DNA from: Bolinopsis microptera
Taxonomy: Eukaryota; Ctenophora; Tentaculata; Lobata; Bolinopsidae
Length of the DNA stretch: 64,000 bases
Assembly (NCBI RefSeq): GCF_026151205.1
Contig: NC_087077.1
Location: 10,097,983-10,161,982, forward strand
Direction of reading: 5' to 3'
Positions 1-64,000 of the stretch are shown here, piece by piece. Under the pieces are notes generated by a model that had not been told where the DNA came from, made no database searches, and was given only the letters and a program-made list of their open reading frames with translations. Each line of letters starts with the position of its first letter. Position 1 is the stretch's first letter. The position numbers and the translations under genes are program-made.

Positions 1-3000
1 GGGATAAGAAACTGCTAGTTACCCTACTGTATCACCCTGACAACTGGGATAAGAAACTGCTAGTTACCCTACTGTATCACACTGACAACTGGGATAAGAA
101 ACTGCTAGTTACCCTACTGCATCACCCTGACAACTGGGATAAGAAACTGCTAGTTACCCTACTGCATCACCCTGACAACTGGGATAAGAAACTGCTAGTT
201 ACCCTACTGCATCACCCTGACAACTGGGATAAGAAACTGCTAGTTACCCTACTGCATCACCCTGACAACTGGTATAAGAAACTGCTAGTTACCCTACTGC
301 ATCACCCTGACAACTGGTATAAGAAACTGCTAGTTACCCTACTGTATAACCCTGACAACTGGGATAAGAAACTGCTAGTTACTCTACTGCATCACCCTGA
401 CAACTGGGATAAGAAACTGCTAGTTACCCTACTGTATCACCCTGACAACTGGGATAAGAAACTGCTAGTTACCCTACTGCATCACCCTGACAACTGGGAT
501 AAGAAACTGCTAGTTACCCTACTGTATCACCCTGACAACTGGGATAAGAAACTGCTAGTTACCCTACTGTATCACCCTGACAACTGGGATAAGAAACTGC
601 TAGTTACCCTACTGCATCACCCTGACAACTGGGATAAGAAACTGCTAATTACCCTACTGCATCAACCTGACAACTGGGATAAGAAACTGCTAGTTACCCT
701 ACTGTATCACCCTGACAACTGGGATAAGAAACTGCTAGTTACCCTACTGTATCACCCTGACAACTGGGATAAGAAACTGCTAGTTACCCTACTGTATCAC
801 CCTGACAACTGAGATAAGAAACTGCTAGTTACCCTACTGCATCACCCTGACAACTGGGATAAGAAACTGCTAGTTACCCTACTGTATCACCCTGACAACT
901 GGGATAAGAAACTGCTAGTTACCCTACTGCATCACCCTGACAACTGGGATAAGAAACTGCTAGTTACCCTACTGTATCACCCTGACAACTGGGATAAGAA
1001 ACTGCTAGTTACCCTACTGCATCACCATGGCAACTGAGTTAAGAAACTGCTAGTTACCCTACTGTATCACCCTGACAACTGGGATAAGAAACTGCTAGTC
1101 ACCCTACTGCATCACCCTGACAACTGAGATAAGAAACTGCTAGTTACCCTACTACATCACCCTGACAACTGGGATAAGAAACTGCTAGTTACCCTACTGT
1201 ATCACCCTGACAACTGAGATAAGAAACTGCTAGTTACCCTACTGTATCACCCTGACAACTGGAATAAGAAACTGCTAGTTACCCTACTGTATCACCCTGA
1301 CAACTGAACTAAGAAACTGCTAGTTACCCTACTGTATCACACTGACAACTGGGATAAGAAACTGCTAGTTACCCTACTGCATCACCCTGACAACTGGGAT
1401 AAGAAACTGCTAGTTACCCTACTGTATCACCCTGACAACTGGGATAAGAAACTGCTAGTTACCCTACTGCATCACCCTGACAACTGGGATAAGAAACTGC
1501 TAGTTACCCTACTGCATCACCCTGACAACTGGTATAAGAAACTGCTAGTTACCCTACTGCATCACCCTGACAACTGGTATAAGAAACTGCTAGTTACCCT
1601 ACTGTATAACCCTGACAACTGGGATAAGAAACTGCTAGTTACTCTACTGCATCACCCTGACAACTGGGATAAGAAACTGCTAGTTACCCTACTGTATCAC
1701 CCTGACAACTGGGATAAGAAACTGCTAGTTACCCTACTGCATCACCCTGACAACTGGGATAAGAAACTGTTAGTTACCCTACTGTATCACCCTGACAAAT
1801 GGGATAAGAAACTGCTAGTTACCCTACTGCATCACCCTGACAACTGGGATAAGAAACTGCTAGTTACCCTACTGTATCACCCTGACAACTGGGATAAGAA
1901 ACTGCTAGTTACCCTACTGTATCACCCTGACAACTGAGATAAGAAACTGCTAGTTACCCTACTGTATCACCCTGACAACTGGGATAAGAAACTGCTAGTT
2001 ACCCTACTGTATCACCCTGACAACTGGGATAAGAAACTGCTAGTTACCCTACTGTATCACACTGACAACTGGGATAAGAAACTGCTAGTTACCCTACTGC
2101 ATCACCCTGACAACTGGGATAAGAAACTGCTAGTTACCCTACTGCATCACCCTGACAACTGGGATAAGAAACTGCTAGTTACCCTACTGCATCACCCTGA
2201 CAACTGGGATAAGAAACTGCTAGTTACCCTACTGCATCACCCTGACAACTGGTATAAGAAACTGCTAGTTACCCTACTGCATCACCCTGACAACTGGTAT
2301 AAGAAACTGCTAGTTACCCTACTGTATAACCCTGACAACTGGGATAAGAAACTGCTAGTTACTCTACTGCATCACCCTGACAACTGGGATAAGAAACTGC
2401 TAGTTACCCTACTGTATCACCCTGACAACTGGGATAAGAAACTGCTAGTTACCCTACTGCATCACCCTGACAACTGGGATAAGAAACTGCTAGTTACCCT
2501 ACTGTATCACCCTGACAACTGGGATAAGAAACTGCTAGTTACCCTACTGTATCACCCTGACAACTGGGATAAGAAACTGCTAGTTACCCTACTGCATCAC
2601 CCTGACAACTGGGATAAGAAACTGCTAATTACCCTACTGCATCAACCTGACAACTGGGATAAGAAACTGCTAGTTACCCTACTGTATCACCCTGACAACT
2701 GGGATAAGAAACTGCTAGTTACCCTACTGTATCACCCTGACAACTGAGATAAGAAACTGCTAGTTACCCTACTGTATCACACTGACAACTGGGATAAGAA
2801 ACTGCTAGTTACCCTACTGCATCACCCTGACAACTGGTATAAGAAACTGCTAGTTACCCTACTGCATCACCCTGACAACTGGGATAAGAAACTGCTAGTT
2901 ACCCTACTACATCACCCTGACAACTGGTATAAGAAACTGCTAGTTACCCTACTGTATCACCCTGACAACTGGGATAAGAAACTGCTAGTTACCCTACTGT

Positions 3001-3105
3001 ATCACCCTGACAACTGGGATAAGAAACTGCTAGTTACCCTACTGCATCACCCTGACAACTGGGATAAGAAACTGCTAATTACCCTACTGCATCAACCTGA
3101 GAACT
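1..3105. repeat. 45-bp satellite array, 69 units, with higher-order repeats
   Basis: The unit begins GGGATAAGAAACTGCTAGTT and repeats every 45 bp for exactly 69 units; it runs off the left edge of the window. Units differ at a few diagnostic sites (GGGAT/GGTAT/GAGAT; CTGCATC/CTGTATC; ATCACACTG; CTAATT with ATCAACC). The same run of variants recurs at offsets of 1260 bp (61 vs 1321) and 1980 bp (61 vs 2041; 601-661 vs 2581-2641), so multi-unit blocks were duplicated. Since 45 is divisible by 3, one + frame reads a 15-residue repeat (DKKLLVTLLYHPDNW) open for about 270 codons at a stretch. It has no ATG and is broken by TGA wherever a unit has TGAGAT or a similar change (810, 1035, 1125, 1215, 1305, 1935, 2745). 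Confidence 0.97.
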
Positions 3106-4158
3106 TGTTTTTCCCTGTTAACGTATCATATCAACTAGGGTGCGGGTCAATGAGCACCTACTGTTCTGCTGAATTATCTAGTAGTTGACAGTGCATACAC
3201 ATCAGTTTGGGTTGTACTTACGTCAGTTATTGTGAGAAATGGAACAGAGTTACATTGATACCAGATGTCAGTACAAAAGGGCACAAAACGACTGTTTTAT
3301 GCGGGTTCTCACAGTTTAAGACAAATATGTTGGAGAGCAAGATGAGGACAGGAATTAGGTTTGACGCTATTAGGAGATCAAAGAAACATAATTTCAACGG
3401 TTAACGGTATACGCTTACTTGTTGTCATCTAACATGACACATTAACAACTCACTTAAGGCGTATATAAAGCATGGTCCAGTGTCGGCCATGACACGCCGT
3501 CACATATTATTATTAATCTAGACAGGCGTGCAACACTCACATTGGAAATGAACCTATACAATTCTAAACTATATGAGTCGCAGTAATGATATTTGAAAGA
3601 TCTCTGATATTCTTTGCAAGCATGTATACATGAGACACGTTTAAGTCGAGTTTTTACAAACCTCTAATTTTTATGAAATTAAATTAAAATTATCTTATTT
3701 GTTCTGTTTAACTTACGAAAAGGTTTCAAACACAAAGAAAGCAATGCTCGCTTTCTTTGTGTTTGGGTCAAAATAAAACAAACCATAGTTACAGAGTAAA
3801 CATTAATTGAAAAATCAGTAAAATATGATAACAGTTTTGTATATAAAAAGAAATTTAATGAAAATTCCACCACATCTATCAAAACCCCAAATAAAACTCG
3901 ACTTAAACGTGGTCCATTCAGTTTGAAAATGTTTCCATTGAAAGATTGAACATCAAAACGTTGTGTGAACATCAAAACATTGAATGATTGAACATCAAAA
4001 TAATGGCTTTATGTATTTAGCAGTTCTATTTATGGAGCGATCTAGCCAGATGCATAGCAGAAAATTAATATATAATGCAAATGTAGCTAATAGCTAGCAA
4101 ATTTAGCACACAGCTGACAGCGTAGCGGAACCTAAGATTGTCGATCTTTCAAGTTTAT
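3106..4158. other. Gene-free stretch next to the satellite, with a possible MITE
   Basis: No convincing exon is seen; a 65-codon ORF at 3207-3404 has no recognisable features. The one structured part is a possible 274-bp element at 3637-3910 (separate entry). The start of the stretch keeps the satellite's open frame to a TGA at 3186. Confidence 0.5.
3637..3910. mobile_element. Small inverted-repeat element (MITE-like)
   Basis: Perfect 18-bp inverted ends begin ACGTTTAAGTCGAGTTTT at 3637-3654 and recur reversed at 3893-3910. A second perfect 15-bp hairpin (3728-3742 with 3750-3764, loop 7) lies inside. No target-site duplication could be seen at the ends and no coding capacity is present, so the class is unknown. 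Confidence 0.5.
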
Positions 4159-4159
4159 T
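4154..4159 (-). terminator. Poly(A) signal AATAAA of the acidic-protein gene
   Basis: AATAAA on the minus strand shares its first A with the last base of the TAA stop at 4159-4161, implying a very short 3' UTR. Confidence 0.5.
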
Positions 4160-5563
4160 TATAAAGTATAATCCTCAGAATCTGAACTCAATTCGTCAGA
4201 AGATTCTTCTTCAATCTGAAAGTTTGTGTTTGCACTTAGAAAACGTTAAATGAAAATGATAGTGTTCACATTAAAATGATTTGATCCTTTATATTTGATC
4301 GAGGTTATGATTTATTCATATTATCATGCGTTAGATGATTATACCTTAAATGCGATTAAAAACCTCGCAAAACTATCGAAATCTCGAGCACAGATTATAG
4401 AGAATATATACCTTTTTAGGGTCGAACCCTTGTTTCCACTTATCAGGAATGATCAGTCCAGGTATGTTATCCATTCCTCCGTGATTACCGGCGCTGATCG
4501 GTTCTTTGTTGACGGGCGAGGAGTCAGCAGATTTCACTATATCCCCGGCAACCGAGGTTCTCATTGATCTGTGAGCCTGAGGAGTTTACAGGGATGAAGT
4601 AGGTTCAGCGGTAATATCTGTAAACGAAATGGTTATGGAGCTTGGGCCGATGCACGAGGAACAGATTGTCTGCAAGGGAAAATAAAATAAAATTTAAACT
4701 ACAAACCTGAGGAGTCCTGCCACAGAGTTCCTCTTGTAAACTGACTTTTCTACTCCTTGAAGGAGCTGTCAGTAGAGCAGTCCTTCCTAACATCTTGGAG
4801 ATCACGTCACTCTCTTCTTTCTCTTCTTCTGATAGTAACTCATCAAATGAGTACATGGGCATTGATCGATTGAGTTTTGGTGGAGAAACCATGTCTCTTG
4901 GAGACACTAAGTTTTTGGATCCTGGAGATGATCTCCTTGCTGGAGTTTGTTTTTTAAGGCTCATCTCTGTGTCTGTTATTTCGATTTCGATCTGTCCATC
5001 AGAACTACTTTTCTCAGCGATTGTGTGGGCCTTGGTGAGCTGAACCCGAGATTTCTTCCGTTCCCTCAACATCTGAAGGTAATCATCCGAATTCTTGTCC
5101 TTGCTCTTCGTAAATACGTCATTTGAAAGATTTCTTGCGACAGTAGCCTGAACAGAAGTTCCCAGTTCCACCAAATGACGACCACCATGACCGCTAGTGA
5201 CCGCTACACTGTATCTCATAGCTCTCTTCTCCATGATCTTCTTCATAGCTGGATCATCAAACTTGCTCGGCCCTGTCAGCTCTTGTCTGATCTTCTCCTT
5301 GGTTGCAGCGTCTATAGGGACATGTTTCTTTTCTTGTTACCACTGGACGTCTCCTCATTTCCATCTGTCTGTGTGTCAGTGGGAGTGTCAGTGGGCACAT
5401 CTGACAGACCAGACCCCGTGAAACTTAAATCAAAGTCACTGAGCTCTTCGGTGTCAGAGTTATCTTCTTGTAACTCACTTTGGAGGTTGTCACAGAGGCC
5501 GGAAGAGAAGTCCACAGGTCGGTTCCGGGTTAGTTTGCTGATTACATCCCTGTCTTCATCGTC
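4159..5563 (-). CDS. 3' part of a gene for an acidic, Ser-rich protein (unrecognised)
   Basis: Exons read on the minus strand: 5563-4707 (acceptor CTCCCTCCAG), 4576-4412 and 4215-4159, all joined in phase 0. The protein ends in an acidic tail (IEEESSDELSSDSEDYTL), and an AATAAA at 4154-4159 overlaps the stop. It looks largely disordered: Asp/Thr-rich and acidic in the first 75 residues, then a charged region with a conserved-looking start (IDAATKEKIRQELTG), then Ser-Pro-rich stretches (SPGSKNLVSPRDMVSPPK) and a polyacidic patch (LLSEEEKEESD). No known domain was recognised. The reading frame breaks inside the first exon near 5311-5340 (a one-base shift in an A-rich run, or a 29-nt intron). 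The 5' end of the gene was not found. Confidence 0.7.
5312..5340 (-). other. Frame break: 29-nt putative intron or one-base indel
   Basis: Upstream (5341-5563) and downstream (4707-5311) coding stretches are both clearly open but in different frames. Removing 5340-5312 (GTAACA...CTATAG) joins a split GAC codon and restores the frame. Alternatively one extra A in the AAAA run at about 5330 gives a continuous lysine-rich reading. The sequence alone does not decide between them. Confidence 0.6.
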
Positions 5564-7542
5564 CTGGAGGGAGAGGTTTTAGTTTGTAGTGGGAACAGTT
5601 GGTTTATGTGGCTAAAGAGTTTTATCAATCTATCAACCTATCAAGCTAGCGGTATTTCTATCAAATCTTCTTTGATAATTTTAATCTAGAATGGTTACTT
5701 GACTGAATCAATTCCGCTACGAAACGTGAACCAGTCTTAATTCATAACATTAGAATTCAGTCCCACATTTTAAAGAGCTATAGCTGGCCACTAAAATCTG
5801 GCCACTGAAAGTTCGCATTTTCTGGGTAGAAATTTAAAGACCACCATTTTTGCAGCTGAGGTTTAAGTGTTAAATAAAACTTACCGTTTGGGACGTGGAA
5901 GACGAGTGGGCAAGACAGCTTTTTAGTTCGGCCGCCACGGTTATCAAATACACCTAACTGATATGAAGATATAATATCGATCATATCGATCACCAAGGTG
6001 ATTAGGTTGTAATCAAATATCGTGCAAAAATGATAGGTAGCCAGCCACACTCAAATGGAGGTATCCCTTGGTTACGTCATCTATCATGTGCCACAGCACA
6101 GTCCGCTGTTCACATCATCGACACGGTAAAATTGGAATCAAATCAAAATGTAAAACCCTTTACCTGCAACGTGATAGGACTTTATTCAGTGTCAAGGAAA
6201 TGTTAAATAATGGTAGTTCGAACACTCAGTTGAATAAAATCACGGCGAGCTGCTAAAAATAACGACCCAATAAAACCACCACAACTATAAAGAGAAATAA
6301 AGATTAAGAACCAGAATTCAGGTATAAAGTACGGAAGAAAAGTTGAAGGTCGTTATAAATTGTAGCTCGAACACGATGCGCCACCCTGTTGCGCTACTTT
6401 GGGTTACAGTTTGTTACTCCATAGGACAGGTGGTTATTTGATAGCTCTCACCAGGTCTACAACTGCACTAGTTAATAAAATGAGGGATGGTTGAGGGTGT
6501 ATGTGAACGATGGTGTTCTTGGTTTGTTCTGGGAAATGTGGAGGATGACAAAGGCTGACCTATTAATTAATGTGGCTAAAGTGTTGAATTAATTGAACTG
6601 GCGGTATTCCTATAAAATATCCTATATAATCCTATAAAACGTAGGTACACTGTAGTCTGGTGACTTTCTGTGAGGCTAAAGATATTGCACTTTAGTTATT
6701 TTGCAATTTGGATCTGGTTAGACATTCTCTATGTATATGGATTTAACGGATTTAATATTATGAGCGGGATATGGTTTGATCCAGCTTCATTTTGTAGATC
6801 ACGTACAGGTATACCAATGAATGAAGTATGAAATGAAATAATGTGCTAGTATACCACCCATATGGTTAGCAACTGACACAAGTGTCAGGTACTAACCATG
6901 TCAGAGCGGTTCTAAAGGGCGAGGTGAAAATATCCAGCAACAAACAACTAAATCATCTCAAAAACAAATCTATACAGGAAAAATTAAAACCATAATGGAA
7001 TTATTAATTGAAATAACAATTTTAATGCACTATACACATGATACATTTAACATGAAATCCGAATTAGATTGCAGAAAAAACATTTCTGATTTATCGAGTT
7101 GTAGCAAGTGAAACTAAAGGTACAGTGATTACAGTATACTGATTCCAGATCACAGCAGCTCTGTTAATACTCTTATAGAACAGCAGCTGGGATAGTATTA
7201 CAAATCAGCTATAGAATACCAAGATCCTGGGATTATTTGAAGTTTAGGGTTCAAATAATTGGATCATTAGATTGGTGTACACGGCCGGCCATCAGTGTTA
7301 AACTGAGTCCTATCTAACTAGGTCCTGTGACCTACAATGTCCGTTCAATCAGGATTTAATTAACAGGTGGTTGGCATGAAGACATGAAGCCATTTTTAGA
7401 GAAACCAAGAGCGGTTTGAGTATGGTAATTTGTGTTTGTTGATGAGGATCATGACCATGATATCAGATTTTTCAAAACATCAGCTCACTATCCGGCAATA
7501 ACATGCAGCAAGATTTTAAAATAAAAGCCGGTACACCAAGTA
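5564..7542. other. Gene-free stretch upstream of the acidic-protein gene
   Basis: AT-rich DNA without a convincing gene. A 73-bp segment at 5885-5957 (-) sits between acceptor-like and donor-like sites and encodes about 24 residues, but its phase does not match the exon at 5563. Two weakly similar segments (around 5609 and 6569, both with GTGGCTAAAG followed by GCGGTATTYCTAT) hint at an old dispersed repeat. Confidence 0.4.
7535..7542. repeat. Left target-site duplication ACCAAGTA
   Basis: Identical to 9245-9252 and directly adjoining the first base of the inverted repeat. Confidence 0.85.
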
Positions 7543-7563
7543 GGTCATACATCAGTATTCCGA

Positions 7564-7682
7564 CGGCGGCAGTACGGCGGCAGCACGGCGGCAGCACGGC
7601 GGCAGTACGGCGGCAGTACGGCGGCAGTACGGCGGCAGTACGGCGGCAGTCCCGCGGCAGTGCCACGGCAGTACGGCGGCAG
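7564..7682. repeat. 11-bp GC-rich minisatellite, left arm of foldback element
   Basis: About ten units of CGGCGGCAGTA/CGGCGGCAGCA with a variant block (CCCGCGGCAGTGCCACGGCAG) near the inner edge. A short second block sits at 7778-7820 as part of the 138-bp duplication. Because 11 is not a multiple of 3, all frames stay open on both strands; the resulting ORFs (7472-7742) are artefacts of the repeat. Confidence 0.9.
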
Positions 7683-8112
7683 TATAGTGACAACACTTAT
7701 ATCAGAATTTTGATCCAATTATTCCATGATTTTGATGATTAGTTCACATTGATTTGTGAATTTAAAACATATTAAGTACGGCGGCAGTCCCGCGGCAGTG
7801 CCACGGAAGTATGGCGGCAGTATAGTGACAACACTTATATCAGAATTTTGATCCAATTATTCCATGATTTTGATGATTAGTTCACATTGATTTGTGAATT
7901 AAAAACATATTTCGAGAAATCAATAAGTTGTAAATAAGTTCATACAATATCATTATAACTTTAAATCAGTAACTGTCACCCTGGAGCAATAAAATATTAA
8001 AAGTAACGTGATCGCAAGTAACGTGATCGCAAGTGAGACACTCGTAATATGATCTGAGCGCATCACATGAACTAACAAGACCCTAACGACCAGAGAAGGT
8101 GAGGCCATGTTG

Positions 8113-8120
8113 TATATATA
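8113..8120 (+). promoter_or_regulatory. TATA box of the foldback-borne gene
   Basis: TATATATA lies 71 bp upstream of the ATG at 8191, inside the unique core between the inverted arms, suggesting that the element carries its own RNA polymerase II promoter. Just upstream, AAGTAACGTGATCGC is directly repeated (about 7999-8032) and might be a protein-binding site. Confidence 0.5.
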
Positions 8121-8190
8121 GCAGTCAACTCAATGGTTGCGGTCATCAACTCGTTTTATCGTCAACATCTGAACACCTAAACCTTGAAGA

Positions 8191-8751
8191 ATGGATTCCT
8201 CTCTCAGCTCTACTACATCATCCCCCAGTATCCCTAGTCCGTCTACTTTTCAGGATATCAAACTCAGAGATTGTAAAGATTGCAGGACGGAGGACTACAC
8301 TCGACTACCTTTTGGAGAACTACAGCTGAACATATCCCTCTGCAGTTTACATCGAACGACACTACTGGCTACCCCAACACGAAAGAGATCTCGTCCCCTC
8401 TCTCCTAGTCCTACCAACGATCCTACTATCCTTCTTGGTGCCACTCAAGCTGTTATACCTTCTAGACGAGGAGGAGCTACTCCACCAGATACTGATAATG
8501 CTCGCCTAGTAACACCTGTGGCTACACCTACCCGACCCTCTTCCAGTTCCTCACCACCACATAGTATTAGTAGACGCCATCTGAACACTGATGAAACCTA
8601 CTCCCGCTCCTCTGTAGCTGGCGAAGCCTTATCCTCCTACAACAGAGTGCACAGAGACTTTGCCAACCGTCCTGATACCTCCATCAGCCTCTCAAAGTTC
8701 CTGAAACAGAAACGAATCCCTGAAAGATCCTTCTATCCTCAAGCAGAGTGA
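8191..8751 (+). CDS. Unrecognised 186-aa protein carried by the foldback element
   Basis: An uninterrupted ORF of 186 codons without introns starts at ATG 8191 and ends in TGA, entirely inside the unique core of the foldback element. The N-terminal 30 residues are Ser/Thr/Pro-rich, followed by a Cys pair (CKDC, about residues 28-31) and a hydrophobic-basic stretch with CSLH. A basic cluster (TRKRSRP, about residue 63), compatible with nuclear import, is followed by a long Ser/Pro/Thr-rich, probably disordered middle. The C-terminus is compact and charged (LSKFLKQKRIPERSFYPQ). No DDE, helicase or endonuclease motif is visible. The intact frame and the TATA box argue for expression and past selection. 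Role unknown; candidates are a DNA-binding accessory protein of the element or captured cargo. Confidence 0.65.
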   Translation: MDSSLSSTTSSPSIPSPSTFQDIKLRDCKDCRTEDYTRLPFGELQLNISLCSLHRTTLLATPTRKRSRPLSPSPTNDPTILLGATQAVIPSRRGGATPPDTDNARLVTPVATPTRPSSSSSPPHSISRRHLNTDETYSRSSVAGEALSSYNRVHRDFANRPDTSISLSKFLKQKRIPERSFYPQAE

Positions 8752-9019
8752 CTTTCTGGAGAAGAAACGACTCGCAATTGCTGCTGGAAAGATTCTCTAA
8801 ATGTAAATTATTTTATTGCTCCAGGGTGACAGTTACTGATTTAAAGTTATAGTGATATTGTATGAACTTCTTTACAACTAATATTGATTTATCCAAATAT
8901 ATTACATATTAATTGACAAATCTTCAAAATCGTCTCTTTAATTGACAAATCAATGTGAACTAATCATCAAACTCATGAAATAATTGGATCAAAAGTCTGA
9001 TATAAGTGTTGTCACTATA

Positions 9020-9228
9020 CTGCCGTGGCACTGCCGTGGCACTGCCGCGGGACTGCCGCCGTACTGCCGCCGTACTGCCGCCGTACTGCCGCCGTGCTGC
9101 CGCCGTGCTGCCGCCGTGCTGCCGCCGTGCTGCCGCCGTGCTGCCGCCGTGCTGCCGCCGTACTGCCGCCGTGCTGCCGCCGTGCTGCCGCCGTGCTGCC
9201 GCCGTACTGCCGCCGTACTGCCGTCGGA
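9020..9228. repeat. 11-bp GC-rich minisatellite, right arm of foldback element
   Basis: Reverse complement of the left-arm repeat (CTGCCGCCGTA/CTGCCGCCGTG), about 19 units and so expanded relative to the left arm. The inner edge has the matching variant units (GCCGTGGCA, GCCGCGGGA). The overlapping ORFs here are repeat artefacts. Confidence 0.9.
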
Positions 9229-9244
9229 ATACTGATGTATGACC

Positions 9245-9252
9245 ACCAAGTA
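9245..9252. repeat. Right target-site duplication ACCAAGTA
   Basis: Identical to 7535-7542 and directly adjoining the last base of the inverted repeat. Confidence 0.85.
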
Positions 9253-11110
9253 ATATACTCGTTGAGTTCTGATGCTAAGTTCCGATAGTTATTCTCTCGA
9301 TAATGATAAGTGGGACATAATTCAGCAGTCGTTCGACTTGCGAATTTTCATTTTTGCTCTTGATGGGCTTAAGCCTTAAATTATCATGTTAATTTTAATT
9401 AAATAAATTTCAATCAGCAAAGAAAAATTGGAAATATTCCAAACCATGCTCTATTCAATTTAAAAATATCTACTTCTATTCTTTGGCATTTTTAATGACG
9501 TTGCAGATTTTCGATGATATTTTTAGAGACAGTATTACAGTACCCATTACATTGCTAATTTTTCTTTGCAGTTGCAATGCAAGCTACAGCTGCGCACGCG
9601 CAGATTTATTGATTTAGATACGCGTATACGCACAGCAAATTGAAATATTGAGTTAAATTATACATTACAAATCTACTACATTTATTGAGTATATTGTAAC
9701 GTAATAATCTGTTTTCGGGGTCGGTCATATAATTAATGTTTTCGAACAAAGTGAGAGTCTCCACTCAATTTTCAAAAAAATATTTGTCAACGTACTTCGG
9801 CGAGACGTTACGATTACTTTTTAAGTTCTTACATGGCTCAATAAATGTGATAGATTTGTAGTGTAATAATTACGTTGTAATACTAATTAGTTTAAACCTC
9901 AACCAAGTTTTTGGGTTTGATACAAATTATTGCAGACAAATGAGGATTTGTAAGTGCGTTTATGTGTCAAATATTGGGTCAGGAGCGTTATAAAGATAAG
10001 AAGATAGTGAAGGATGAATATTTATGATCAGTCGCCTATTCTTTTAGCTTTTTAGTCCCTACGCTTGTTCTGCAAGACATTTTGTTATTTATATTCCCAG
10101 CTAATTTTCATATTAGGCCCGCATAGTTATATTCAACCACTATTTATACAGCAGTCAGATCAGCGGACTTCTTAATTTGTTTACCTCAGGGCTGCCGACA
10201 CAGCCTGGCTGGAATAATTTTCTTAAGTCTAATTTTCTAAAATTCATAAAATTGTATATCTCATTGGTTATAATTCAGTCCGTCCGATTGTTTTTTTTTT
10301 CTTCCTCTGAGTTGAGACATAATTGATATCAATCATATTTTTACAATTATATTATACATTTGATTGTTTGCTACTGTTTGTAGTTTTAATGTGTCTCCTG
10401 CTGTACGTTGGCTCAGCCGAATAAGTTGTTAAATATCCTAGTTTACTTTTCTAGTTTAGTTAATTTTCATCCATCCACACATTATGCAACTGATATTGCA
10501 ATACCATGTCATTTTTCCCATCATATCTGTTTTATATCAAAATAATGTCAACATAATTTTGCATGGCTGAAATGTAAAGCTTGATTCTCATATCTAATAA
10601 TCGATTGAATTCGAAACGAAACGAAACACAGTATTTACTACACTGAAACTATGCGACAAAGATATTGTCCGGACGTATTAAAGTATTAAGTCGTATTCAT
10701 AAAGAGTTGGAAAATTTTGGTATTTCGATCATGAATACCAAATGTTTAAGATGAATATTAACTGCCTTTTGCCTAGCAGTTGCTAGGTAGTTGCTAATTT
10801 TTATATCCCCGACTGTAAAGGTCACAAAAGGTTCCAGTTTAACAATAACTAGGATGTTTAATGTTTATCTTTTGATAATAAACAGCTTCTTTTGCAACAA
10901 ATTTTGTTGTTAAACTATCATTAAATTGGATAATTAGCTAATTAGCTAAAAATAGATTTTGCTGATATAGAATTAGATAATGATTGAAATGACGTGACCG
11001 ATGGTGTGTGTGCTATTTTGATTTTATTTGGTAAAAAATCCCTAAAGGTGCCTAAAAGTGCATGAATTTAGGTCGTTTCGTGCGTAAAGTGCGTTGTGTT
11101 TTAAAAGTGA
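9253..11110. other. Gene-free AT-rich stretch
   Basis: No exon, RNA gene or clear repeat was recognised. A short alternating CG-rich patch occurs near 9590-9635 (GCGCACGCGCAG, ACGCGTATACGC). Confidence 0.4.
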
Positions 11111-11120
11111 GTTAAGTTGT

Positions 11121-11262
11121 AAGTGTTGCTCTAACCAGAGCCCTCTCACTTGCAGTAGCGCGCGACCGCCGTAGGCGGCAAAAAAAATATTCAACTTGTG
11201 AAACAAGCGCGTCACGCAGTACGCGTATACACATGGCTATGTGAATTGTAAGTGCGCACGAA
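11121..11262 (+). repeat. Copy of a dispersed GC-rich repeat
   Basis: The sequence from GCTCTAACCAGAGCCC through GCGCGCGACC and AAACAAGCGCGTCACGCA to ACACATGGCTATGTGAATT recurs at 51119-51250 on the same strand. Parts recur inverted at 50863-50893, 51580-51632 and 51838-51892 and near 42940. An interspersed non-coding repeat; class not identified. Confidence 0.7.
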
Positions 11263-11485
11263 CCAACTATCCGTTTGCTTTGCCTGAAAGGTGTTCGCAC
11301 AACGAAATTATAATTTCTCGTCTGAAACTTCTCAAAAATTGTTTCGAAAATCGAACTGTCTAAAACAGCATGTTTTGTCAGTATGTATAAAGAGAATGCA
11401 ACAATATCCACATAATATGCACATATCCATTATCCACCTTTCGTCACCTGTCTTTTCCAGACGCCGTCAATGATCCAACTTTGAT

Positions 11486-11609
11486 ATGGAAGCCGTTCCA
11501 CGGCAGAGACTGACAAGAGCCTCCAAACAGAATCAGAGGGACTCAGAGCCAGAAACGGATCAGATGCTTGACCCCATCGATCAGTCATTTAACTGGGGTA
11601 TCATAATTG
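11486..11609 (+). CDS. Putative alternative first coding exon A of the membrane arylsulfatase
   Basis: ATG at 11486 opens 41 codons ending in a donor G|GTGAGT with phase 1, the phase required by the transmembrane exons at 29257 and 33112. The encoded tail is hydrophilic and charged (starts MEAVPRQRLTRASKQNQR, then acidic, ends FNWGIII). A pyrimidine-rich acceptor-like TCTTTTCCAG lies 27 bp upstream (to 11460), so a further 5' UTR exon is possible. An upstream ATG at 11470 has a stop after four codons. Joined to the body at 33112 it would give about 629 residues. The alternative is that it belongs to a separate small gene. Confidence 0.55.
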
Positions 11610-13613
11610 GTGAGTTATTACTTATTATAGACGATTTAATTTTCTAAATTTTCTTTACTCAATTTGTTACTTTGTTGTAAAAGTTGCCGTTTGGCGACAG
11701 CCTCTCTCTCCGCCAAACAAGCAGTACTAAAGAAGTAAAGAAGCCTCCGAGGGTCCTCAAGTAGTGCGAAAGTCTTTTTCTCGAACGGAATAATTTGCTT
11801 ATAATACCAACAACATGTTAGTGCTAATTACCCAATGAACAATCAGCACGTACTCAAATACTGACTGCTGGACGTGCTTCAATTGGACCACTGCACCGAA
11901 CTTAATGTAGGAAATATGTCACGTGGTTTAGTTCCGTGCTTATGATTGGTTTATTTCGGTGCGTTTGTACGTGTTATAAAAATACTTTAGTTTTTTACAA
12001 GCGTATTCTATTATACGGTGTATATAGGTTTAAATTACTTGTTTCGCCCGTGAAATGACTCATGTTTTCTTGTGTTGCCTGCATTCTCCTATTCGATGTG
12101 GCTAGTATTACACTTTAAAGCACTTTCATGAAAGAAAATTGTGACCGAAACTTGTCTGTATCCAATTGAAATTAGTACGCAATTCTGCACTAAAGATTGC
12201 AGCTTCAGTTCCTGATCTAACTATCTAGAAAACATGTATCTCCACTGAGTATACCAGATTAGGCACATAGCCGACACTAAACGAGGGTAGAAGTTGTGTT
12301 TACAGTTTAAGATGTTTCCTTGTATTCTGAAGTCTCATGACACATTATCCTCTCTTCAATGTCAGATCGAGTAATGTTTCATATAAGTAGCCTTTATTTC
12401 GGCAGCATTTTATTATTTTACGTACAAATTCTATTAAGATATTGAAAAGCCACACAAACCCAGCTTATTGTCAAATATAAGGAGTTGCCTGACAATTTGT
12501 GTCCTGATTTTTTAATACTTTCATCACTATTATATTATGACTAAAAAAATTTGAGATACAGATGGAATGTGTGCTTTTATTAAAAGTTTCTGATTCCATT
12601 TTAACTTAAAATCCTGCTCTGCTTCTTCCTGAATCGACTCCAGAGAAGAAAACTCGTTAAATCAGTTACTATCAGTATGCCTATAAGTATAAATGCCGAT
12701 GCGAACCAATCATTGTTTAGAACAATTTTATGATCTCCATTCTCCACAATTCCGATTCGTTTACAATTTATTGAGACCCTTAAACGTAAGTAAACACGGC
12801 GGGTGATACATTTTGGAACGATTTTAAAAACATAAATGCTCTTTTTTCACTGTTATCATGGCATCTCATTTAATATATTTTGAACTTTTTGCATCTTTTT
12901 GATATTAGAAAATCACTTTGAAATGTCAATTCTTTTGCAATGATTGTATTGGCGATTCTGGTAGGATACAAGCAATACGGAAAATAGCAAATCGCGGGTA
13001 GTGCAGCCATTTGCCTTTTGGAATTATTGCTGCTCTTAACATACTTCTCAGGCTCAAATTTGGAGCCTTTAGGTACTCTCAGGTTGGATTGTTCAACAGC
13101 GTGGCATACAAGGTTATAGTCTTTTGCTTAGATTCCTGGCAGTTCAAGATGTACATATAAATTTATAAAAATGATTCTACTATCCGATTTTTTCAATGTT
13201 AAAAATCTAATCATGAAACACGTTTAACCCTAACCATAGTTAAGGGCGTCAATTTTATTCAATTGTTCACAGCGATACCAATTACCAAGTACACAAATCT
13301 CAAATCTGATAGAACGAATAACGGCCGATGCAGGTGCAAAAAAGTACGGTATTAGGTCAATAGTGCGATTCCACACCCACTTATATGCTGACTCTTTCGC
13401 TGATGCACTTGTTTTAATTGAATTTATAATTATATGATTGAAATCCTTTTTGATTTGAGTTATGATTGAAAATAACTTTATTTTGCTTAACAAACATTTA
13501 AAAACATGAGAGTTTTGAGAAACCATTTAAAACTTTTGAGGTAACAGCCATTTGATTTAAACCATTCCCGAGTTTTCTGTAACCATGCCAATTAATGAAG
13601 GAGATCAGAAGAC

Positions 13614-13776
13614 ATGAATGTCGGTTCCCACGAAGAACCAGCTTCAAGTTCCGCTAAATGTGAAGAGGGAGTGGACACAGCTCCGGTGCCGAGGAGACTC
13701 CGTTTTCGTCTCCAAAGAGCCGCCACTCAACCCATCATTGACCTGTACAACAACTACAAGTGGGATCTCAAGGCTC
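13614..13776 (+). CDS. Putative alternative first coding exon B of the membrane arylsulfatase
   Basis: ATG at 13614 opens 54 codons ending in the donor C|GTGAGT, again phase 1. The tail has an acidic first half (EEPASSSAKCEEG), a basic RRLRFRLQR cluster and ends IIDLYNNYKWDLKA, which recalls the LYNWYKG segment in exon C. Joined to 33112 the split codon would read CAT. A competing ATG at 13618 in another frame gives a 75-codon ORF that ignores the donor and looks spurious. AGATCAG before the ATG could also act as an acceptor from exon A, but its polypyrimidine tract is poor. Confidence 0.55.
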
Positions 13777-16160
13777 GTGAGTAACCAGTCACTCGTTGTT
13801 GCATTTATTAAACTGAGTCAAAGAATTAGATATCGAACCAAATAAAGCATGTTCATTTAGCTATTCTCTTTTAGAATAACTCGTTTCGTAACTCGATGAT
13901 CAAATTAAAGTAACATTTTTTAGTTCATGTTATTCAACTGAATCATCGAAATTCAAATCAAGTTGCGCTATCACTATAGTTCGAACTAATTAGCTGTGTG
14001 TAGGGGGTGCACCATGAAAATAAACTTGCTCGGATTTTAAAAATTTTTGTACCATTGTTTTCTAGAGACTGTGAAAATTTTCACAGTACTAAATTTGTCA
14101 TACCTTTTTGGAAAGATCAGTGAGTTTCGTCTAGGTGCCATATTTGATGGTGCGCGGCTTTTGGAGCAAAATTAGCTGTAAAAGTCGCGTAATTTGACCA
14201 AATTTGACCAAATTCGTTGATTTTTGTCGTATTATTTGGATATATCTTCAGTTCCTTGAATAAGATCATTCTGAAAATTGGTGACGACCTTCCAATAGGG
14301 CTTTCACAACTGTCCGAAAAATTTGGTAGATATCGGGGTTGATATAGTGATCAAAATGGGGCAAAATACGCTGCTTTTAGCTGTAACATAATGTCTGATG
14401 GTTGGATATGCTTTAAACTTTTCGGACACTTTCCTTGTAAGTCTATGAGTAAGCTTACCAATTTTTGTTGCAATTAGAGGTCGGGAAAGATACTTAATAT
14501 CTATTTGTTTGAAGAAAATTGTGCTGGCCGAAATTAGCGCTAAAAAACCATCCTACAGTCGGCACGCGCGGCGCGGCTCACTGTCGATGGCGCACTACCT
14601 ACTGTGTGATATTAAAATTAGAAAATTCTGACCTTTTCTCGGGCGGTAAAAAATATGTTTATTCGTGCTTCAGTACAGACTGAGAGGCCCATGAATAAGG
14701 GCCGGTTTGATCACGATTTTGATTATATTTATGGATTATGAAGGAGCACATGTTTTAATTGCAAGTGGAGAATTTTCCTCGACTTTGAAACCATCCTAAA
14801 GTTTAAAATCTGTACTTGCATTTTCTGTAACTTGAAAATATGATTCGACTTCGATTTATATTTTAACCATTTGAAGGTTGTCCAAAGAGTTTGTAAAAAT
14901 GATCGATACTAAGATAGCAAAATAAATTAAGTCACCAAGTTATAACGCTACCTGAGGTGCCGTGTAGTTCTAAGTATGGAACTGGGAGTCGGAACTTTTA
15001 TATACTGATCGAGGATTGATTGTTATGGCGAACGAGATCAAGTTGATTAAATCAATTTTGGAAAGTTTCGGTTTTGAAAAAGATTAATTGTATCATTGCA
15101 GGGATTCAAATTATTGAACCGTATTTTTTGCAGCACCACCGTTTTCAGCGTTCTTTCTCGAACCATTTGTACTGTCTCTTTTAATATTGAATTTAGAGGA
15201 CACCAGGACTGTAAAATTTCATTATCCTATTCCCAAATTGGTTTGGGAAATCATCATGTGTGTCTCAGTATGTGTGTCTCGTGGCACCCGTGATAATTTT
15301 ACAGTGATGAGTAACTCAATTGTACTGACCACATATTTTGTTTGTGAGTGTCTTGTGGTTCACTTTCCTCCAGGACCAGCTTCAATCTGTTTAGAATTAA
15401 GATTTTCAAGCTTAAATCGCTATAACCGAAGCTTATATAAACTGTGGAACTTTGAAACTTAGCTTCCATTCGATCTCCATTTTTTTCACGAGATCATGTA
15501 ACCATAATAATTAAAATTAGGCTCTTTGACATAAAGGTCGCTTTGATGTAAACATGAACAGTTACATGTCCTCCGAGAGCAATACTAATGATGACCAAAA
15601 GGATGGATCTACGATCAAACCCTGGCACAAGACGAAACGCAAAAGATGTAAGAATTGAGGAATTTGTTATGATTATTTCCTGATTATTAATTACTACTGC
15701 ACTTGTAATCGTTAACAGCTTTTTTAGTCGTTTAAGCATGAAATATTTTTAATGTGACTACATGTAAGAAAGCATATCTATTGTCAGAAAATGAAATATT
15801 AGAATTAAGGCATCCTCTGTTCATTTCAGACCACTAATTTTCAGTTTACTACAATAAGAGTCAGGAATATCTCTTATTTCTCTTAAAATATCCTAAATCA
15901 AATAAACTGCAGCCTTATTAGACAACTAATCTTATGAAATTCATAATAAAAAGAGCTAAAATAGTGAAATGACTATAATTTCACTACAATTATCAGGAAA
16001 ATCTAAGTAAACTGTTGCACTGAACGTACGTCTTTCTGCGCTACCTAAATTAATTTTGTATCTCGTTTTTATCTTTCTGAAGCGGTACTAGGGTTGTACA
16101 TAATATTTTACGAATGATTATAACCGTTAATATTATTTAGAAAGTGCATTTGCTTTGGTT
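13777..16160. other. Intronic or intergenic stretch without recognised features
   Basis: No exon is supported here. The stretch around 14000-14640 reads like an old dispersed repeat, with a GC-rich patch (CGGCACGCGCGGCGCGG near 14560), but no boundaries could be set. Confidence 0.35.
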
Positions 16161-16161
16161 T

Positions 16162-16525
16162 TTAGTTTAGACTCTGTAGCTCAGACCTGCTCAGAGTGGT
16201 CTGTAGTTTATACCTGCTCAGAGTGGTCTGTAGTTCAGACCTGCCGATCAGAGTGGTTTGTAGTTTAGACCTGCTCAGAGTGGTCTGTAGTTTAGACCTG
16301 CTCAGAGTGGTCTGTAGTTCAGACCTGCTCAGGGTGGTCTGTAGTTTAGACCTGCTCAGAGTGGTCTGTAGTTCAAACCTGCTCAGAGTGGTCTTTAGTT
16401 CAGACCTGCTCAGGGTGGTCTGTAGTTTAGACCTGCTCAGAGTGGTCTGTAGTTTAGACCTGCTCAGAGTGGTCTGTAGTTCAGACCTGTTCAGAGTGGT
16501 CTGTAGTTTAGACCTGCTTACGCTG
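16162..16525. repeat. 27-bp minisatellite, about 13 units
   Basis: The unit begins GTGGTCTGTAGTTTAGACCT and continues GCTCAGA, with C/T variants and one 30-bp unit (CCGATCAGA). As 27 is divisible by 3, a 9-residue repeat ORF stays open on both strands (16162-16530 and 16196-16570). This is an arithmetic effect of the repeat, not evidence of coding. Confidence 0.93.
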
Positions 16526-16924
16526 GTCATTGGTCAACACAACATACCACTGTTGTATGTAGTATTTTGACCAGCGTCCTTTTTAGTTCTTACAGCGGTT
16601 TGCACTACAAACGCTGATCCGTACTAAAATCTCCACACTATTTTGTTGTGAGACCGGAAGTCTAAGTTACCAGTAATGAGTTGCCGCAATATAACAAAGT
16701 GACTAGGAATAAGCTACATGAGCATAAATGTTCACTCTAAATATCCAGCGGACAGTTTTATTTCACGGTACCTACGTTACACAGTTTGCTTACATTGCCT
16801 TGTATATGGGGTACGTAAGGTGTACTTATCCGTGTGTATCAGTTTATATTTTATGAGTCTGCTTCCTGCTGCTTTGTGTTCAGATACGTCCTTATTATTA
16901 AGCTAAATTTGACGACCTTACTTT

Positions 16925-17288
16925 ATGTCTACAAAAGAAAGATACAGGTACAGTGAGCTTCCGACAGAGCCAGTATCTGGTCATAGGAACATGACATCAG
17001 TAGAAGCAGAGGACATTGAATCCTCACCTAACAAATACGTCAACCTTCGTCTGAACAATTCATCAGAGACTGGGGGAACCGGAAGAGAGGTTCCAGAAGA
17101 CACTGGGATCCAGAGTAACATACAGCTGGATGTAGGAGAGATTGAGGAATCTGATGAATTCAAAAACACGACAATTCAAAAACTTTACAACTGGTACAAG
17201 GGTATTTTTGTTGGTTCCATAACGGATTCAGAGGTGGCAGGCATGATCAGCGCTTACGGAATGTCTCTCAAGACTTTCCGCGGTCACC
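16925..17288 (+). CDS. Alternative first coding exon C: 121-residue cytosolic tail
   Basis: ATG at 16925 opens 121 codons and the exon ends C|GTAAGTTCC (phase 1). The tail is polar, with an acidic middle, and ends in a conserved-looking block (TIQKLYNWYKGIFVGSITDS, then EVAGMISAYGMSLKTFRGH). This block is clearly homologous to the end of exon D, so the two arose by duplication of a first exon. It can splice in frame to the stop-containing transmembrane exon at 29257 or to the sulfatase transmembrane exon at 33112. With the latter the product is about 709 aa. Confidence 0.75.
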
Positions 17289-18017
17289 GTAAGTTCCATT
17301 TAGTTTTATTTAGTTTTATTTATTATTTGGAAGAGTGGTTTTCCTTTTATCACGTTCAACCAACGGAAATAAAATGTAATTCTGTTAAGTTCAAGTTGGA
17401 GAACATCTAAACATGGAGCTGGTCAACATTTCGCACTGGTCCTGTCAGTTACTATTTACATTCACAACTGGGTAGTATTCACCTTTAGTGTCCACGAGTT
17501 ACTGGGCAAATTTGTGTTAATGAATCTAAATCTGGGTTCTAACTTATGTGGGTATAGTGAGGCCTTGGAGAGTCGTCTTCAAGCACATTATCCCACGATT
17601 ATCTAGATTAGTAGATTACGAGAATAATCTAAGTCCAAATTACAACTACAACTCAAAATTACGTTGACCTCTACAGGATCTCCCAGCTTGAATTCCTCGT
17701 TTAAAATCAACTAATCACAGAGACGTAACCAATGGGTACACCCTCTCAGCACAACACCATGACACTTATGTCTAGAAGTTGTATTTATAGTGAACAATTA
17801 CGGGATAAGGCCTCATAACACATACAACATACTTAGATGTTTTATGTAAGCCTCTATGAACCATTCCGACAAGTTGTAAATTTGTTAATCTACCCTCCTC
17901 CGTTTGTCCTGTATTTCTGGTTGGGTAGTTGAGTTTTATTTCATCAAATAGTTGATTTCGTCAACGAAATAAAAGTACACTAAGCTACCATCTGAGACCT
18001 GATCAAGCCAGAGCAAC

Positions 18018-18309
18018 ATGACTTTAGTAGAGGACCTGGAAGCATCACCTGATAAACACATCCCCCTAAACCTGGACACACAACCTGTGGAATCAGGAGT
18101 AGCTGTTGAAGATACCATAAGTATCACAGAGCTGAACGGGGGAGAGCGGGTAGCGGACCCGGGGTCTAAGATCCGGACCTTATATAGACGGGTCAAGGGG
18201 GTGTTCGTGGAGCCTATCAGTGAAGAGGAGGACGATCGACTCACAGATAAGGAGGTGGCAGATATTATTAAAGCTTACGGAAGACCGCTCAGAACCATTT
18301 GGATGCATC
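18018..18309 (+). CDS. Alternative first coding exon D: 97-residue cytosolic tail, paralogue of exon C
   Basis: ATG at 18018 opens 97 codons and the exon ends C|GTAAGTTC (phase 1). It shares with exon C the start (VED-LEASPDK vs VEAEDIESSPNK) and the end (IRTLYRRVKGVFVEPIS, then KEVADIIKAYGRPLRTIWMH). Residues change but frame and splice phase are kept, which suggests selection on the protein. Joined to 33112 it would give about 685 aa. Confidence 0.75.
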
Positions 18310-18845
18310 GTAAGTTCTAGATTTGGTTTTTCTGTGTTGTTGTATTGGTCGGGGTTGAGGGGATACAGGGGATGCTGTAACAATACACTTAAATAACTAC
18401 ATAGCTACAACATGTTTTGTTGCAGCAAAATAGCGTAACTTTTGTTGTTTTTTTGGGAAATAAGATTTACTTGGGATTTTGAAACAACTGTTTAATCTTT
18501 TAATGAGGAACACGACGATTTGGGCACGGCAGGCTGCACATATAGTTCTATAAAAGTATAAACAGAAATTAAAATATTATATCAGGGTCGTCCGTAATAA
18601 GCATCGTATGTTTCATTGAATATTGAAAACTGCTAGACTATCGGTTTCGGTTTGTACCTAATTATTTTATGCATGAGTAGTTTAATGAACAGTAACTTAA
18701 TATTATATATCAACGGCTCAAAAATTGTGTATTAAGTGCTCACATAAAACTTTTAATTATGTTACACTAGAAACCCGCCGCTAGTCGAAAGCTTTGTTCG
18801 AGGAAATTTTAAGCATCAGTTATGTTTTAATTTCTCTTCATCATA

Positions 18846-19236
18846 TAGCCCCAAAACGATACTTTTTACCGCATCAAAAAATTTCAATCACAACCAAAGT
18901 TATAAATATATATAGGTATATAGCGTCATGAGGGTAAATGTGAGCTAGTTGTGAAATTCTGATATTTCAATCGAGAATGACAGTCAATTGAATTATTGCC
19001 AGGCAATTAAAATGTTTAACTGCGCAAAGTTATTTGCGTAATTAGAAAACAACAATATTTTTGTTGATTGTGTGTGCGCGGCGTCATGTCAGCATTGTGT
19101 GTAGCTCTAGCGAATTTAGTATCGAAAAAAAGTATCGATACTTTTTACTGCATCAAAATATTGCAATCACAAACAAAGTTATAAGAAGTCATAGCGTGAG
19201 CGTAAATGTGAGCTAGTTTTGAAATTATGACGTATC
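18846..19236. repeat. Diverged direct duplication of about 110 bp
   Basis: CGATACTTTTTACCGCATCA at about 18857 and CGATACTTTTTACTGCATCA at about 19135 each begin a roughly 110-bp segment running through ATCACAAMCAAAGTTATA and GTAAATGTGAGCTAGTT to GAAATT.TGA. The offset is about 278 bp. Probably two copies of an old interspersed element. Confidence 0.6.
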
Positions 19237-20149
19237 ATACAGCATAACAACACGCGTTGTTAATCTGTGGTTGCTCGCGCACGTGCATTTTTATCGTTGC
19301 TACGCAACAGCGCAGTAAACCTTTGCTTAAATAACGCCATTATTCTAACGATTATTTAACCTCACTTCCGACGTTAATTATAAAAAATCTAAAGCCTAAA
19401 TCAAAATTCTAAGAATGCTATAGCCTATTCCTATCCTTTTTCTACAACCCTGCTAAAAATGGCGAGGTTTCCATTTGCGAGCTGGGTTTGGCATCACCAG
19501 AGGGTCATTTTGAGGTCGATTTTCGGTGTTTTTTCTTCTATGTCCCCGTTGCCGGGGAAATTTCGTCAAGTTTAAAATATAATATAGATATGTGATAATG
19601 TGATATGTAAACAGGAAATTTTGGGTGTTTACAAATCATATAAAATAGTAAAGTCATTAGTTTAGGCTTTCAGGATAAATACTTGGAGTAAAGCAATATT
19701 GAAAATGACTAAGTTTGTTGATAAGTTAACTTCGGCGTGACCACAAATTATTTGTGCGGTGTGGATAAAATCTGTCAACACTATAAATTAGCTATAAATA
19801 CCCTGACTTACAACTAATATTGAAGATCATTAATACCGAATTTCGTACTTCTAATTACCTTTATACCTAGTCATCAAATTAAATATCATTTTTATTATCA
19901 TCATAGCTAATCACAGAGCATAACCACAGAAAATGTATCTCCACAAATTGTTGTTGACCGTGCGTTCTGCAGAATAAATTTACACCTAATCATTTTCCTA
20001 CTTTATTATTATGCCTGGTTAATCATCTTTGTTCCGCTTGTTTTCTGTACAGCAGATCAAACTTCTGAATGAATATGAGGGGAAGGCTGCGATCAATATT
20101 CAGCGATATGATAAATCTTTGTCAACATGGCCACGAGTCCGTTAATAGT

Positions 20150-20186
20150 ATGGACCATAACTTTAAACAGAAGATGAGAATTATCC
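20150..20186 (+). CDS. Possible sixth alternative first exon F (12-residue tail)
   Basis: ATG at 20150 opens 12 codons (MDHNFKQKMRII) ending in C|GTGAGTATT, a good phase-1 donor. The upstream frame is closed by stops (TAATAG just before). It fits the pattern of the other first exons but is too short to support on its own. An overlapping ATG at 20127 runs into a stop before the donor. Confidence 0.3.
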
Positions 20187-20349
20187 GTGAGTATTACTAT
20201 TAGATAAATTGACATTTTACATTTATGTTAAGTAAACTTGATGTTTTATGAAAGTATAAAGTTTATTCGGACACAGAAATATTAATATTTAGTGTTCGTT
20301 ATTCCACATGAATTCATCGACAAACAGTTTTATTCCAGTCATGTACAAG

Positions 20350-23300
20350 CTGCCCTAGCAACTAACGAACCAAATTGGGAATTATTCGAGCTCTAACCGA
20401 ACCAAATTTTATCTGTCAAATCTGCCTACCTGCCTAGGTCGATCCAGATGAAATCTGGAACGAGTTTCGTGTCAACGCTTCTCTCCATTTATCCCTATCA
20501 CACATGAGTAAACGCAGCTGGTCAGGTTCCAGTCCAGTGTCTTCAAGAAGGACGTCCGGGAAGGTCTTATGTGGTCGTCCTCGATAACGCTGGCCATAGG
20601 ATGGTTGCCAAAAAAGGAGTTGTTGAGCAGGTTGGTCCTGTAGACGATAGACATGTCCTGCAAAACGAAGTCTTCGTGTCTTTATAGTATCTGTCACAGA
20701 TGGAATCTTTCCGTAAAGAACGGAGTTAGGTGTATGTGATTTCCATGAGATACCAAAGACCCTTCGTAGCATTCTAGTATAAACACCGTCTAGTGCTCTA
20801 ATATCAGCCTTTTTAAGAGTCCAGGTTTCTGCACCATACAGCAGAACAGGTTCTACTGCAGTTCGAAAAATCTTAGTCTTGATCTTCCTAGACATATTAG
20901 ATTTCCAAAAAGCATCTAGACTCTGCAAAGCTTTCCATGCGAGACCTTTCCTGACATTGATGTCTCTGCTTGTTGAGGCTATAAAGGATCCAAGGTACTT
21001 AAAGTCATGAACTTCTTCTAAAGGGATGCCGTTAATAAAGACTCTATCGTCTGAGTTGGCAGGTCGCGGGATGTTATAGGACATGTATTTGGTCTTTTCG
21101 ATGTTAATAAGGAGACCATAACGGGCTGCTATGTCAGAAATGCTTTGGCAAAGGCGGCCATTTTCGCTGAAGCTGTCAGTAATTGTTGCTAGGTCATCGG
21201 CGAAGTCCAAATCAGCAATGTAGTTACTTCCAACTTTAAACCCATCACGTGGGCCTATTGCCAGTCTTAGTATGAAATCCAGGACGATGATAAAAATGAG
21301 AGGTGCAAGAACATCGCCCTGGAGAATTCCGAGGTTGGTAAGGAATTCTAAGGTTATCCCTTCAGGGGTCATGATTTTAGCCTTAGTGTTGATGTAGAGT
21401 GACATAATGGCTTTTATGATTTTTTTAGGAAAGCCGTAGGAAGCCAGTATGTCGGGAAGATGCGATCTGAAGATGCAGTCAAAGGCCTTTGAGAAGTCAA
21501 TAAAGGAGATGACACAAGGAAGCTGGAAGTTCACAACCTCTTCGATGATACGTCTAAGAGCCAGAATCTGTTCACGAGTCCCTCTTCCAGGCCGGAAACC
21601 ATTCTGGTTGTATCGTAGGCGAGGTTCTATGTGGCTCCTGATTCGGTTTAGAAGCAGCCTGTTGTAGATTTTCGTGGCAACAGGGAGGATGGAGATGCCT
21701 CTGCTATTTTCAGGACAAAACTTTTTAGCTCCTTTGGGTATAGGAAGAATGGCAGTGACAAGAAGCTCTTCCGGGGCTTTACCAGTAGCTAGCATGTTGT
21801 TGAACAGAGATAGTAAAGTAGTGTCCAAGTCAACACACTTGTACAGCAGAGAAGAAATTCCGTCATGACCGTACGTGTCCTTTGTCTGCTTGAGAGCTGT
21901 AGATAGTTCATCTGCTGAGAACGGTGACGTTTCAATTGGGAGTTCTGGCTTTTGGACTTCAAAGCTACCCATTCTGATGTTGTCAGCAGGATTGTAAAGC
22001 AGTTTGCTGTAGTGGTCAGTCCACGCCTTTGCTCGATCTGCCTTGTTTCTGTATCCAGGTAATTGAGACATAGATTTAGGCTTATGATTGGTAAGGTCAT
22101 TTATAAGCTTCCACGCAATACCAGAGCTGTTTGACTTCGTCTGCCATGCTGCATACCCTGGTTGGTTTGCGGGTTGCGGAATAAACAGCTGATCTACTTG
22201 ATCAATTGTCTTATTAACAAACGCTTCTTGTATGCTGGTTTCGACCTTCCTGACTTCAAGGGTGGCATCACGGAGGGCTTTAGTAGCAGCTCGTGTCTTT
22301 CTTTTGTGACTATCTTTCAACGCAGCATCTCGTGCCTTGACAGCAGCCCGGTACTCAGGATTAGATGAAATCTGAGCAGTTAGACTAGTCTTCTTCCTTT
22401 TGGGAAGTACTTTCTCTGCTGTGTCATTAATAGCACTTATCATGTTGGTGTATGCATGCTGGTTGTGTTGGACGAGGTCATCAGTCTCGTTCTCTTCATC
22501 CATTAAGGCAGTGAACCTGTTCTGGAGATGGAGTTGGAAGGCTGTTGAAGTTGCAGTGTTACTTTTTAACTCCTCCCAGTCATACTTGATTACCTTAGGT
22601 CGGACGATGTTGGTCCTTATTGACAGCTTGATAGTCGCTGTGACAATCCGATGGTCAGATTGAACCGAAGGATTAATGTATGACTCACAGTTTTTAAGTG
22701 AATTCTGCCATTTTGAGCGAATGAGGATGTGGTCATTCTGATGCAGTTGACCATTTGGTGCTGTCCAAGTCACCTTTTTAGAATGCTTTTTGTTAAACTT
22801 TAGCGCACCGATGGTGAACGCGTTTTCTTGGGCAAAATCGAGAAGATGCTGTCCGTTTCGGTTTGTACATTCATAAAACGCGTTGGTGTTGCAGGTGTCT
22901 TTTCCAAGGTGAGCATTCAGGTCGCCAGCTATAGCTACTACGTCATGAGGTGGAAAAGATCGGACACAAGAAGTTAACTCTGCATAGAACTGTTCAACTT
23001 CAAGGTCTGTAGATACATTAGTAGGTGAATGACAAGTAACTAAGTGTGTGCAAACTTCACCGGTAAAAGAAACAGACATTATCCTGTCTGAAAAGACGTT
23101 ATGGTCGATGTAGCAGCGTTGGGCCCAAGGGGAAAGAAGGAAGCCAAGTCCAAGGAGTGTTCTACTTTTAGGGGGAGGAGATGCTATGAGGAACTTGTAG
23201 CCATCACGCATTATATAAGGAGTCTTCTTAATACGATGCTCTTGAAGAGCAATCACAGGTATGTCAAAGGTTTTGGCTTTGCACACAAGTTCCCATTGCT

Positions 23301-24030
23301 TCCATTCTTCAGTGAGAGATCTTACATTATAAGTAGAAAGGTAAAAGGATTCTGAGATTTTTTTGTTAATTTTTGGTTTTTTGATGGTCCTTCTTTTAAC
23401 CCAGATACCATCAGCTGCTTTTCTCCCCAAAGGGTTTAAAGGTGCAGCGTCATCATGAGCTGGACTATCAGAAGGAGAGGTAGGGGCTGAAGCCCTAGTG
23501 CTGTAGTTGTTTAGTTCGTTGTAATGTTGATAAACGGGTGCGTGGCAATAAACTTTGCGAGTACCAGAGTAAAGCTAGGGGTTGGTAGCCCACTAGCAAC
23601 AAGTCCAAGATCTCAGGCAACTAAAAATGACTGATAAGAGAACTGAGGGTCTGCAGCCACACACAGACAGTGAGGGAGAGTAAAATAGGGGGGTTTTGTG
23701 CCTCAGTACACAGAACCGTAAGTCATCAAGCTGCGAGGAGTTTCTTACAGCAGAAGTAGGCTAGAAACTCTGACATCAACATGTTTCTAGTTAAAAGGGA
23801 GAGTGTTCTGAATAACTCTGATGGCCAGACTGCCATCTTGATGTCCGCTGGAAGTAGTGCGCTTGTCGCATCTGCCACTCAGCATACCTGCAGCAGGCAG
23901 GATCCTCTGAAGCTTTTGCTACACGGCGTTAACTGTATCCGTGCATTACCATTCCCGGGTGTCAGTAGCGCGAGTCTACTGCTCGGACCCACTCCTATCC
24001 AGAGTGAGGAACAAAATCTGACTTCTACAA
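20350..24030 (-). mobile_element. RTE-type LINE, apparently near full length
   Basis: A minus-strand LINE with one long uninterrupted endonuclease plus reverse transcriptase ORF (separate entry). Downstream of the TAG at 20434-20436 is only a short 3' UTR with a GGCAGGTAGGCAG-type short repeat. Upstream of the ORF, 23580-24030 looks like its GC-richer 5' UTR. Outer limits are approximate because no target-site duplication could be fixed by eye. The ORF is undamaged, so the insertion is probably young. It lies in the intron between sulfatase first exons D (or F) and E, in antisense orientation. Confidence 0.8.
20434..23578 (-). CDS. Endonuclease-reverse transcriptase polyprotein of an RTE-clade LINE
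   Basis: More than 1000 codons are open without a break. The N-terminal APE-like endonuclease shows LQEHRI, AIAGDLNAH and a terminal SDHRIV. The reverse transcriptase follows with SFIDFSKAFDCI, ILQGDVLAPLIF and the catalytic FADD in LDFADDLATI. The C-terminus has LLYGAETWTLKK, RRVFGISWKSH and RRLRFAGHVYR with GRP, typical of RTE-like elements. The enzyme would nick target DNA and prime reverse transcription there. No ATG is in frame upstream of the endonuclease; the frame is open back to a TAG at about 23577. Translation may therefore start at a non-AUG codon or be coupled to an upstream ORF, or the true start may be lost. The first ATG lies within the endonuclease domain, at IMRDGYKF. Confidence 0.92.
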
Positions 24031-24199
24031 AGTCACCAAAATGCATGATTTGGGAACTATACATTTAATTTTATGGGCTTTAGTGTAATTAACTGTATAA
24101 TGTATTTTATCAGATGCATTTGTGGAGAAGGTGGTCTACTTGCACCTTTTCCACATTATATAATTCAGGTACATTATAGTGGATATGGGTTGGGATTAA

Positions 24200-25546
24200 G
24201 GGGGCATACCCCAAATCTGTCCAGACCTAATGACCTCATAGGCAGTTCAGTGACCTTCTAGCGCACCGTTTCCACACAAAAAAATTATTTTGAGAATTCC
24301 CATTTTTGTAATCGACCATTTCCTGGTTAAGAGTGCAATTTTCGGAAAAAATTATTTTGTGGTTGAGACGCTATAAGTTAATCATTTCTTGCGGTATCGG
24401 GTTGAAATTTTGCTCGCCGTTTATTCACATCTATGTCAAGGTGTGTGTAAAATCTTGATATCGTATCTAAAAAGGCTGGTGTGTTATGAATTTTTAAAGT
24501 CAAAAAGCTAAAATTGTCCTTTTCAGGCTTATTTTAACAAAAAGTCAGTCAGGGAAGATCGGATTATTTGATGCTTGACATCAAATTGTTCTCTGAATTC
24601 TGGCGCAGTTTTTGATGCCCTCAAAAATGTTTTTACTCATTCACCTCCTGATCTATTGGACCTCAAAGCCAAACAACAAATTTAGGCACATTTTTCGTTT
24701 TTAATATTTACTGATTTTTCTAAAATTTTGATAGGAATGTACTAGTGACTTTTTGAAGGGTGAAAAATAACCGCAACTAGCACATTTATATATGAGTTAT
24801 GAACAACAAAACACCCTAAAATGCTTCCCTTTGAAGTTATGGGAGAAAATGTGATTTTTTGGCATTGCAGATAAAAAATCACATTTTCTCCCATAACTTC
24901 AAAGAAAAGCATTTTAGGGTGTTTTGTTGTTCATAACTCATATATAAATGTGCTAGTTGCGGTTATTTTTCACCCTTCAAAAAGTCACTAGTACATTCCT
25001 ATCAAAATTTTAGAAAAATCAGTAAATATTAAAAACGAAAAATGTGCCTAAATTTGTTGTTTGGCTTTGAGGTCCAATAGATCAGGAGGTGAATGAGTAA
25101 AAAAATTTTTGAGGGCATCAAAAACTGTGCCAGAATTCAGAGAACAATTTGATGTCAAGCATCAAATAATCCGATCTTCCCTGACTGACTTTTTGTTAAA
25201 ATAAGCCTGAAAAGGACAATTTTAGCTTTTTGACTTTAAAAATTCATAACACACCAGCCTTTTTAGATACGATATCAAGATTTTACACACACCTTGACAT
25301 AGATGTGAATAAACGGCGAGCAAAATTTCAACCCGATACCGCAAGAAATGATTAACTTATAGCGTCTCAACCACAAAATAATTTTTTCCGAAAATTGCAC
25401 TCTTAACCAGGAAATGGTCGATTACAAAAATGGGAATTCTCAAAATAATTTTTTTTGTGTGGAAACGGTGCGCTAGAAGGTCACTGAACTGCCTATGAGG
25501 TCATTTGGTCTGGACGGCACAAACCACTGTTTTGGGGTATGCCCCC
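24200..25546. mobile_element. 1.35-kb near-perfect palindrome flanked by TTAA (piggyBac/Kolobok-type MITE)
   Basis: The ends are GGGGGCATACCCC and its reverse complement, each directly flanked by TTAA (24196-24199 and 25547-25550). The two arms, about 650 bp each, are reverse complements over almost their whole length. The short spacer lies near 24860-24872 (GGCATTGCAG between matching TTTT and AAAA runs). The right arm has a small extra segment near its outer end (GGCACAAACCACTGTT). No ORF of note. TTAA duplications are characteristic of piggyBac and Kolobok transposases, so this is probably a non-autonomous derivative moved in trans. Confidence 0.85.
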
Positions 25547-25550
25547 TTAA

Positions 25551-28020
25551 TTCAAATTGTCTTATACATGCGCCTTCAATAATCCAACCTGAGAAGTAAA
25601 AATGTTGTTACAAAAAAGATAAACTCCATTTTCCCGGGTAAGTTTCCGGCTGGATGAGTGATTGGATTGTCTATATAGCACATTTAGTCCACGGGTTTAC
25701 TAGTAAATGTCGCGAAAATCTTTAAACAACTTTAATCTTTTCACATTGCGACATCTCTAGACCACCAAGACGTATAAACTATAAGTAATATTGGAAATAA
25801 ATCCACGGCAAATCAATTACAAATCAATACCTATCTCATTTTTCATGGGCAACATGGCCTGAATGGGCGCAGCAATACGAAAATATTGGCCAGCATTAAA
25901 ATTTAGAACAGTTAACGATGATTAAGCCAAGATTGTAAATCGTCAATTTATGCAAAACGCATAAAATGTTTTGCGCATGAAATTGAATTATCAGAAAAGT
26001 TTATTAGAACTTTAAAATGTCCCACTCTTTAATTCCATTACTGCCTTTATTACTTCAGTCACTAAGTTTATTACTATTACTCGATTATTACCGTAGACCG
26101 TTTAGGAACGTCGAATGAGACATCATAGTTCTGTTTTTCATTGGACATTCAAAATTAATAACCAGTTTACTGAATATACCCCAACTGTCATGCGCCAAAG
26201 TTTTTGTCAACGAAAAATCATGTAAAATTATATATAGAATAAAGATTGGTTCTACGGCAGATGATCTTCAATTATAGTTTTACGTATCGTTTTACTCTTA
26301 CTGTTCGGATTTTTTGTAAACACTAATCAGTCTTTTAATATGTTTATCCAATATTATTTTGAGATTATCATAAATTAGCATAAATGAAAAGTAAGCATTT
26401 TTCAATGATGACCGACTGATTTATGTGAATAATGACTGGAAGATTTGAAATCATTGATGCGTTAAATACTTACGCTTCAATTTCAAATACTTAAGCTTTA
26501 ATCCAATAAATACGGGATTGTGAGACTTTTGAGCAGACCTTTAATTCGGTCCTGAAAACTTTTTTGCGTTATAACTAATTCTTTTCATCCCAATCCGAAT
26601 TCCGAATGGGATTTATTTTTTCACCAAGTTCGTTACATATCACTCAAAATAATTGTCGCCTTTGTATTTTCGTTGTGAATGATAACACGAACAGTGTAAA
26701 GTCAATTGAAGAAGTACGTTCACCAGAGGTTCGTGCATCATCTCTGCCTTTTGAAGATTTGATCCGCACTATATATTTAACGACCATCGTAGTACGTCAC
26801 ATCCGCCGAAAAAATTGAAAAATAAACATTGAGCGGAAGACACACTAGTTGCTCTCCTCTAGTCCTCTTGGCTTTATTTTGTACTCACTTTATACTTAAC
26901 TAGCATTTAATTCGCGTTTTTGACACCACTTGGGGGTCCAAATTTTAGGCTCTAAAACTCCTATTTCTTGGCCAATTTTTTATTTTTTCATGCTGATTTA
27001 AAGGCCATTAAAGCATTTGACCCAGTCAAAAAAGTTTCAGTTGTATATCTTTCACGGTTTTTTGCGGAAAGTCGTGTTAAAGTTGATGCCGTGGTGTCAG
27101 TAAAATGGCACGGATAAATAAATATATCGATATATATATATCGTCTCGCTTTATATATAGTAAGATGTGCACAAAATATAAGCGCATTTGTGTGCAATGT
27201 GAATGGATAGAGCTGTTCATGGTTCAAATCAATTGCATGATGGGCCTTTCTTTCAGGTTCAGTGTGGGTTTATTGCTATATTACTATTATTATTACTGTA
27301 TTACTATTAGTGAGCTTAGTTTCATTACAGTTAAGAAGTTTCGACAAATGACAACTTTGATGTTGTTACTATCTTTTAGATTGCATAAGTTGGACATCAA
27401 CTTGATGTTGCCAAATCGTGCCCGGAAACATTTTACCATCGATGGACAGATTGTTTAAGTTCATAGTTCTATGAACCTAAATCCTAATAGTCTTATGAAC
27501 CGATTATGAAGCTAGTTCTGATGACCGAATTAACTAGCCTTATGTTAATGAACAATCCGTTCACCGAATGTCCATCAAGAAGGAACCATCGTTAATCAAG
27601 TCAGTAATGTAATGAAAGAGAATATATATACTAATATATATAATAATATATATGATAATATATATTCTGCTTCGTTATAACTTTGGATCGTGCTTCATAT
27701 CATATTACTGCATTTATAATTACAGTGACCGGCAAAACCAGGCTCAAAGTTACAAAATACTGGTAACACTTTGGTAACTAATTGGTAACTTAAATCACTA
27801 TATATGACGTTACTTATAGACCTCCCTTGAGCTCCATTTCTTTTGCGAAGAAGTTTTTACTCTGATCTTGTTTAGTGTTTGTTTAAACATGCATCTCTTT
27901 TCCCGATAGTTTGTTACATTAAATGTTTGCCCATCATTTCCACAGAACTGGATTAGTATTGGCTTCTGATAAATATAGTTCTTTTGGAGGCGGACTAGAA
28001 GTTGTCCTCTCGGTTCTCAG
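25551..28020. other. Gene-free AT-rich stretch
   Basis: No supported gene. AT dinucleotide runs occur at 27125-27160 and 27620-27665. The ORFs at 26606, 26988 and 27105 show no family features. Confidence 0.4.
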
Positions 28021-28023
28021 TTC

Positions 28024-28152
28024 ACACTTTACAGTCTCACTTTACAGTCTCACTTTACGGTCTCACTTTACGGTCTCACTTTACGGTCTCACTTTACGGT
28101 CTCACTTTACGGTCTCACTTTACTGTCTCACTTTACAGTCTCACTTTACAAT
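28024..28152. repeat. 13-bp minisatellite, about 10 units
   Basis: The unit is CTTTACGGTCTCA, with CTTTACAGTCTCA at both edges and one CTTTACTGTCTCA. Homogenised central units flanked by variant units suggest recent expansion from the middle. Confidence 0.93.
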
Positions 28153-29256
28153 CCCTTGCTAACTTGAAACTTCTGAACTGCTTACACGATTGATGTATAC
28201 CTCCGGCCAGCTAGTCCGTGTTTTTTTCTTACAGCCTGATCATTACTTAGTGATACTGATCATAATTAACATATCAGCTACAAAATTTGAGGATTTATAG
28301 TTCATATAGTGAATTAGGGACTTCATAACTTTTAAACTTCTAGAAGTAAAGGACGGTGATAGCTATAGTGCAATCTATTGTACAATCTAGGGTTATAATT
28401 ACACATACCTTATTGAGTATTTCTATTTTATTAGATCTCAGTAAAGCTACAGTTCAAACAGATATAAGCGATAAATAGTGACATCTATCAGTTAACTTAG
28501 TCTAACGTGAAACCTCAATCTCTACGCATGCTGAAGCGTGCGTCTCTGAGTATGATCAAATTAGGAATTACGCTGGAAACAGTCTGTAAGACTGTAAAAG
28601 TTTGAAGGAACATGACAGATTGAACTCCAAAACTGAAGAGATCTCGAAAGACTTCTCAGTACCCATAAAGTTACAGAACGCTAGTCTGAAACTGAACATA
28701 ATTATCACCTAGATCATTCATTAAAACGTCCTACAAACATCAAGGAGGGAAAATATTTGTATCACTAGATGGTGTTAGACTACGTTTTTCAGCAGCTGGA
28801 TTATATTTTGAGGATGTTATACCATGGCTTCCCTGACAAGTCGGTAACCGTCATATTTTATGATTTCCGTCGAAGGTTCAGCTTCTGATTTTAATTTGGA
28901 ATTTCAGCGGAGGCATTTTTAATGTTCATTATAAATTCACATAGCAGGCTAGGAAGTTTTCCAGCGTTGATTGACACGCGGTAAACATTTTGATGTGACA
29001 ATCTAAGTGCTGTTTTAAATTGTACGCGTTACTGCTTTGATTTTTTGAAACTAACGTTACATATTGCTACTTATTTCAGTTACTTGTAATTAAATTAAGT
29101 CAAAATATTCTAAGTTTTCTCAATAATTACCAAATATTTTGACATTTCAAGTACCTCTAGAGCACTAGTATATCATTCATTCAGTTGGGTTTGAACGCTG
29201 AAATGTATATTGTATACCGTTAACATTTGAATTTTGTAAATGCATTATCTTTCCAG

Positions 29257-29363
29257 GCGATCTAAGTGCAATCCATAAAACTTTAGTGGTTGTGATTGGA
29301 CTTTTGGTTTTTGTGGGTTGCTTAGAGCTGACCACTATGAAACAAACTAAGCTAAAGCTATAA
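29257..29363 (+). CDS. Putative alternative terminal exon: transmembrane helix followed by a stop
   Basis: After a good acceptor (ATCTTTCCAG) the frame read in phase 1 gives DLSAIHKTLVVVIGLLVFVG, a 17-19-residue hydrophobic helix, then CLELTTMKQTKLKL and TAA at 29361. First exons A-D and F have the matching phase-1 donors (C|GC = Arg for most), so splicing here would give short tail-anchored or single-pass proteins without the sulfatase domain. AATAAA follows at 29434-29439. The hydrophobic segment plus correct phase is suggestive, but the exon is short and without transcript support. Confidence 0.5.
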
Positions 29364-29433
29364 ATCTCTCAGACGAAAGTTAAAAATAGCAAGATTAGTC
29401 TACCCGGAAATTAGGGAAGCAAGATTTAACTAA

Positions 29434-29439
29434 AATAAA
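29434..29439 (+). terminator. Candidate poly(A) signal AATAAA after the stop-containing membrane exon
   Basis: AATAAA lies 71 bp past the TAA at 29361-29363, a normal spacing for a terminal exon. Confidence 0.4.
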
Positions 29440-31816
29440 TTCCAATTGTTAAATTGAATTGAAAACAAGTGCCCGCCATTTAAAGATAGTTGTCATGGCA
29501 AAATCTATAAGATTGAAAAGTTCATCGACATTTTATAAGCTTTAGAACATTGAATTTAGGTCGGACGTAAATAAGTTAGATAAATTAAATAACTCAATAC
29601 ATCTAACCGTTTCCAAGAAACGGTTTGCTCCGGTCTCTTATCTTCTTATTATAATTAACTTTAAAACATAGCGATGTTGAGCTCTTGTTTAAGCTTATTA
29701 AATTGACAACATAGTAATTTTGTGCTCTTGTTTAAGCTTATTAAGTTAACAGCATAGTAAATAGGTGTTGAGCTTGTCATAACTTAATCTTTACAAAAAC
29801 CTACTATATACTGTGTGTAAGACAAAAAGTTAGTAAAATAACTTAAATAAATAAATGCACGCTAGGTTTAAATTTATATTTTAAGGCAAAACAAGCCCAT
29901 AAATTGTAATATAATCACCATAGAAACTGGCTCACAACTTATTAACTTTTATTATATAGTTGTCCCATAAAACTATAAAATGATCCGCGAAGATCACAAG
30001 GAAAGGTGTAAATTCTTGAATTGTGATAAAGGTGTTAAACGTTTGTTCAATCCTAGACAGTGTCTTCATTTAATTCCATACAAAGTTTGAATAAATCCAA
30101 CATATTCTGCTCGGTCATTAATACGGCTCTCTCTCTTTCACTCTGCATTACTCTATCAGTACTTAATCAAATTAGACATCAATTTTCGACTAATCAGTGC
30201 TTCCGTTTTCTCAGCCAATTTTTCCTCACTTCATTGCTGTAGATCAGTAATCTCTGCAGTTGATCACTTCTTGATTTTATAATTTAACTAAGAATTGATT
30301 GTGACTTTTAGCTCATCAACCTGTGACTATAATATTATAAATTTTGGTTTAACCATCCATACCGCACTTTTGTAATTGTACTGAATTTCTATTTCCGTGA
30401 ATGTCACATTATTACGCTAAAATTGTGAGATAGTTAACAAATCATAACCAAATTCACACAACTTCGGTTGCTATCCTTCTATCGTTAGAACAACTCATCC
30501 CACTATACAACACGACACAATATATTGTGACTGTGTGTCGTGTGACTGTGTGTCGTGTGGAGCTGTGTGACTGTGTGTCGTGTGGCTGTGTGTCTGTGTG
30601 TGACTGTGTGACTGTGTGTGACTGTGTGTGACTGTGTGTGACTGTGTGTCGTGTGACTGTGTGTCGTGTGGAGCTGTGTGACTGTGTGTGACTGTGTGTC
30701 GTGTGACTGTGTGTCGTGTGGCTGTGTGTCGTGTGACTGTGTGTCGTGTGGCTGTGTGCCGTGTGACTGTGTGACTGTGTGTCGTGTGACTGTGTGACTG
30801 TGTGTCGTGTGACTGTGTGTGACTGTGTGTGACTGTGTGTGAAGGACTCTGATATACAGGATATGCAATTTATCATCAGTTTGCATATTTGGAAGGTATC
30901 GCATCAATTAGTAGTGCTAACACCTTAGCTCTCTGGTAAATTGGCCAGTCAAGGTATACCTTATTTCTCGAACTGTCGTGGAGTAAATGAAACAGCACGG
31001 TGTAGACTGCCACCACACAGCTTTGATAGTTATTTCTCTGCAGACTCTAATATATATATAATATATAGTAGCTGTATGTTTGGAACTTTCCTGTTTTTGT
31101 TGGATTTTCTCTCTACTTTTCTAACAGAAGCTTAACATGCGCCGTTTTGTCGTCGTTGAAAGTTTAAATGGTGTTGAGGAAACAGGACGTAACTGAAACT
31201 CATGTAGGCAACCATATATAACGAAATAAGATATCTCACAGAACTTTGGTTGGCTTTACTTTCACTACTTACTTTCACTCTTTAAGTTATTTTTAATTGG
31301 ACTCTAATTGTAGTCGCCGTGTTATGTTGGATTTTCTCAAGCTTATAAAGTTATGAGTCGCGACTGTCGTAATTTTGAATTTGTTTTGTCGGTAACGATA
31401 CTTTTAATTTAGAACTATTAGAGTCACGGCTACGCTAGCGAAAATTGTAGAGTAGCCTTGAATAACAACACCGAAGAAATTGTTATGTTGCAAATATGGT
31501 CAATGGGTATTGGGACACATTCACATCACTTTTGACTTTGTTTTTTTGGGCAAATTTCTATTGATCCCGTTTGATGCGACAAGGAAAAGGCTCTTGGAAC
31601 ATTTCAACTATGCGACTTATAGATTATATTCCAATCCAGATTTTACATGAACTTTTGACTTTCTTTACACATTTAATTCTTCATTTCATCCAGCTTTTCC
31701 CACTCTAAAAGTGTCAAATAAATAACCAGGAAAGTGCTAAAAAAGGGGCTGGACAACTTTTAGCCGTACAGAATGTGAAAATAACGTGACAAAGTAGCTA
31801 AAGTTGTCCCAGAGAG
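29440..31816. other. Gene-free intronic stretch with a complex GT-rich repeat
   Basis: No supported exon. GCTCTTGTTTAAGCTTATTAA is directly repeated at about 29680 and 29727. The only large structure is the GT-rich repeat at 30526-30842. Confidence 0.4.
30526..30842. repeat. Complex GTGTGACTGTGTGTCGT minisatellite
   Basis: Short blocks GTGTGACT, GTGTGTCGT and GTGTGGAGCT alternate for about 315 bp. Long ORFs rich in His-Thr-Ser on the minus strand (30454-30907) are read-through of the repeat, not genes. Confidence 0.92.
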
Positions 31817-31928
31817 ATGGGCAGCCAGATATTTGAGAATGAGGAGGATGGGCTGACTAAAGCTGAGAGGGAGGACATGACCCCCTGGCAGAGGTGGTGC
31901 GGCTGCAAGAACAGTCTGGAGAGGAAAC
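31817..31928 (+). CDS. Alternative first coding exon E, nearest the sulfatase body
   Basis: ATG at 31817 opens 37 codons and ends AAAC|GTAAGAG in phase 1. The tail is charged and ends CGCKNSLERK, with a Cys pair that could be lipidated. Splicing to 33112 completes a CAT codon and gives a 625-aa type II membrane sulfatase. As the closest start it may be the default promoter's first exon. LTKAEREDM recalls LTDKEVADI in exon D. Confidence 0.75.
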
Positions 31929-31939
31929 GTAAGAGTTGC

Positions 31940-32090
31940 ATTTCTAGGTTATATTTGTTATGTTTTTGTCATATTTTGGTTATATTTTTGCCTTTTGTCA
32001 TATTTTTGCCATATTTTTGTCATATTTTTTTCATATTTGTGTTATATTTGTCGTATTTGTCATATTTGTGTCAAATTGAAATACGACAAA
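31940..32090. repeat. T-rich short tandem repeat in the intron after exon E
   Basis: Imperfect 11-13-bp units of the type CATATTTTTGT/GCCATATTTTT follow the donor closely and give a long pyrimidine-biased run. Confidence 0.75.
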
Positions 32091-32280
32091 TTGTAGTTTT
32101 AAACTAATTACAACACTACAAATCTATTACATTTATTGAGAATTATGTAATGTAACGTGATGGAAATATTTTAAACGGGCATATCCTGTCCAAACCCAGG
32201 ATGCCCTACATGACATGAAGAATTCGTTGTAACTTTGTTTGAAAAGCATTAATGCACTTAAATTGTTATATGAAATTACT

Positions 32281-32363
32281 TAACGGGTGATACTCGTAAA
32301 ATATTTGTTCGACCGTCGACGAGTCCAACTCGGCGCGCGTCCTGGTAGGTTATAAACCTACAA
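32281..32363 (+). repeat. Copy of a short dispersed repeat ending in a palindrome
   Basis: It begins CGGGTGATACTCGTAAAATA, continues with GACCGTCGACGAGTCCAACTC and ends GGTAGGTTATAAACCTAC, an 8-bp-arm hairpin. Related copies lie at 50897, 51340 and 52879. Confidence 0.75.
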
Positions 32364-33111
32364 GAAATTACCAATATTGTTCCCCGAGATATTGTCGGGT
32401 TTGATACATCATTTTATGGTAGAATTTGCCTTAGCATATATCTGATGCTGTTTAATAATTCAATATAATCAGTAGTTTCAAATGATTTCTTGAGCTTTTG
32501 TCGCGTTTGGTAACATTTTGTTGTGGAGAATGACGAACATTTTGTTAACTTCAGCGAGTCATAAAATACAAATTTCCACATTTTTTATCAAAATTTGGAC
32601 CTTCGGCCATTTTAATTTTCATCAATTATCATGTTAAAATCTAAAATTAAAATCGTTCGAGTAAATTACAAATAATTATTAGTTGGGATGTTGCAAAATT
32701 TCAGTTCGAGTTGGAGCAAAGTTCCAAACCTGGACGAGCTGCATACTTAAATATTTCTGAACTTTTACAAAGAGGTTTTAAAAATAAGTTTTTAAAGCAG
32801 TATTTTCATAGACTTGGAGACTGTAACGATTTATTTATCAATTTATCGTTTTAGCGTACAAAATAAACTTTTAAACTAATTTTAGGGTATAATTCTTAAA
32901 GTTCACAGTTTCTTGGAACTGCTTTTCACGTACTTGTTATAAAGGTCCTGGAACTCGCTTTAAAACAGGGCTTTTGAGGGAACTTTCCTCCAGTCCTCCT
33001 ACTATAAATTTGATTCCAGTGGAAGAAGAGTGAAGACCAAAACATTAATTATACAACCTCTCAGTAACATTGCTAATTTTATGAACACTCATTAACATTG
33101 CTAATTTTCAG

Positions 33112-36100
33112 ATTACATTCTACTGTTCCTGTGTATAGTGATAGTGGTAGCAGTGACCCTCTCCATCACAATCACATCCTTAAGCAAAAGTGTTCACAAG
33201 GTTTGTTTTCACTAATTAGCTAATTGTAGTCGTGCTTTTTATAGTAACCTTATTGGCCCTAATTATTTATTTTGCCCGATTAGGACCGGAGTTTGCAGGC
33301 ATTCGGAGAAACCGCTGTAAATTGGGGTTCATCCGGTACATCACGGTTATTAATGTTCGCATAATCTGATAATATTTAAATTAATCAGAATTACTTTTCC
33401 CAGGAAGGAAAGCCTCACGTGGTATTGGTTATCGCAGACGACATGGGCTACAACGATATCGGATACTACAACCAGTTCGGGGACATTAAAACTCCGCACC
33501 TCGACAAACTTGCAACGTTCGTAATTAATTGTTCAGTTAAGCTAGCAATATTTTTAAGAATTTACCAATACAAAAATACGAATTACGATTAATTGCCCAA
33601 TTCTATCATGACTCCTGTCATTAGCTGTACAAATAAAACTCTCCCAGGGAAGGAGTAAGACTTGATAGATACTACGGACAGTCTATCTGTACTCCAGCTA
33701 GAGCAGCACTCTACACTGGACGATATCCTTATAGGTAAGTCCATCTGTACTCCAGCTAGAGCAGCACTCTACACTGGACGATATCCTTATAGGTAAGTCC
33801 ATCTGTACTCCAGCTAGAGCAGCACTCTACACTGGACGATATCCTTATAGGTAAGTCCATCTGTACTCCAGCTAGAGCAGCACTCTACACTGGACGATAT
33901 CCTTATAGGTAAGTCCATCTGTACTCCAGCTAGAGCAGCACTCTACACTGGACGATATCCTTATAGGTAAGTCCATCTGTACTCCAGCTAGAGCAGCACT
34001 CTACTGCACTGGACGATATCCTTATAGGTAAGTCCATCTGTACTCCAGCTAGAACAGCACTCTACACTGGACGATATCCTTATAGGTAAGTCCATCTGTA
34101 CTCCAGCTAGAGCAGCACTCTACACTGGACGATATCCTTATAGGTAAGTCCATCTGTACTCCAGCTATAGAGCAGCACTCTACACTGGACGATATCCTTA
34201 TAGGTAATTCCATCTGTACTCCAGCTAGAGCAGCACTCTACACTGGACGATATCCTTATAGGTAAGTCCATCTGTACTCCAGTTAGAGCAGCACTCTACA
34301 CTGGACGATAATATGTAGATAAGAACCCAAATTAAGAAGTAAAATACTTGAAGTAATGTACTCTAAGATAATTAGGTGTCTGTAAAAGTATCAAACGAGG
34401 AGATCATTAAATTGAATTTGTCTGATTTACAAGTTAAATACCTAATAAGCACATATAATAATATATGATTCAATATAATTTATAATATAATCTCAGATAA
34501 TTCTTGATATTTGTTAATCCACGAACTCTTCAAAACGCAGCATTGAGACAGTCATTAAAATATTCTTCTTATTAAAGTATTAATAGTTGTTCTCGACAGG
34601 TTTGGTCTGCAGGGAGCTAGACCTATTTTGTATGGTGCCAAGTTGGGTTTACCAACAGAGGAAAAAATTCTACCCCAGGTCAGATTCTGCCGTTTCTCAT
34701 ATCTTTACTGCACTGAAAGTTTCTCCCTTTTACAATTTTTAACCAATCGAAGTAAAAACTAGCACGTTCCTGATTATGGAATACGAAAATTCAAATTTGT
34801 CGTTTTCAAAATCTATTATTCTATATTACATTTCAGATCATGAAGGAAGGAGGATATAACACTTATTTAGTGGGGAAGTGGCATCTTGGTTATTCTAAAT
34901 GGGATTACACCCCCATCAAGTAGGTAGCTTTTATAATGAACACTGAACTATGTATTTCATGGAATAATCATTTTTTCTGCATTTATATGCAGCATCGACA
35001 GAGTCCATTCATTTCATGGACTCATAACTTCCTGATAACTTGATAAGAATACCCCGTACCCAACTTCTCATATAAACACTTCTACCAGGCGAGGATACGA
35101 TTACTTCTTTGGGATGTACGGAGGATTCTCCGACTACTTTACACACATATCCGCTGAACCTGAGAGCCCTGATAACTCAGCTTTTGATCTTCACGAACAC
35201 TTTGAGAAGGATATTCAAACTGGTTAGATTCTCACATTGATAAGTCTTATATTGGTAAGAGAAAGGGGCACATTTCGAATCCGGCCTTTTACAAGATGAT
35301 ATATCTGAGATGAAACGTGATTTGTTATAGCCTTGATATATAATTAAGACTTTATCATTTGATCAAATTAAAATGGTCTTAAAAATTTGGATATGGTATA
35401 GAAGATAACGTGTAGTGAACTACCAGCTCTGTACTGTATTAAAACAATTCTCATCTCAGATGGGACAGTTGAGGAGACGGATAAACAGAATATAAAACTA
35501 ATCAAAGATACGTGGCTGGAGTATTCAGAGAAGCTTTTCACAGATAAAGCAGTACAAATAATCCAGGTAATTATAGCTTCTGGATTATGCTCTGCAGTAT
35601 TAAAACTACAACATCATAATCCGATGCAGAGAGATGGTGCTGCAGTGCCGTGCTTTTTTAACTGTTCGTGAGGTACAGAACAGTGCCGAACAAAAACATT
35701 AATGGACAATTGCGTCACAATTTTGACTAGAAAGAGTAAATGTTAATTTATTCTATCAGCACATAAAAGTATTCCTAATTGTCAGGATCATGAAGCCGAG
35801 AAGGGGTCACTGTTCCTAACAGTCAGCTACATGAACCCTCACAGTCCACTTCAAGTCTTAGAGGACGACCTGAGGAGGGTCCCTTCAAACATCACTAACG
35901 AAGTGAGTTTAGGGGAGAAACTAATTTTGTCAGTCGTATTCAATGTTGGTTTAGAGCAGTGGCGTAACAAAGGGCCCCGCCGACCCGCTGTGCGGGAGGG
36001 GCGGTAAAGATTTTACCGGCGTATCCTCTAAAATCATTTAATTTGTTCAATTTTAGGGAGGGGCGCCAAAAGGGGAGGGGCGCCAACAGGGGGGCGCTTT

Positions 36101-37935
36101 TTCAGCGGCGGGGGGGGGGGGGCGACAGGCAACGTTACTCCACTGGTTTAGAGTGGTTGAGTTTGGATCGTCACCAACTATAAAATTTTGCACTTTCCTT
36201 AGTTTTTATAGATCATCATCACTTCTTTTAAACTGAACATAACGCTTCTTAGATTTTGTTTCCGGTTTAATTCTCTTCGAATTATTGAACCCTTATTCTA
36301 TTACAGATAAGGAGAAAGTTCTCAGCTCTGATGGTTAGTATGGACACCGGAGTGCAACAGTTGACTGAAGCTTTAAAATCTAAAGGAATGTACGATAACA
36401 CAATCTTCATCTTCACCGGTGACAATGGAGGTTGGTTGTTACAATTCCTCCTTTCAATTAAATTGACAAAGAGGAGCTGTTTATCATCCTTTACCTGAGA
36501 AGCCATGAAAAGTAACCAAATCATTCCTTTTTAGCAATCACATCACTTCCATATCCATCGTTTAACTTTTCCGATCATAAAGAGAAAATCAATTGGCTCT
36601 CTTACTCGTATAACAAAACGAATTATCACGTCTGCAAATCACATTTAGGGGCGGTACAAGGACCAATAAACAGCAACAGTCTGGGAGGAACCAACTGGCC
36701 TCTAAGGGGCTCTAAGTGGACTGTCTGGGAGGGAGGGGTCAAAGTGCCAGCCTTTGTTCGGGGACCTGGCATAAAGCCAGGTGTGGTAAGCACTGAGCTC
36801 TTCCACATCACTGACTGGCTGCCAACAATAGCCGGTCTGGTCGAACTGGAGACTAAGTTAAAGCTAGACGGAGTGGATCAGTCAGGTTTGATTATTCATT
36901 TAATTAACTAATTATTAATTTGAAGGTTAGAAATTGCACCTTGTTTTGAGGCAGCATGACTATTGCTTCTGGTTTAAAGAGCAGAGCTGAACTGGAAATT
37001 TGTGTCGGCATAAGAACGAAATTGTTTGCCTCAGGTTTGCTACAAGGAACCACTAACACAAGTGCCAGAGAAGATGTGATCCTAGAGCTAGATCCAGCTT
37101 ACCAACAAGCAGCGTACATTAAAAATAACTACAAATTAATTGTGGGAGATCCATCACCAAAACCCTACGATGGCATCTACCCTCCACTACAAGGTTGCTG
37201 GTAGTATTCGTATGATAGAAGTCATATGTTAATGAGGATGACATTATATTTAGTTTTTAAACTTATTTGTTATTTTCATCTTTTGAACAGAAAATTACAC
37301 TGCGATTAGATCACAGTCTCTAGATATGGTTGCAGGTTGGCGGATCAAATCCCTAACAGTTCCTTACCGCTTACCCTAATCCTAACCGTACCCCTAGTGG
37401 TATATTTGTTCAGCATTAGACATTAGGTTCACTATTACCTTAAGATACGGTATTCTCTATAGAAGCTGCCCATATAATATAATTTATGTACATTTCAGAT
37501 AAAGGTGCAACCTGGTATAAAAGCTTTGAGAACACAACGTTAAACCCTGATGGACGTGATATGTACAAAGAAGTCAGCCGTGTTTGTGACCAAAAGATAA
37601 TTAAATTTGGGGATAATCTGAAAAACAAGGACTATAACTTCAGAGACATAAAATCTATAGGTGAATTTGAGCACTCTCAGATACGGCTCTACGATCTTTC
37701 AAACGATCCATCTGAAAAACACGACCTGTTCACGGAACAGGAACGTTTTAAGTCCCTCGCAAAAGAAATGTATGATTACCTGGGACAGCAGACCTTGGAG
37801 ATGTCCGAGTTAGTATTTTTCGTGGGAGATAAGTACAGAGATGTACCGAGTGCTTTTAAACCTTACACTGTTGAGCTGGAGGACAGGGACGATAAAACTA
37901 TTAATAAGTGGAAACCATGGTTACCAAATAACTAA
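33112..37935 (+). CDS. Common exons of a type II membrane-anchored arylsulfatase (ARSB/I/J-like)
   Basis: Exons, all phase-consistent: 33112-33200, 33404-33516, 33648-33734, 34600-34678, 34837-34919, 35089-35222, 35460-35566, 35786-35902, 36307-36430, 36649-36885, 37035-37193 and 37499-37935. They encode 588 residues after the split codon. The first exon is a transmembrane helix (ILLFLCIVIVVAVTLSITIT). The catalytic domain starts EGKPHVVLVIADDMGYNDIG (metal-binding Asp pair). The formylglycine site is SICTPARAAL, with Cys at 33688-33690. VGKWHLG and FTGDNGG follow, and the ARSB-like PLRGSKWTVWEGGVKVPAF. Possible N-glycosylation sites include NIT and NTT. The enzyme would hydrolyse sulfate esters, probably of glycans, in the secretory pathway or at the cell surface after Cys is converted to formylglycine. 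A type II anchor is unusual, as arylsulfatases normally have a cleaved signal peptide. AATAAA lies at 38516. Confidence 0.93.
33682..34310. repeat. 58-bp minisatellite copying the sulfatase active-site exon end plus its 5' splice site
   Basis: The 3' end of the exon 33648-33734, from the formylglycine Cys codon to the donor ATAG|GTAAGT, is followed by ten further copies of the same roughly 58 bp. Each copy contains ATCTGTACTCCAGCTAGAGC and the donor (one changed to GTAATT; one unit has +3 bp). Only the first copy is in frame; reading past its donor gives TAT AGG TAA, an immediate stop. The copies lie in the intron before 34600. Confidence 0.95.
36056..36126. repeat. G-rich intronic tract (possible G-quadruplex)
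   Basis: Several runs of four or more G (GGGAGGGGCGCC, AGGGGGGCGC, then an unbroken 14-G run) lie within 70 bp in the sulfatase intron 35903-36306. Confidence 0.7.
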
Positions 37936-38515
37936 TGCAAGTCGCTGAATTTATCATATTTTTTATTGGAATTATATAAGTGGCTAATCAGTTGCAAATA
38001 CCATACAGATTGTCCCCGGTTGCAAAATCATAAATACTATGTTCACAACATAACTCATTATAGAGGATTCCAATAATCAGAAATGTATTATTATATCCCG
38101 GTAAATGACTTATACTTTCAATGCAATAAGCAATTGGCCAACGATTCATGTTTCAGTTGAAATTTTAAGGGGCTGAAAATTTGAATTGACATCATTAATC
38201 AATGTTACGATGACTATATTTATTTCAAAGGATGTCATTCCAAATTACCAACAATCAGGAATCGGTTATTTTGCCTCCAGTTTAAACAAAATATTTTGCA
38301 TACTTAATTTATGTCTTTACGGATAGACACGGAGATTGCAGTAAATGCACATGGATGTCATAGATTATAACTATTCTAGATTAACTTATTCATGCGTTTT
38401 TACACTATAATAGAGAATGATGATTTTATACAGTAAAACATCCCGACTTTTAATTTCCGTCGATTAATTTATAAAATTGTAATAATGCAAGCATAAAAAC
38501 ATGCAACATAACTAC

Positions 38516-38521
38516 AATAAA
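38516..38521 (+). terminator. Candidate poly(A) signal AATAAA for the sulfatase gene
   Basis: The first clear AATAAA downstream of the stop at 37933-37935, giving a 3' UTR of about 600 nt. Confidence 0.35.
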
Positions 38522-38893
38522 ATGACTCCAGTTGATGACAAGCATGTTAAATCTTAACGCAGGCAACCAGGATGATTGAGAACGACTGGTCTGGATTCTA
38601 AACACGGTAGCTTTGAAAAGATTAAAATATTTTCCAAGTGGATCGCTCGCACGTGTACAATGTGCATCCCAGAATAATCAACTTCATGTTTTATCGAGTG
38701 TTCCTCCTGGAACAGTCGTATGATCCTGAAAAGCTTGAAAAGTCATTAAACGCAAGTCTATTTCAACTTATAGCGTTATCGTTAACACCAGTTCACTCTT
38801 ATTCATCACAACCATTAATTCTCTGATCAACCAATTAGTTAAAAGATTAATCAATTATCATATTATTCATATTATTCATTTGCCGTCCATTTA

Positions 38894-39807
38894 TCATCTG
38901 ATAACGATACTGGAGGCCCTGGCAAGCTGCTTGCAGTCATTGATTTGCTGAGTTAAATGAGCGATCCTATGAGACAAATGAAGATCTCTTTTAGGTCCAG
39001 TTTGTATCTGCCTGTTCTTCTTGATCTTTCTCTTGATGTCTGATTCTGTAAATGATTTTGCGACCGGTTCTACTTCAGCAGGAGCCGCGGTTCCACCGGT
39101 TGGAGATGGAGATGGGATTGCTACCTGAAATAGTTAAAGTTTCAAAACTTGACAAAAGTCGTCTTAAGTATTTCTAGAGCAGCTTCTTCAGATATAAATT
39201 ATAAACGCATCATCGATTATGACGTATGATGCCAAGCTGTGACTATTCTATAAAAAGTGTATACAGCTGTAGATGATGAGAGAGTACTTCTATTGCATAG
39301 ATTGTGAAAACTAACCCCTGGGAAGATGGTTGAAGAGCCCTTGGCAGGACCTTCACCAGAATACCACTGTGCACACTGTTTCTTTGGTGGAATCTTGGGC
39401 TGGAACACACTCGCGGGTTTAGCTTTAGGGGCCGTTTCTGGCAGCTCTAAGTTAAGAGTTGCCATGGAGATCCCTTTAGCTGGGGATACGACACCATCTT
39501 TCTTCCTTATGTTATACATGCCTGGTGGGGGTGCACTACACGGTCTACCAGATAACACTCCTGATTTAGGCCGGTATGGGATGGTCTGGGGACGGACTCT
39601 CAGTGATTTAGAGGACGTTATCTCGTGGGAATGATTCGTGGTTCGTGGACTCCTGGGTCGTGCAGCTGCTAGCGATGTTTGGGAGCCTCCATACATCAAC
39701 TTCTTGCGGATAGAAGCAGTGTCAGACCAAGCAACAATACGGAGCCGGGGAGAGAATGAGCTGGCTCGAGGCAAGCATATTCCTGCCCCATTGGTACAAG
39801 CACTCAT
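38894..39807 (-). CDS. Two-exon gene for a basic 240-aa protein (unrecognised)
   Basis: Exon 1 is 39807-39316 (164 codons, first ATG after an in-frame stop, donor GGG|GTTAGT); exon 2 is 39124-38894 (77 codons including TGA) with acceptor ACTATTTCAG. The join is phase 0. The protein is rich in Ser, Pro, Arg and Lys. The middle holds GVLSGRPCSAPPPGMYNIRK, a Pro-Gly-Tyr pattern reminiscent of microtubule or sperm-tail repeat proteins, and QWYSGEGPAKGSSTIFPG. The C-terminal 40 residues look helical (RDLHLSHRIAHLTQQINDCK). No signal peptide or membrane segment. An axonemal or cytoskeletal role is only a guess. It is convergent with the sulfatase gene, about 0.96 kb from its stop. Confidence 0.75.
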
Positions 39808-39819
39808 CTCGTGCACGGC

Positions 39820-42500
39820 AGGGTGTTTAACAAATAATCATTATGAGCGGTTATCCGGCGGTACTGACTCGTGCAGATGGAAGCCTTTTTAAACGTCCGA
39901 CGATAACAACAGTATACTGCCGTTCGAGCAAGAGCTGTAATAATGCATCGGACACGCAGAATGTTGTAAATGTGTCTCATTCAGGAACCACGTGATCTAT
40001 TTTGAAGGATTTTAACTATTGGACACAATGGTGGTCACGTGACCTTGTCAAATAATCACTATGAGCGGCTGCACGACGTGCATGTTACATAACATATTGC
40101 CTAAAACTGCTTGCTCTGAGCTCGAGAGCTGGACCGAAAGCTTAAAAATATTATAACAAAACTACAATCATGATGCATCATGTGGCGGTAAATTATCATA
40201 AAAGGCTTTTGTGAGAGCTAGGCGATGGATTATGTGAAAATAAGAATCGGGTTACGGATCAAGTTTCTATAGAAATTGTTTTCTAAACTGCTGAAATTTC
40301 CAATTAACGCCGATGCCACGATCGTTTCCAGCTATCTGTTCAGCGCGTGGCAGTGTGCGGTGCCACAATGAGTATGCGGCCAGTGACAACTGAACATTTA
40401 AAACTTCCATTCAATTCTCATGTAATTTTAGTTACTTGGATGCTTGGAATTGTTTAAAATTGGTAATGAAGGAGCGTGTGCATGAGAAGCGTGTCGGCCA
40501 TTAGAACTCTTATTGGGAACTGGTAAACCGCAGGATAAACCTCTATCAGGGGATAACAGTTACTTGCGGGTAAGTTCCTAATTAGCTTTTCACTGATTAA
40601 GTGTATCCGAGTTTTAAATAGGCGATTTTAATTATTTGAAACAAATGACAAGCATGGTTTTAGTATTTTCACCGCACGAAGAAGAATGGAGAACTATCCA
40701 TGACTTTATAAAGTTGATCTTTAACCTACCACAAACTAGTTGTTTCTCTTAAAGTCTTAACGATTGGTGCTGGAATATTTCCAAAATTTTAAAGGATAAT
40801 TTTAACTCTCCTCAGTTGTGGAAATTACCCAATTTCCACAATTGCCTCACGAAGTCATGAGTCAGCAACAAATTTTATCAATAACATGTAACTGCGCTTA
40901 CAACTATATATGAACTGGGGACAGTGCATGCACCATATAATAGTCCTGATTTTCTAACGAGAAACGATTTATTTTGTCACATGATATGCATGCTAAGAGT
41001 AGTCGTTATGGCCCGGCTCCATTATATTGTTGCTATTGGAAGGTAAGAATAATAATGGAAATGTGTTTTGCAGTAAATACAGTGTGGTCGGGAGTTACAA
41101 TTAAATATTTATAAAGTACAAATGGGACGTCATTTTATTTATCAACAAATCCAGCTCACTGAACGGAATACGACAAAAAAAACCAAAGCATTCAAGGAAT
41201 ATTGTGCACCAGTGAAAATAGATTCGCATTTTATTCAGAAATATAAACAAATTTAATAATGGCGTTAATCAAAAGCTGCATGTTAGCGCGACTGCTGCAA
41301 TTTATAAAACAATTAAAAATGCTTGGAAAAATGAGGGAGCAACTTCCTTGACGTTCTCATATGAAATATTCGAGATCAGATTGCCAATGTTGCGTAAATC
41401 AAGCAGTATTATTCCAAACATACAGTTCAGTCTTGCACTCGATCGGACAAACATATTAAAAAAACGTAATGCATCTTAGCGGAAATTCATTAGAATAGGG
41501 ACGAGAGGTGAAATGAACGTTGTGGATAAGTAATGGAAGGTAAGGAATATTGGGTGTCTTTTATTGGGATAGTGTGTGTAGTGGGCCAGATTTACTATGC
41601 TTATGGTAATTAGTAAAGTTAAAGTACAGGTTAGTAATACTAATAAATAACGTAAATGAATAAAACTATAAAAGTGAACTCTGATTCAACCTTAAATATA
41701 AATTGTTTTATCAATTACTGAAAGTAATACAGCATTGTAACAGCTTCTCAATTTAAAAGATTGGTCTAATCTTGAGAAATAAGTTCAGTCCTGGTAAGCA
41801 TCATGACCGTCTTAGTTAAATAAGTAAAGTAAATTATACAAAGGGTTATTCAATTTATGATCAAATTTACTGAGCAATTATGATTGCTTTATGATTTAAA
41901 GTCGGCCTCGATGATAGTATAACCACCACAATCATATGGTTTTAATATGGTAATACAAATAATCATTGCGTGTCTTAAACCGCCACTGCAACGAGCAATT
42001 TGTAGTTGAATGAAAGTTACTACCGACTTGAGCAGAGTAATACGTTATATGATAATAGTTGATGTCAATGCTTCAATGACTAGCTAAATGACCTTTATAT
42101 CCCACTTGAAGTTCAAAGTTAAGGGGAATAATAACTTTATAAGAATGACCATGGTTTGGTTGAAATCAATTCGGATTGCATAGCTAGTCACTATATAACA
42201 ATGCCATAAATGATAAAGTTAAACCCTATAAAAACGTTGTCGTGATTCTAAAATATAAATAAATGTCTTCAGCATTTGGAGTGACAATTAGTAACCATAG
42301 TAACCGCTATAATAACTAATGCTATAGTAACTAACAAATGACAAGTGACAAGTGAGTTAAGAGTGACAAATGCAACACCTAATAGAGTAATTCAACCTAA
42401 TGAAAGGTGACCACATTTTACTGCACTGCCTAAAACCTTCGTGTGTGTGAGAATTGAGAAACAATGAATTGCATGTCACGTTTAAGATGGGGCAGCAACC
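39820..42500. other. Gene-free stretch upstream of the 240-aa protein gene
   Basis: Presumably contains the minus-strand gene's promoter, but no TATA or CCAAT arrangement was fixed. A segment (AAATAATCAYTATGAGCGG) occurs at about 39833 and 40050, perhaps a duplicated promoter piece. The remainder is AT-rich without supported features. Confidence 0.35.
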
Positions 42501-42530
42501 TACAGGCTGGGGGCAAGGGGCCCATAAAGG

Positions 42531-42685
42531 AAGAGGTCCTATGTTATCATACGTTGTATGACCCGCCGCGCACGAAGTGCGCGGCTCCCCCTGTATCGTC
42601 AGAACGATAAAGGGGGACATATCACATAGTGAAACGACCGTGGGGGTCGCAACGTGATACAAGTCCTATGTTAGATGGGACCAAC
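42531..42685. mobile_element. Small hairpin-rich element, possible MITE
   Basis: TCCTATGTTA occurs on both sides (about 42537 and 42664) like a target duplication. The ends are imperfect inverted repeats (TATCATACGTTGTATGACCC vs GGGTCGCAACGTGATA). Inside are two hairpins: GCCGCGCAC with GTGCGCGGC (42565-42585, loop GAA) and CCCCCTGTATCGT with ACGATAAAGGGGG (about 42587-42616). No coding capacity. Confidence 0.45.
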
Positions 42686-42699
42686 AGAACTCCCCTTCC

Positions 42700-44500
42700 A
42701 TAACCCTCCCGGACAATACCGTGCCCTCTTATATACTATGGAGTTTTGTCCACTATCTAAACAAGACGTTACACAGTACACACCCCTTCCAGATTCCAAA
42801 ATATCTTGATTAACTTAATACAGAAGTTTATTCAAGCTATAGAATGGACCAGTTACAAAGAAAAAACTTTTTCTAAAAATGCATTTTTCGCTTTCAGTGA
42901 AATTGCGACCAATTCATGCAAAATACTTCACCTAGCCTACGCGTACTGCGACACGCGCTTGTTTCACAACTTGAAGTAGAATACACGTACAACACTGCTG
43001 CGCGCAGTGTTGTGACCCCTCTTCGTCGTATTTTACACATATTTGGACATTGGCAATTTATTCAATTGATAATTTTAAAGTTTTAACATTTTTTATATTA
43101 AATTCTTTTTTAATAATAATATAGTTCTAAAACGATTAAACTTGCTTTCTGTGAAAATTTAATGTACTTTCGTAAAATAATTTTGATGTGGCAGCGATTT
43201 GAAAAAGAAATTAGTTAAAAATGATACAAAAAAATTGGACATTTTTTGATATTAAAACATGTATAACTTGGGCTGTGTTGACAGTAGAAAAATAATTCAA
43301 CCCTTGTCCGAAAGGTTTACAAAAGTTTTACGCGCCGCGCATAATTGCCGCGCAATTTCGCGTGTCAAATCCGTCTAAGAGTGAACATAATTGATGAAGG
43401 AGCACTTTGAGCTTTACACCTCGTGCGTTCACTGTTCGCGCCTTAATTGCTGTTGCCTCGCGTTATTCCATCATCCATATTTCTGCTCTTAGTTCTTTAG
43501 TTGCTTTATAATGTGTCAGCAGTAATCAGCCCTGCTGTATTATATATTGTACTTGATTGTTGATACCTAATTAATTAACTGTTTACGATGGCAGTTATGG
43601 CGGATGATGATTAATCACTCTACAATCGCCTGTCACGTGACTTCTTCAACCCGTTCTGTAGATGGCCCTAAACAACTATATTCGAACCCCGGAAACCATA
43701 ACCCTCTAATCAGATCCCAACCCTAACGGCCTAACCCTAACCAAATCCTTTACAAAAGCATATACTGAAACACTATAGAGAAATTATACGGTCATATCAC
43801 GTGATCGAGACAGTTTTTCGCCAATATCTCGTTAGGGGAGAATTTTAACCTTATGTCATGGGGGTAATAGGTAAGTGCTTAGTAACCTCTTTGCTTTTAT
43901 TCGAGCCTTTTATTAAATCGAAGTTACAGTTCACGAGGTTGATCCTTTGGGAGATATTAAATCCTGTTTTACTATTATTTATAAATTCTAACGTTTAACT
44001 TTAATAATAATAAGTAAGTTTGGACGCAGACTAGAAACGAGTTTAATCGACTAAGTTTTTGATTTTGTGTACCTTTTAATTTTTATCATACAACTTTTTA
44101 ATTTCAGCAAATTTTAGTTAAAGAGTAAATCAAAGTTAGCAATCATTGAACTCAATAGTTAAAAAGGTGACTGTAAAAATAGAACTAAGATTTCGATACT
44201 TTTAAATGAACTTCTAGTTAAAATAATAATTTTAAATTATTAGATGTTTAAATTTTCCTGATAGCTGGATCATTATAGTCATGTAGAAATTAGGTTAAAC
44301 ATTGTCATGCAGAAATTAGGTTCCATAGAAAACACAGTCACGCCTTACATTATTACAAGCTTTAAAGGGCTCGTGAGTCGTGTTAGTGTTACTAGATCAA
44401 CATGCTTAGCCAATCAGTCTTGTTATATTAAACTATTACTTTTGAGCTTGAAAGCAGACAAAACTTTGCTTATTTGTTTGTTTATTATTTTGTTTGTTAT
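42700..44500. other. Gene-free stretch with repeat fragments
   Basis: Contains a fragment of the dispersed GC-rich repeat near 42936-42980 (CTACGCGTACTGCG, GCGCTTGTTTCACAA) and a second GC-rich patch near 43330-43370. No supported gene. The ORF at 44307-44576 has no family features. Confidence 0.35.
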
Positions 44501-44539
44501 TAGAGAAAGAAGACAATATTACCTCTCGATTATTTCAGG

Positions 44540-44659
44540 AGAAGCTAAAAGCGCTGAAAGACCAAGGAGCTGTTGAATCAGCACGCTGAAGAAGTACAGA
44601 GACTGGCGAACAAGCTGATAAACTCAGACAGCAGCAAAAACTTCAAGTTAGCTTCGTGA
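44540..44659 (+). pseudogene. Exon-like segment with an internal frame change
   Basis: After a good acceptor (TTATTTCAG) the frame reads EKLKALKDQGAVESAR and stops. The next frame continues as a helical, charged stretch (LNQHAEEVQRLANKLINSDS) to a TGA at about 44658. This could be a decayed exon, or an exon starting at an internal AG. It might be the upstream part of the Smr-domain gene, but this is not shown. Confidence 0.3.
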
Positions 44660-45491
44660 CGTCATTGACATTACCGTCGTTGTGACGTCATTTTCGATGT
44701 TGATCAAATGAATTTATTTGTATTCTAGAGATTCTATTTTATCATTTGACAAGTAACAACTTTGGCTCTGTTTACTGTGCTGTAATGCAGTGAACGACCG
44801 GGATTCCCGGCGCCGGGGGAGGTGTTTATTCCCGGCCCCGGCCAATTTTGAGTTTTTGGCCGGGAATTATAGATTAAAAAGTCACATAAGAACATAAAAA
44901 CTACTGTCTTATTTGACCCACAATTCATACTTACATTTACAACTTATCTTATATTGGTAAGGGATCAATTAGCCGAAGTTAAAATGGAAAGTGCCAGTTT
45001 TACTTTAAGGTCTGAAGCACTGAGCGTGAAAAGTGATATTAAAATGGACTCTAAAAGTGCCTGTGTCTTCATACTATGGTGTTCCGCCTCACTTCTATAC
45101 TACTATAATCGAGCACAGGACCGGACTTGACAAGCCCACTAAAACAAGTTGTGTAAAAAATACCACCAGTTCACGGCCCAACCACATTGTTTATTTGTAC
45201 ACCCAGTGAATTATTCCTTATATGGCGCGGAACATTCCTGGCCTAACGTGTGTGCCGTGTTTCTCCGCACTATCAGTTGACTTCCATTCATGTAGTTGAC
45301 TGCCACTGTACTCGCATTTATGTGTTACTTGTTTTTACGTGTTTGATTTAAATTGCTCGTGATTAGACACACGTTCGGTGAAAGGGGAGGGGGTAGTTTT
45401 CACTTTTCAGACTAGGGAAGGGGCAAGGAAACGTGTGATTATTTGATTATTGATTTTTCACGTTTTAAGTTAATCTCGACACGTGTTCAGT

Positions 45492-45714
45492 AATTATGTG
45501 TTTTATAAATACCCTACTGTTTACACTTTTTAAATCCCTTTAAAGCCAACAATATAATCCACAAAACAGACTCCTGGCACTAATTTCAGGATCTAACGGC
45601 CAAATAATGTGTTTTATAAATACCCTACTATTTAAACTTTTTAAAACCACTTTAAAGCCAGCAATATAATCCACAAAACTGACTCTTGGCACTCATTTCA
45701 GTAGTTATGGTAGG
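45492..45714. repeat. Direct duplication with a 111-bp period
   Basis: ATGTGTTTTATAAATACCCT at 45496 recurs at 45607. About 110 bp following each copy match closely, ending in GGCACTMATTTCAG. Two tandem copies only. Confidence 0.8.
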
Positions 45715-46034
45715 CGATGCACCAGTTGACATAATTCTAAGAATGACTGTAACTGCGTATACTGATCTCAAACTCGAAGTAACATCCCAAGATGAACTAC
45801 TATTTTTAATCGTGCATGAGAAACTAAAGTATTATGATAGGGGGCTTTTTAAAAAGTTACTGACATGACGCTGGTCCTCACTTTTTGGAGTCTCTACTCC
45901 CTCATTTCCAGGTTAGTGCACTATTAGTGGAGAGGAGGTGTATTAACTTTATCAGTCACGTAACCTCATGACACTCCCCATCACGGGTAACTTGTAATGG
46001 TAAAGTTGTCATGGTAACAGAAATGTGTTTTCAG

Positions 46035-46107
46035 GCTGAACAGGAAGCTGTACAACAACCGGTCTGACAAGTTACAAGTGGTGGACCTACATCATCTAGA
46101 TGTACAG
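46035..46107 (+). CDS. Probable exon of an Smr-domain protein
   Basis: Between TTTTCAG and CAG|GTTCG the segment reads, with one leading base, LNRKLYNNRSDKLQVVDLHH then LDVQ. This resembles the start of Smr domains, whose signature is (V/I)-D-L-H-G-L-x-V. Here the Gly is His (DLHHLDV). Smr domains occur in MutS2 and N4BP2-type proteins as nucleic-acid nicking or binding modules. The exon ends in phase 0 and can join 48804. Neighbouring exons are uncertain, so the gene is only partly visible. Confidence 0.5.
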
Positions 46108-46400
46108 GTTCGTTTATTTACTGATTGATAGCTATTTTAATGAACTTATTTGTGTAGATTTATGACGTGTTTCTCAATTGACAATTTTATACCCTCGAGA
46201 TAATACAAAATTCTATGAAGGATACATTTTTAATGTTCAATTACATAAATGACAAACTTAAGTTGACTAAATCGCTGCCTGTATTTGGATTATTTAAAAA
46301 AATCAATTTGGTGTGACCACAGTACCATAAGTCGCACTGAGCATAAAACCTGTGAGCGAATCACCATACTTAAAGAGTGTGTGCCAGCTCATGTCCGTCT

Positions 46401-47074
46401 TCATAACCTCTTCCCTCCACGGCCCCATCTTGACTGCATCTCAAGAGAGCCGCATTGAACTTCCCTTTCATGCTCGAGGTTTCTTTTAACTCTCTGAAGG
46501 ACCTCAGCTTGTTGTTCCCGGGCGTTCATCTTCTTCCACGGTTTCTTCCATTCTCCAAAACCAATCCTTGCCCTGCTGTACGGCTGGACCATTCCTCTCA
46601 CCGCTTCACAGACTAAGTCCCTCTCAGCACAATCTAGTTCCTTGTCTGGTCTCCAAACTCTCCCTGACCTGACTTGCGGTTGAATCGCCCTTATCATGTC
46701 ATCATAAAACTGCTGGTAGGACTGATGGAGTCGACATTTCTCCAGCTTCCAAGTATCGGACAGGCTGCCGATGGGCAAGGCCACACTAGATGTTTGACTA
46801 AATAAGCAGATGTTACTCAGTGTATGGCATACACCCTGCCACTTCGTCAGAAAACTGTTGTGTGTGCTGCCTCTGCTCTAATCCACCGACCCAGGAACTT
46901 GATTGGCTTTTCCGCTACGTTTGGAATCACATCTCCCCCTAGACTCAGACTTTCTTCGACGCCTCCACTTCCACTGTTCTCTTCATACCATTCTACTACT
47001 ACCCCCCTCTTCATAACCAGGGCTCTTGACTTGGAGGATTTCAACTGGATTCTGGAAACGTGACCAGTCCACAT
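46401..47074 (-). pseudogene. Decayed non-LTR reverse transcriptase relic
   Basis: Reading leftwards: 47074-46847 gives SKSRALVMKRGVVVEW, then SLGGDVIPNVAEKPIKFLGR, the region just downstream of the catalytic block in LINE reverse transcriptases. 46784-46401 gives SDTWKLEKCRLHQSYQQFYD, then RSGRVWRPDKELDCAERDL and ARIGFGEW, matching the C-terminal Lys/Arg-rich region of the same kind of polyprotein. The catalytic motif is missing and the stretch between the two parts is deleted, with a stop between them. A different LINE family from the RTE copy at 20.4 kb. Confidence 0.7.
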
Positions 47075-47775
47075 ATCTCTTAAATATATTGAGCAGGGTT
47101 TTCATATCCTTCATCCGGGCACATGTCAAACAACTGGATGGATAACATCATTAATCATACGGCACTAATTGGTGATATAATCTGACCCCCTAATAATTGG
47201 GGTTCCCCTTTGTCGTGCTAGCCCTTAAATGGGTCATAACTTGGCCAAATTGTGTAATCAACTTGAAATTTTGGGAATCACTTGAATTATTATACCAAAT
47301 CTGTCTGTCAACTTTGGAGTTCCTAGTATAACGTGTTGTCATTTTATGGCGACAATAATTAAAACTAAAAGGAGAGAGTGACGTGCCACACCCTCTGAAA
47401 TCAATGAAATTTGGCGAAACTTTCAGAAATACTAAGTTTGACCCACATGTGAAGGTCGCTAAACTAAATGTAATATTTCAGGTATAAATTCTACTAGTAC
47501 GATTCGATGCAGTGGAAGAGGTTGAAGTTGACGTTTAAGCAGTCACCCTGCCGAACAAGAAATCAGTCAGGCAAAGAGGCTAGGTTGACTAAAAACTCAA
47601 TCACTGTATCCGTGAAACTTGCTGGAAGCTATGTGAGTTATTTTACCTCCTTATTTCAAATGACCTCCAAACCAATTACATTGAAGAGGTGAAGAAACCA
47701 TTAATATTTACTGAATTAAATGCGACTATAAAACCGAAATAGTAATACACTACTGACTACAAAGAAACATCTTAC

Positions 47776-47866
47776 ATGGGGCCAGGCTCATATAAGTGTT
47801 CATATGTTAGTGTTCATAGCCGTTGAAAATATGGCGGAATGACAGGCTGAATGTGGCCCAGTAGAA
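47776..47866. repeat. Diverged copy of the palindromic block seen at 51005-51066
   Basis: GGCGGAATGACAGGCTGA at 47833 recurs exactly at 51042. The preceding GGGGCCAGGCTCATATAAGT resembles CCCAGGCTATTATGTTCAT there, so a B-A' unit like that at 51 kb exists separately here. Confidence 0.6.
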
Positions 47867-48008
47867 GAAAAAAACATTGTAATTCTTTCCGACCATAATA
47901 GAAATACAATTAAACTAGAATGAAACAAAGAGTATTAAATTTTTAAATTAGTCGAGTCAACCAAATTTCACAGAAAAGCTGGACATTTATACGACAATTT
48001 AAACGCAA

Positions 48009-48078
48009 TGTGTATGCGCCGTGATCAATGGTCACGGCGCATAACCATTGCGCCGTGACCGTTGATCACGGCGCATAA
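48009..48078. repeat. Double palindrome built on TGCGCCGTGATCA
   Basis: TATGCGCCGTGATCAATGGT, CACGGCGCATAAC, then TGCGCCGTGACCGTTGATCA and CGGCGCATAAC. Each half is itself an inverted repeat and the two halves are inverse copies, so the segment can fold as one long stem or as two hairpins. Confidence 0.85.
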
Positions 48079-48803
48079 CCCGTAAGATGCTGCGCACATT
48101 TTTGATTTTAAAATGGCGGGAACACATTTCAACTGCCATTGTTATACGATACATTGAAGTGCATAGTGAAGTGTGTGGTCTGATAGTAGACAGAGGATTT
48201 ATTTGGAACATTTCCGGTGCCTTAAACTGTTCTCCACTGTGCACTGCACACTGACTATTTGATCGCTTAAACGAAGCGCACACATATTCAATATTGTTTT
48301 CTTTTTACATAATTGATAATATCTCTAATATCTTTTCAGGAGTATCGGTCATCAGACACTAAAGAGGACCAATTATTCTATGTTCTACATCTTCAATGAT
48401 TAATAAAGATCTCGGATTGCTCCTACTAATGCATGATGTGTTAAAATGAAAGAGAAAGAGAAACCACTCATTTATGATTTACTTTTAGTATTATGTCTTA
48501 ACAATGATATTGAAGTTGATCTTAAAAACTGTCTATGAACCCTTGCTAAATGATTTGGGAAGGTGTTAGGGCTAAATATACCTGTAGACATCACTTTCAG
48601 TGATTTTTATGAAATTAATGATTTGTATATATTTTGGGACTAAAATAAGCGCAAGACCTTCGACGTTCCTACTCCTATTGTTATTTTAATCAAGCAAATA
48701 TTCAAAAAAAATTTATCACAATGCTGGCAAGCATAACCGTTGCCCTTATATTCACAACACTATGTACCCCCTATACTATTATATCCCCTTTATTGTTTTC
48801 CAG

Positions 48804-48834
48804 GCATTAAGACTCATCGAAAGTAGTTCAGCAG
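48804..48834 (+). CDS. Possible next exon of the Smr-domain gene
   Basis: After the acceptor TTGTTTTCCAG the segment reads ALRLIESSSA and ends G|GTATAT. Smr domains continue after V-x with an EAL..L helix, which ALRLIESS would fit in phase 0. An alternative exon at 48342 (acceptor ATCTTTTCAG) reads EYRSSDTKEDQLFYVLHLQ and stops, so a truncating splice form is possible. Short and unproven. Confidence 0.3.
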
Positions 48835-50161
48835 GTATATTTAAGTTCAAAACATTCTAATTCAATGTTAAAGATGACAGGAATAAGAAATAGTTATGTG
48901 GAGGTTTTTAAGAAATTTGCGCAAAATACGCGCCAGCATGTTATACGAAATTAGGTAAAAAACCCAAAATCGCCATATTCAGGTGCCTTAAAAACCATGT
49001 TAAAATTGAGTTAGAGATCTGAAACTTTGCAGAGCGTCTAGACCTTGTCCAAATCGACTGTAAAAAAAATTTCATGTTGCAGGAGTATCGGGAAGTGGGT
49101 TTTCTGGAACCCCTGTTTTACAACAGATTGTCGTGAAGCTATATATATATATATGTATATATGTATAGACGCTTTTGCAGTAAATTGTAGCCTACATTTA
49201 AGTGTCCGTAGATTCAAAAGTATAAAAGATACAGTCATTTCGAACCACAGGTTTTAAAGATAATTGTTTATACTTTAGTTTACATTATATCGAAAAATAA
49301 TTTATCGTCATCATCATCACTTGATGACGTCATCAATTTAAGTGTTTTTAAAACTTGATTTTTGACAAAATAACAACTTTTCAAATCGATTTTAAAGCAT
49401 TAAGGAGTAATTTTATTCAAAATCTGAGGACATTTTCATCTTAGATAATTGTTCAAGCATTCTGAAAATCTACCGGAAAGTTTTCCTACCTTGCTCCTTC
49501 ATAAAGATATTCGCTATTGAAGTTTGTGCTTTTTTGAAGAATAATTTTATAAAAACACAAAAGTTGTGAATTAGTATTCTCTGGTGTTGGGCCATCCCTT
49601 GGGTTGTGGAGCTCAATTTTGCTTCCTAAAGGTCTAAATTGTGTTATAGGCTAGTTTTAAAGTTGAAAATCGAAAAGTTGCACACGTGGGGACACGCCCA
49701 AATTCATTTAAAATAGCTAAAATCACTAAAAATTGTTATTTTCACGATTTTTACCAACTTTGGAGTCCCGTTGTGATCCAAGTTCTTTTTGAAATCTTCT
49801 GAAACTTTTCATGCTTATCAAACTATATATTAAATAACACTATGCAAAAATTTATGGTGATTCAATATTTTATGCGCACGCAACGTCCGCTCAAAGTTTG
49901 CACGTGCGAAAGGTGAGAATTTTGCTCATTCGTGATTTCGAATATATTCTGCTTTCCCACGATATTAAAATGGCATTATATATGAATTTAATGCCAACTT
50001 GAATGAGTAAAAAGTGCTATATTCAGTCTGTTATTGACAGATATGCCTACCTAAACACAAGGAAACGTTTTCAAAGGTAAAATTTCGAAATAGTTGAAAT
50101 TACCTCCTTATTAAGTTTCGACTGTGTAAATTATCCTGACATTATAATCAAAAAGAGATGA

Positions 50162-50492
50162 TATTTGACCAAAACCCATGATCATGGGTAGAGTGAACCG
50201 CTGCCAGTGTCTCTCTTTTCCAAACAAAAGAAAATGATATTAATTTGAGGAACCGTCCGCAAATGCAAATTGATACCGAGAATGAAATCGGTCGCTCGCT
50301 TTTCCCATTCATTCACGGCTTACGTATTGTAATAAAGCTTATTGAATGGGAAAAGCGAGCGACCGATTTCATTCTCGGTATCAATTTGCATTTGCGGACG
50401 GTTCCTCAAATTAATATCATTTTCTTTTGTTTGGAAAAGAGAGACACTGGCAGCGGTTCACTCTACCCATGATCATGGGTTTTGGTCAAATA
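50162..50492. mobile_element. 331-bp palindromic MITE with TA flanks (Tc1/mariner-like)
   Basis: Perfect inverted arms of about 150 bp begin TATTTGACCAAAACCCATGA and meet around a loop near 50312-50342. TA at each outer end fits the TA target duplication of Tc1/mariner transposons. Inner ORFs such as 50245-50472 are read across the stem. No transposase is encoded. Confidence 0.8.
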
Positions 50493-50862
50493 CTGTCGTA
50501 TAAATAAAATACTTAGTAATCGGATAGGGCTTTGAAAAATTGAGTATTACAATTACCAAGCTAAAATATATAATGTTGAACTCAAAAATGTTCACGCGTT
50601 GGTGGAGAAATATTCAATTCTGTGCGTAGTTTTTTTGTCACATCTATGGCAAATTTTAACCAATTTTGTTCATTCTTTCATAATACTATTTAGTAGACAA
50701 ATTACTTTCGAACTGTGTCCATATTATTTATTAAAATCTAAAACAAATTCCTTAATTTGGCTTCAAAATTGTTCAAATCTGAATACGAGCTAATTACGAC
50801 GCATACCGGTCACGGCACTGCGCGCGGCAGTGTACAAGTACGTAGAATACTTTGGCGGTCGC

Positions 50863-50956
50863 GCGCTACTGGCACTGCAAGTGCAAGCGAAAGGTTAACA
50901 GGTGATACTCGTAAAATATTTGTTCCATATATTAGGACCGTCGATGAGTCAATTGT
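50863..50956. repeat. Dispersed repeat copies: inverted GC-rich piece plus GTGATACTCGT piece
   Basis: GGTCGCGCGCTACT and GCAAGCGAAAGG (reverse of the 51119 copy) are followed at 50897 by a GTGATACTCGTAAAATATTTGTTCC-type piece like those at 32281, 51340 and 52879. Confidence 0.7.
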
Positions 50957-50971
50957 TTTCAGTTTTACTGG

Positions 50972-51107
50972 GCCGCGCTCAGCCTGTCATTCCGCCAAAT
51001 CTTTACCTGGGGACCCCAGGCTATTATGTTCATAAACATTTGGCGGAATGACAGGCTGAGCGCGGCTCAGTAATGTTTATGAACATAATAGCCTGGGGTC
51101 CCCAGGT
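50972..51107. repeat. Two interleaved inverted repeats in the order A-B-A'-B'
   Basis: A (50972-51000, GCCGCGCTCAGCCTGTCATT...) is the reverse complement of A' (51038-51066). B (51005-51040, ACCTGGGGACCCCAGGCTAT...) is the perfect reverse complement of B' (51072-51107). B itself begins with a GGGGACCCC-type palindrome. The pairs cross, so both stems cannot form as simple nested hairpins. Confidence 0.9.
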
Positions 51108-51118
51108 AATTTCAGTTT

Positions 51119-51250
51119 TGCTCTAACACCAGAGCCCTTTCGCTTGCAGAATTAGAAGCGCGCGACCAGACCACCGAAGGCAATGAAACAAGCGCGTCAC
51201 GCAATCATGAGAAATACGCGTAAACACATGGCTAGGCTTTGTGAATTATC
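51119..51250 (+). repeat. Dispersed GC-rich repeat, second full copy
   Basis: Matches 11121-11262 (AGAGCCCTTTCGCTTGCAG, GCGCGCGACC, AAACAAGCGCGTCACGCAAT, ACACATGGCTAG..TGTGAATT). Inverted pieces follow at 51580-51632 and 51838-51892. Confidence 0.7.
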
Positions 51251-51338
51251 AATTGTTGAAAATTAAGAATGCCAATTATGAATTAAATTACAACATGATA
51301 TCTAGCTCCATATTATTAATTATACATTAAAACTTAGT

Positions 51339-51432
51339 TAACGGGTGATACTCGTAAAATATTTGTTCCAGGACCGTCGACAAGTCCAACTCGGCACGTG
51401 TCCTGCCATCCTGGTAGGTTATAAACCTACCA
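51339..51432 (+). repeat. Dispersed GTGATACTCGT repeat ending in a palindrome
   Basis: Runs from ACGGGTGATACTCGTAAAAT to GGTAGGTTATAAACCTACC; same layout as 32281-32363. Confidence 0.75.
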
Positions 51433-51627
51433 AAACTTAGCTAAACCAGGCCAGTATATAGCATGAGCATAGCTTTGCGCGCGCGCTCAACAGTCCTATA
51501 ATCAAACTTTTTTAACGTTGTTTATGAAGCGCTATAAGAACACAAAATATATTACATTTTACTGTCAAATCAGATCATTCACATAGCCATGTGTCTACGC
51601 GTACTGCGTGATGCGCTTGTTTCACAA

Positions 51628-51800
51628 TGCAATTGACGGATGTTACTCGTGATCGTCTAAATTTCTTCGAAGTATAGCGCGCGCTGCTTTCTTTTCGAAA
51701 TATTAGCCCGGTGGCAAGTGCTACGAAGTAGCGCGCGCCGGGCTTAACGGATGTTACTCGTCTAAATTTCTTCGAAGTAGCGCGCTCCGGGCCAGATCAT
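51628..51800. repeat. Duplicated GGATGTTACTCG / GAAGTAGCGCGC segments
   Basis: ACGGATGTTACTCG followed by GTCTAAATTTCTTCGAAGTA and a GCGCGC patch occurs at about 51637 and 51748. Confidence 0.6.
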
Positions 51801-52878
51801 TAACAATAGTCAAATTTCACAAGTGCCGCAGCTTCGACGGTCGCGCGCTACTTATACTGCAAGCGAAAGGGCTCTGGTTACATGGTTAGAGCAAATCAGA
51901 TCATAAACGTTTTTGAATAGGCCTTAAATTCGAAAAGTGCTCCCGACATTATTACACGTTGTATAACACCTTTTTTGATTCGTACTTGCACGCGCACGCG
52001 AAGCGTGCACTCTGGCCGGCCGCCGCGCACTTCGCGCAATGTGTGCCAACTCCGGCCCACGTATATTCAATATTTTACTTGGAGGACTTCGCCGCTTCGA
52101 CGCGCCGCGCGAAATAGCATTCTTGCTTCGCATCGTCGTCGATCGTTGCTCTGCTTCGCAAAGCAACGATCTTGACGGGTTGACATCGTCAATCAAATAT
52201 TTTACTACATAGGTACAAAAAAGCAAAAGGTTATATTTCATTATGCATTAAATAGGATTTTGAAGATTTTAAATTTATTTTCGGTCCGGTCATCAAGTTT
52301 TTAGATTTTTGTGGTAACCATGAACCAAACAAAATATGTAACAATTATTGTTAATTGATAATTTTATACCGATTAGTGCATTTTTGTTCGAAAATTAAAA
52401 TTTCTATTTACAATTGCCTACCAGTTTTTCTATTTTAAACATGGTGACTGTTTAATATTATGTTAACGGGTGAATCAATCCTCTAATTGGGTCCAATTAC
52501 ACACGAAACACTGTATTACTACATATAAGGCCTGATCAAGTAACTTGAGCTCTGGTGACGTCACAAAATATCCTAGTCGGCATACGACACGTTACGAATG
52601 TGATCACGTGCTCGAGGATTAACGAATCAAGGTCACGTGATAGGACCGACTGTCACGTGACCTCAGTTATCCCTTATATTGCACAAGGAGCTGCAATTGA
52701 TCAGCTCTTAATTGGGCTGCAATCATTGACAGGCCTATAATTACCCAATTTTAAATGAACGATATCTCATTCTACAGAATGATGATAGCGTAAACAGAAT
52801 GCTTCCCGGAATCAGCACAATGAAGGGAACAAGATGCTGTTGGAATTTCAATTATTCATCTTCCACCCGTAGTCCCTA

Positions 52879-52945
52879 CGGGTGATACTCGTAAAATATT
52901 TGTTCCAACTCGGCGCACTTCCTGGTAGGTTGTAAACCTACAAAT
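52879..52945 (+). repeat. Dispersed GTGATACTCGT repeat, internally deleted copy
   Basis: CGGGTGATACTCGTAAAATA runs straight into CCAACTCGGCGCAC and ends GGTAGGTTGTAAACCTAC. Compared with 32281 the GACCGTCGACGAGT segment is missing. Confidence 0.7.
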
Positions 52946-53470
52946 ATTATGCAGTAAATTTCCGAATGGAGTTTTTTTGTTTAAATATTTATGTCCTGCT
53001 AGCTCCATCATCCATAATTTTTTATATTTTAAGCATTTTGATTGAATTAATTTTACTTTTGTTATAATTTTTACATTAGATATAAAAACATGTTGAAGCT
53101 TATATAAATTTTGTTTGATGATGCATGCTCCGATCCCATAATGTAGTTTTACAACGAATTCGAGCCTCATATTGTGTGTTTCCCTTCGTTACCAAATACA
53201 ACATAATATGTAACAACTATAATGTATAACATACCAAATTTATTGTCCCAGCATGCAAGAGCAATCTATTCAATTCTCTTTGTGAACGAACAATATACAG
53301 CCTATTTATACATCCTAACTATTATTATAAGAGCCCAGATTTACACTCAAATACTGGCCAGTGCACAATGCTATAGGACCTCAAAATAAAATTGAACTCT
53401 ACAAATTCTATTTATTTTTTTTATCAAGACACTTATTTTACTTCGGAGTATTCCAACAGGCACTTTGTCA

Positions 53471-53563
53471 ACAGGCCATATAAATCCTTCGGCTTCCTGT
53501 GATTGGCTGGTTGTCAAGTGCAACCAGCCAATCACAGGAAGCCGAAGGATTTATATGGCCTGT
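53471..53563. repeat. Perfect 43-bp inverted repeat with a 7-base loop
   Basis: The arm ACAGGCCATATAAATCCTTC...GGCTGGTTG (53471-53513) is exactly reversed at 53521-53563 around TCAAGTG. It directly abuts the SINE's tail side. The arms contain CCAAT and TATAAAT words, but no promoter role can be claimed. Confidence 0.93.
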
Positions 53564-53812
53564 GACGGTTAGGGTAGTGTGTACCATACTTTCTTTGCCC
53601 GAGACTTTGCTGCAATGTGCTGCTCCTCATTTTAACCCTCACACCCGATTTCTCGAGTATTCGGCTGAGTAGACCAGGGGGCTGCATAGACCACTCAGGA
53701 TCCTTAGCTGAACGTCAACGACGCTCACCCCATGACCAGGCAGACAGTGGGATTCGAACTCGCAACCTCACGATTGCAAAGCTGGCGTTCTAACCAACTG
53801 CGCTACCTGGCC
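53564..53812 (-). mobile_element. tRNA-derived SINE
   Basis: On the minus strand the first 79 nt (53812-53734) look like a decayed tRNA. A 7-bp acceptor stem GGCCAGG pairs with CCTGGTC, an A-box-like TAGCGCAGTTGGTTAGA is present, and a B box GAGTTCGAATCC. Anticodon and T stems have mismatches and six bases are inserted before the acceptor 3' strand, so it is not a working tRNA. About 170 nt of unrelated body follow. These internal boxes would drive RNA polymerase III transcription. The tail lies next to the 43-bp inverted repeat. Confidence 0.75.
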
Positions 53813-53958
53813 GTAATTTTTAACTAGCATCATATACATAGCATGATATAATATTTCTAAATTATTCCAACACATCTGTAAATAATTGGAAGTGTTTTTT
53901 TAACTTAAATTATTTCAGAGTTACAACTATTGTTTACTCAATAAAGTAATTATCACTT

Positions 53959-54030
53959 TTGTATCCTTGTATCCTTGTATCCTTGTATCCTTGTATCCTT
54001 GTATCCTTGTATTCTTGTATCCTTGTATCC
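53959..54030. repeat. 8-bp tandem repeat TTGTATCC, 9 units
   Basis: Nine units with one TTGTATTC variant, 440 bp upstream of the gamma-glutamyltransferase start. Confidence 0.95.
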
Positions 54031-54470
54031 ATTATAATATGTGATGATTTTTGATGAAAAAGACTTAACCCATATTGTATAGCTAAAACATCACAATTTT
54101 TTAAATGTGAATCGAAATTCCTGCCAAAGCAATAGATTGCTAACCCGTAAAACTATATTATTGATTTCCTAAAATAAACCTTCTGAAGAATTTACTTTGA
54201 AAAATTTAAGAACATGACAGCTCTTCTTCTAATTCTCAGGAATAAAATTGAATGAAATTAATTGCAGTCAGATGTATTTGGCTGTTTTTCTGGAAGATAA
54301 TGCTCTGAAATTGTCTGCCGACTTGAGAGTTGGTCATAGCTTCTGCAGCAGCAGTAAATTTTGGAATTAAATAGGGTTCTAGAGACTTTTGCTTTGCTGT
54401 TAAACTATACAAATGTCTTACAAAAACATAATATCTTTAATCAACAATGGTCTGAAATAATTTCTAGGGG

Positions 54471-57400
54471 ATGCACCCTGACTATGGCTCTACAAGGTCT
54501 CATGAGGTGAGTTCATTTGTCTTTTCTCAAAAAAATTATCTTTTCTCGACAAGATTAAATGAATTAAGTACAAGCAGAGGCGGCTATTGAGGGCGTCCAG
54601 GCGTCCGTGGACGCCTTAAAATTATTATCTGGTGGCTGGTGCTTAAAATAGAAATAGTAATTAGTAATAGTGTTAGGAAATAACAAATCGCAATATAAAG
54701 GTCTTCATTTACTATCATACGTTTTAATGTAAGCGCACGCATGATCTTCGTGAAATTTTGTGTTGTAGGGAGTCCAATCCTACCTCTGGACTACTCAGCC
54801 GCGCAGTTTTAACACATAGTTAATTGTAAACGTTACAAAGCACATCGTGCGCATCCCACTACAGGTAATCTATTATGATTTGCCTCGATTTGGGGGTCCA
54901 GGACCCTTTGCAATTTGACTGCTATATGATACTGCGCGGCTGAGATCGTACACGTGTGGTGTCCTGACTCCTGTTTCACCCATGTTATAAGTTTTTGTTT
55001 TTGTTTGCTGTCGCCTGTAAAGTGTTACACATTACATTTACAAGGCCCTGTGTGTAATGTAATCGGTAGTTTGGAGGGATCAGCTTGAGCCGGCTCCCAA
55101 GCCCCCCTCCCTCCCCCCCCCCCCCCAGTCCATCGATTGGACCCCCAACAAAACTGCCAGCCAGCTCCCACGAGCCGCCTCTGAGTACAAGGCAGCAATT
55201 TAATTTTATTGTGTACCATATGTTAGCAGAATCACACGGGGCTAATTTTTCCAATTAAATGTTAACTTTTTTTCTGTAACTACAGTCATACTTATTATCA
55301 TACAAATTACTCTGGGAAGCTCTATTTCTGAATATAATCGTTATTTAATATGGCAGACTGTTGGGGAGAGCTCAGAGTGCACCATAGATAGTAACAGCAC
55401 AACAGTAAGCAGCTTTATTTATTCTTTATCATAATAATATTATCAAAATGTAGTTATTGATTGTTTAAATGGTATTCTGGATCTTATCTTTTGGTTCTGC
55501 AGGTCTTTCAGATCCTTTCTTCAATAGGGGTCTTGACTCTTAACCTGAACCTAAATATAATGCTTAGTCTACAGAAGGTGTTTTTTTACTAAAATGTGCA
55601 CCATTTTTACCCTTTCAGAGAAGATTTTCAAAGATTAGAAAGAAATATGTCCTGGCTGTTTCGGCACTGGTTGGTTGTGTACTGATGCTGACTGCAGGGG
55701 GATTTCTAGGATTCGCTGATGCAGGTCTAGGTACTTAATGAGCAAATTAACATTTATAATAGACTTCAATCAATACAAAAACGACCAAGATTACAGAACA
55801 CAATGTTGTCTGATCAGTAATTGTTTTAGACGGAACAGTTAACAAAGGCCCAGAATGCAAAGACTGCATGGCAGTGGCTTCAGATAACGATGTCTGTACG
55901 AAGATTGGAGCTGAAACTCTAAGACAAGGAGGAAGTGGGGTTGATGCTACTATTGCTATATTATTATGTTTGGGTGCTGTCCAGCCCCAATCAAATGGAA
56001 TAGGCGGGTGAGTGTCTGATGTCACAATTCAATTGTCGGAAGCATCTAACCTTATTAAATCTACGTTGATTTCATGTAGTTACTTTGCCAAGTTAATGTG
56101 ATAGCATTCATGACATAACAGAACACAGAATATTCAGCTAAGGTTGATACTTATTGAGAGAATATACTAGAATATGTCTGTATTAACCGACCACCACTGT
56201 TTCACATAATTTCAGTGGTGGTTTCATGCTGGTTCATACTAAGACTGAAGATAAAGTTATAAACTTCCGAGAGAAAGCTCCAGCAGCAGCAAGTCCTGAT
56301 ATGTACGTGGATCGTCCTGATCTCGCTCAAAGGGTAAGCCCTAGTCAGTTGCTGAATTTAGATCTCTATTGCTCACAAGATCTGGTCGTGAGAATAATTC
56401 TGAAATTCTTAGTTGATAAACACTAAACAATGATCAAGTTAACATTTTCAGGGAGGTTTAGCCAGTGGTGTACCAGGTGAGGTACGGGGTTACTGGACCG
56501 CTCATCAGATGTACGGTAAACTGCCCTGGAAAGACTTGTTTACTCCTTCCATACAGATTCTCAGATCAGGAATAGAAGTATCCCATCACTTGGGTTTGTC
56601 TTAACTTACGGAAAATTGCAGTTTGTTTTATTCTTAGTTTAACTTTGAATGTCGATCACTTTATTCCATCGGTTAGCTCCATAAATATCATGAAATGTTA
56701 AGATATTGTAAAGCATTAATCCACTATTCTTGTTAGGAAACACGTTGAAAGGCACGAGAGACCAGTTACCTGGTGGTCTACCTGGCTGCTTTCAAACTGA
56801 TTATTTCAAGTCCATGTTCTTCAATGGAGCAAATTTAGAGTCATACAAAAAGGTAAGGGGAGTGTTTGGACATTCATATCCTTGAGAAAAGGGACATCTT
56901 TAGTTTTCTCCAATTTGTCAATTTTAGCTTTTTAGCCATGTACTAATGTCAACATGAATTCAAAGTTTCTACGTTCAGGTTGGTGAAACTTACACTAATC
57001 CGAAGCTAGCAGACGCGTATGAGAAGATAGCTAGAGAAGGACCTGATGGCTTCTACAAAGGGGAAATAGCAGAGAACATCGTGAAAGCTATTGTGAGTTA
57101 TACTGATACATACTTTTGTTTGCCGTGATTCTCTGGTAATGAAGACTAAGGTAGGCTGTAGGGTATTTGTCAGATTGTAAAACAAACAGACCTTTAAATC
57201 ATCTTAACAAATTTCATGACATTTATGAAGCACATTAATTTGCGTTAATTTCTTCCCTATTGTCAGATTGCCTAATTCCATGTTTCAGAAAGGTCGCGGC
57301 GGAATAATGTCGGTAGAAGATCTAGAAGGTTACAATGTTACTATCGATGAGCCGTTTAAGTTTAAGTACCGAGGTCAGACTATCATATCCGCACCTCCAC

Positions 57401-60090
57401 CTGCTTCTGGCCACGTAACTGCTATTGCGTTAAAAGTCCTGGAGAACTTCGACCTTGCATCCTTTGGTTATGGTACTTTGAAAGCATGGAATCATATACT
57501 AGAAGCAATGAGGTCAGATTAGTTAGGATTGTATTATTTATTATTGGTTATCAACAGGCGTATTATTTTTGGTGACTTAATTCTTTTGAGGGTTTTTCAG
57601 TTTGTTCTCATTCATTTGCTTGTCGATCTCTTCCCTTAGATATGTTTCTTTAGAACAAATATACAGTGTATGTTGGAAATATTATTATATGAACTGTCCA
57701 TGTCTTAGATCTGGGTACGCTATGAGAGGCTTAATGGGTGATCCACTCTTTTCGCAAAAGACTAAAGAAGTCGTAGCTATGGTTAAATCGTGAGTTGGTG
57801 ACATGGATTTTCGAATGATAACTAAATTGAGGTCAGATTTTTTTTCAGTATTATTCCTTCCATTTGATTAAGTCACGTTTTAATGACAAAATATTTATGC
57901 TCATAAATTATAAAATATCCTATAATCCTAGTGGTGCGTACGAAAAAGAGCTGATAAAGCACTTCAAGGACACAATTGCAGATGGACTAATAAAGCCCCA
58001 CACAGACTACAACGACTACCTAACACATATCTACCACTTCCGTGACAATACCCACACTACTCACGTGTCTGTACTCGGTCCTGGGGGGGAGGCGGTGTCT
58101 TGCACCTCGTGAGTTATAACTCAGTAACACGCTTGTAGTCACTAGTCACTAGTCACTAGTCACTAGTCACTAGTCACTAGTCACTAGTCACTAGTCACTA
58201 GTCACTAGTCACTAGTCACTAGTCACTAGTCACTAGTCACTAGTCAGCTTATATCGCACTTCTTTTAGGTTCACATTACAAACAAACAACAGTAGATCTC
58301 TATATTCTATTTATGCTATAAGAATTTGTGTCAGCTTTTACATTTTACCGATTGGGATAAATTTTCGATGTGAAAATTTTCATTGTGATGCAGTTTGCGG
58401 AGTAAATCGTCCTACATGCAATATATATACTGTAAAATTGGTCATTTTTAACCGTGATCAGTATTCTTTTCACAGAACTGTTAATCTTCTGTTTGGATCA
58501 TGTGTTATGACTGAGGACGGTATTGTTTTGAACGATGAGATGGACGATTTCTCAACCCCAGGCTTTAAAAACAACTTTGGGTTTGACCCCTCTCCGGTTA
58601 GTCTAGCATGGAAATTTCTTTGAAAACTTCATTAATTCTGAAATCTGATTTGATCCACTATTCAAGAAAACAACGCTCACAAAACGGTTTATGATCAATT
58701 AGTTTTACTTAATCACTATACTGAGCCCTTCATTTCACCCTCGAGAAGAAAAACCTCAGTGATTCGGCAGACTCCTAAGTCTTGAAAAATCTGATCGAAC
58801 TTGAATTCCTCGGTAGTTTTGTTTGGTTCTGGCGAATATTCTTTCTAGATGGGTTTAAATCAAAAATTGCTGTTACATGCTGTTAATATAATGGTAAACA
58901 AAGTCCTACTATTATGCAGTATTCAATGTAAAGTGTCACGTGTGACATATTAAAGTGTCACGTGTGACATGTTAACTGTTACAGGAGAACTATATTGAGC
59001 CCGGTAAAAGACCCATGTCCTCTTCCTGTCCTACTATTACATTCGGCAGTAACGGGGTAAGTAGGTCCTATATTTAGTTATTTTTATTACTTATTATCAA
59101 TATAGGTTACATCAATATAGGTTACATCAATATAGGTTACATCAATATAGGTTACATCAATATAGGTTACATCAATATAGGTTACATCAATATAGGTTAC
59201 ATCAATATAGGTTACATCAATATAGGTTACATCATAAACTTACTCTATTTGATAAATTTCTATCTGATTAATAGTTGGTTGTGGTTTCGGGAGCTGGGGA
59301 ATTTACAGAAAACACACGTCTTTTATACATTATTAGTGTGTAAAATGATAGAACTCTCAAGTCCAGCTATATTTTATATAATATATTTACTGTGATAATT
59401 AGTATGTTCATATTTAGATAATGTGTAAACCCTGTGTTTATTGTTCCGGCCTACGTTATCATAGGTCTTAAGACTTAATAGGTCTTGGGACACTTGCCAT
59501 AACGTCGTTATGGCAAGTGTCCCAAGACCTATTAAGTCAACATGTAGGAATTTAGATTTGAGCTATTGGTATGATTTTAGTAGTAGGCTGTAGGCCATCG
59601 AGATTTCCTATTTCTGAGAAATCTCTTGTCACGTCCAATATAGGAAGTTGATTGAACATAAACTGAGAATTTTTAATCCATACCTAGAAACTGATTTATT
59701 TCATGAATTCTTTTAAAAGAAACATTACATTTCTGTGTAATGTAACGAACATATTCCTTACAGCTATACTATGGAGATCTGACGAAACTATATATATACA
59801 TAGAATAGGAAGCTTTTTTGTAAACTGCACAATATTAATGACGGGGACCGTGTATGTATCGCATCGTGGATTCGTACTTCTGTGAGGTCCAGCTCATCAC
59901 TTGTACATTTCAGGAAGCTAACTTTGTGACGGGGGCTGCTGGTGGTTCAAGGATAATTTCAGGTAAGATTTGTTTTAAATTCTCTGTTCATCAAGAATTT
60001 ATGATATGTAGTTGGTTGTTGTGTTCTGCAGCACATGCAGAGATAGTGTTTGTATGGAACGCGCTTTTACCGAATGAAATTTATAAGTAG
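54471..60090 (+). CDS. Gamma-glutamyltransferase, 15 exons, type II membrane enzyme
   Basis: Exons: 54471-54506, 55357-55404, 55619-55724, 55830-56007, 56216-56333, 56452-56593, 56737-56852, 56979-57092, 57289-57512, 57709-57789, 57932-58108, 58476-58596, 58985-59056, 59914-59962 and 60032-60090, with consistent phases (546 aa). It cleaves the gamma-glutamyl bond of glutathione at the cell surface. A 28-residue cytosolic tail and an RRFSKIRKK anchor precede one transmembrane helix (YVLAVSALVGCVLMLTAGGF). The large-subunit region has NGIGGGGFML and INFREKAP. The autocleavage and nucleophile Thr lies in DNTHTTHVSVLG (ACT at about 58056), followed by VLNDEMDDFS, PGKRPMSSSCPT and GAAGGSRIIS. The last exon adds only 20 residues where the family usually has about 80. 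An acceptor-like TTTCTAG lies directly before the ATG, so an upstream UTR exon or trans-splicing is possible. Confidence 0.92.
54507..55356. other. GGT intron 1 containing an unassigned repeat-like segment
   Basis: The segment 54580-55190 begins AGAGGCGGCTATTGAGGGCG and ends CGAGCCGCCTCTGAGTACAA. AGAGGCGGCT at the left is the inverse of AGCCGCCTCT at the right, flanked by CAAGCAG and TACAAGGCAG. It is probably a roughly 600-bp inserted element with short inverted ends and a poly-C tract (55112-55125). Confidence 0.5.
58136..58246. repeat. 7-bp tandem repeat TAGTCAC, about 16 units
   Basis: Nearly uniform ACTAGTC units in the GGT intron 58109-58475, 28 bp after the donor. Confidence 0.95.
58927..58976. 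repeat. Tandem pair of AGTGTCACGTGTGACAT palindromes
   Basis: GTGTCACGTGTGACAT occurs twice in 45 bp just before the acceptor at 58984. Each copy is an imperfect palindrome around CACGTG. Confidence 0.8.
59096..59230. repeat. 15-bp tandem repeat, exactly 9 units
   Basis: Nine identical units of ATCAATATAGGTTAC in the GGT intron 59057-59913. Each contains GGT but no GTAAG-type donor. Confidence 0.97.
59472..59538. repeat. Perfect 33-bp-arm palindrome with a 1-base centre
   Basis: GACTTAATAGGTCTTGGGAC...CATAACG (59472-59504) is exactly reversed at 59506-59538 around a single T, inside a GGT intron. Confidence 0.95.
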
Positions 60091-61261
60091 AAACTTTGAA
60101 ATCGTTATACGTACAAACTTATACCTTCGTGCGCCACAGTGGAAAATATGGGCCATTTCGCAGATTTTAGTCGCGCACAATAATCGTACGTTAATCGTGC
60201 AGTTTGACGATAATCGACGATAATCGTCTGCTGCGCGCAATTATTATACATCCCGACGATTAACGTCGATATTCGCACGATAATCGTTTCTCGCCTCTCT
60301 ATCGTACGATAAATGTCAGAATGACGAGAAACGTCCAATTATTGCTTGCCCATCGAGGATAAAACTCCTAGTATGCTATATGCATGCTTATTAATATATT
60401 ATTTGCATGGTGGTTGTGATTTGAGTATGATCAGGAACTCATGTAGAATGCGTGCACATATCAAATAAGTTAATATATCTTAACAGCTACATGGTTCACC
60501 CAAGTCTGTCATCTAAGTAGGTTCTAAAACTAGGTTTTGGGAGGAACCGGTCTCTTTACCATTATTTAGTATTTGATGCCTCATCAATGGGTCAGAATTA
60601 AGCTGACTTGCTTGCATCTCAGTTTCAAATACCTGGAAGTCACTTAAAACAATGCATCGAGCTGTAAGGAGCGTTATTCTCCATGTTTGCTGAATAAACG
60701 AGTTTCATTGAAACTATTTTCACTATTCAGTCGTTTTGAATCCATTTTTGACCGGAAAACTCGTAATTATGCTTGACAACTGCACGTTAATCGGTTTTAA
60801 GAGCTTCAATACGGTTTCGTACAGGTCTAGCATTGTGTTAATCGCACACTCTTGACACGTAATCAAAATTTTAAAAGCTTCGCGCGGCGATAAAAACGCG
60901 CGTGCGCGAATCTTGTTGCAGTCGCTGCTTACAAAAACTTTTTAGTAGAATAATGAATAGGCAGCGTTTTCCGAAAGATGTGTTTCAAATATCATAATAG
61001 TGTCCGCTCATGACTTTTGCCGTGATTTAAGTTTAAGGAGATATTTCCTGGTGGCTATTTCACATTTCTTAGTCACTCTTTCCTCTTCGTTGCGAATGTG
61101 ATCTGAAAATTGTCGCTGTTAAGATTCTACTGTATAGTGACTGTCTAGCATGAAAATTGAAAGGGGGAAAGAGATTATTTGTACACTTTAAACGTGATTA
61201 ATGCTAATAACGAGTTGAATTAAACTTCTGTCTCCAAATGAGTTGATCAAACTGTCTTAAA
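60091..61261. other. Stretch between two convergent genes, with a motif cluster
   Basis: 60170-60320 holds many near-palindromic CGATAATCG/CGATTAACG/CGTACG words. AATAAA at 60693-60698 could end the GGT transcript. No further GGT exon was recognised up to 61261. Confidence 0.4.
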
Positions 61262-63259
61262 TTAGCTGATTTTCGTACTAGTCAGGTGTTCATGTCGCTT
61301 GAAAAGGGAATGACAGCTCTCTCCTCCTTGCTCGTTAAATGAGCCCGATAACATCCCCCACAGTATGATCTGGTCGACAAAGTGATCCTCGAGCATGTGG
61401 ATCTAGTTAAATTGAAAGGTTGTTAAGAAAACGATGCTGGAGAATTACTTTCATGTGGTCTTTGTGTATCTCACACATTGGGCATGGATAAGTCCCGTTG
61501 CTGCCCATTCCTAACACAGCCCACAGTGCTTTGGTGTCTGCACACAACATCAGCTTAACATCAGCTCCACAGAATGACAGGGTTTTTAGCTGTATTAACT
61601 CCCGATTTACCACCTGTGGTGTCAACCTTACATTTGTGTGTCATCAGGTCTATACTTATATGACGTTGGGGTTATAATTTCACGAAAGGAAGATCAAATT
61701 TTACATTTTATAAAGAAATATACCTTGAAAATCACGTCCATGTTTCGCTGATGGTCAGGAGCCTCTGTGTACACAAACATAGCGTGGGCATAGGAGCTGT
61801 TGCAATTAGGTTGATTTAGGACATTGATAGCAACTTTTGTCGACTTTATGTCTGCATCGATAAAAATTTTCGTGTAAATCTTTTTATCGCTCCCGATTTG
61901 TAACTGTCCTGCAACATTAATTGCCGATTTTGGTCAGCTGATAAAAACTTAATTCATAAACAAGACAGCCTCTATCCTAATGTTGCTACTATGACGAACA
62001 GAAATAGAGAAAACTTAATCACCTGTATTCTTCAACGTTACAAGTGTTTTTGTCAGCAATTCTTGGCCATCGCAGTAGGCCACTGGTGTTCTCCGTGCCA
62101 GAATATCGCCGCTTTTGGTCTCGTTCTTGTCATGAGCCGCCGCTTTGTGCGACAGAGACACCATTGCACTCATGTAACTCACCTTAGGATGTTCAATGTG
62201 AATTGAGAATTTAACTGACTTTTAGTGATGACAGACTGTATTAGATTTAAGTGCTAAATTTATCGCGATATCAGCAAGTAGTGTATGTGACTAAGATCAG
62301 AACTTACAGTATAAGACTCTTCAACTGCTTTTATCTCTTTCTCTGATTCTAATTTGATATCAAATTTCTTCAGCATAGGTCGCAGATTGTTACGAACATT
62401 AGATGTCCCCGTGTTCGCTGGAAAGTTTGTCAATATGAGAATCTGCCTTACTCATGATATGTTAGTTCGGTATTCATATCTATGTTTTATATCAACAGTT
62501 AGAATTTAAACTCAGGCACTCACACTCTGCTTTGAACATGGCAACATGAAGAGCGTCAATTGGTTCTATACTCTTTACTCCAGTAGAGGCACTGATGTAT
62601 TGACGTTCTTCTTTTGATAACGAATTTATCTGAGCTGTTCTAATTCGTTTCGTTACCATATCGATCTCATGTTCGGGACATTTCGAACAACTTGATTCAG
62701 CCTGCAAACAGTGCATCCATTATTTATTTCACCACCATCACCATTTCTGGTTGATCAATAAGCAATCTGGTCTGCACATTATTACAGATTAAAAATAACC
62801 TGATAACACTATTTAGGATAGATACCTGGCTCTCTACGATATCCTTGAACACTTTAGCGTGTTTCCTCTTCGTGCTGTCTGCAGGTGTAGCTATATTTTT
62901 CTGAGGCTTGATTATCGAAGTAATCACTAGGGGTTTACCCGGTAAACCTTTCACTTCGACGATTGTTCCTTGTGAGAAACTCTTCTCCAGCATTTTCCTG
63001 TTGTGTTAAATGGATGAATTATCTGCTCAACTTACTGCCATGGAGTTTATTTTAAACTTTGTTTGACTTATCTCTGTGACGATTTACTAATGCTAAATTA
63101 CCTCAATGCATAGTGGAACAATTTGTCATCTGGTGTCGAATGCTCGAGAAAATCTGTCAGCAAAGTTTTCTTTGAATGTCCATACTCGACCAGATGCTCC
63201 TTTATGGTACGTTCAGTTCTTTTCTCACCATTGCAGACAACGCAAGGGCACTGTTTCAT
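61262..63259 (-). CDS. Eight-exon gene, DDE-transposase-like or domesticated (411 aa)
   Basis: Exons in order: 63259-63102, 62997-62826, 62701-62524, 62417-62308, 62182-62023, 61908-61724, 61613-61449 and 61369-61262, with every junction phase-consistent. The N-terminus MKQCPCVVCNGEKRTERTIK plus EHLVEYGH looks like a CxxC...H zinc-binding module. The C-terminal half contains KIYTKIFIDADIKSTKVAIN, FVYTEAPDHQRNMDVIF, then LMLCADTKALWAVLGMGSNG and TYPCPMCEIHKD, and ends GGESCHSLFKRHEH. The order Asp...Asp-x(about 15-20)-CxxC...Glu-SxH recalls DDE enzymes with a CxxC insert (RAG1/Transib-like) and multicopy predicted proteins of cnidarians. Function is inferred only by pattern. The start could lie further upstream: an acceptor-like TATTTTAG precedes the ATG by 7 bp. 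Confidence 0.7.
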
Positions 63260-64000
63260 GATACGATCTAAAATATGAATTTTACTTGAATTTGATTACT
63301 GTGCCTCTAAGTTTCATGCAACAAGAGTTAAGTAACTTCCGAAGACAAATGAAAATACTTTTTTTGGAATCATTCGCTAGTGTACGATAATTACAGAAAT
63401 ACATCAATACACCACCCACCCCAAGCCGCGTGGAGGCTGATAGACCGTTTGGGGCTTTGACAGATAAATACATTGCAGTTCAGGGAAATTATATTTTAAT
63501 ATGTTGTACAATTCAGTTCTGATTATCAATGAGCGTGAAAACTGCCTGCAAGTTCTGGGTATTTATCTGTCACTTTTTACATTACACTATACATTAAATA
63601 CATTACACATTAGATACATTATGGTCATTGTAAAGTTTGCTTTGCCCATTTTGCTAACTTTTTGATTTAAATTTTTGAGCAGGTTGATAAAGAGCAATTT
63701 AATCCTTTCTGATATCATTTTCATCTGAAGATTCCGAATTTTCTGAATTCTTTGGAATGAAGTTTCTATCTCATGTGGAGCAAAAGTTATGACCTGCTTT
63801 TCGATGTGGAGCAAAAAAGTGTGGAGCTCCCCAATAAAATCTATGCTTTTTGACTATTTTGATCGCCATTTAACAAATAGATCCTGGACGTTAATTGCAA
63901 AATATTTTCACTGCCAAATCATAAAATTCCAAATGGGTGAAATATTAACAATGCTAGCTCACTAAATAGCTCAACCGGTCAAATTGTACCAATTTTGGCA
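63260..64000. other. Stretch upstream of the transposase-like gene
   Basis: No supported exon. A minus-strand ORF (63814-63587) begins MLHIEKQVITFAPHEIETSF and could contain an upstream exon, but no clean donor was found. CATTACACTATACATTAAATA-type short repeats occur near 63580-63620. Confidence 0.35.

Follow-up and report, generated by a model that had tools for sequence, protein, structure and literature searches.

The window (the whole 64,000-nt stretch of DNA analysed here, part of an animal genome of 264.65 Mb that most likely belongs to a lobate ctenophore) probably carries a single type II membrane-anchored arylsulfatase gene whose first exons are mutually exclusive, a reading to which we assign a probability of about 0.58. 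The start codon and the cytosolic tail would come from whichever first exon is used; splicing across an intron in phase 1 would then attach it to the second exon, which all of them share and which codes for the transmembrane helix, leaving the luminal or extracellular sulfatase domain identical in every case. A sequence-only reading of the same DNA had proposed an array of this kind; its observation as a whole is confirmed, with the corrections given below, and its interpretation is partly supported.

The arylsulfatase body and its established first exon

The arylsulfatase body comprises 12 plus-strand exons (33112–37935), headed by the helix exon (33112–33200; mean Kyte–Doolittle value of 3.13 over 19 residues) behind a phase-1 acceptor at 33111/33112. 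The 11 further exons, located by tblastn of two related proteins (P0001 and P0002) and splice-site placement, lie at 33404–33516, 33648–33734, 34600–34678, 34837–34919, 35089–35222, 35460–35566, 35786–35902, 36307–36430, 36649–36885, 37035–37193 and 37499–37935 (stop included). From its domain and motifs the body can be classed as an S1 formylglycine sulfatase of the ARSB-like type: the sulfatase domain is present (Pfam PF00884, 188.3 bits with a cutoff of 25, E 2.6e-55), and residues 33–429 align to N-acetylgalactosamine-4-sulfatase (PDB 1fsu, E 9.5e-77) with the motifs CTPAR, ADD, GKWHLG, NPHSPL, DNGG and SKW. We take CTPAR to be the formylglycine motif C-x-P/A-x-R, and the other aligned motifs to be metal and catalytic.

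The phase-1 acceptor described earlier as leading into a helix and then a full arylsulfatase is present at 33112. It was also said to be the sole downstream acceptor of that phase, which it is not, since the later body exons at 35460, 36649, 37035 and 37499 share it. These four acceptors count against the model; a tail joined at any of them would lack both helix and catalytic site. Downstream of the sulfatase, the next membrane gene is one for a gamma-glutamyltransferase, whose helix exon has, by eye, a phase-0 acceptor, and this rules it out as a recipient of the tails. Nothing in the window matched Rfam at gathering thresholds.

The nearest first exon (31817–31928, plus strand) encodes a 37-aa tail with a junction His, and homologous tails occur in P0001 (92% identical to it) and in the Mnemiopsis protein P0002 (38%). 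In both proteins the tail meets HYILLFLC at the same point as the 31817/33112 junction (H|YILLFLC); P0001 has 656 aa and its contig 2,466 nt, so that it is encoded without introns. Judged by these relatives, exon 31817 is a real first exon, conserved in both, and a tail of its type is joined to the helix exon. P0002 was the one Mnemiopsis protein among the best 120 of 1108 matches. The earlier proposal that the tails are spliced to the helix exon thus stands for the 31817 type, the one join to this second exon seen in P0001 and P0002, and the upstream joins are absent from all proteins found.

Candidate first exons upstream

We scanned the plus strand from 9000 to 33111 for candidates of at least 25 aa running from an ATG to a phase-1 GTRAG donor. 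Five of the 12 candidates had codon scores of at least 4.5 (11486, 6.4; 13614, 8.8; 16925, 28.6; 18018, 22.5; 31817, 11.0). As a control, 22 loci were scanned in the same way on both strands (403,422 strand-bases). Of the 72 candidates obtained, 34 were discarded for lying within ORFs of 180 aa or more; six of the remaining 38 reached 4.5, with a top score of 11.1. The scanned region would thus be expected to hold 0.36 such candidates, and the Poisson chance of at least four besides 31817 is 5e-4, a figure to be read with the threshold having been chosen after the scores were known and with control loci that overlap the training loci.

Only two candidates exceed all controls, and their coding support is strong: 16925–17288, with a tail of 121 aa, and 18018–18309, with one of 97 aa, each with a junction His. 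The two are homologous (E 5.7e-8), with 47, 58 and 32 of 87 identities at the three codon positions, pN 0.41 and pS 0.69, and by this comparison they are diverged duplicates; in the first half of the alignment pN (0.48) is close to pS (0.52), a point against the model. Three further exons score inside the control range. Support is moderate for 13614–13776 (54 aa, junction His) and for 11486–11609 (41 aa, junction codon GAT, Asp) as alternative first exons, and weak to moderate for 15554–15647 (31 aa, basic, junction Tyr), which was missed by the sequence-only reading and whose score of 4.4 equals that of a minus-strand stretch of the window. We regard these three as likely but weaker additional members of the set. 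Over the last 15 residues the net charge is +6 in the 15554 tail and −3 in the 11486 tail, the latter contrary to the positive-inside rule; the acidic flank that 11486 would place before the helix is a point against the model. The tails had been called hydrophilic, which is true of most and fails for 11486, ending in FNWGIII.

The starts, GTRAG donors and phase 1 that had been reported at 11486, 13614, 16925, 18018, 20150 and 31817 are all in the sequence. The possible sixth member of that list finds no support as a coding exon: at 20069–20186 the frame is 39 aa long from 20069 or 12 aa from 20150 and ends in a phase-1 donor with a junction His, and its codon score, 0.1, is indistinguishable from chance.

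When spliced in silico to 33112, seven tails (11486, 13614, 15554, 16925, 18018, 20069 and 31817) each give one open frame, with products of 619–709 aa, and all seven ATGs are preceded by an in-frame stop 0–24 nt upstream. At 11486, 16925 and 18018 the ATG is not preceded by any in-frame phase-1 acceptor, and these exons therefore cannot be internal members of a phase-1 chain. Six exons with the matching donor phase 1 are coding-like, clearly so at 31817, 16925 and 18018, and with control-range scores at 11486, 13614 and 15554. A C occupies donor position −1 in four of six upstream tails (five of seven counting 31817), as compared with one of 11 body introns and 14–16% of all GTRAG in the window; it is this C before the GT that makes the junction residue His, as in P0001 and P0002. 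When codon scores were mapped along both strands with a threshold of 9 bits, the only plus-strand islands from 9 to 33 kb, leaving aside a LINE and its edge, were 11486, 13614, 15554, 16925, 18018 and 31817, all of which terminate at phase-1 GTRAG donors. Three extra short calls in other frames fall inside three of these six exons. Against the model, islands of 9–11 bits are present in other parts of the window too (e.g. 6482–6559), and intron 1 would reach up to 21.5 kb, with the LINE and a long inverted repeat inside it.

Searches for relatives of the upstream tails returned little. With six tails and the body as a joined query (region 1–383), an upstream tail was found in none of 3197 candidate proteins, and with five joined tails (321 aa, leaving out 20069 and the first 23 residues of 16925) in none of 2514, both at E ≤ 10 and both by a method that depends on shared exact words, with tails that diverge fast. 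In the genome at E ≤ 10, 16925 matched itself, 18018 and one sequence at E 6, the DNA of 18018 matched itself alone with no other copy, and 13614, 11486, 15554 and 31817 (20069 was left out) gave self-matches alone. By eye, no similar tail was seen in the 5.1–7.2 kb upstream of five multi-exon paralogues (L017, L018, L019, L020 and L022, the first three without an assigned first exon), which have zero to two phase-1 candidates each. When a profile of the 16925/18018 tails was set against one of the 31817 tails, no match emerged (probability 0.2). A pairwise similarity of 18018 to 31817 (P 0.005, one of 28 pairs) was lost on correction, and a LYNxYK motif common to 13614 and 16925/18018 was not significant.

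Competing readings of the locus

The sulfatase might be served only by 31817, perhaps with 16925/18018, the rest being first exons of other, unrecognised genes, decayed coding remnants or chance ORFs. This accords with the relatives, which confirm the 31817 type alone, with the control-range scores of 11486, 13614 and 15554, with a junction residue of Asp or Tyr rather than His at 11486 and 15554, with the acidic flank of 11486, and with the numerous nested intronic genes reported in the ctenophore Hormiphora (PMC8527503). However, the plus strand from the upstream exons to 33112 has no further coding island outside the LINE and its edge, the upstream exons all end in phase 1, their frames are open and their donors good, and such candidates are commoner here than in the controls; we consider this account credible but unlikely. 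It is very improbable that the upstream exons are instead spliced onto exon 31817, through an acceptor at 31814/31815 that preserves the frame (tail-Gln-MGSQIF...), whereby tails would be added rather than exchanged. The frame does continue when 18018 is joined to the AG ending at 31814, yet chance gives such a fit one time in three, that AG has a poor pyrimidine tract, and it is preceded by a better CAG at 31812 whose use breaks the frame. Moreover, P0001 has open sequence (a short repeat) before its 31817-type ATG, unlike any upstream tail and fitting an untranslated leader.

A variant that overlaps our preferred model is that spliced-leader trans-splicing selects the tail. One long pre-mRNA would arise from an upstream promoter, the leader would join before any one tail exon, and the leader-bearing exon would then be cis-spliced to 33112. 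Spliced-leader-RNA-like genes are present in this genome as a cluster on C13 near 12.80–12.89 Mb, 56% of Iso-Seq reads are reported to bear a leader in Hormiphora (PMC8527503), and pyrimidine-rich acceptors lie 25 nt (11486) and 41 nt (16925) before the ATG, whereas 13614 and 15554 have no good acceptor close to theirs. We rate the variant as distinctly improbable, and it is highly doubtful that a leader capping any tail exon within one transcript yields a family of cytosolic tails without separate promoters. Under the model of mutually exclusive first exons, we infer that splicing links the upstream exons to 33112 and that these exons possess transcription starts or spliced-leader sites of their own.

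Relation to known systems

Alternative first exons encoding cytosolic tails are already known from ECE-1 (ECE-1a–d), a zinc metalloprotease with proven isoforms, and from DPP6, an auxiliary channel subunit for which the transcripts are proven. The common helix-bearing second exon with a fixed acceptor phase that marks this kind of gene is found here too (33112–33200, phase 1), in this case in a sulfatase, with six supported tails of which one is proven through relatives. By analogy with ECE-1, from which the parallel to trafficking and signalling is drawn (PMC2567069), the tails may alter the location of the enzyme or its binding partners.

In the 1fsu alignment the body shares the CTPAR site region and the ADD, GKWH and DNGG motifs with arylsulfatases B, I and J. 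ARSB is a soluble protein that carries a signal peptide, whereas the N terminus here is a tail and a membrane helix. The substrates edited by sulfatases are sulphated sugars, and the enzymes themselves are commonly regarded as soluble or signal-peptide proteins. To say, as the earlier reading did, that no sulfatase is known to be arranged in this way is too strong: human STS uses alternative promoters and has several first exons to choose from, with variants that encode the same active protein and heterogeneous signal peptides; alternative cytosolic tails are not among the STS features described in the passages of that source drawn on here (PMC4591525). Literature searches for an alternative first exon in a ctenophore, and for alternative first exons with a cytoplasmic tail and a type II membrane protein, found nothing. 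Exchangeable cytosolic tails on a sulfatase would thus be a new case. If the model is true, an early-branching animal sets the site of desulfation by its choice of first exon, as vertebrates do with ECE-1, and the locus would be a test case for the interplay of alternative first exons and trans-splicing in ctenophores, where leader trans-splicing is common. Should the leader set the tail, protein diversity would arise by a route independent of promoter choice.

The sulfatase gene and its first exon

The window occupies C6:10097983–10161982 in an assembly of 264.65 Mb and 232 contigs. Searches by tblastn with two relatives, P0001 (a 656-aa sequence) and the Mnemiopsis leidyi protein P0002, place 12 body exons at 33112–37935 on the plus strand, with AG acceptors throughout and GT donors at all 11 introns separating them. 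The first (33112–33200) encodes a helix, ILLFLCIVIVVAVTLSITI, of mean hydropathy 3.13. The remaining exons encode an S1 sulfatase (PF00884, 188.3 bits), whose best named sulfatase relative among the matches listed (120 of 1108) is P0002 (76% identity, 86% query coverage), and whose closest solved structure by sequence is N-acetylgalactosamine-4-sulfatase (1fsu, E 9.5e-77). CTPAR, the formylglycine motif, and the other metal and catalytic motifs of sulfatases are present in the 1fsu alignment. Judged by sequence, this is probably an active type II enzyme. Read by eye, paralogues L001 to L008 in this genome have signal-peptide-like starts within one open frame, while paralogues L020 and L022 have a phase-1 acceptor ahead of the helix exon.

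Because the source contig of P0001 (2,466 nt) is too short for the 6.1 kb gene, we infer that P0001 is a spliced sequence. Its tail differs from exon 31817 at 3 of 37 residues and meets HYILLFLC exactly at the window junction of donor 31928 and acceptor 33112; the P0002 tail, diverged yet alignable (38% with the window tail), is joined at the same point. The 31 open codons preceding the P0001 ATG form a short repeat, the final part of which resembles what precedes 31817 in the window, in keeping with an untranslated leader. Sequence comparison thus confirms 31817 as a first exon joined to helix exon 33112.

Several repeats and a second gene were also observed. A 58-bp minisatellite (33680–34310; 10.8 copies, 97% match) has as its unit the end of the formylglycine-site (CTPAR) exon plus its splice donor. 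Any frame running on through a copy hits a stop, so the first donor alone should work. The paralogous membrane sulfatase L020, located around 2.20 Mb on C6, has a 57-bp minisatellite (2559–6692 of the locus, 72 copies) built from the helix exon start and its splice acceptor, so that two sulfatase genes have a minisatellite spanning a splice site. A 45-bp minisatellite with long open frames (DKKLLVTLLYHPDNW repeats) fills positions 1–3105 (69 copies) and extends upstream into locus L033. A gamma-glutamyltranspeptidase gene lies at approximately 54471–58623 on the plus strand (PF01019 at 57298–57489); a small phase-0 exon at 54471 may be its first, and by eye its helix exon has a phase-0 acceptor.

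Candidate first exons upstream

The sequence-only reading had proposed that several upstream tail exons are each spliced to 33112, giving one sulfatase several cytosolic tails. Its exon coordinates proved correct, and a further exon of the same form lies at 15554–15647. A codon-score map of both strands (9-bit threshold; 13 training ORFs totalling 17,895 bases) was tallied with a LINE (20434–23574) and its edge island (23609–23680) set aside; its plus-strand islands at 9–33 kb are then exons 11486, 13614, 15554, 16925, 18018 and 31817, with three further short plus-strand calls in other frames within 11486, 16925 and 31817. No minus-strand island exceeded 9 bits at 8,559–20,478. The three weaker exons (11486, 13614, 15554) score 9.2–10.7 bits, a size also found elsewhere in the window (e.g. 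6482–6559, 11.3).

A first-exon scan of plus-strand positions 9000–33111 gave 12 candidates, five scoring at least 4.5 and 15554 scoring 4.4. The control scan (22 loci, 403,422 strand-bases) yielded 72 candidates, of which 34 were removed for falling within ORFs of 180 aa or longer, a rule that would remove no window exon (longest open frame 165 aa, at 16925). Six of the remaining 38 reached 4.5 (maximum 11.1), some resembling exons of other genes; in three other window stretches one LINE ORF reached 4.5 and one 25-aa stretch 4.4. Against an expected 0.36, the Poisson chance of at least four candidates besides 31817 is 5e-4, and that of at least two (16925 and 18018 alone) is 0.05, with a threshold chosen after the scores were seen and with control and training loci that overlap. 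Exons 16925 and 18018 score at least twice any control.

These two exons are duplicates (E 5.7e-8). In an alignment of 87 codons, 47, 58 and 32 are identical at the first, second and third positions, with pN 0.41 and pS 0.69; the contrast sits in the second half of the alignment (0.35 vs 0.86), and there is little in the first (0.48 vs 0.52), a stretch whose alignment is uncertain as well. The pattern fits constraint on two coding exons close to the helix. A genome search at E<=10 with the six tails 11486, 13614, 15554, 16925, 18018 and 31817 gave no further copy beyond this pair and one E 6 match.

As to surrounding elements, a 27-bp tandem repeat (16173–16518, 12.7 copies) lies ~400 bases ahead of 16925. 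Between exons 18018 and 31817, within the first intron, the minus strand carries the LINE-like element with an uninterrupted 1046-aa reverse transcriptase ORF (PF00078), and the same large intron holds an inverted repeat (24278–25455; 583-nt arms, 99% complementary, 12 nt apart).

Junctions and competing readings

Since the acceptor exon begins AT, the residue at the join depends on the base that ends the tail exon. His (C) results for 13614, 16925, 18018, 20069 and 31817, Tyr (T) for 15554, and Asp (G) for 11486. The junction His recurs in P0001 and P0002. C precedes GT at one of 11 body introns and, counting every GTRAG strand by strand, at 16% (n=92) and 14% (n=86); its occurrence in four of six upstream candidates, a tally including the unsupported 20069, has a binomial chance of ~0.014 at 19%, an excess that descent of the exons from one ancestor would also account for. 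Summed over its final 15 residues, a tail carries a net charge of 0 to +6 in six cases out of seven; 11486, at -3, is the exception.

An in-frame stop lies no more than 24 nt ahead of every one of the seven ATGs. Ahead of the ATG, no in-frame phase-1 acceptor was found for 11486, 16925 or 18018, and those of 13614, 15554 and 31817 are poor. The claim that 33112 is the sole downstream phase-1 acceptor fails, as body exons 35460, 36649, 37035 and 37499 share its phase; joining to any of these would cost the helix and catalytic site, and it is at 33112 that the relatives are joined.

The genome also contains genes resembling ctenophore spliced-leader RNA: on C13, four loci (L035–L038, 12.81–12.90 Mb) carry ACAAATTAATTTGAG then GT, and single-mismatch versions occur at three or more further sites in 12.79–12.85 Mb. 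The 15-base pattern was derived from the Hormiphora leader, so the match itself is expected (PMC8527503); what counts independently is the flanking sequence, in which the four loci are similar to one another and to the remainder of that leader (PMC8527503). At up to three mismatches the pattern is unspecific (1755 forward matches vs 1262 in the reversed control). The window has no exact copy of a shorter form.

We favour, at a probability of roughly 0.58, alternative first exons whose tails are exchanged at the common helix exon through predicted upstream joins. Three upstream exons score inside the control range, one equalling a minus-strand control, which weighs this model down and raises the rather doubtful alternative that only 31817, perhaps with 16925 and 18018, serves the sulfatase, the other islands being exons of other genes, coding remnants or chance ORFs. 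An improbable further reading has the upstream tails spliced onto exon 31817 at 31814, and so added rather than exchanged; such a join keeps frame. Protein searches, which need exact five-residue words, found no sequence with an upstream tail, and given this dependence and a Mnemiopsis tail at only 38%, the missing relatives are weak evidence.

Relation to known designs

Among sulfatase genes, human STS has alternative first exons that are described as encoding the same active protein (PMC4591525), whereas the window exons are candidates for different tails. ECE-1 (PMC2567069) and DPP6 (PMC3366920) are membrane proteins whose cytosolic ends come from alternative first exons or promoters. The sulfatase gene with exchanged tails would share this design and, by analogy and through its predicted upstream joins, may belong with these known systems.
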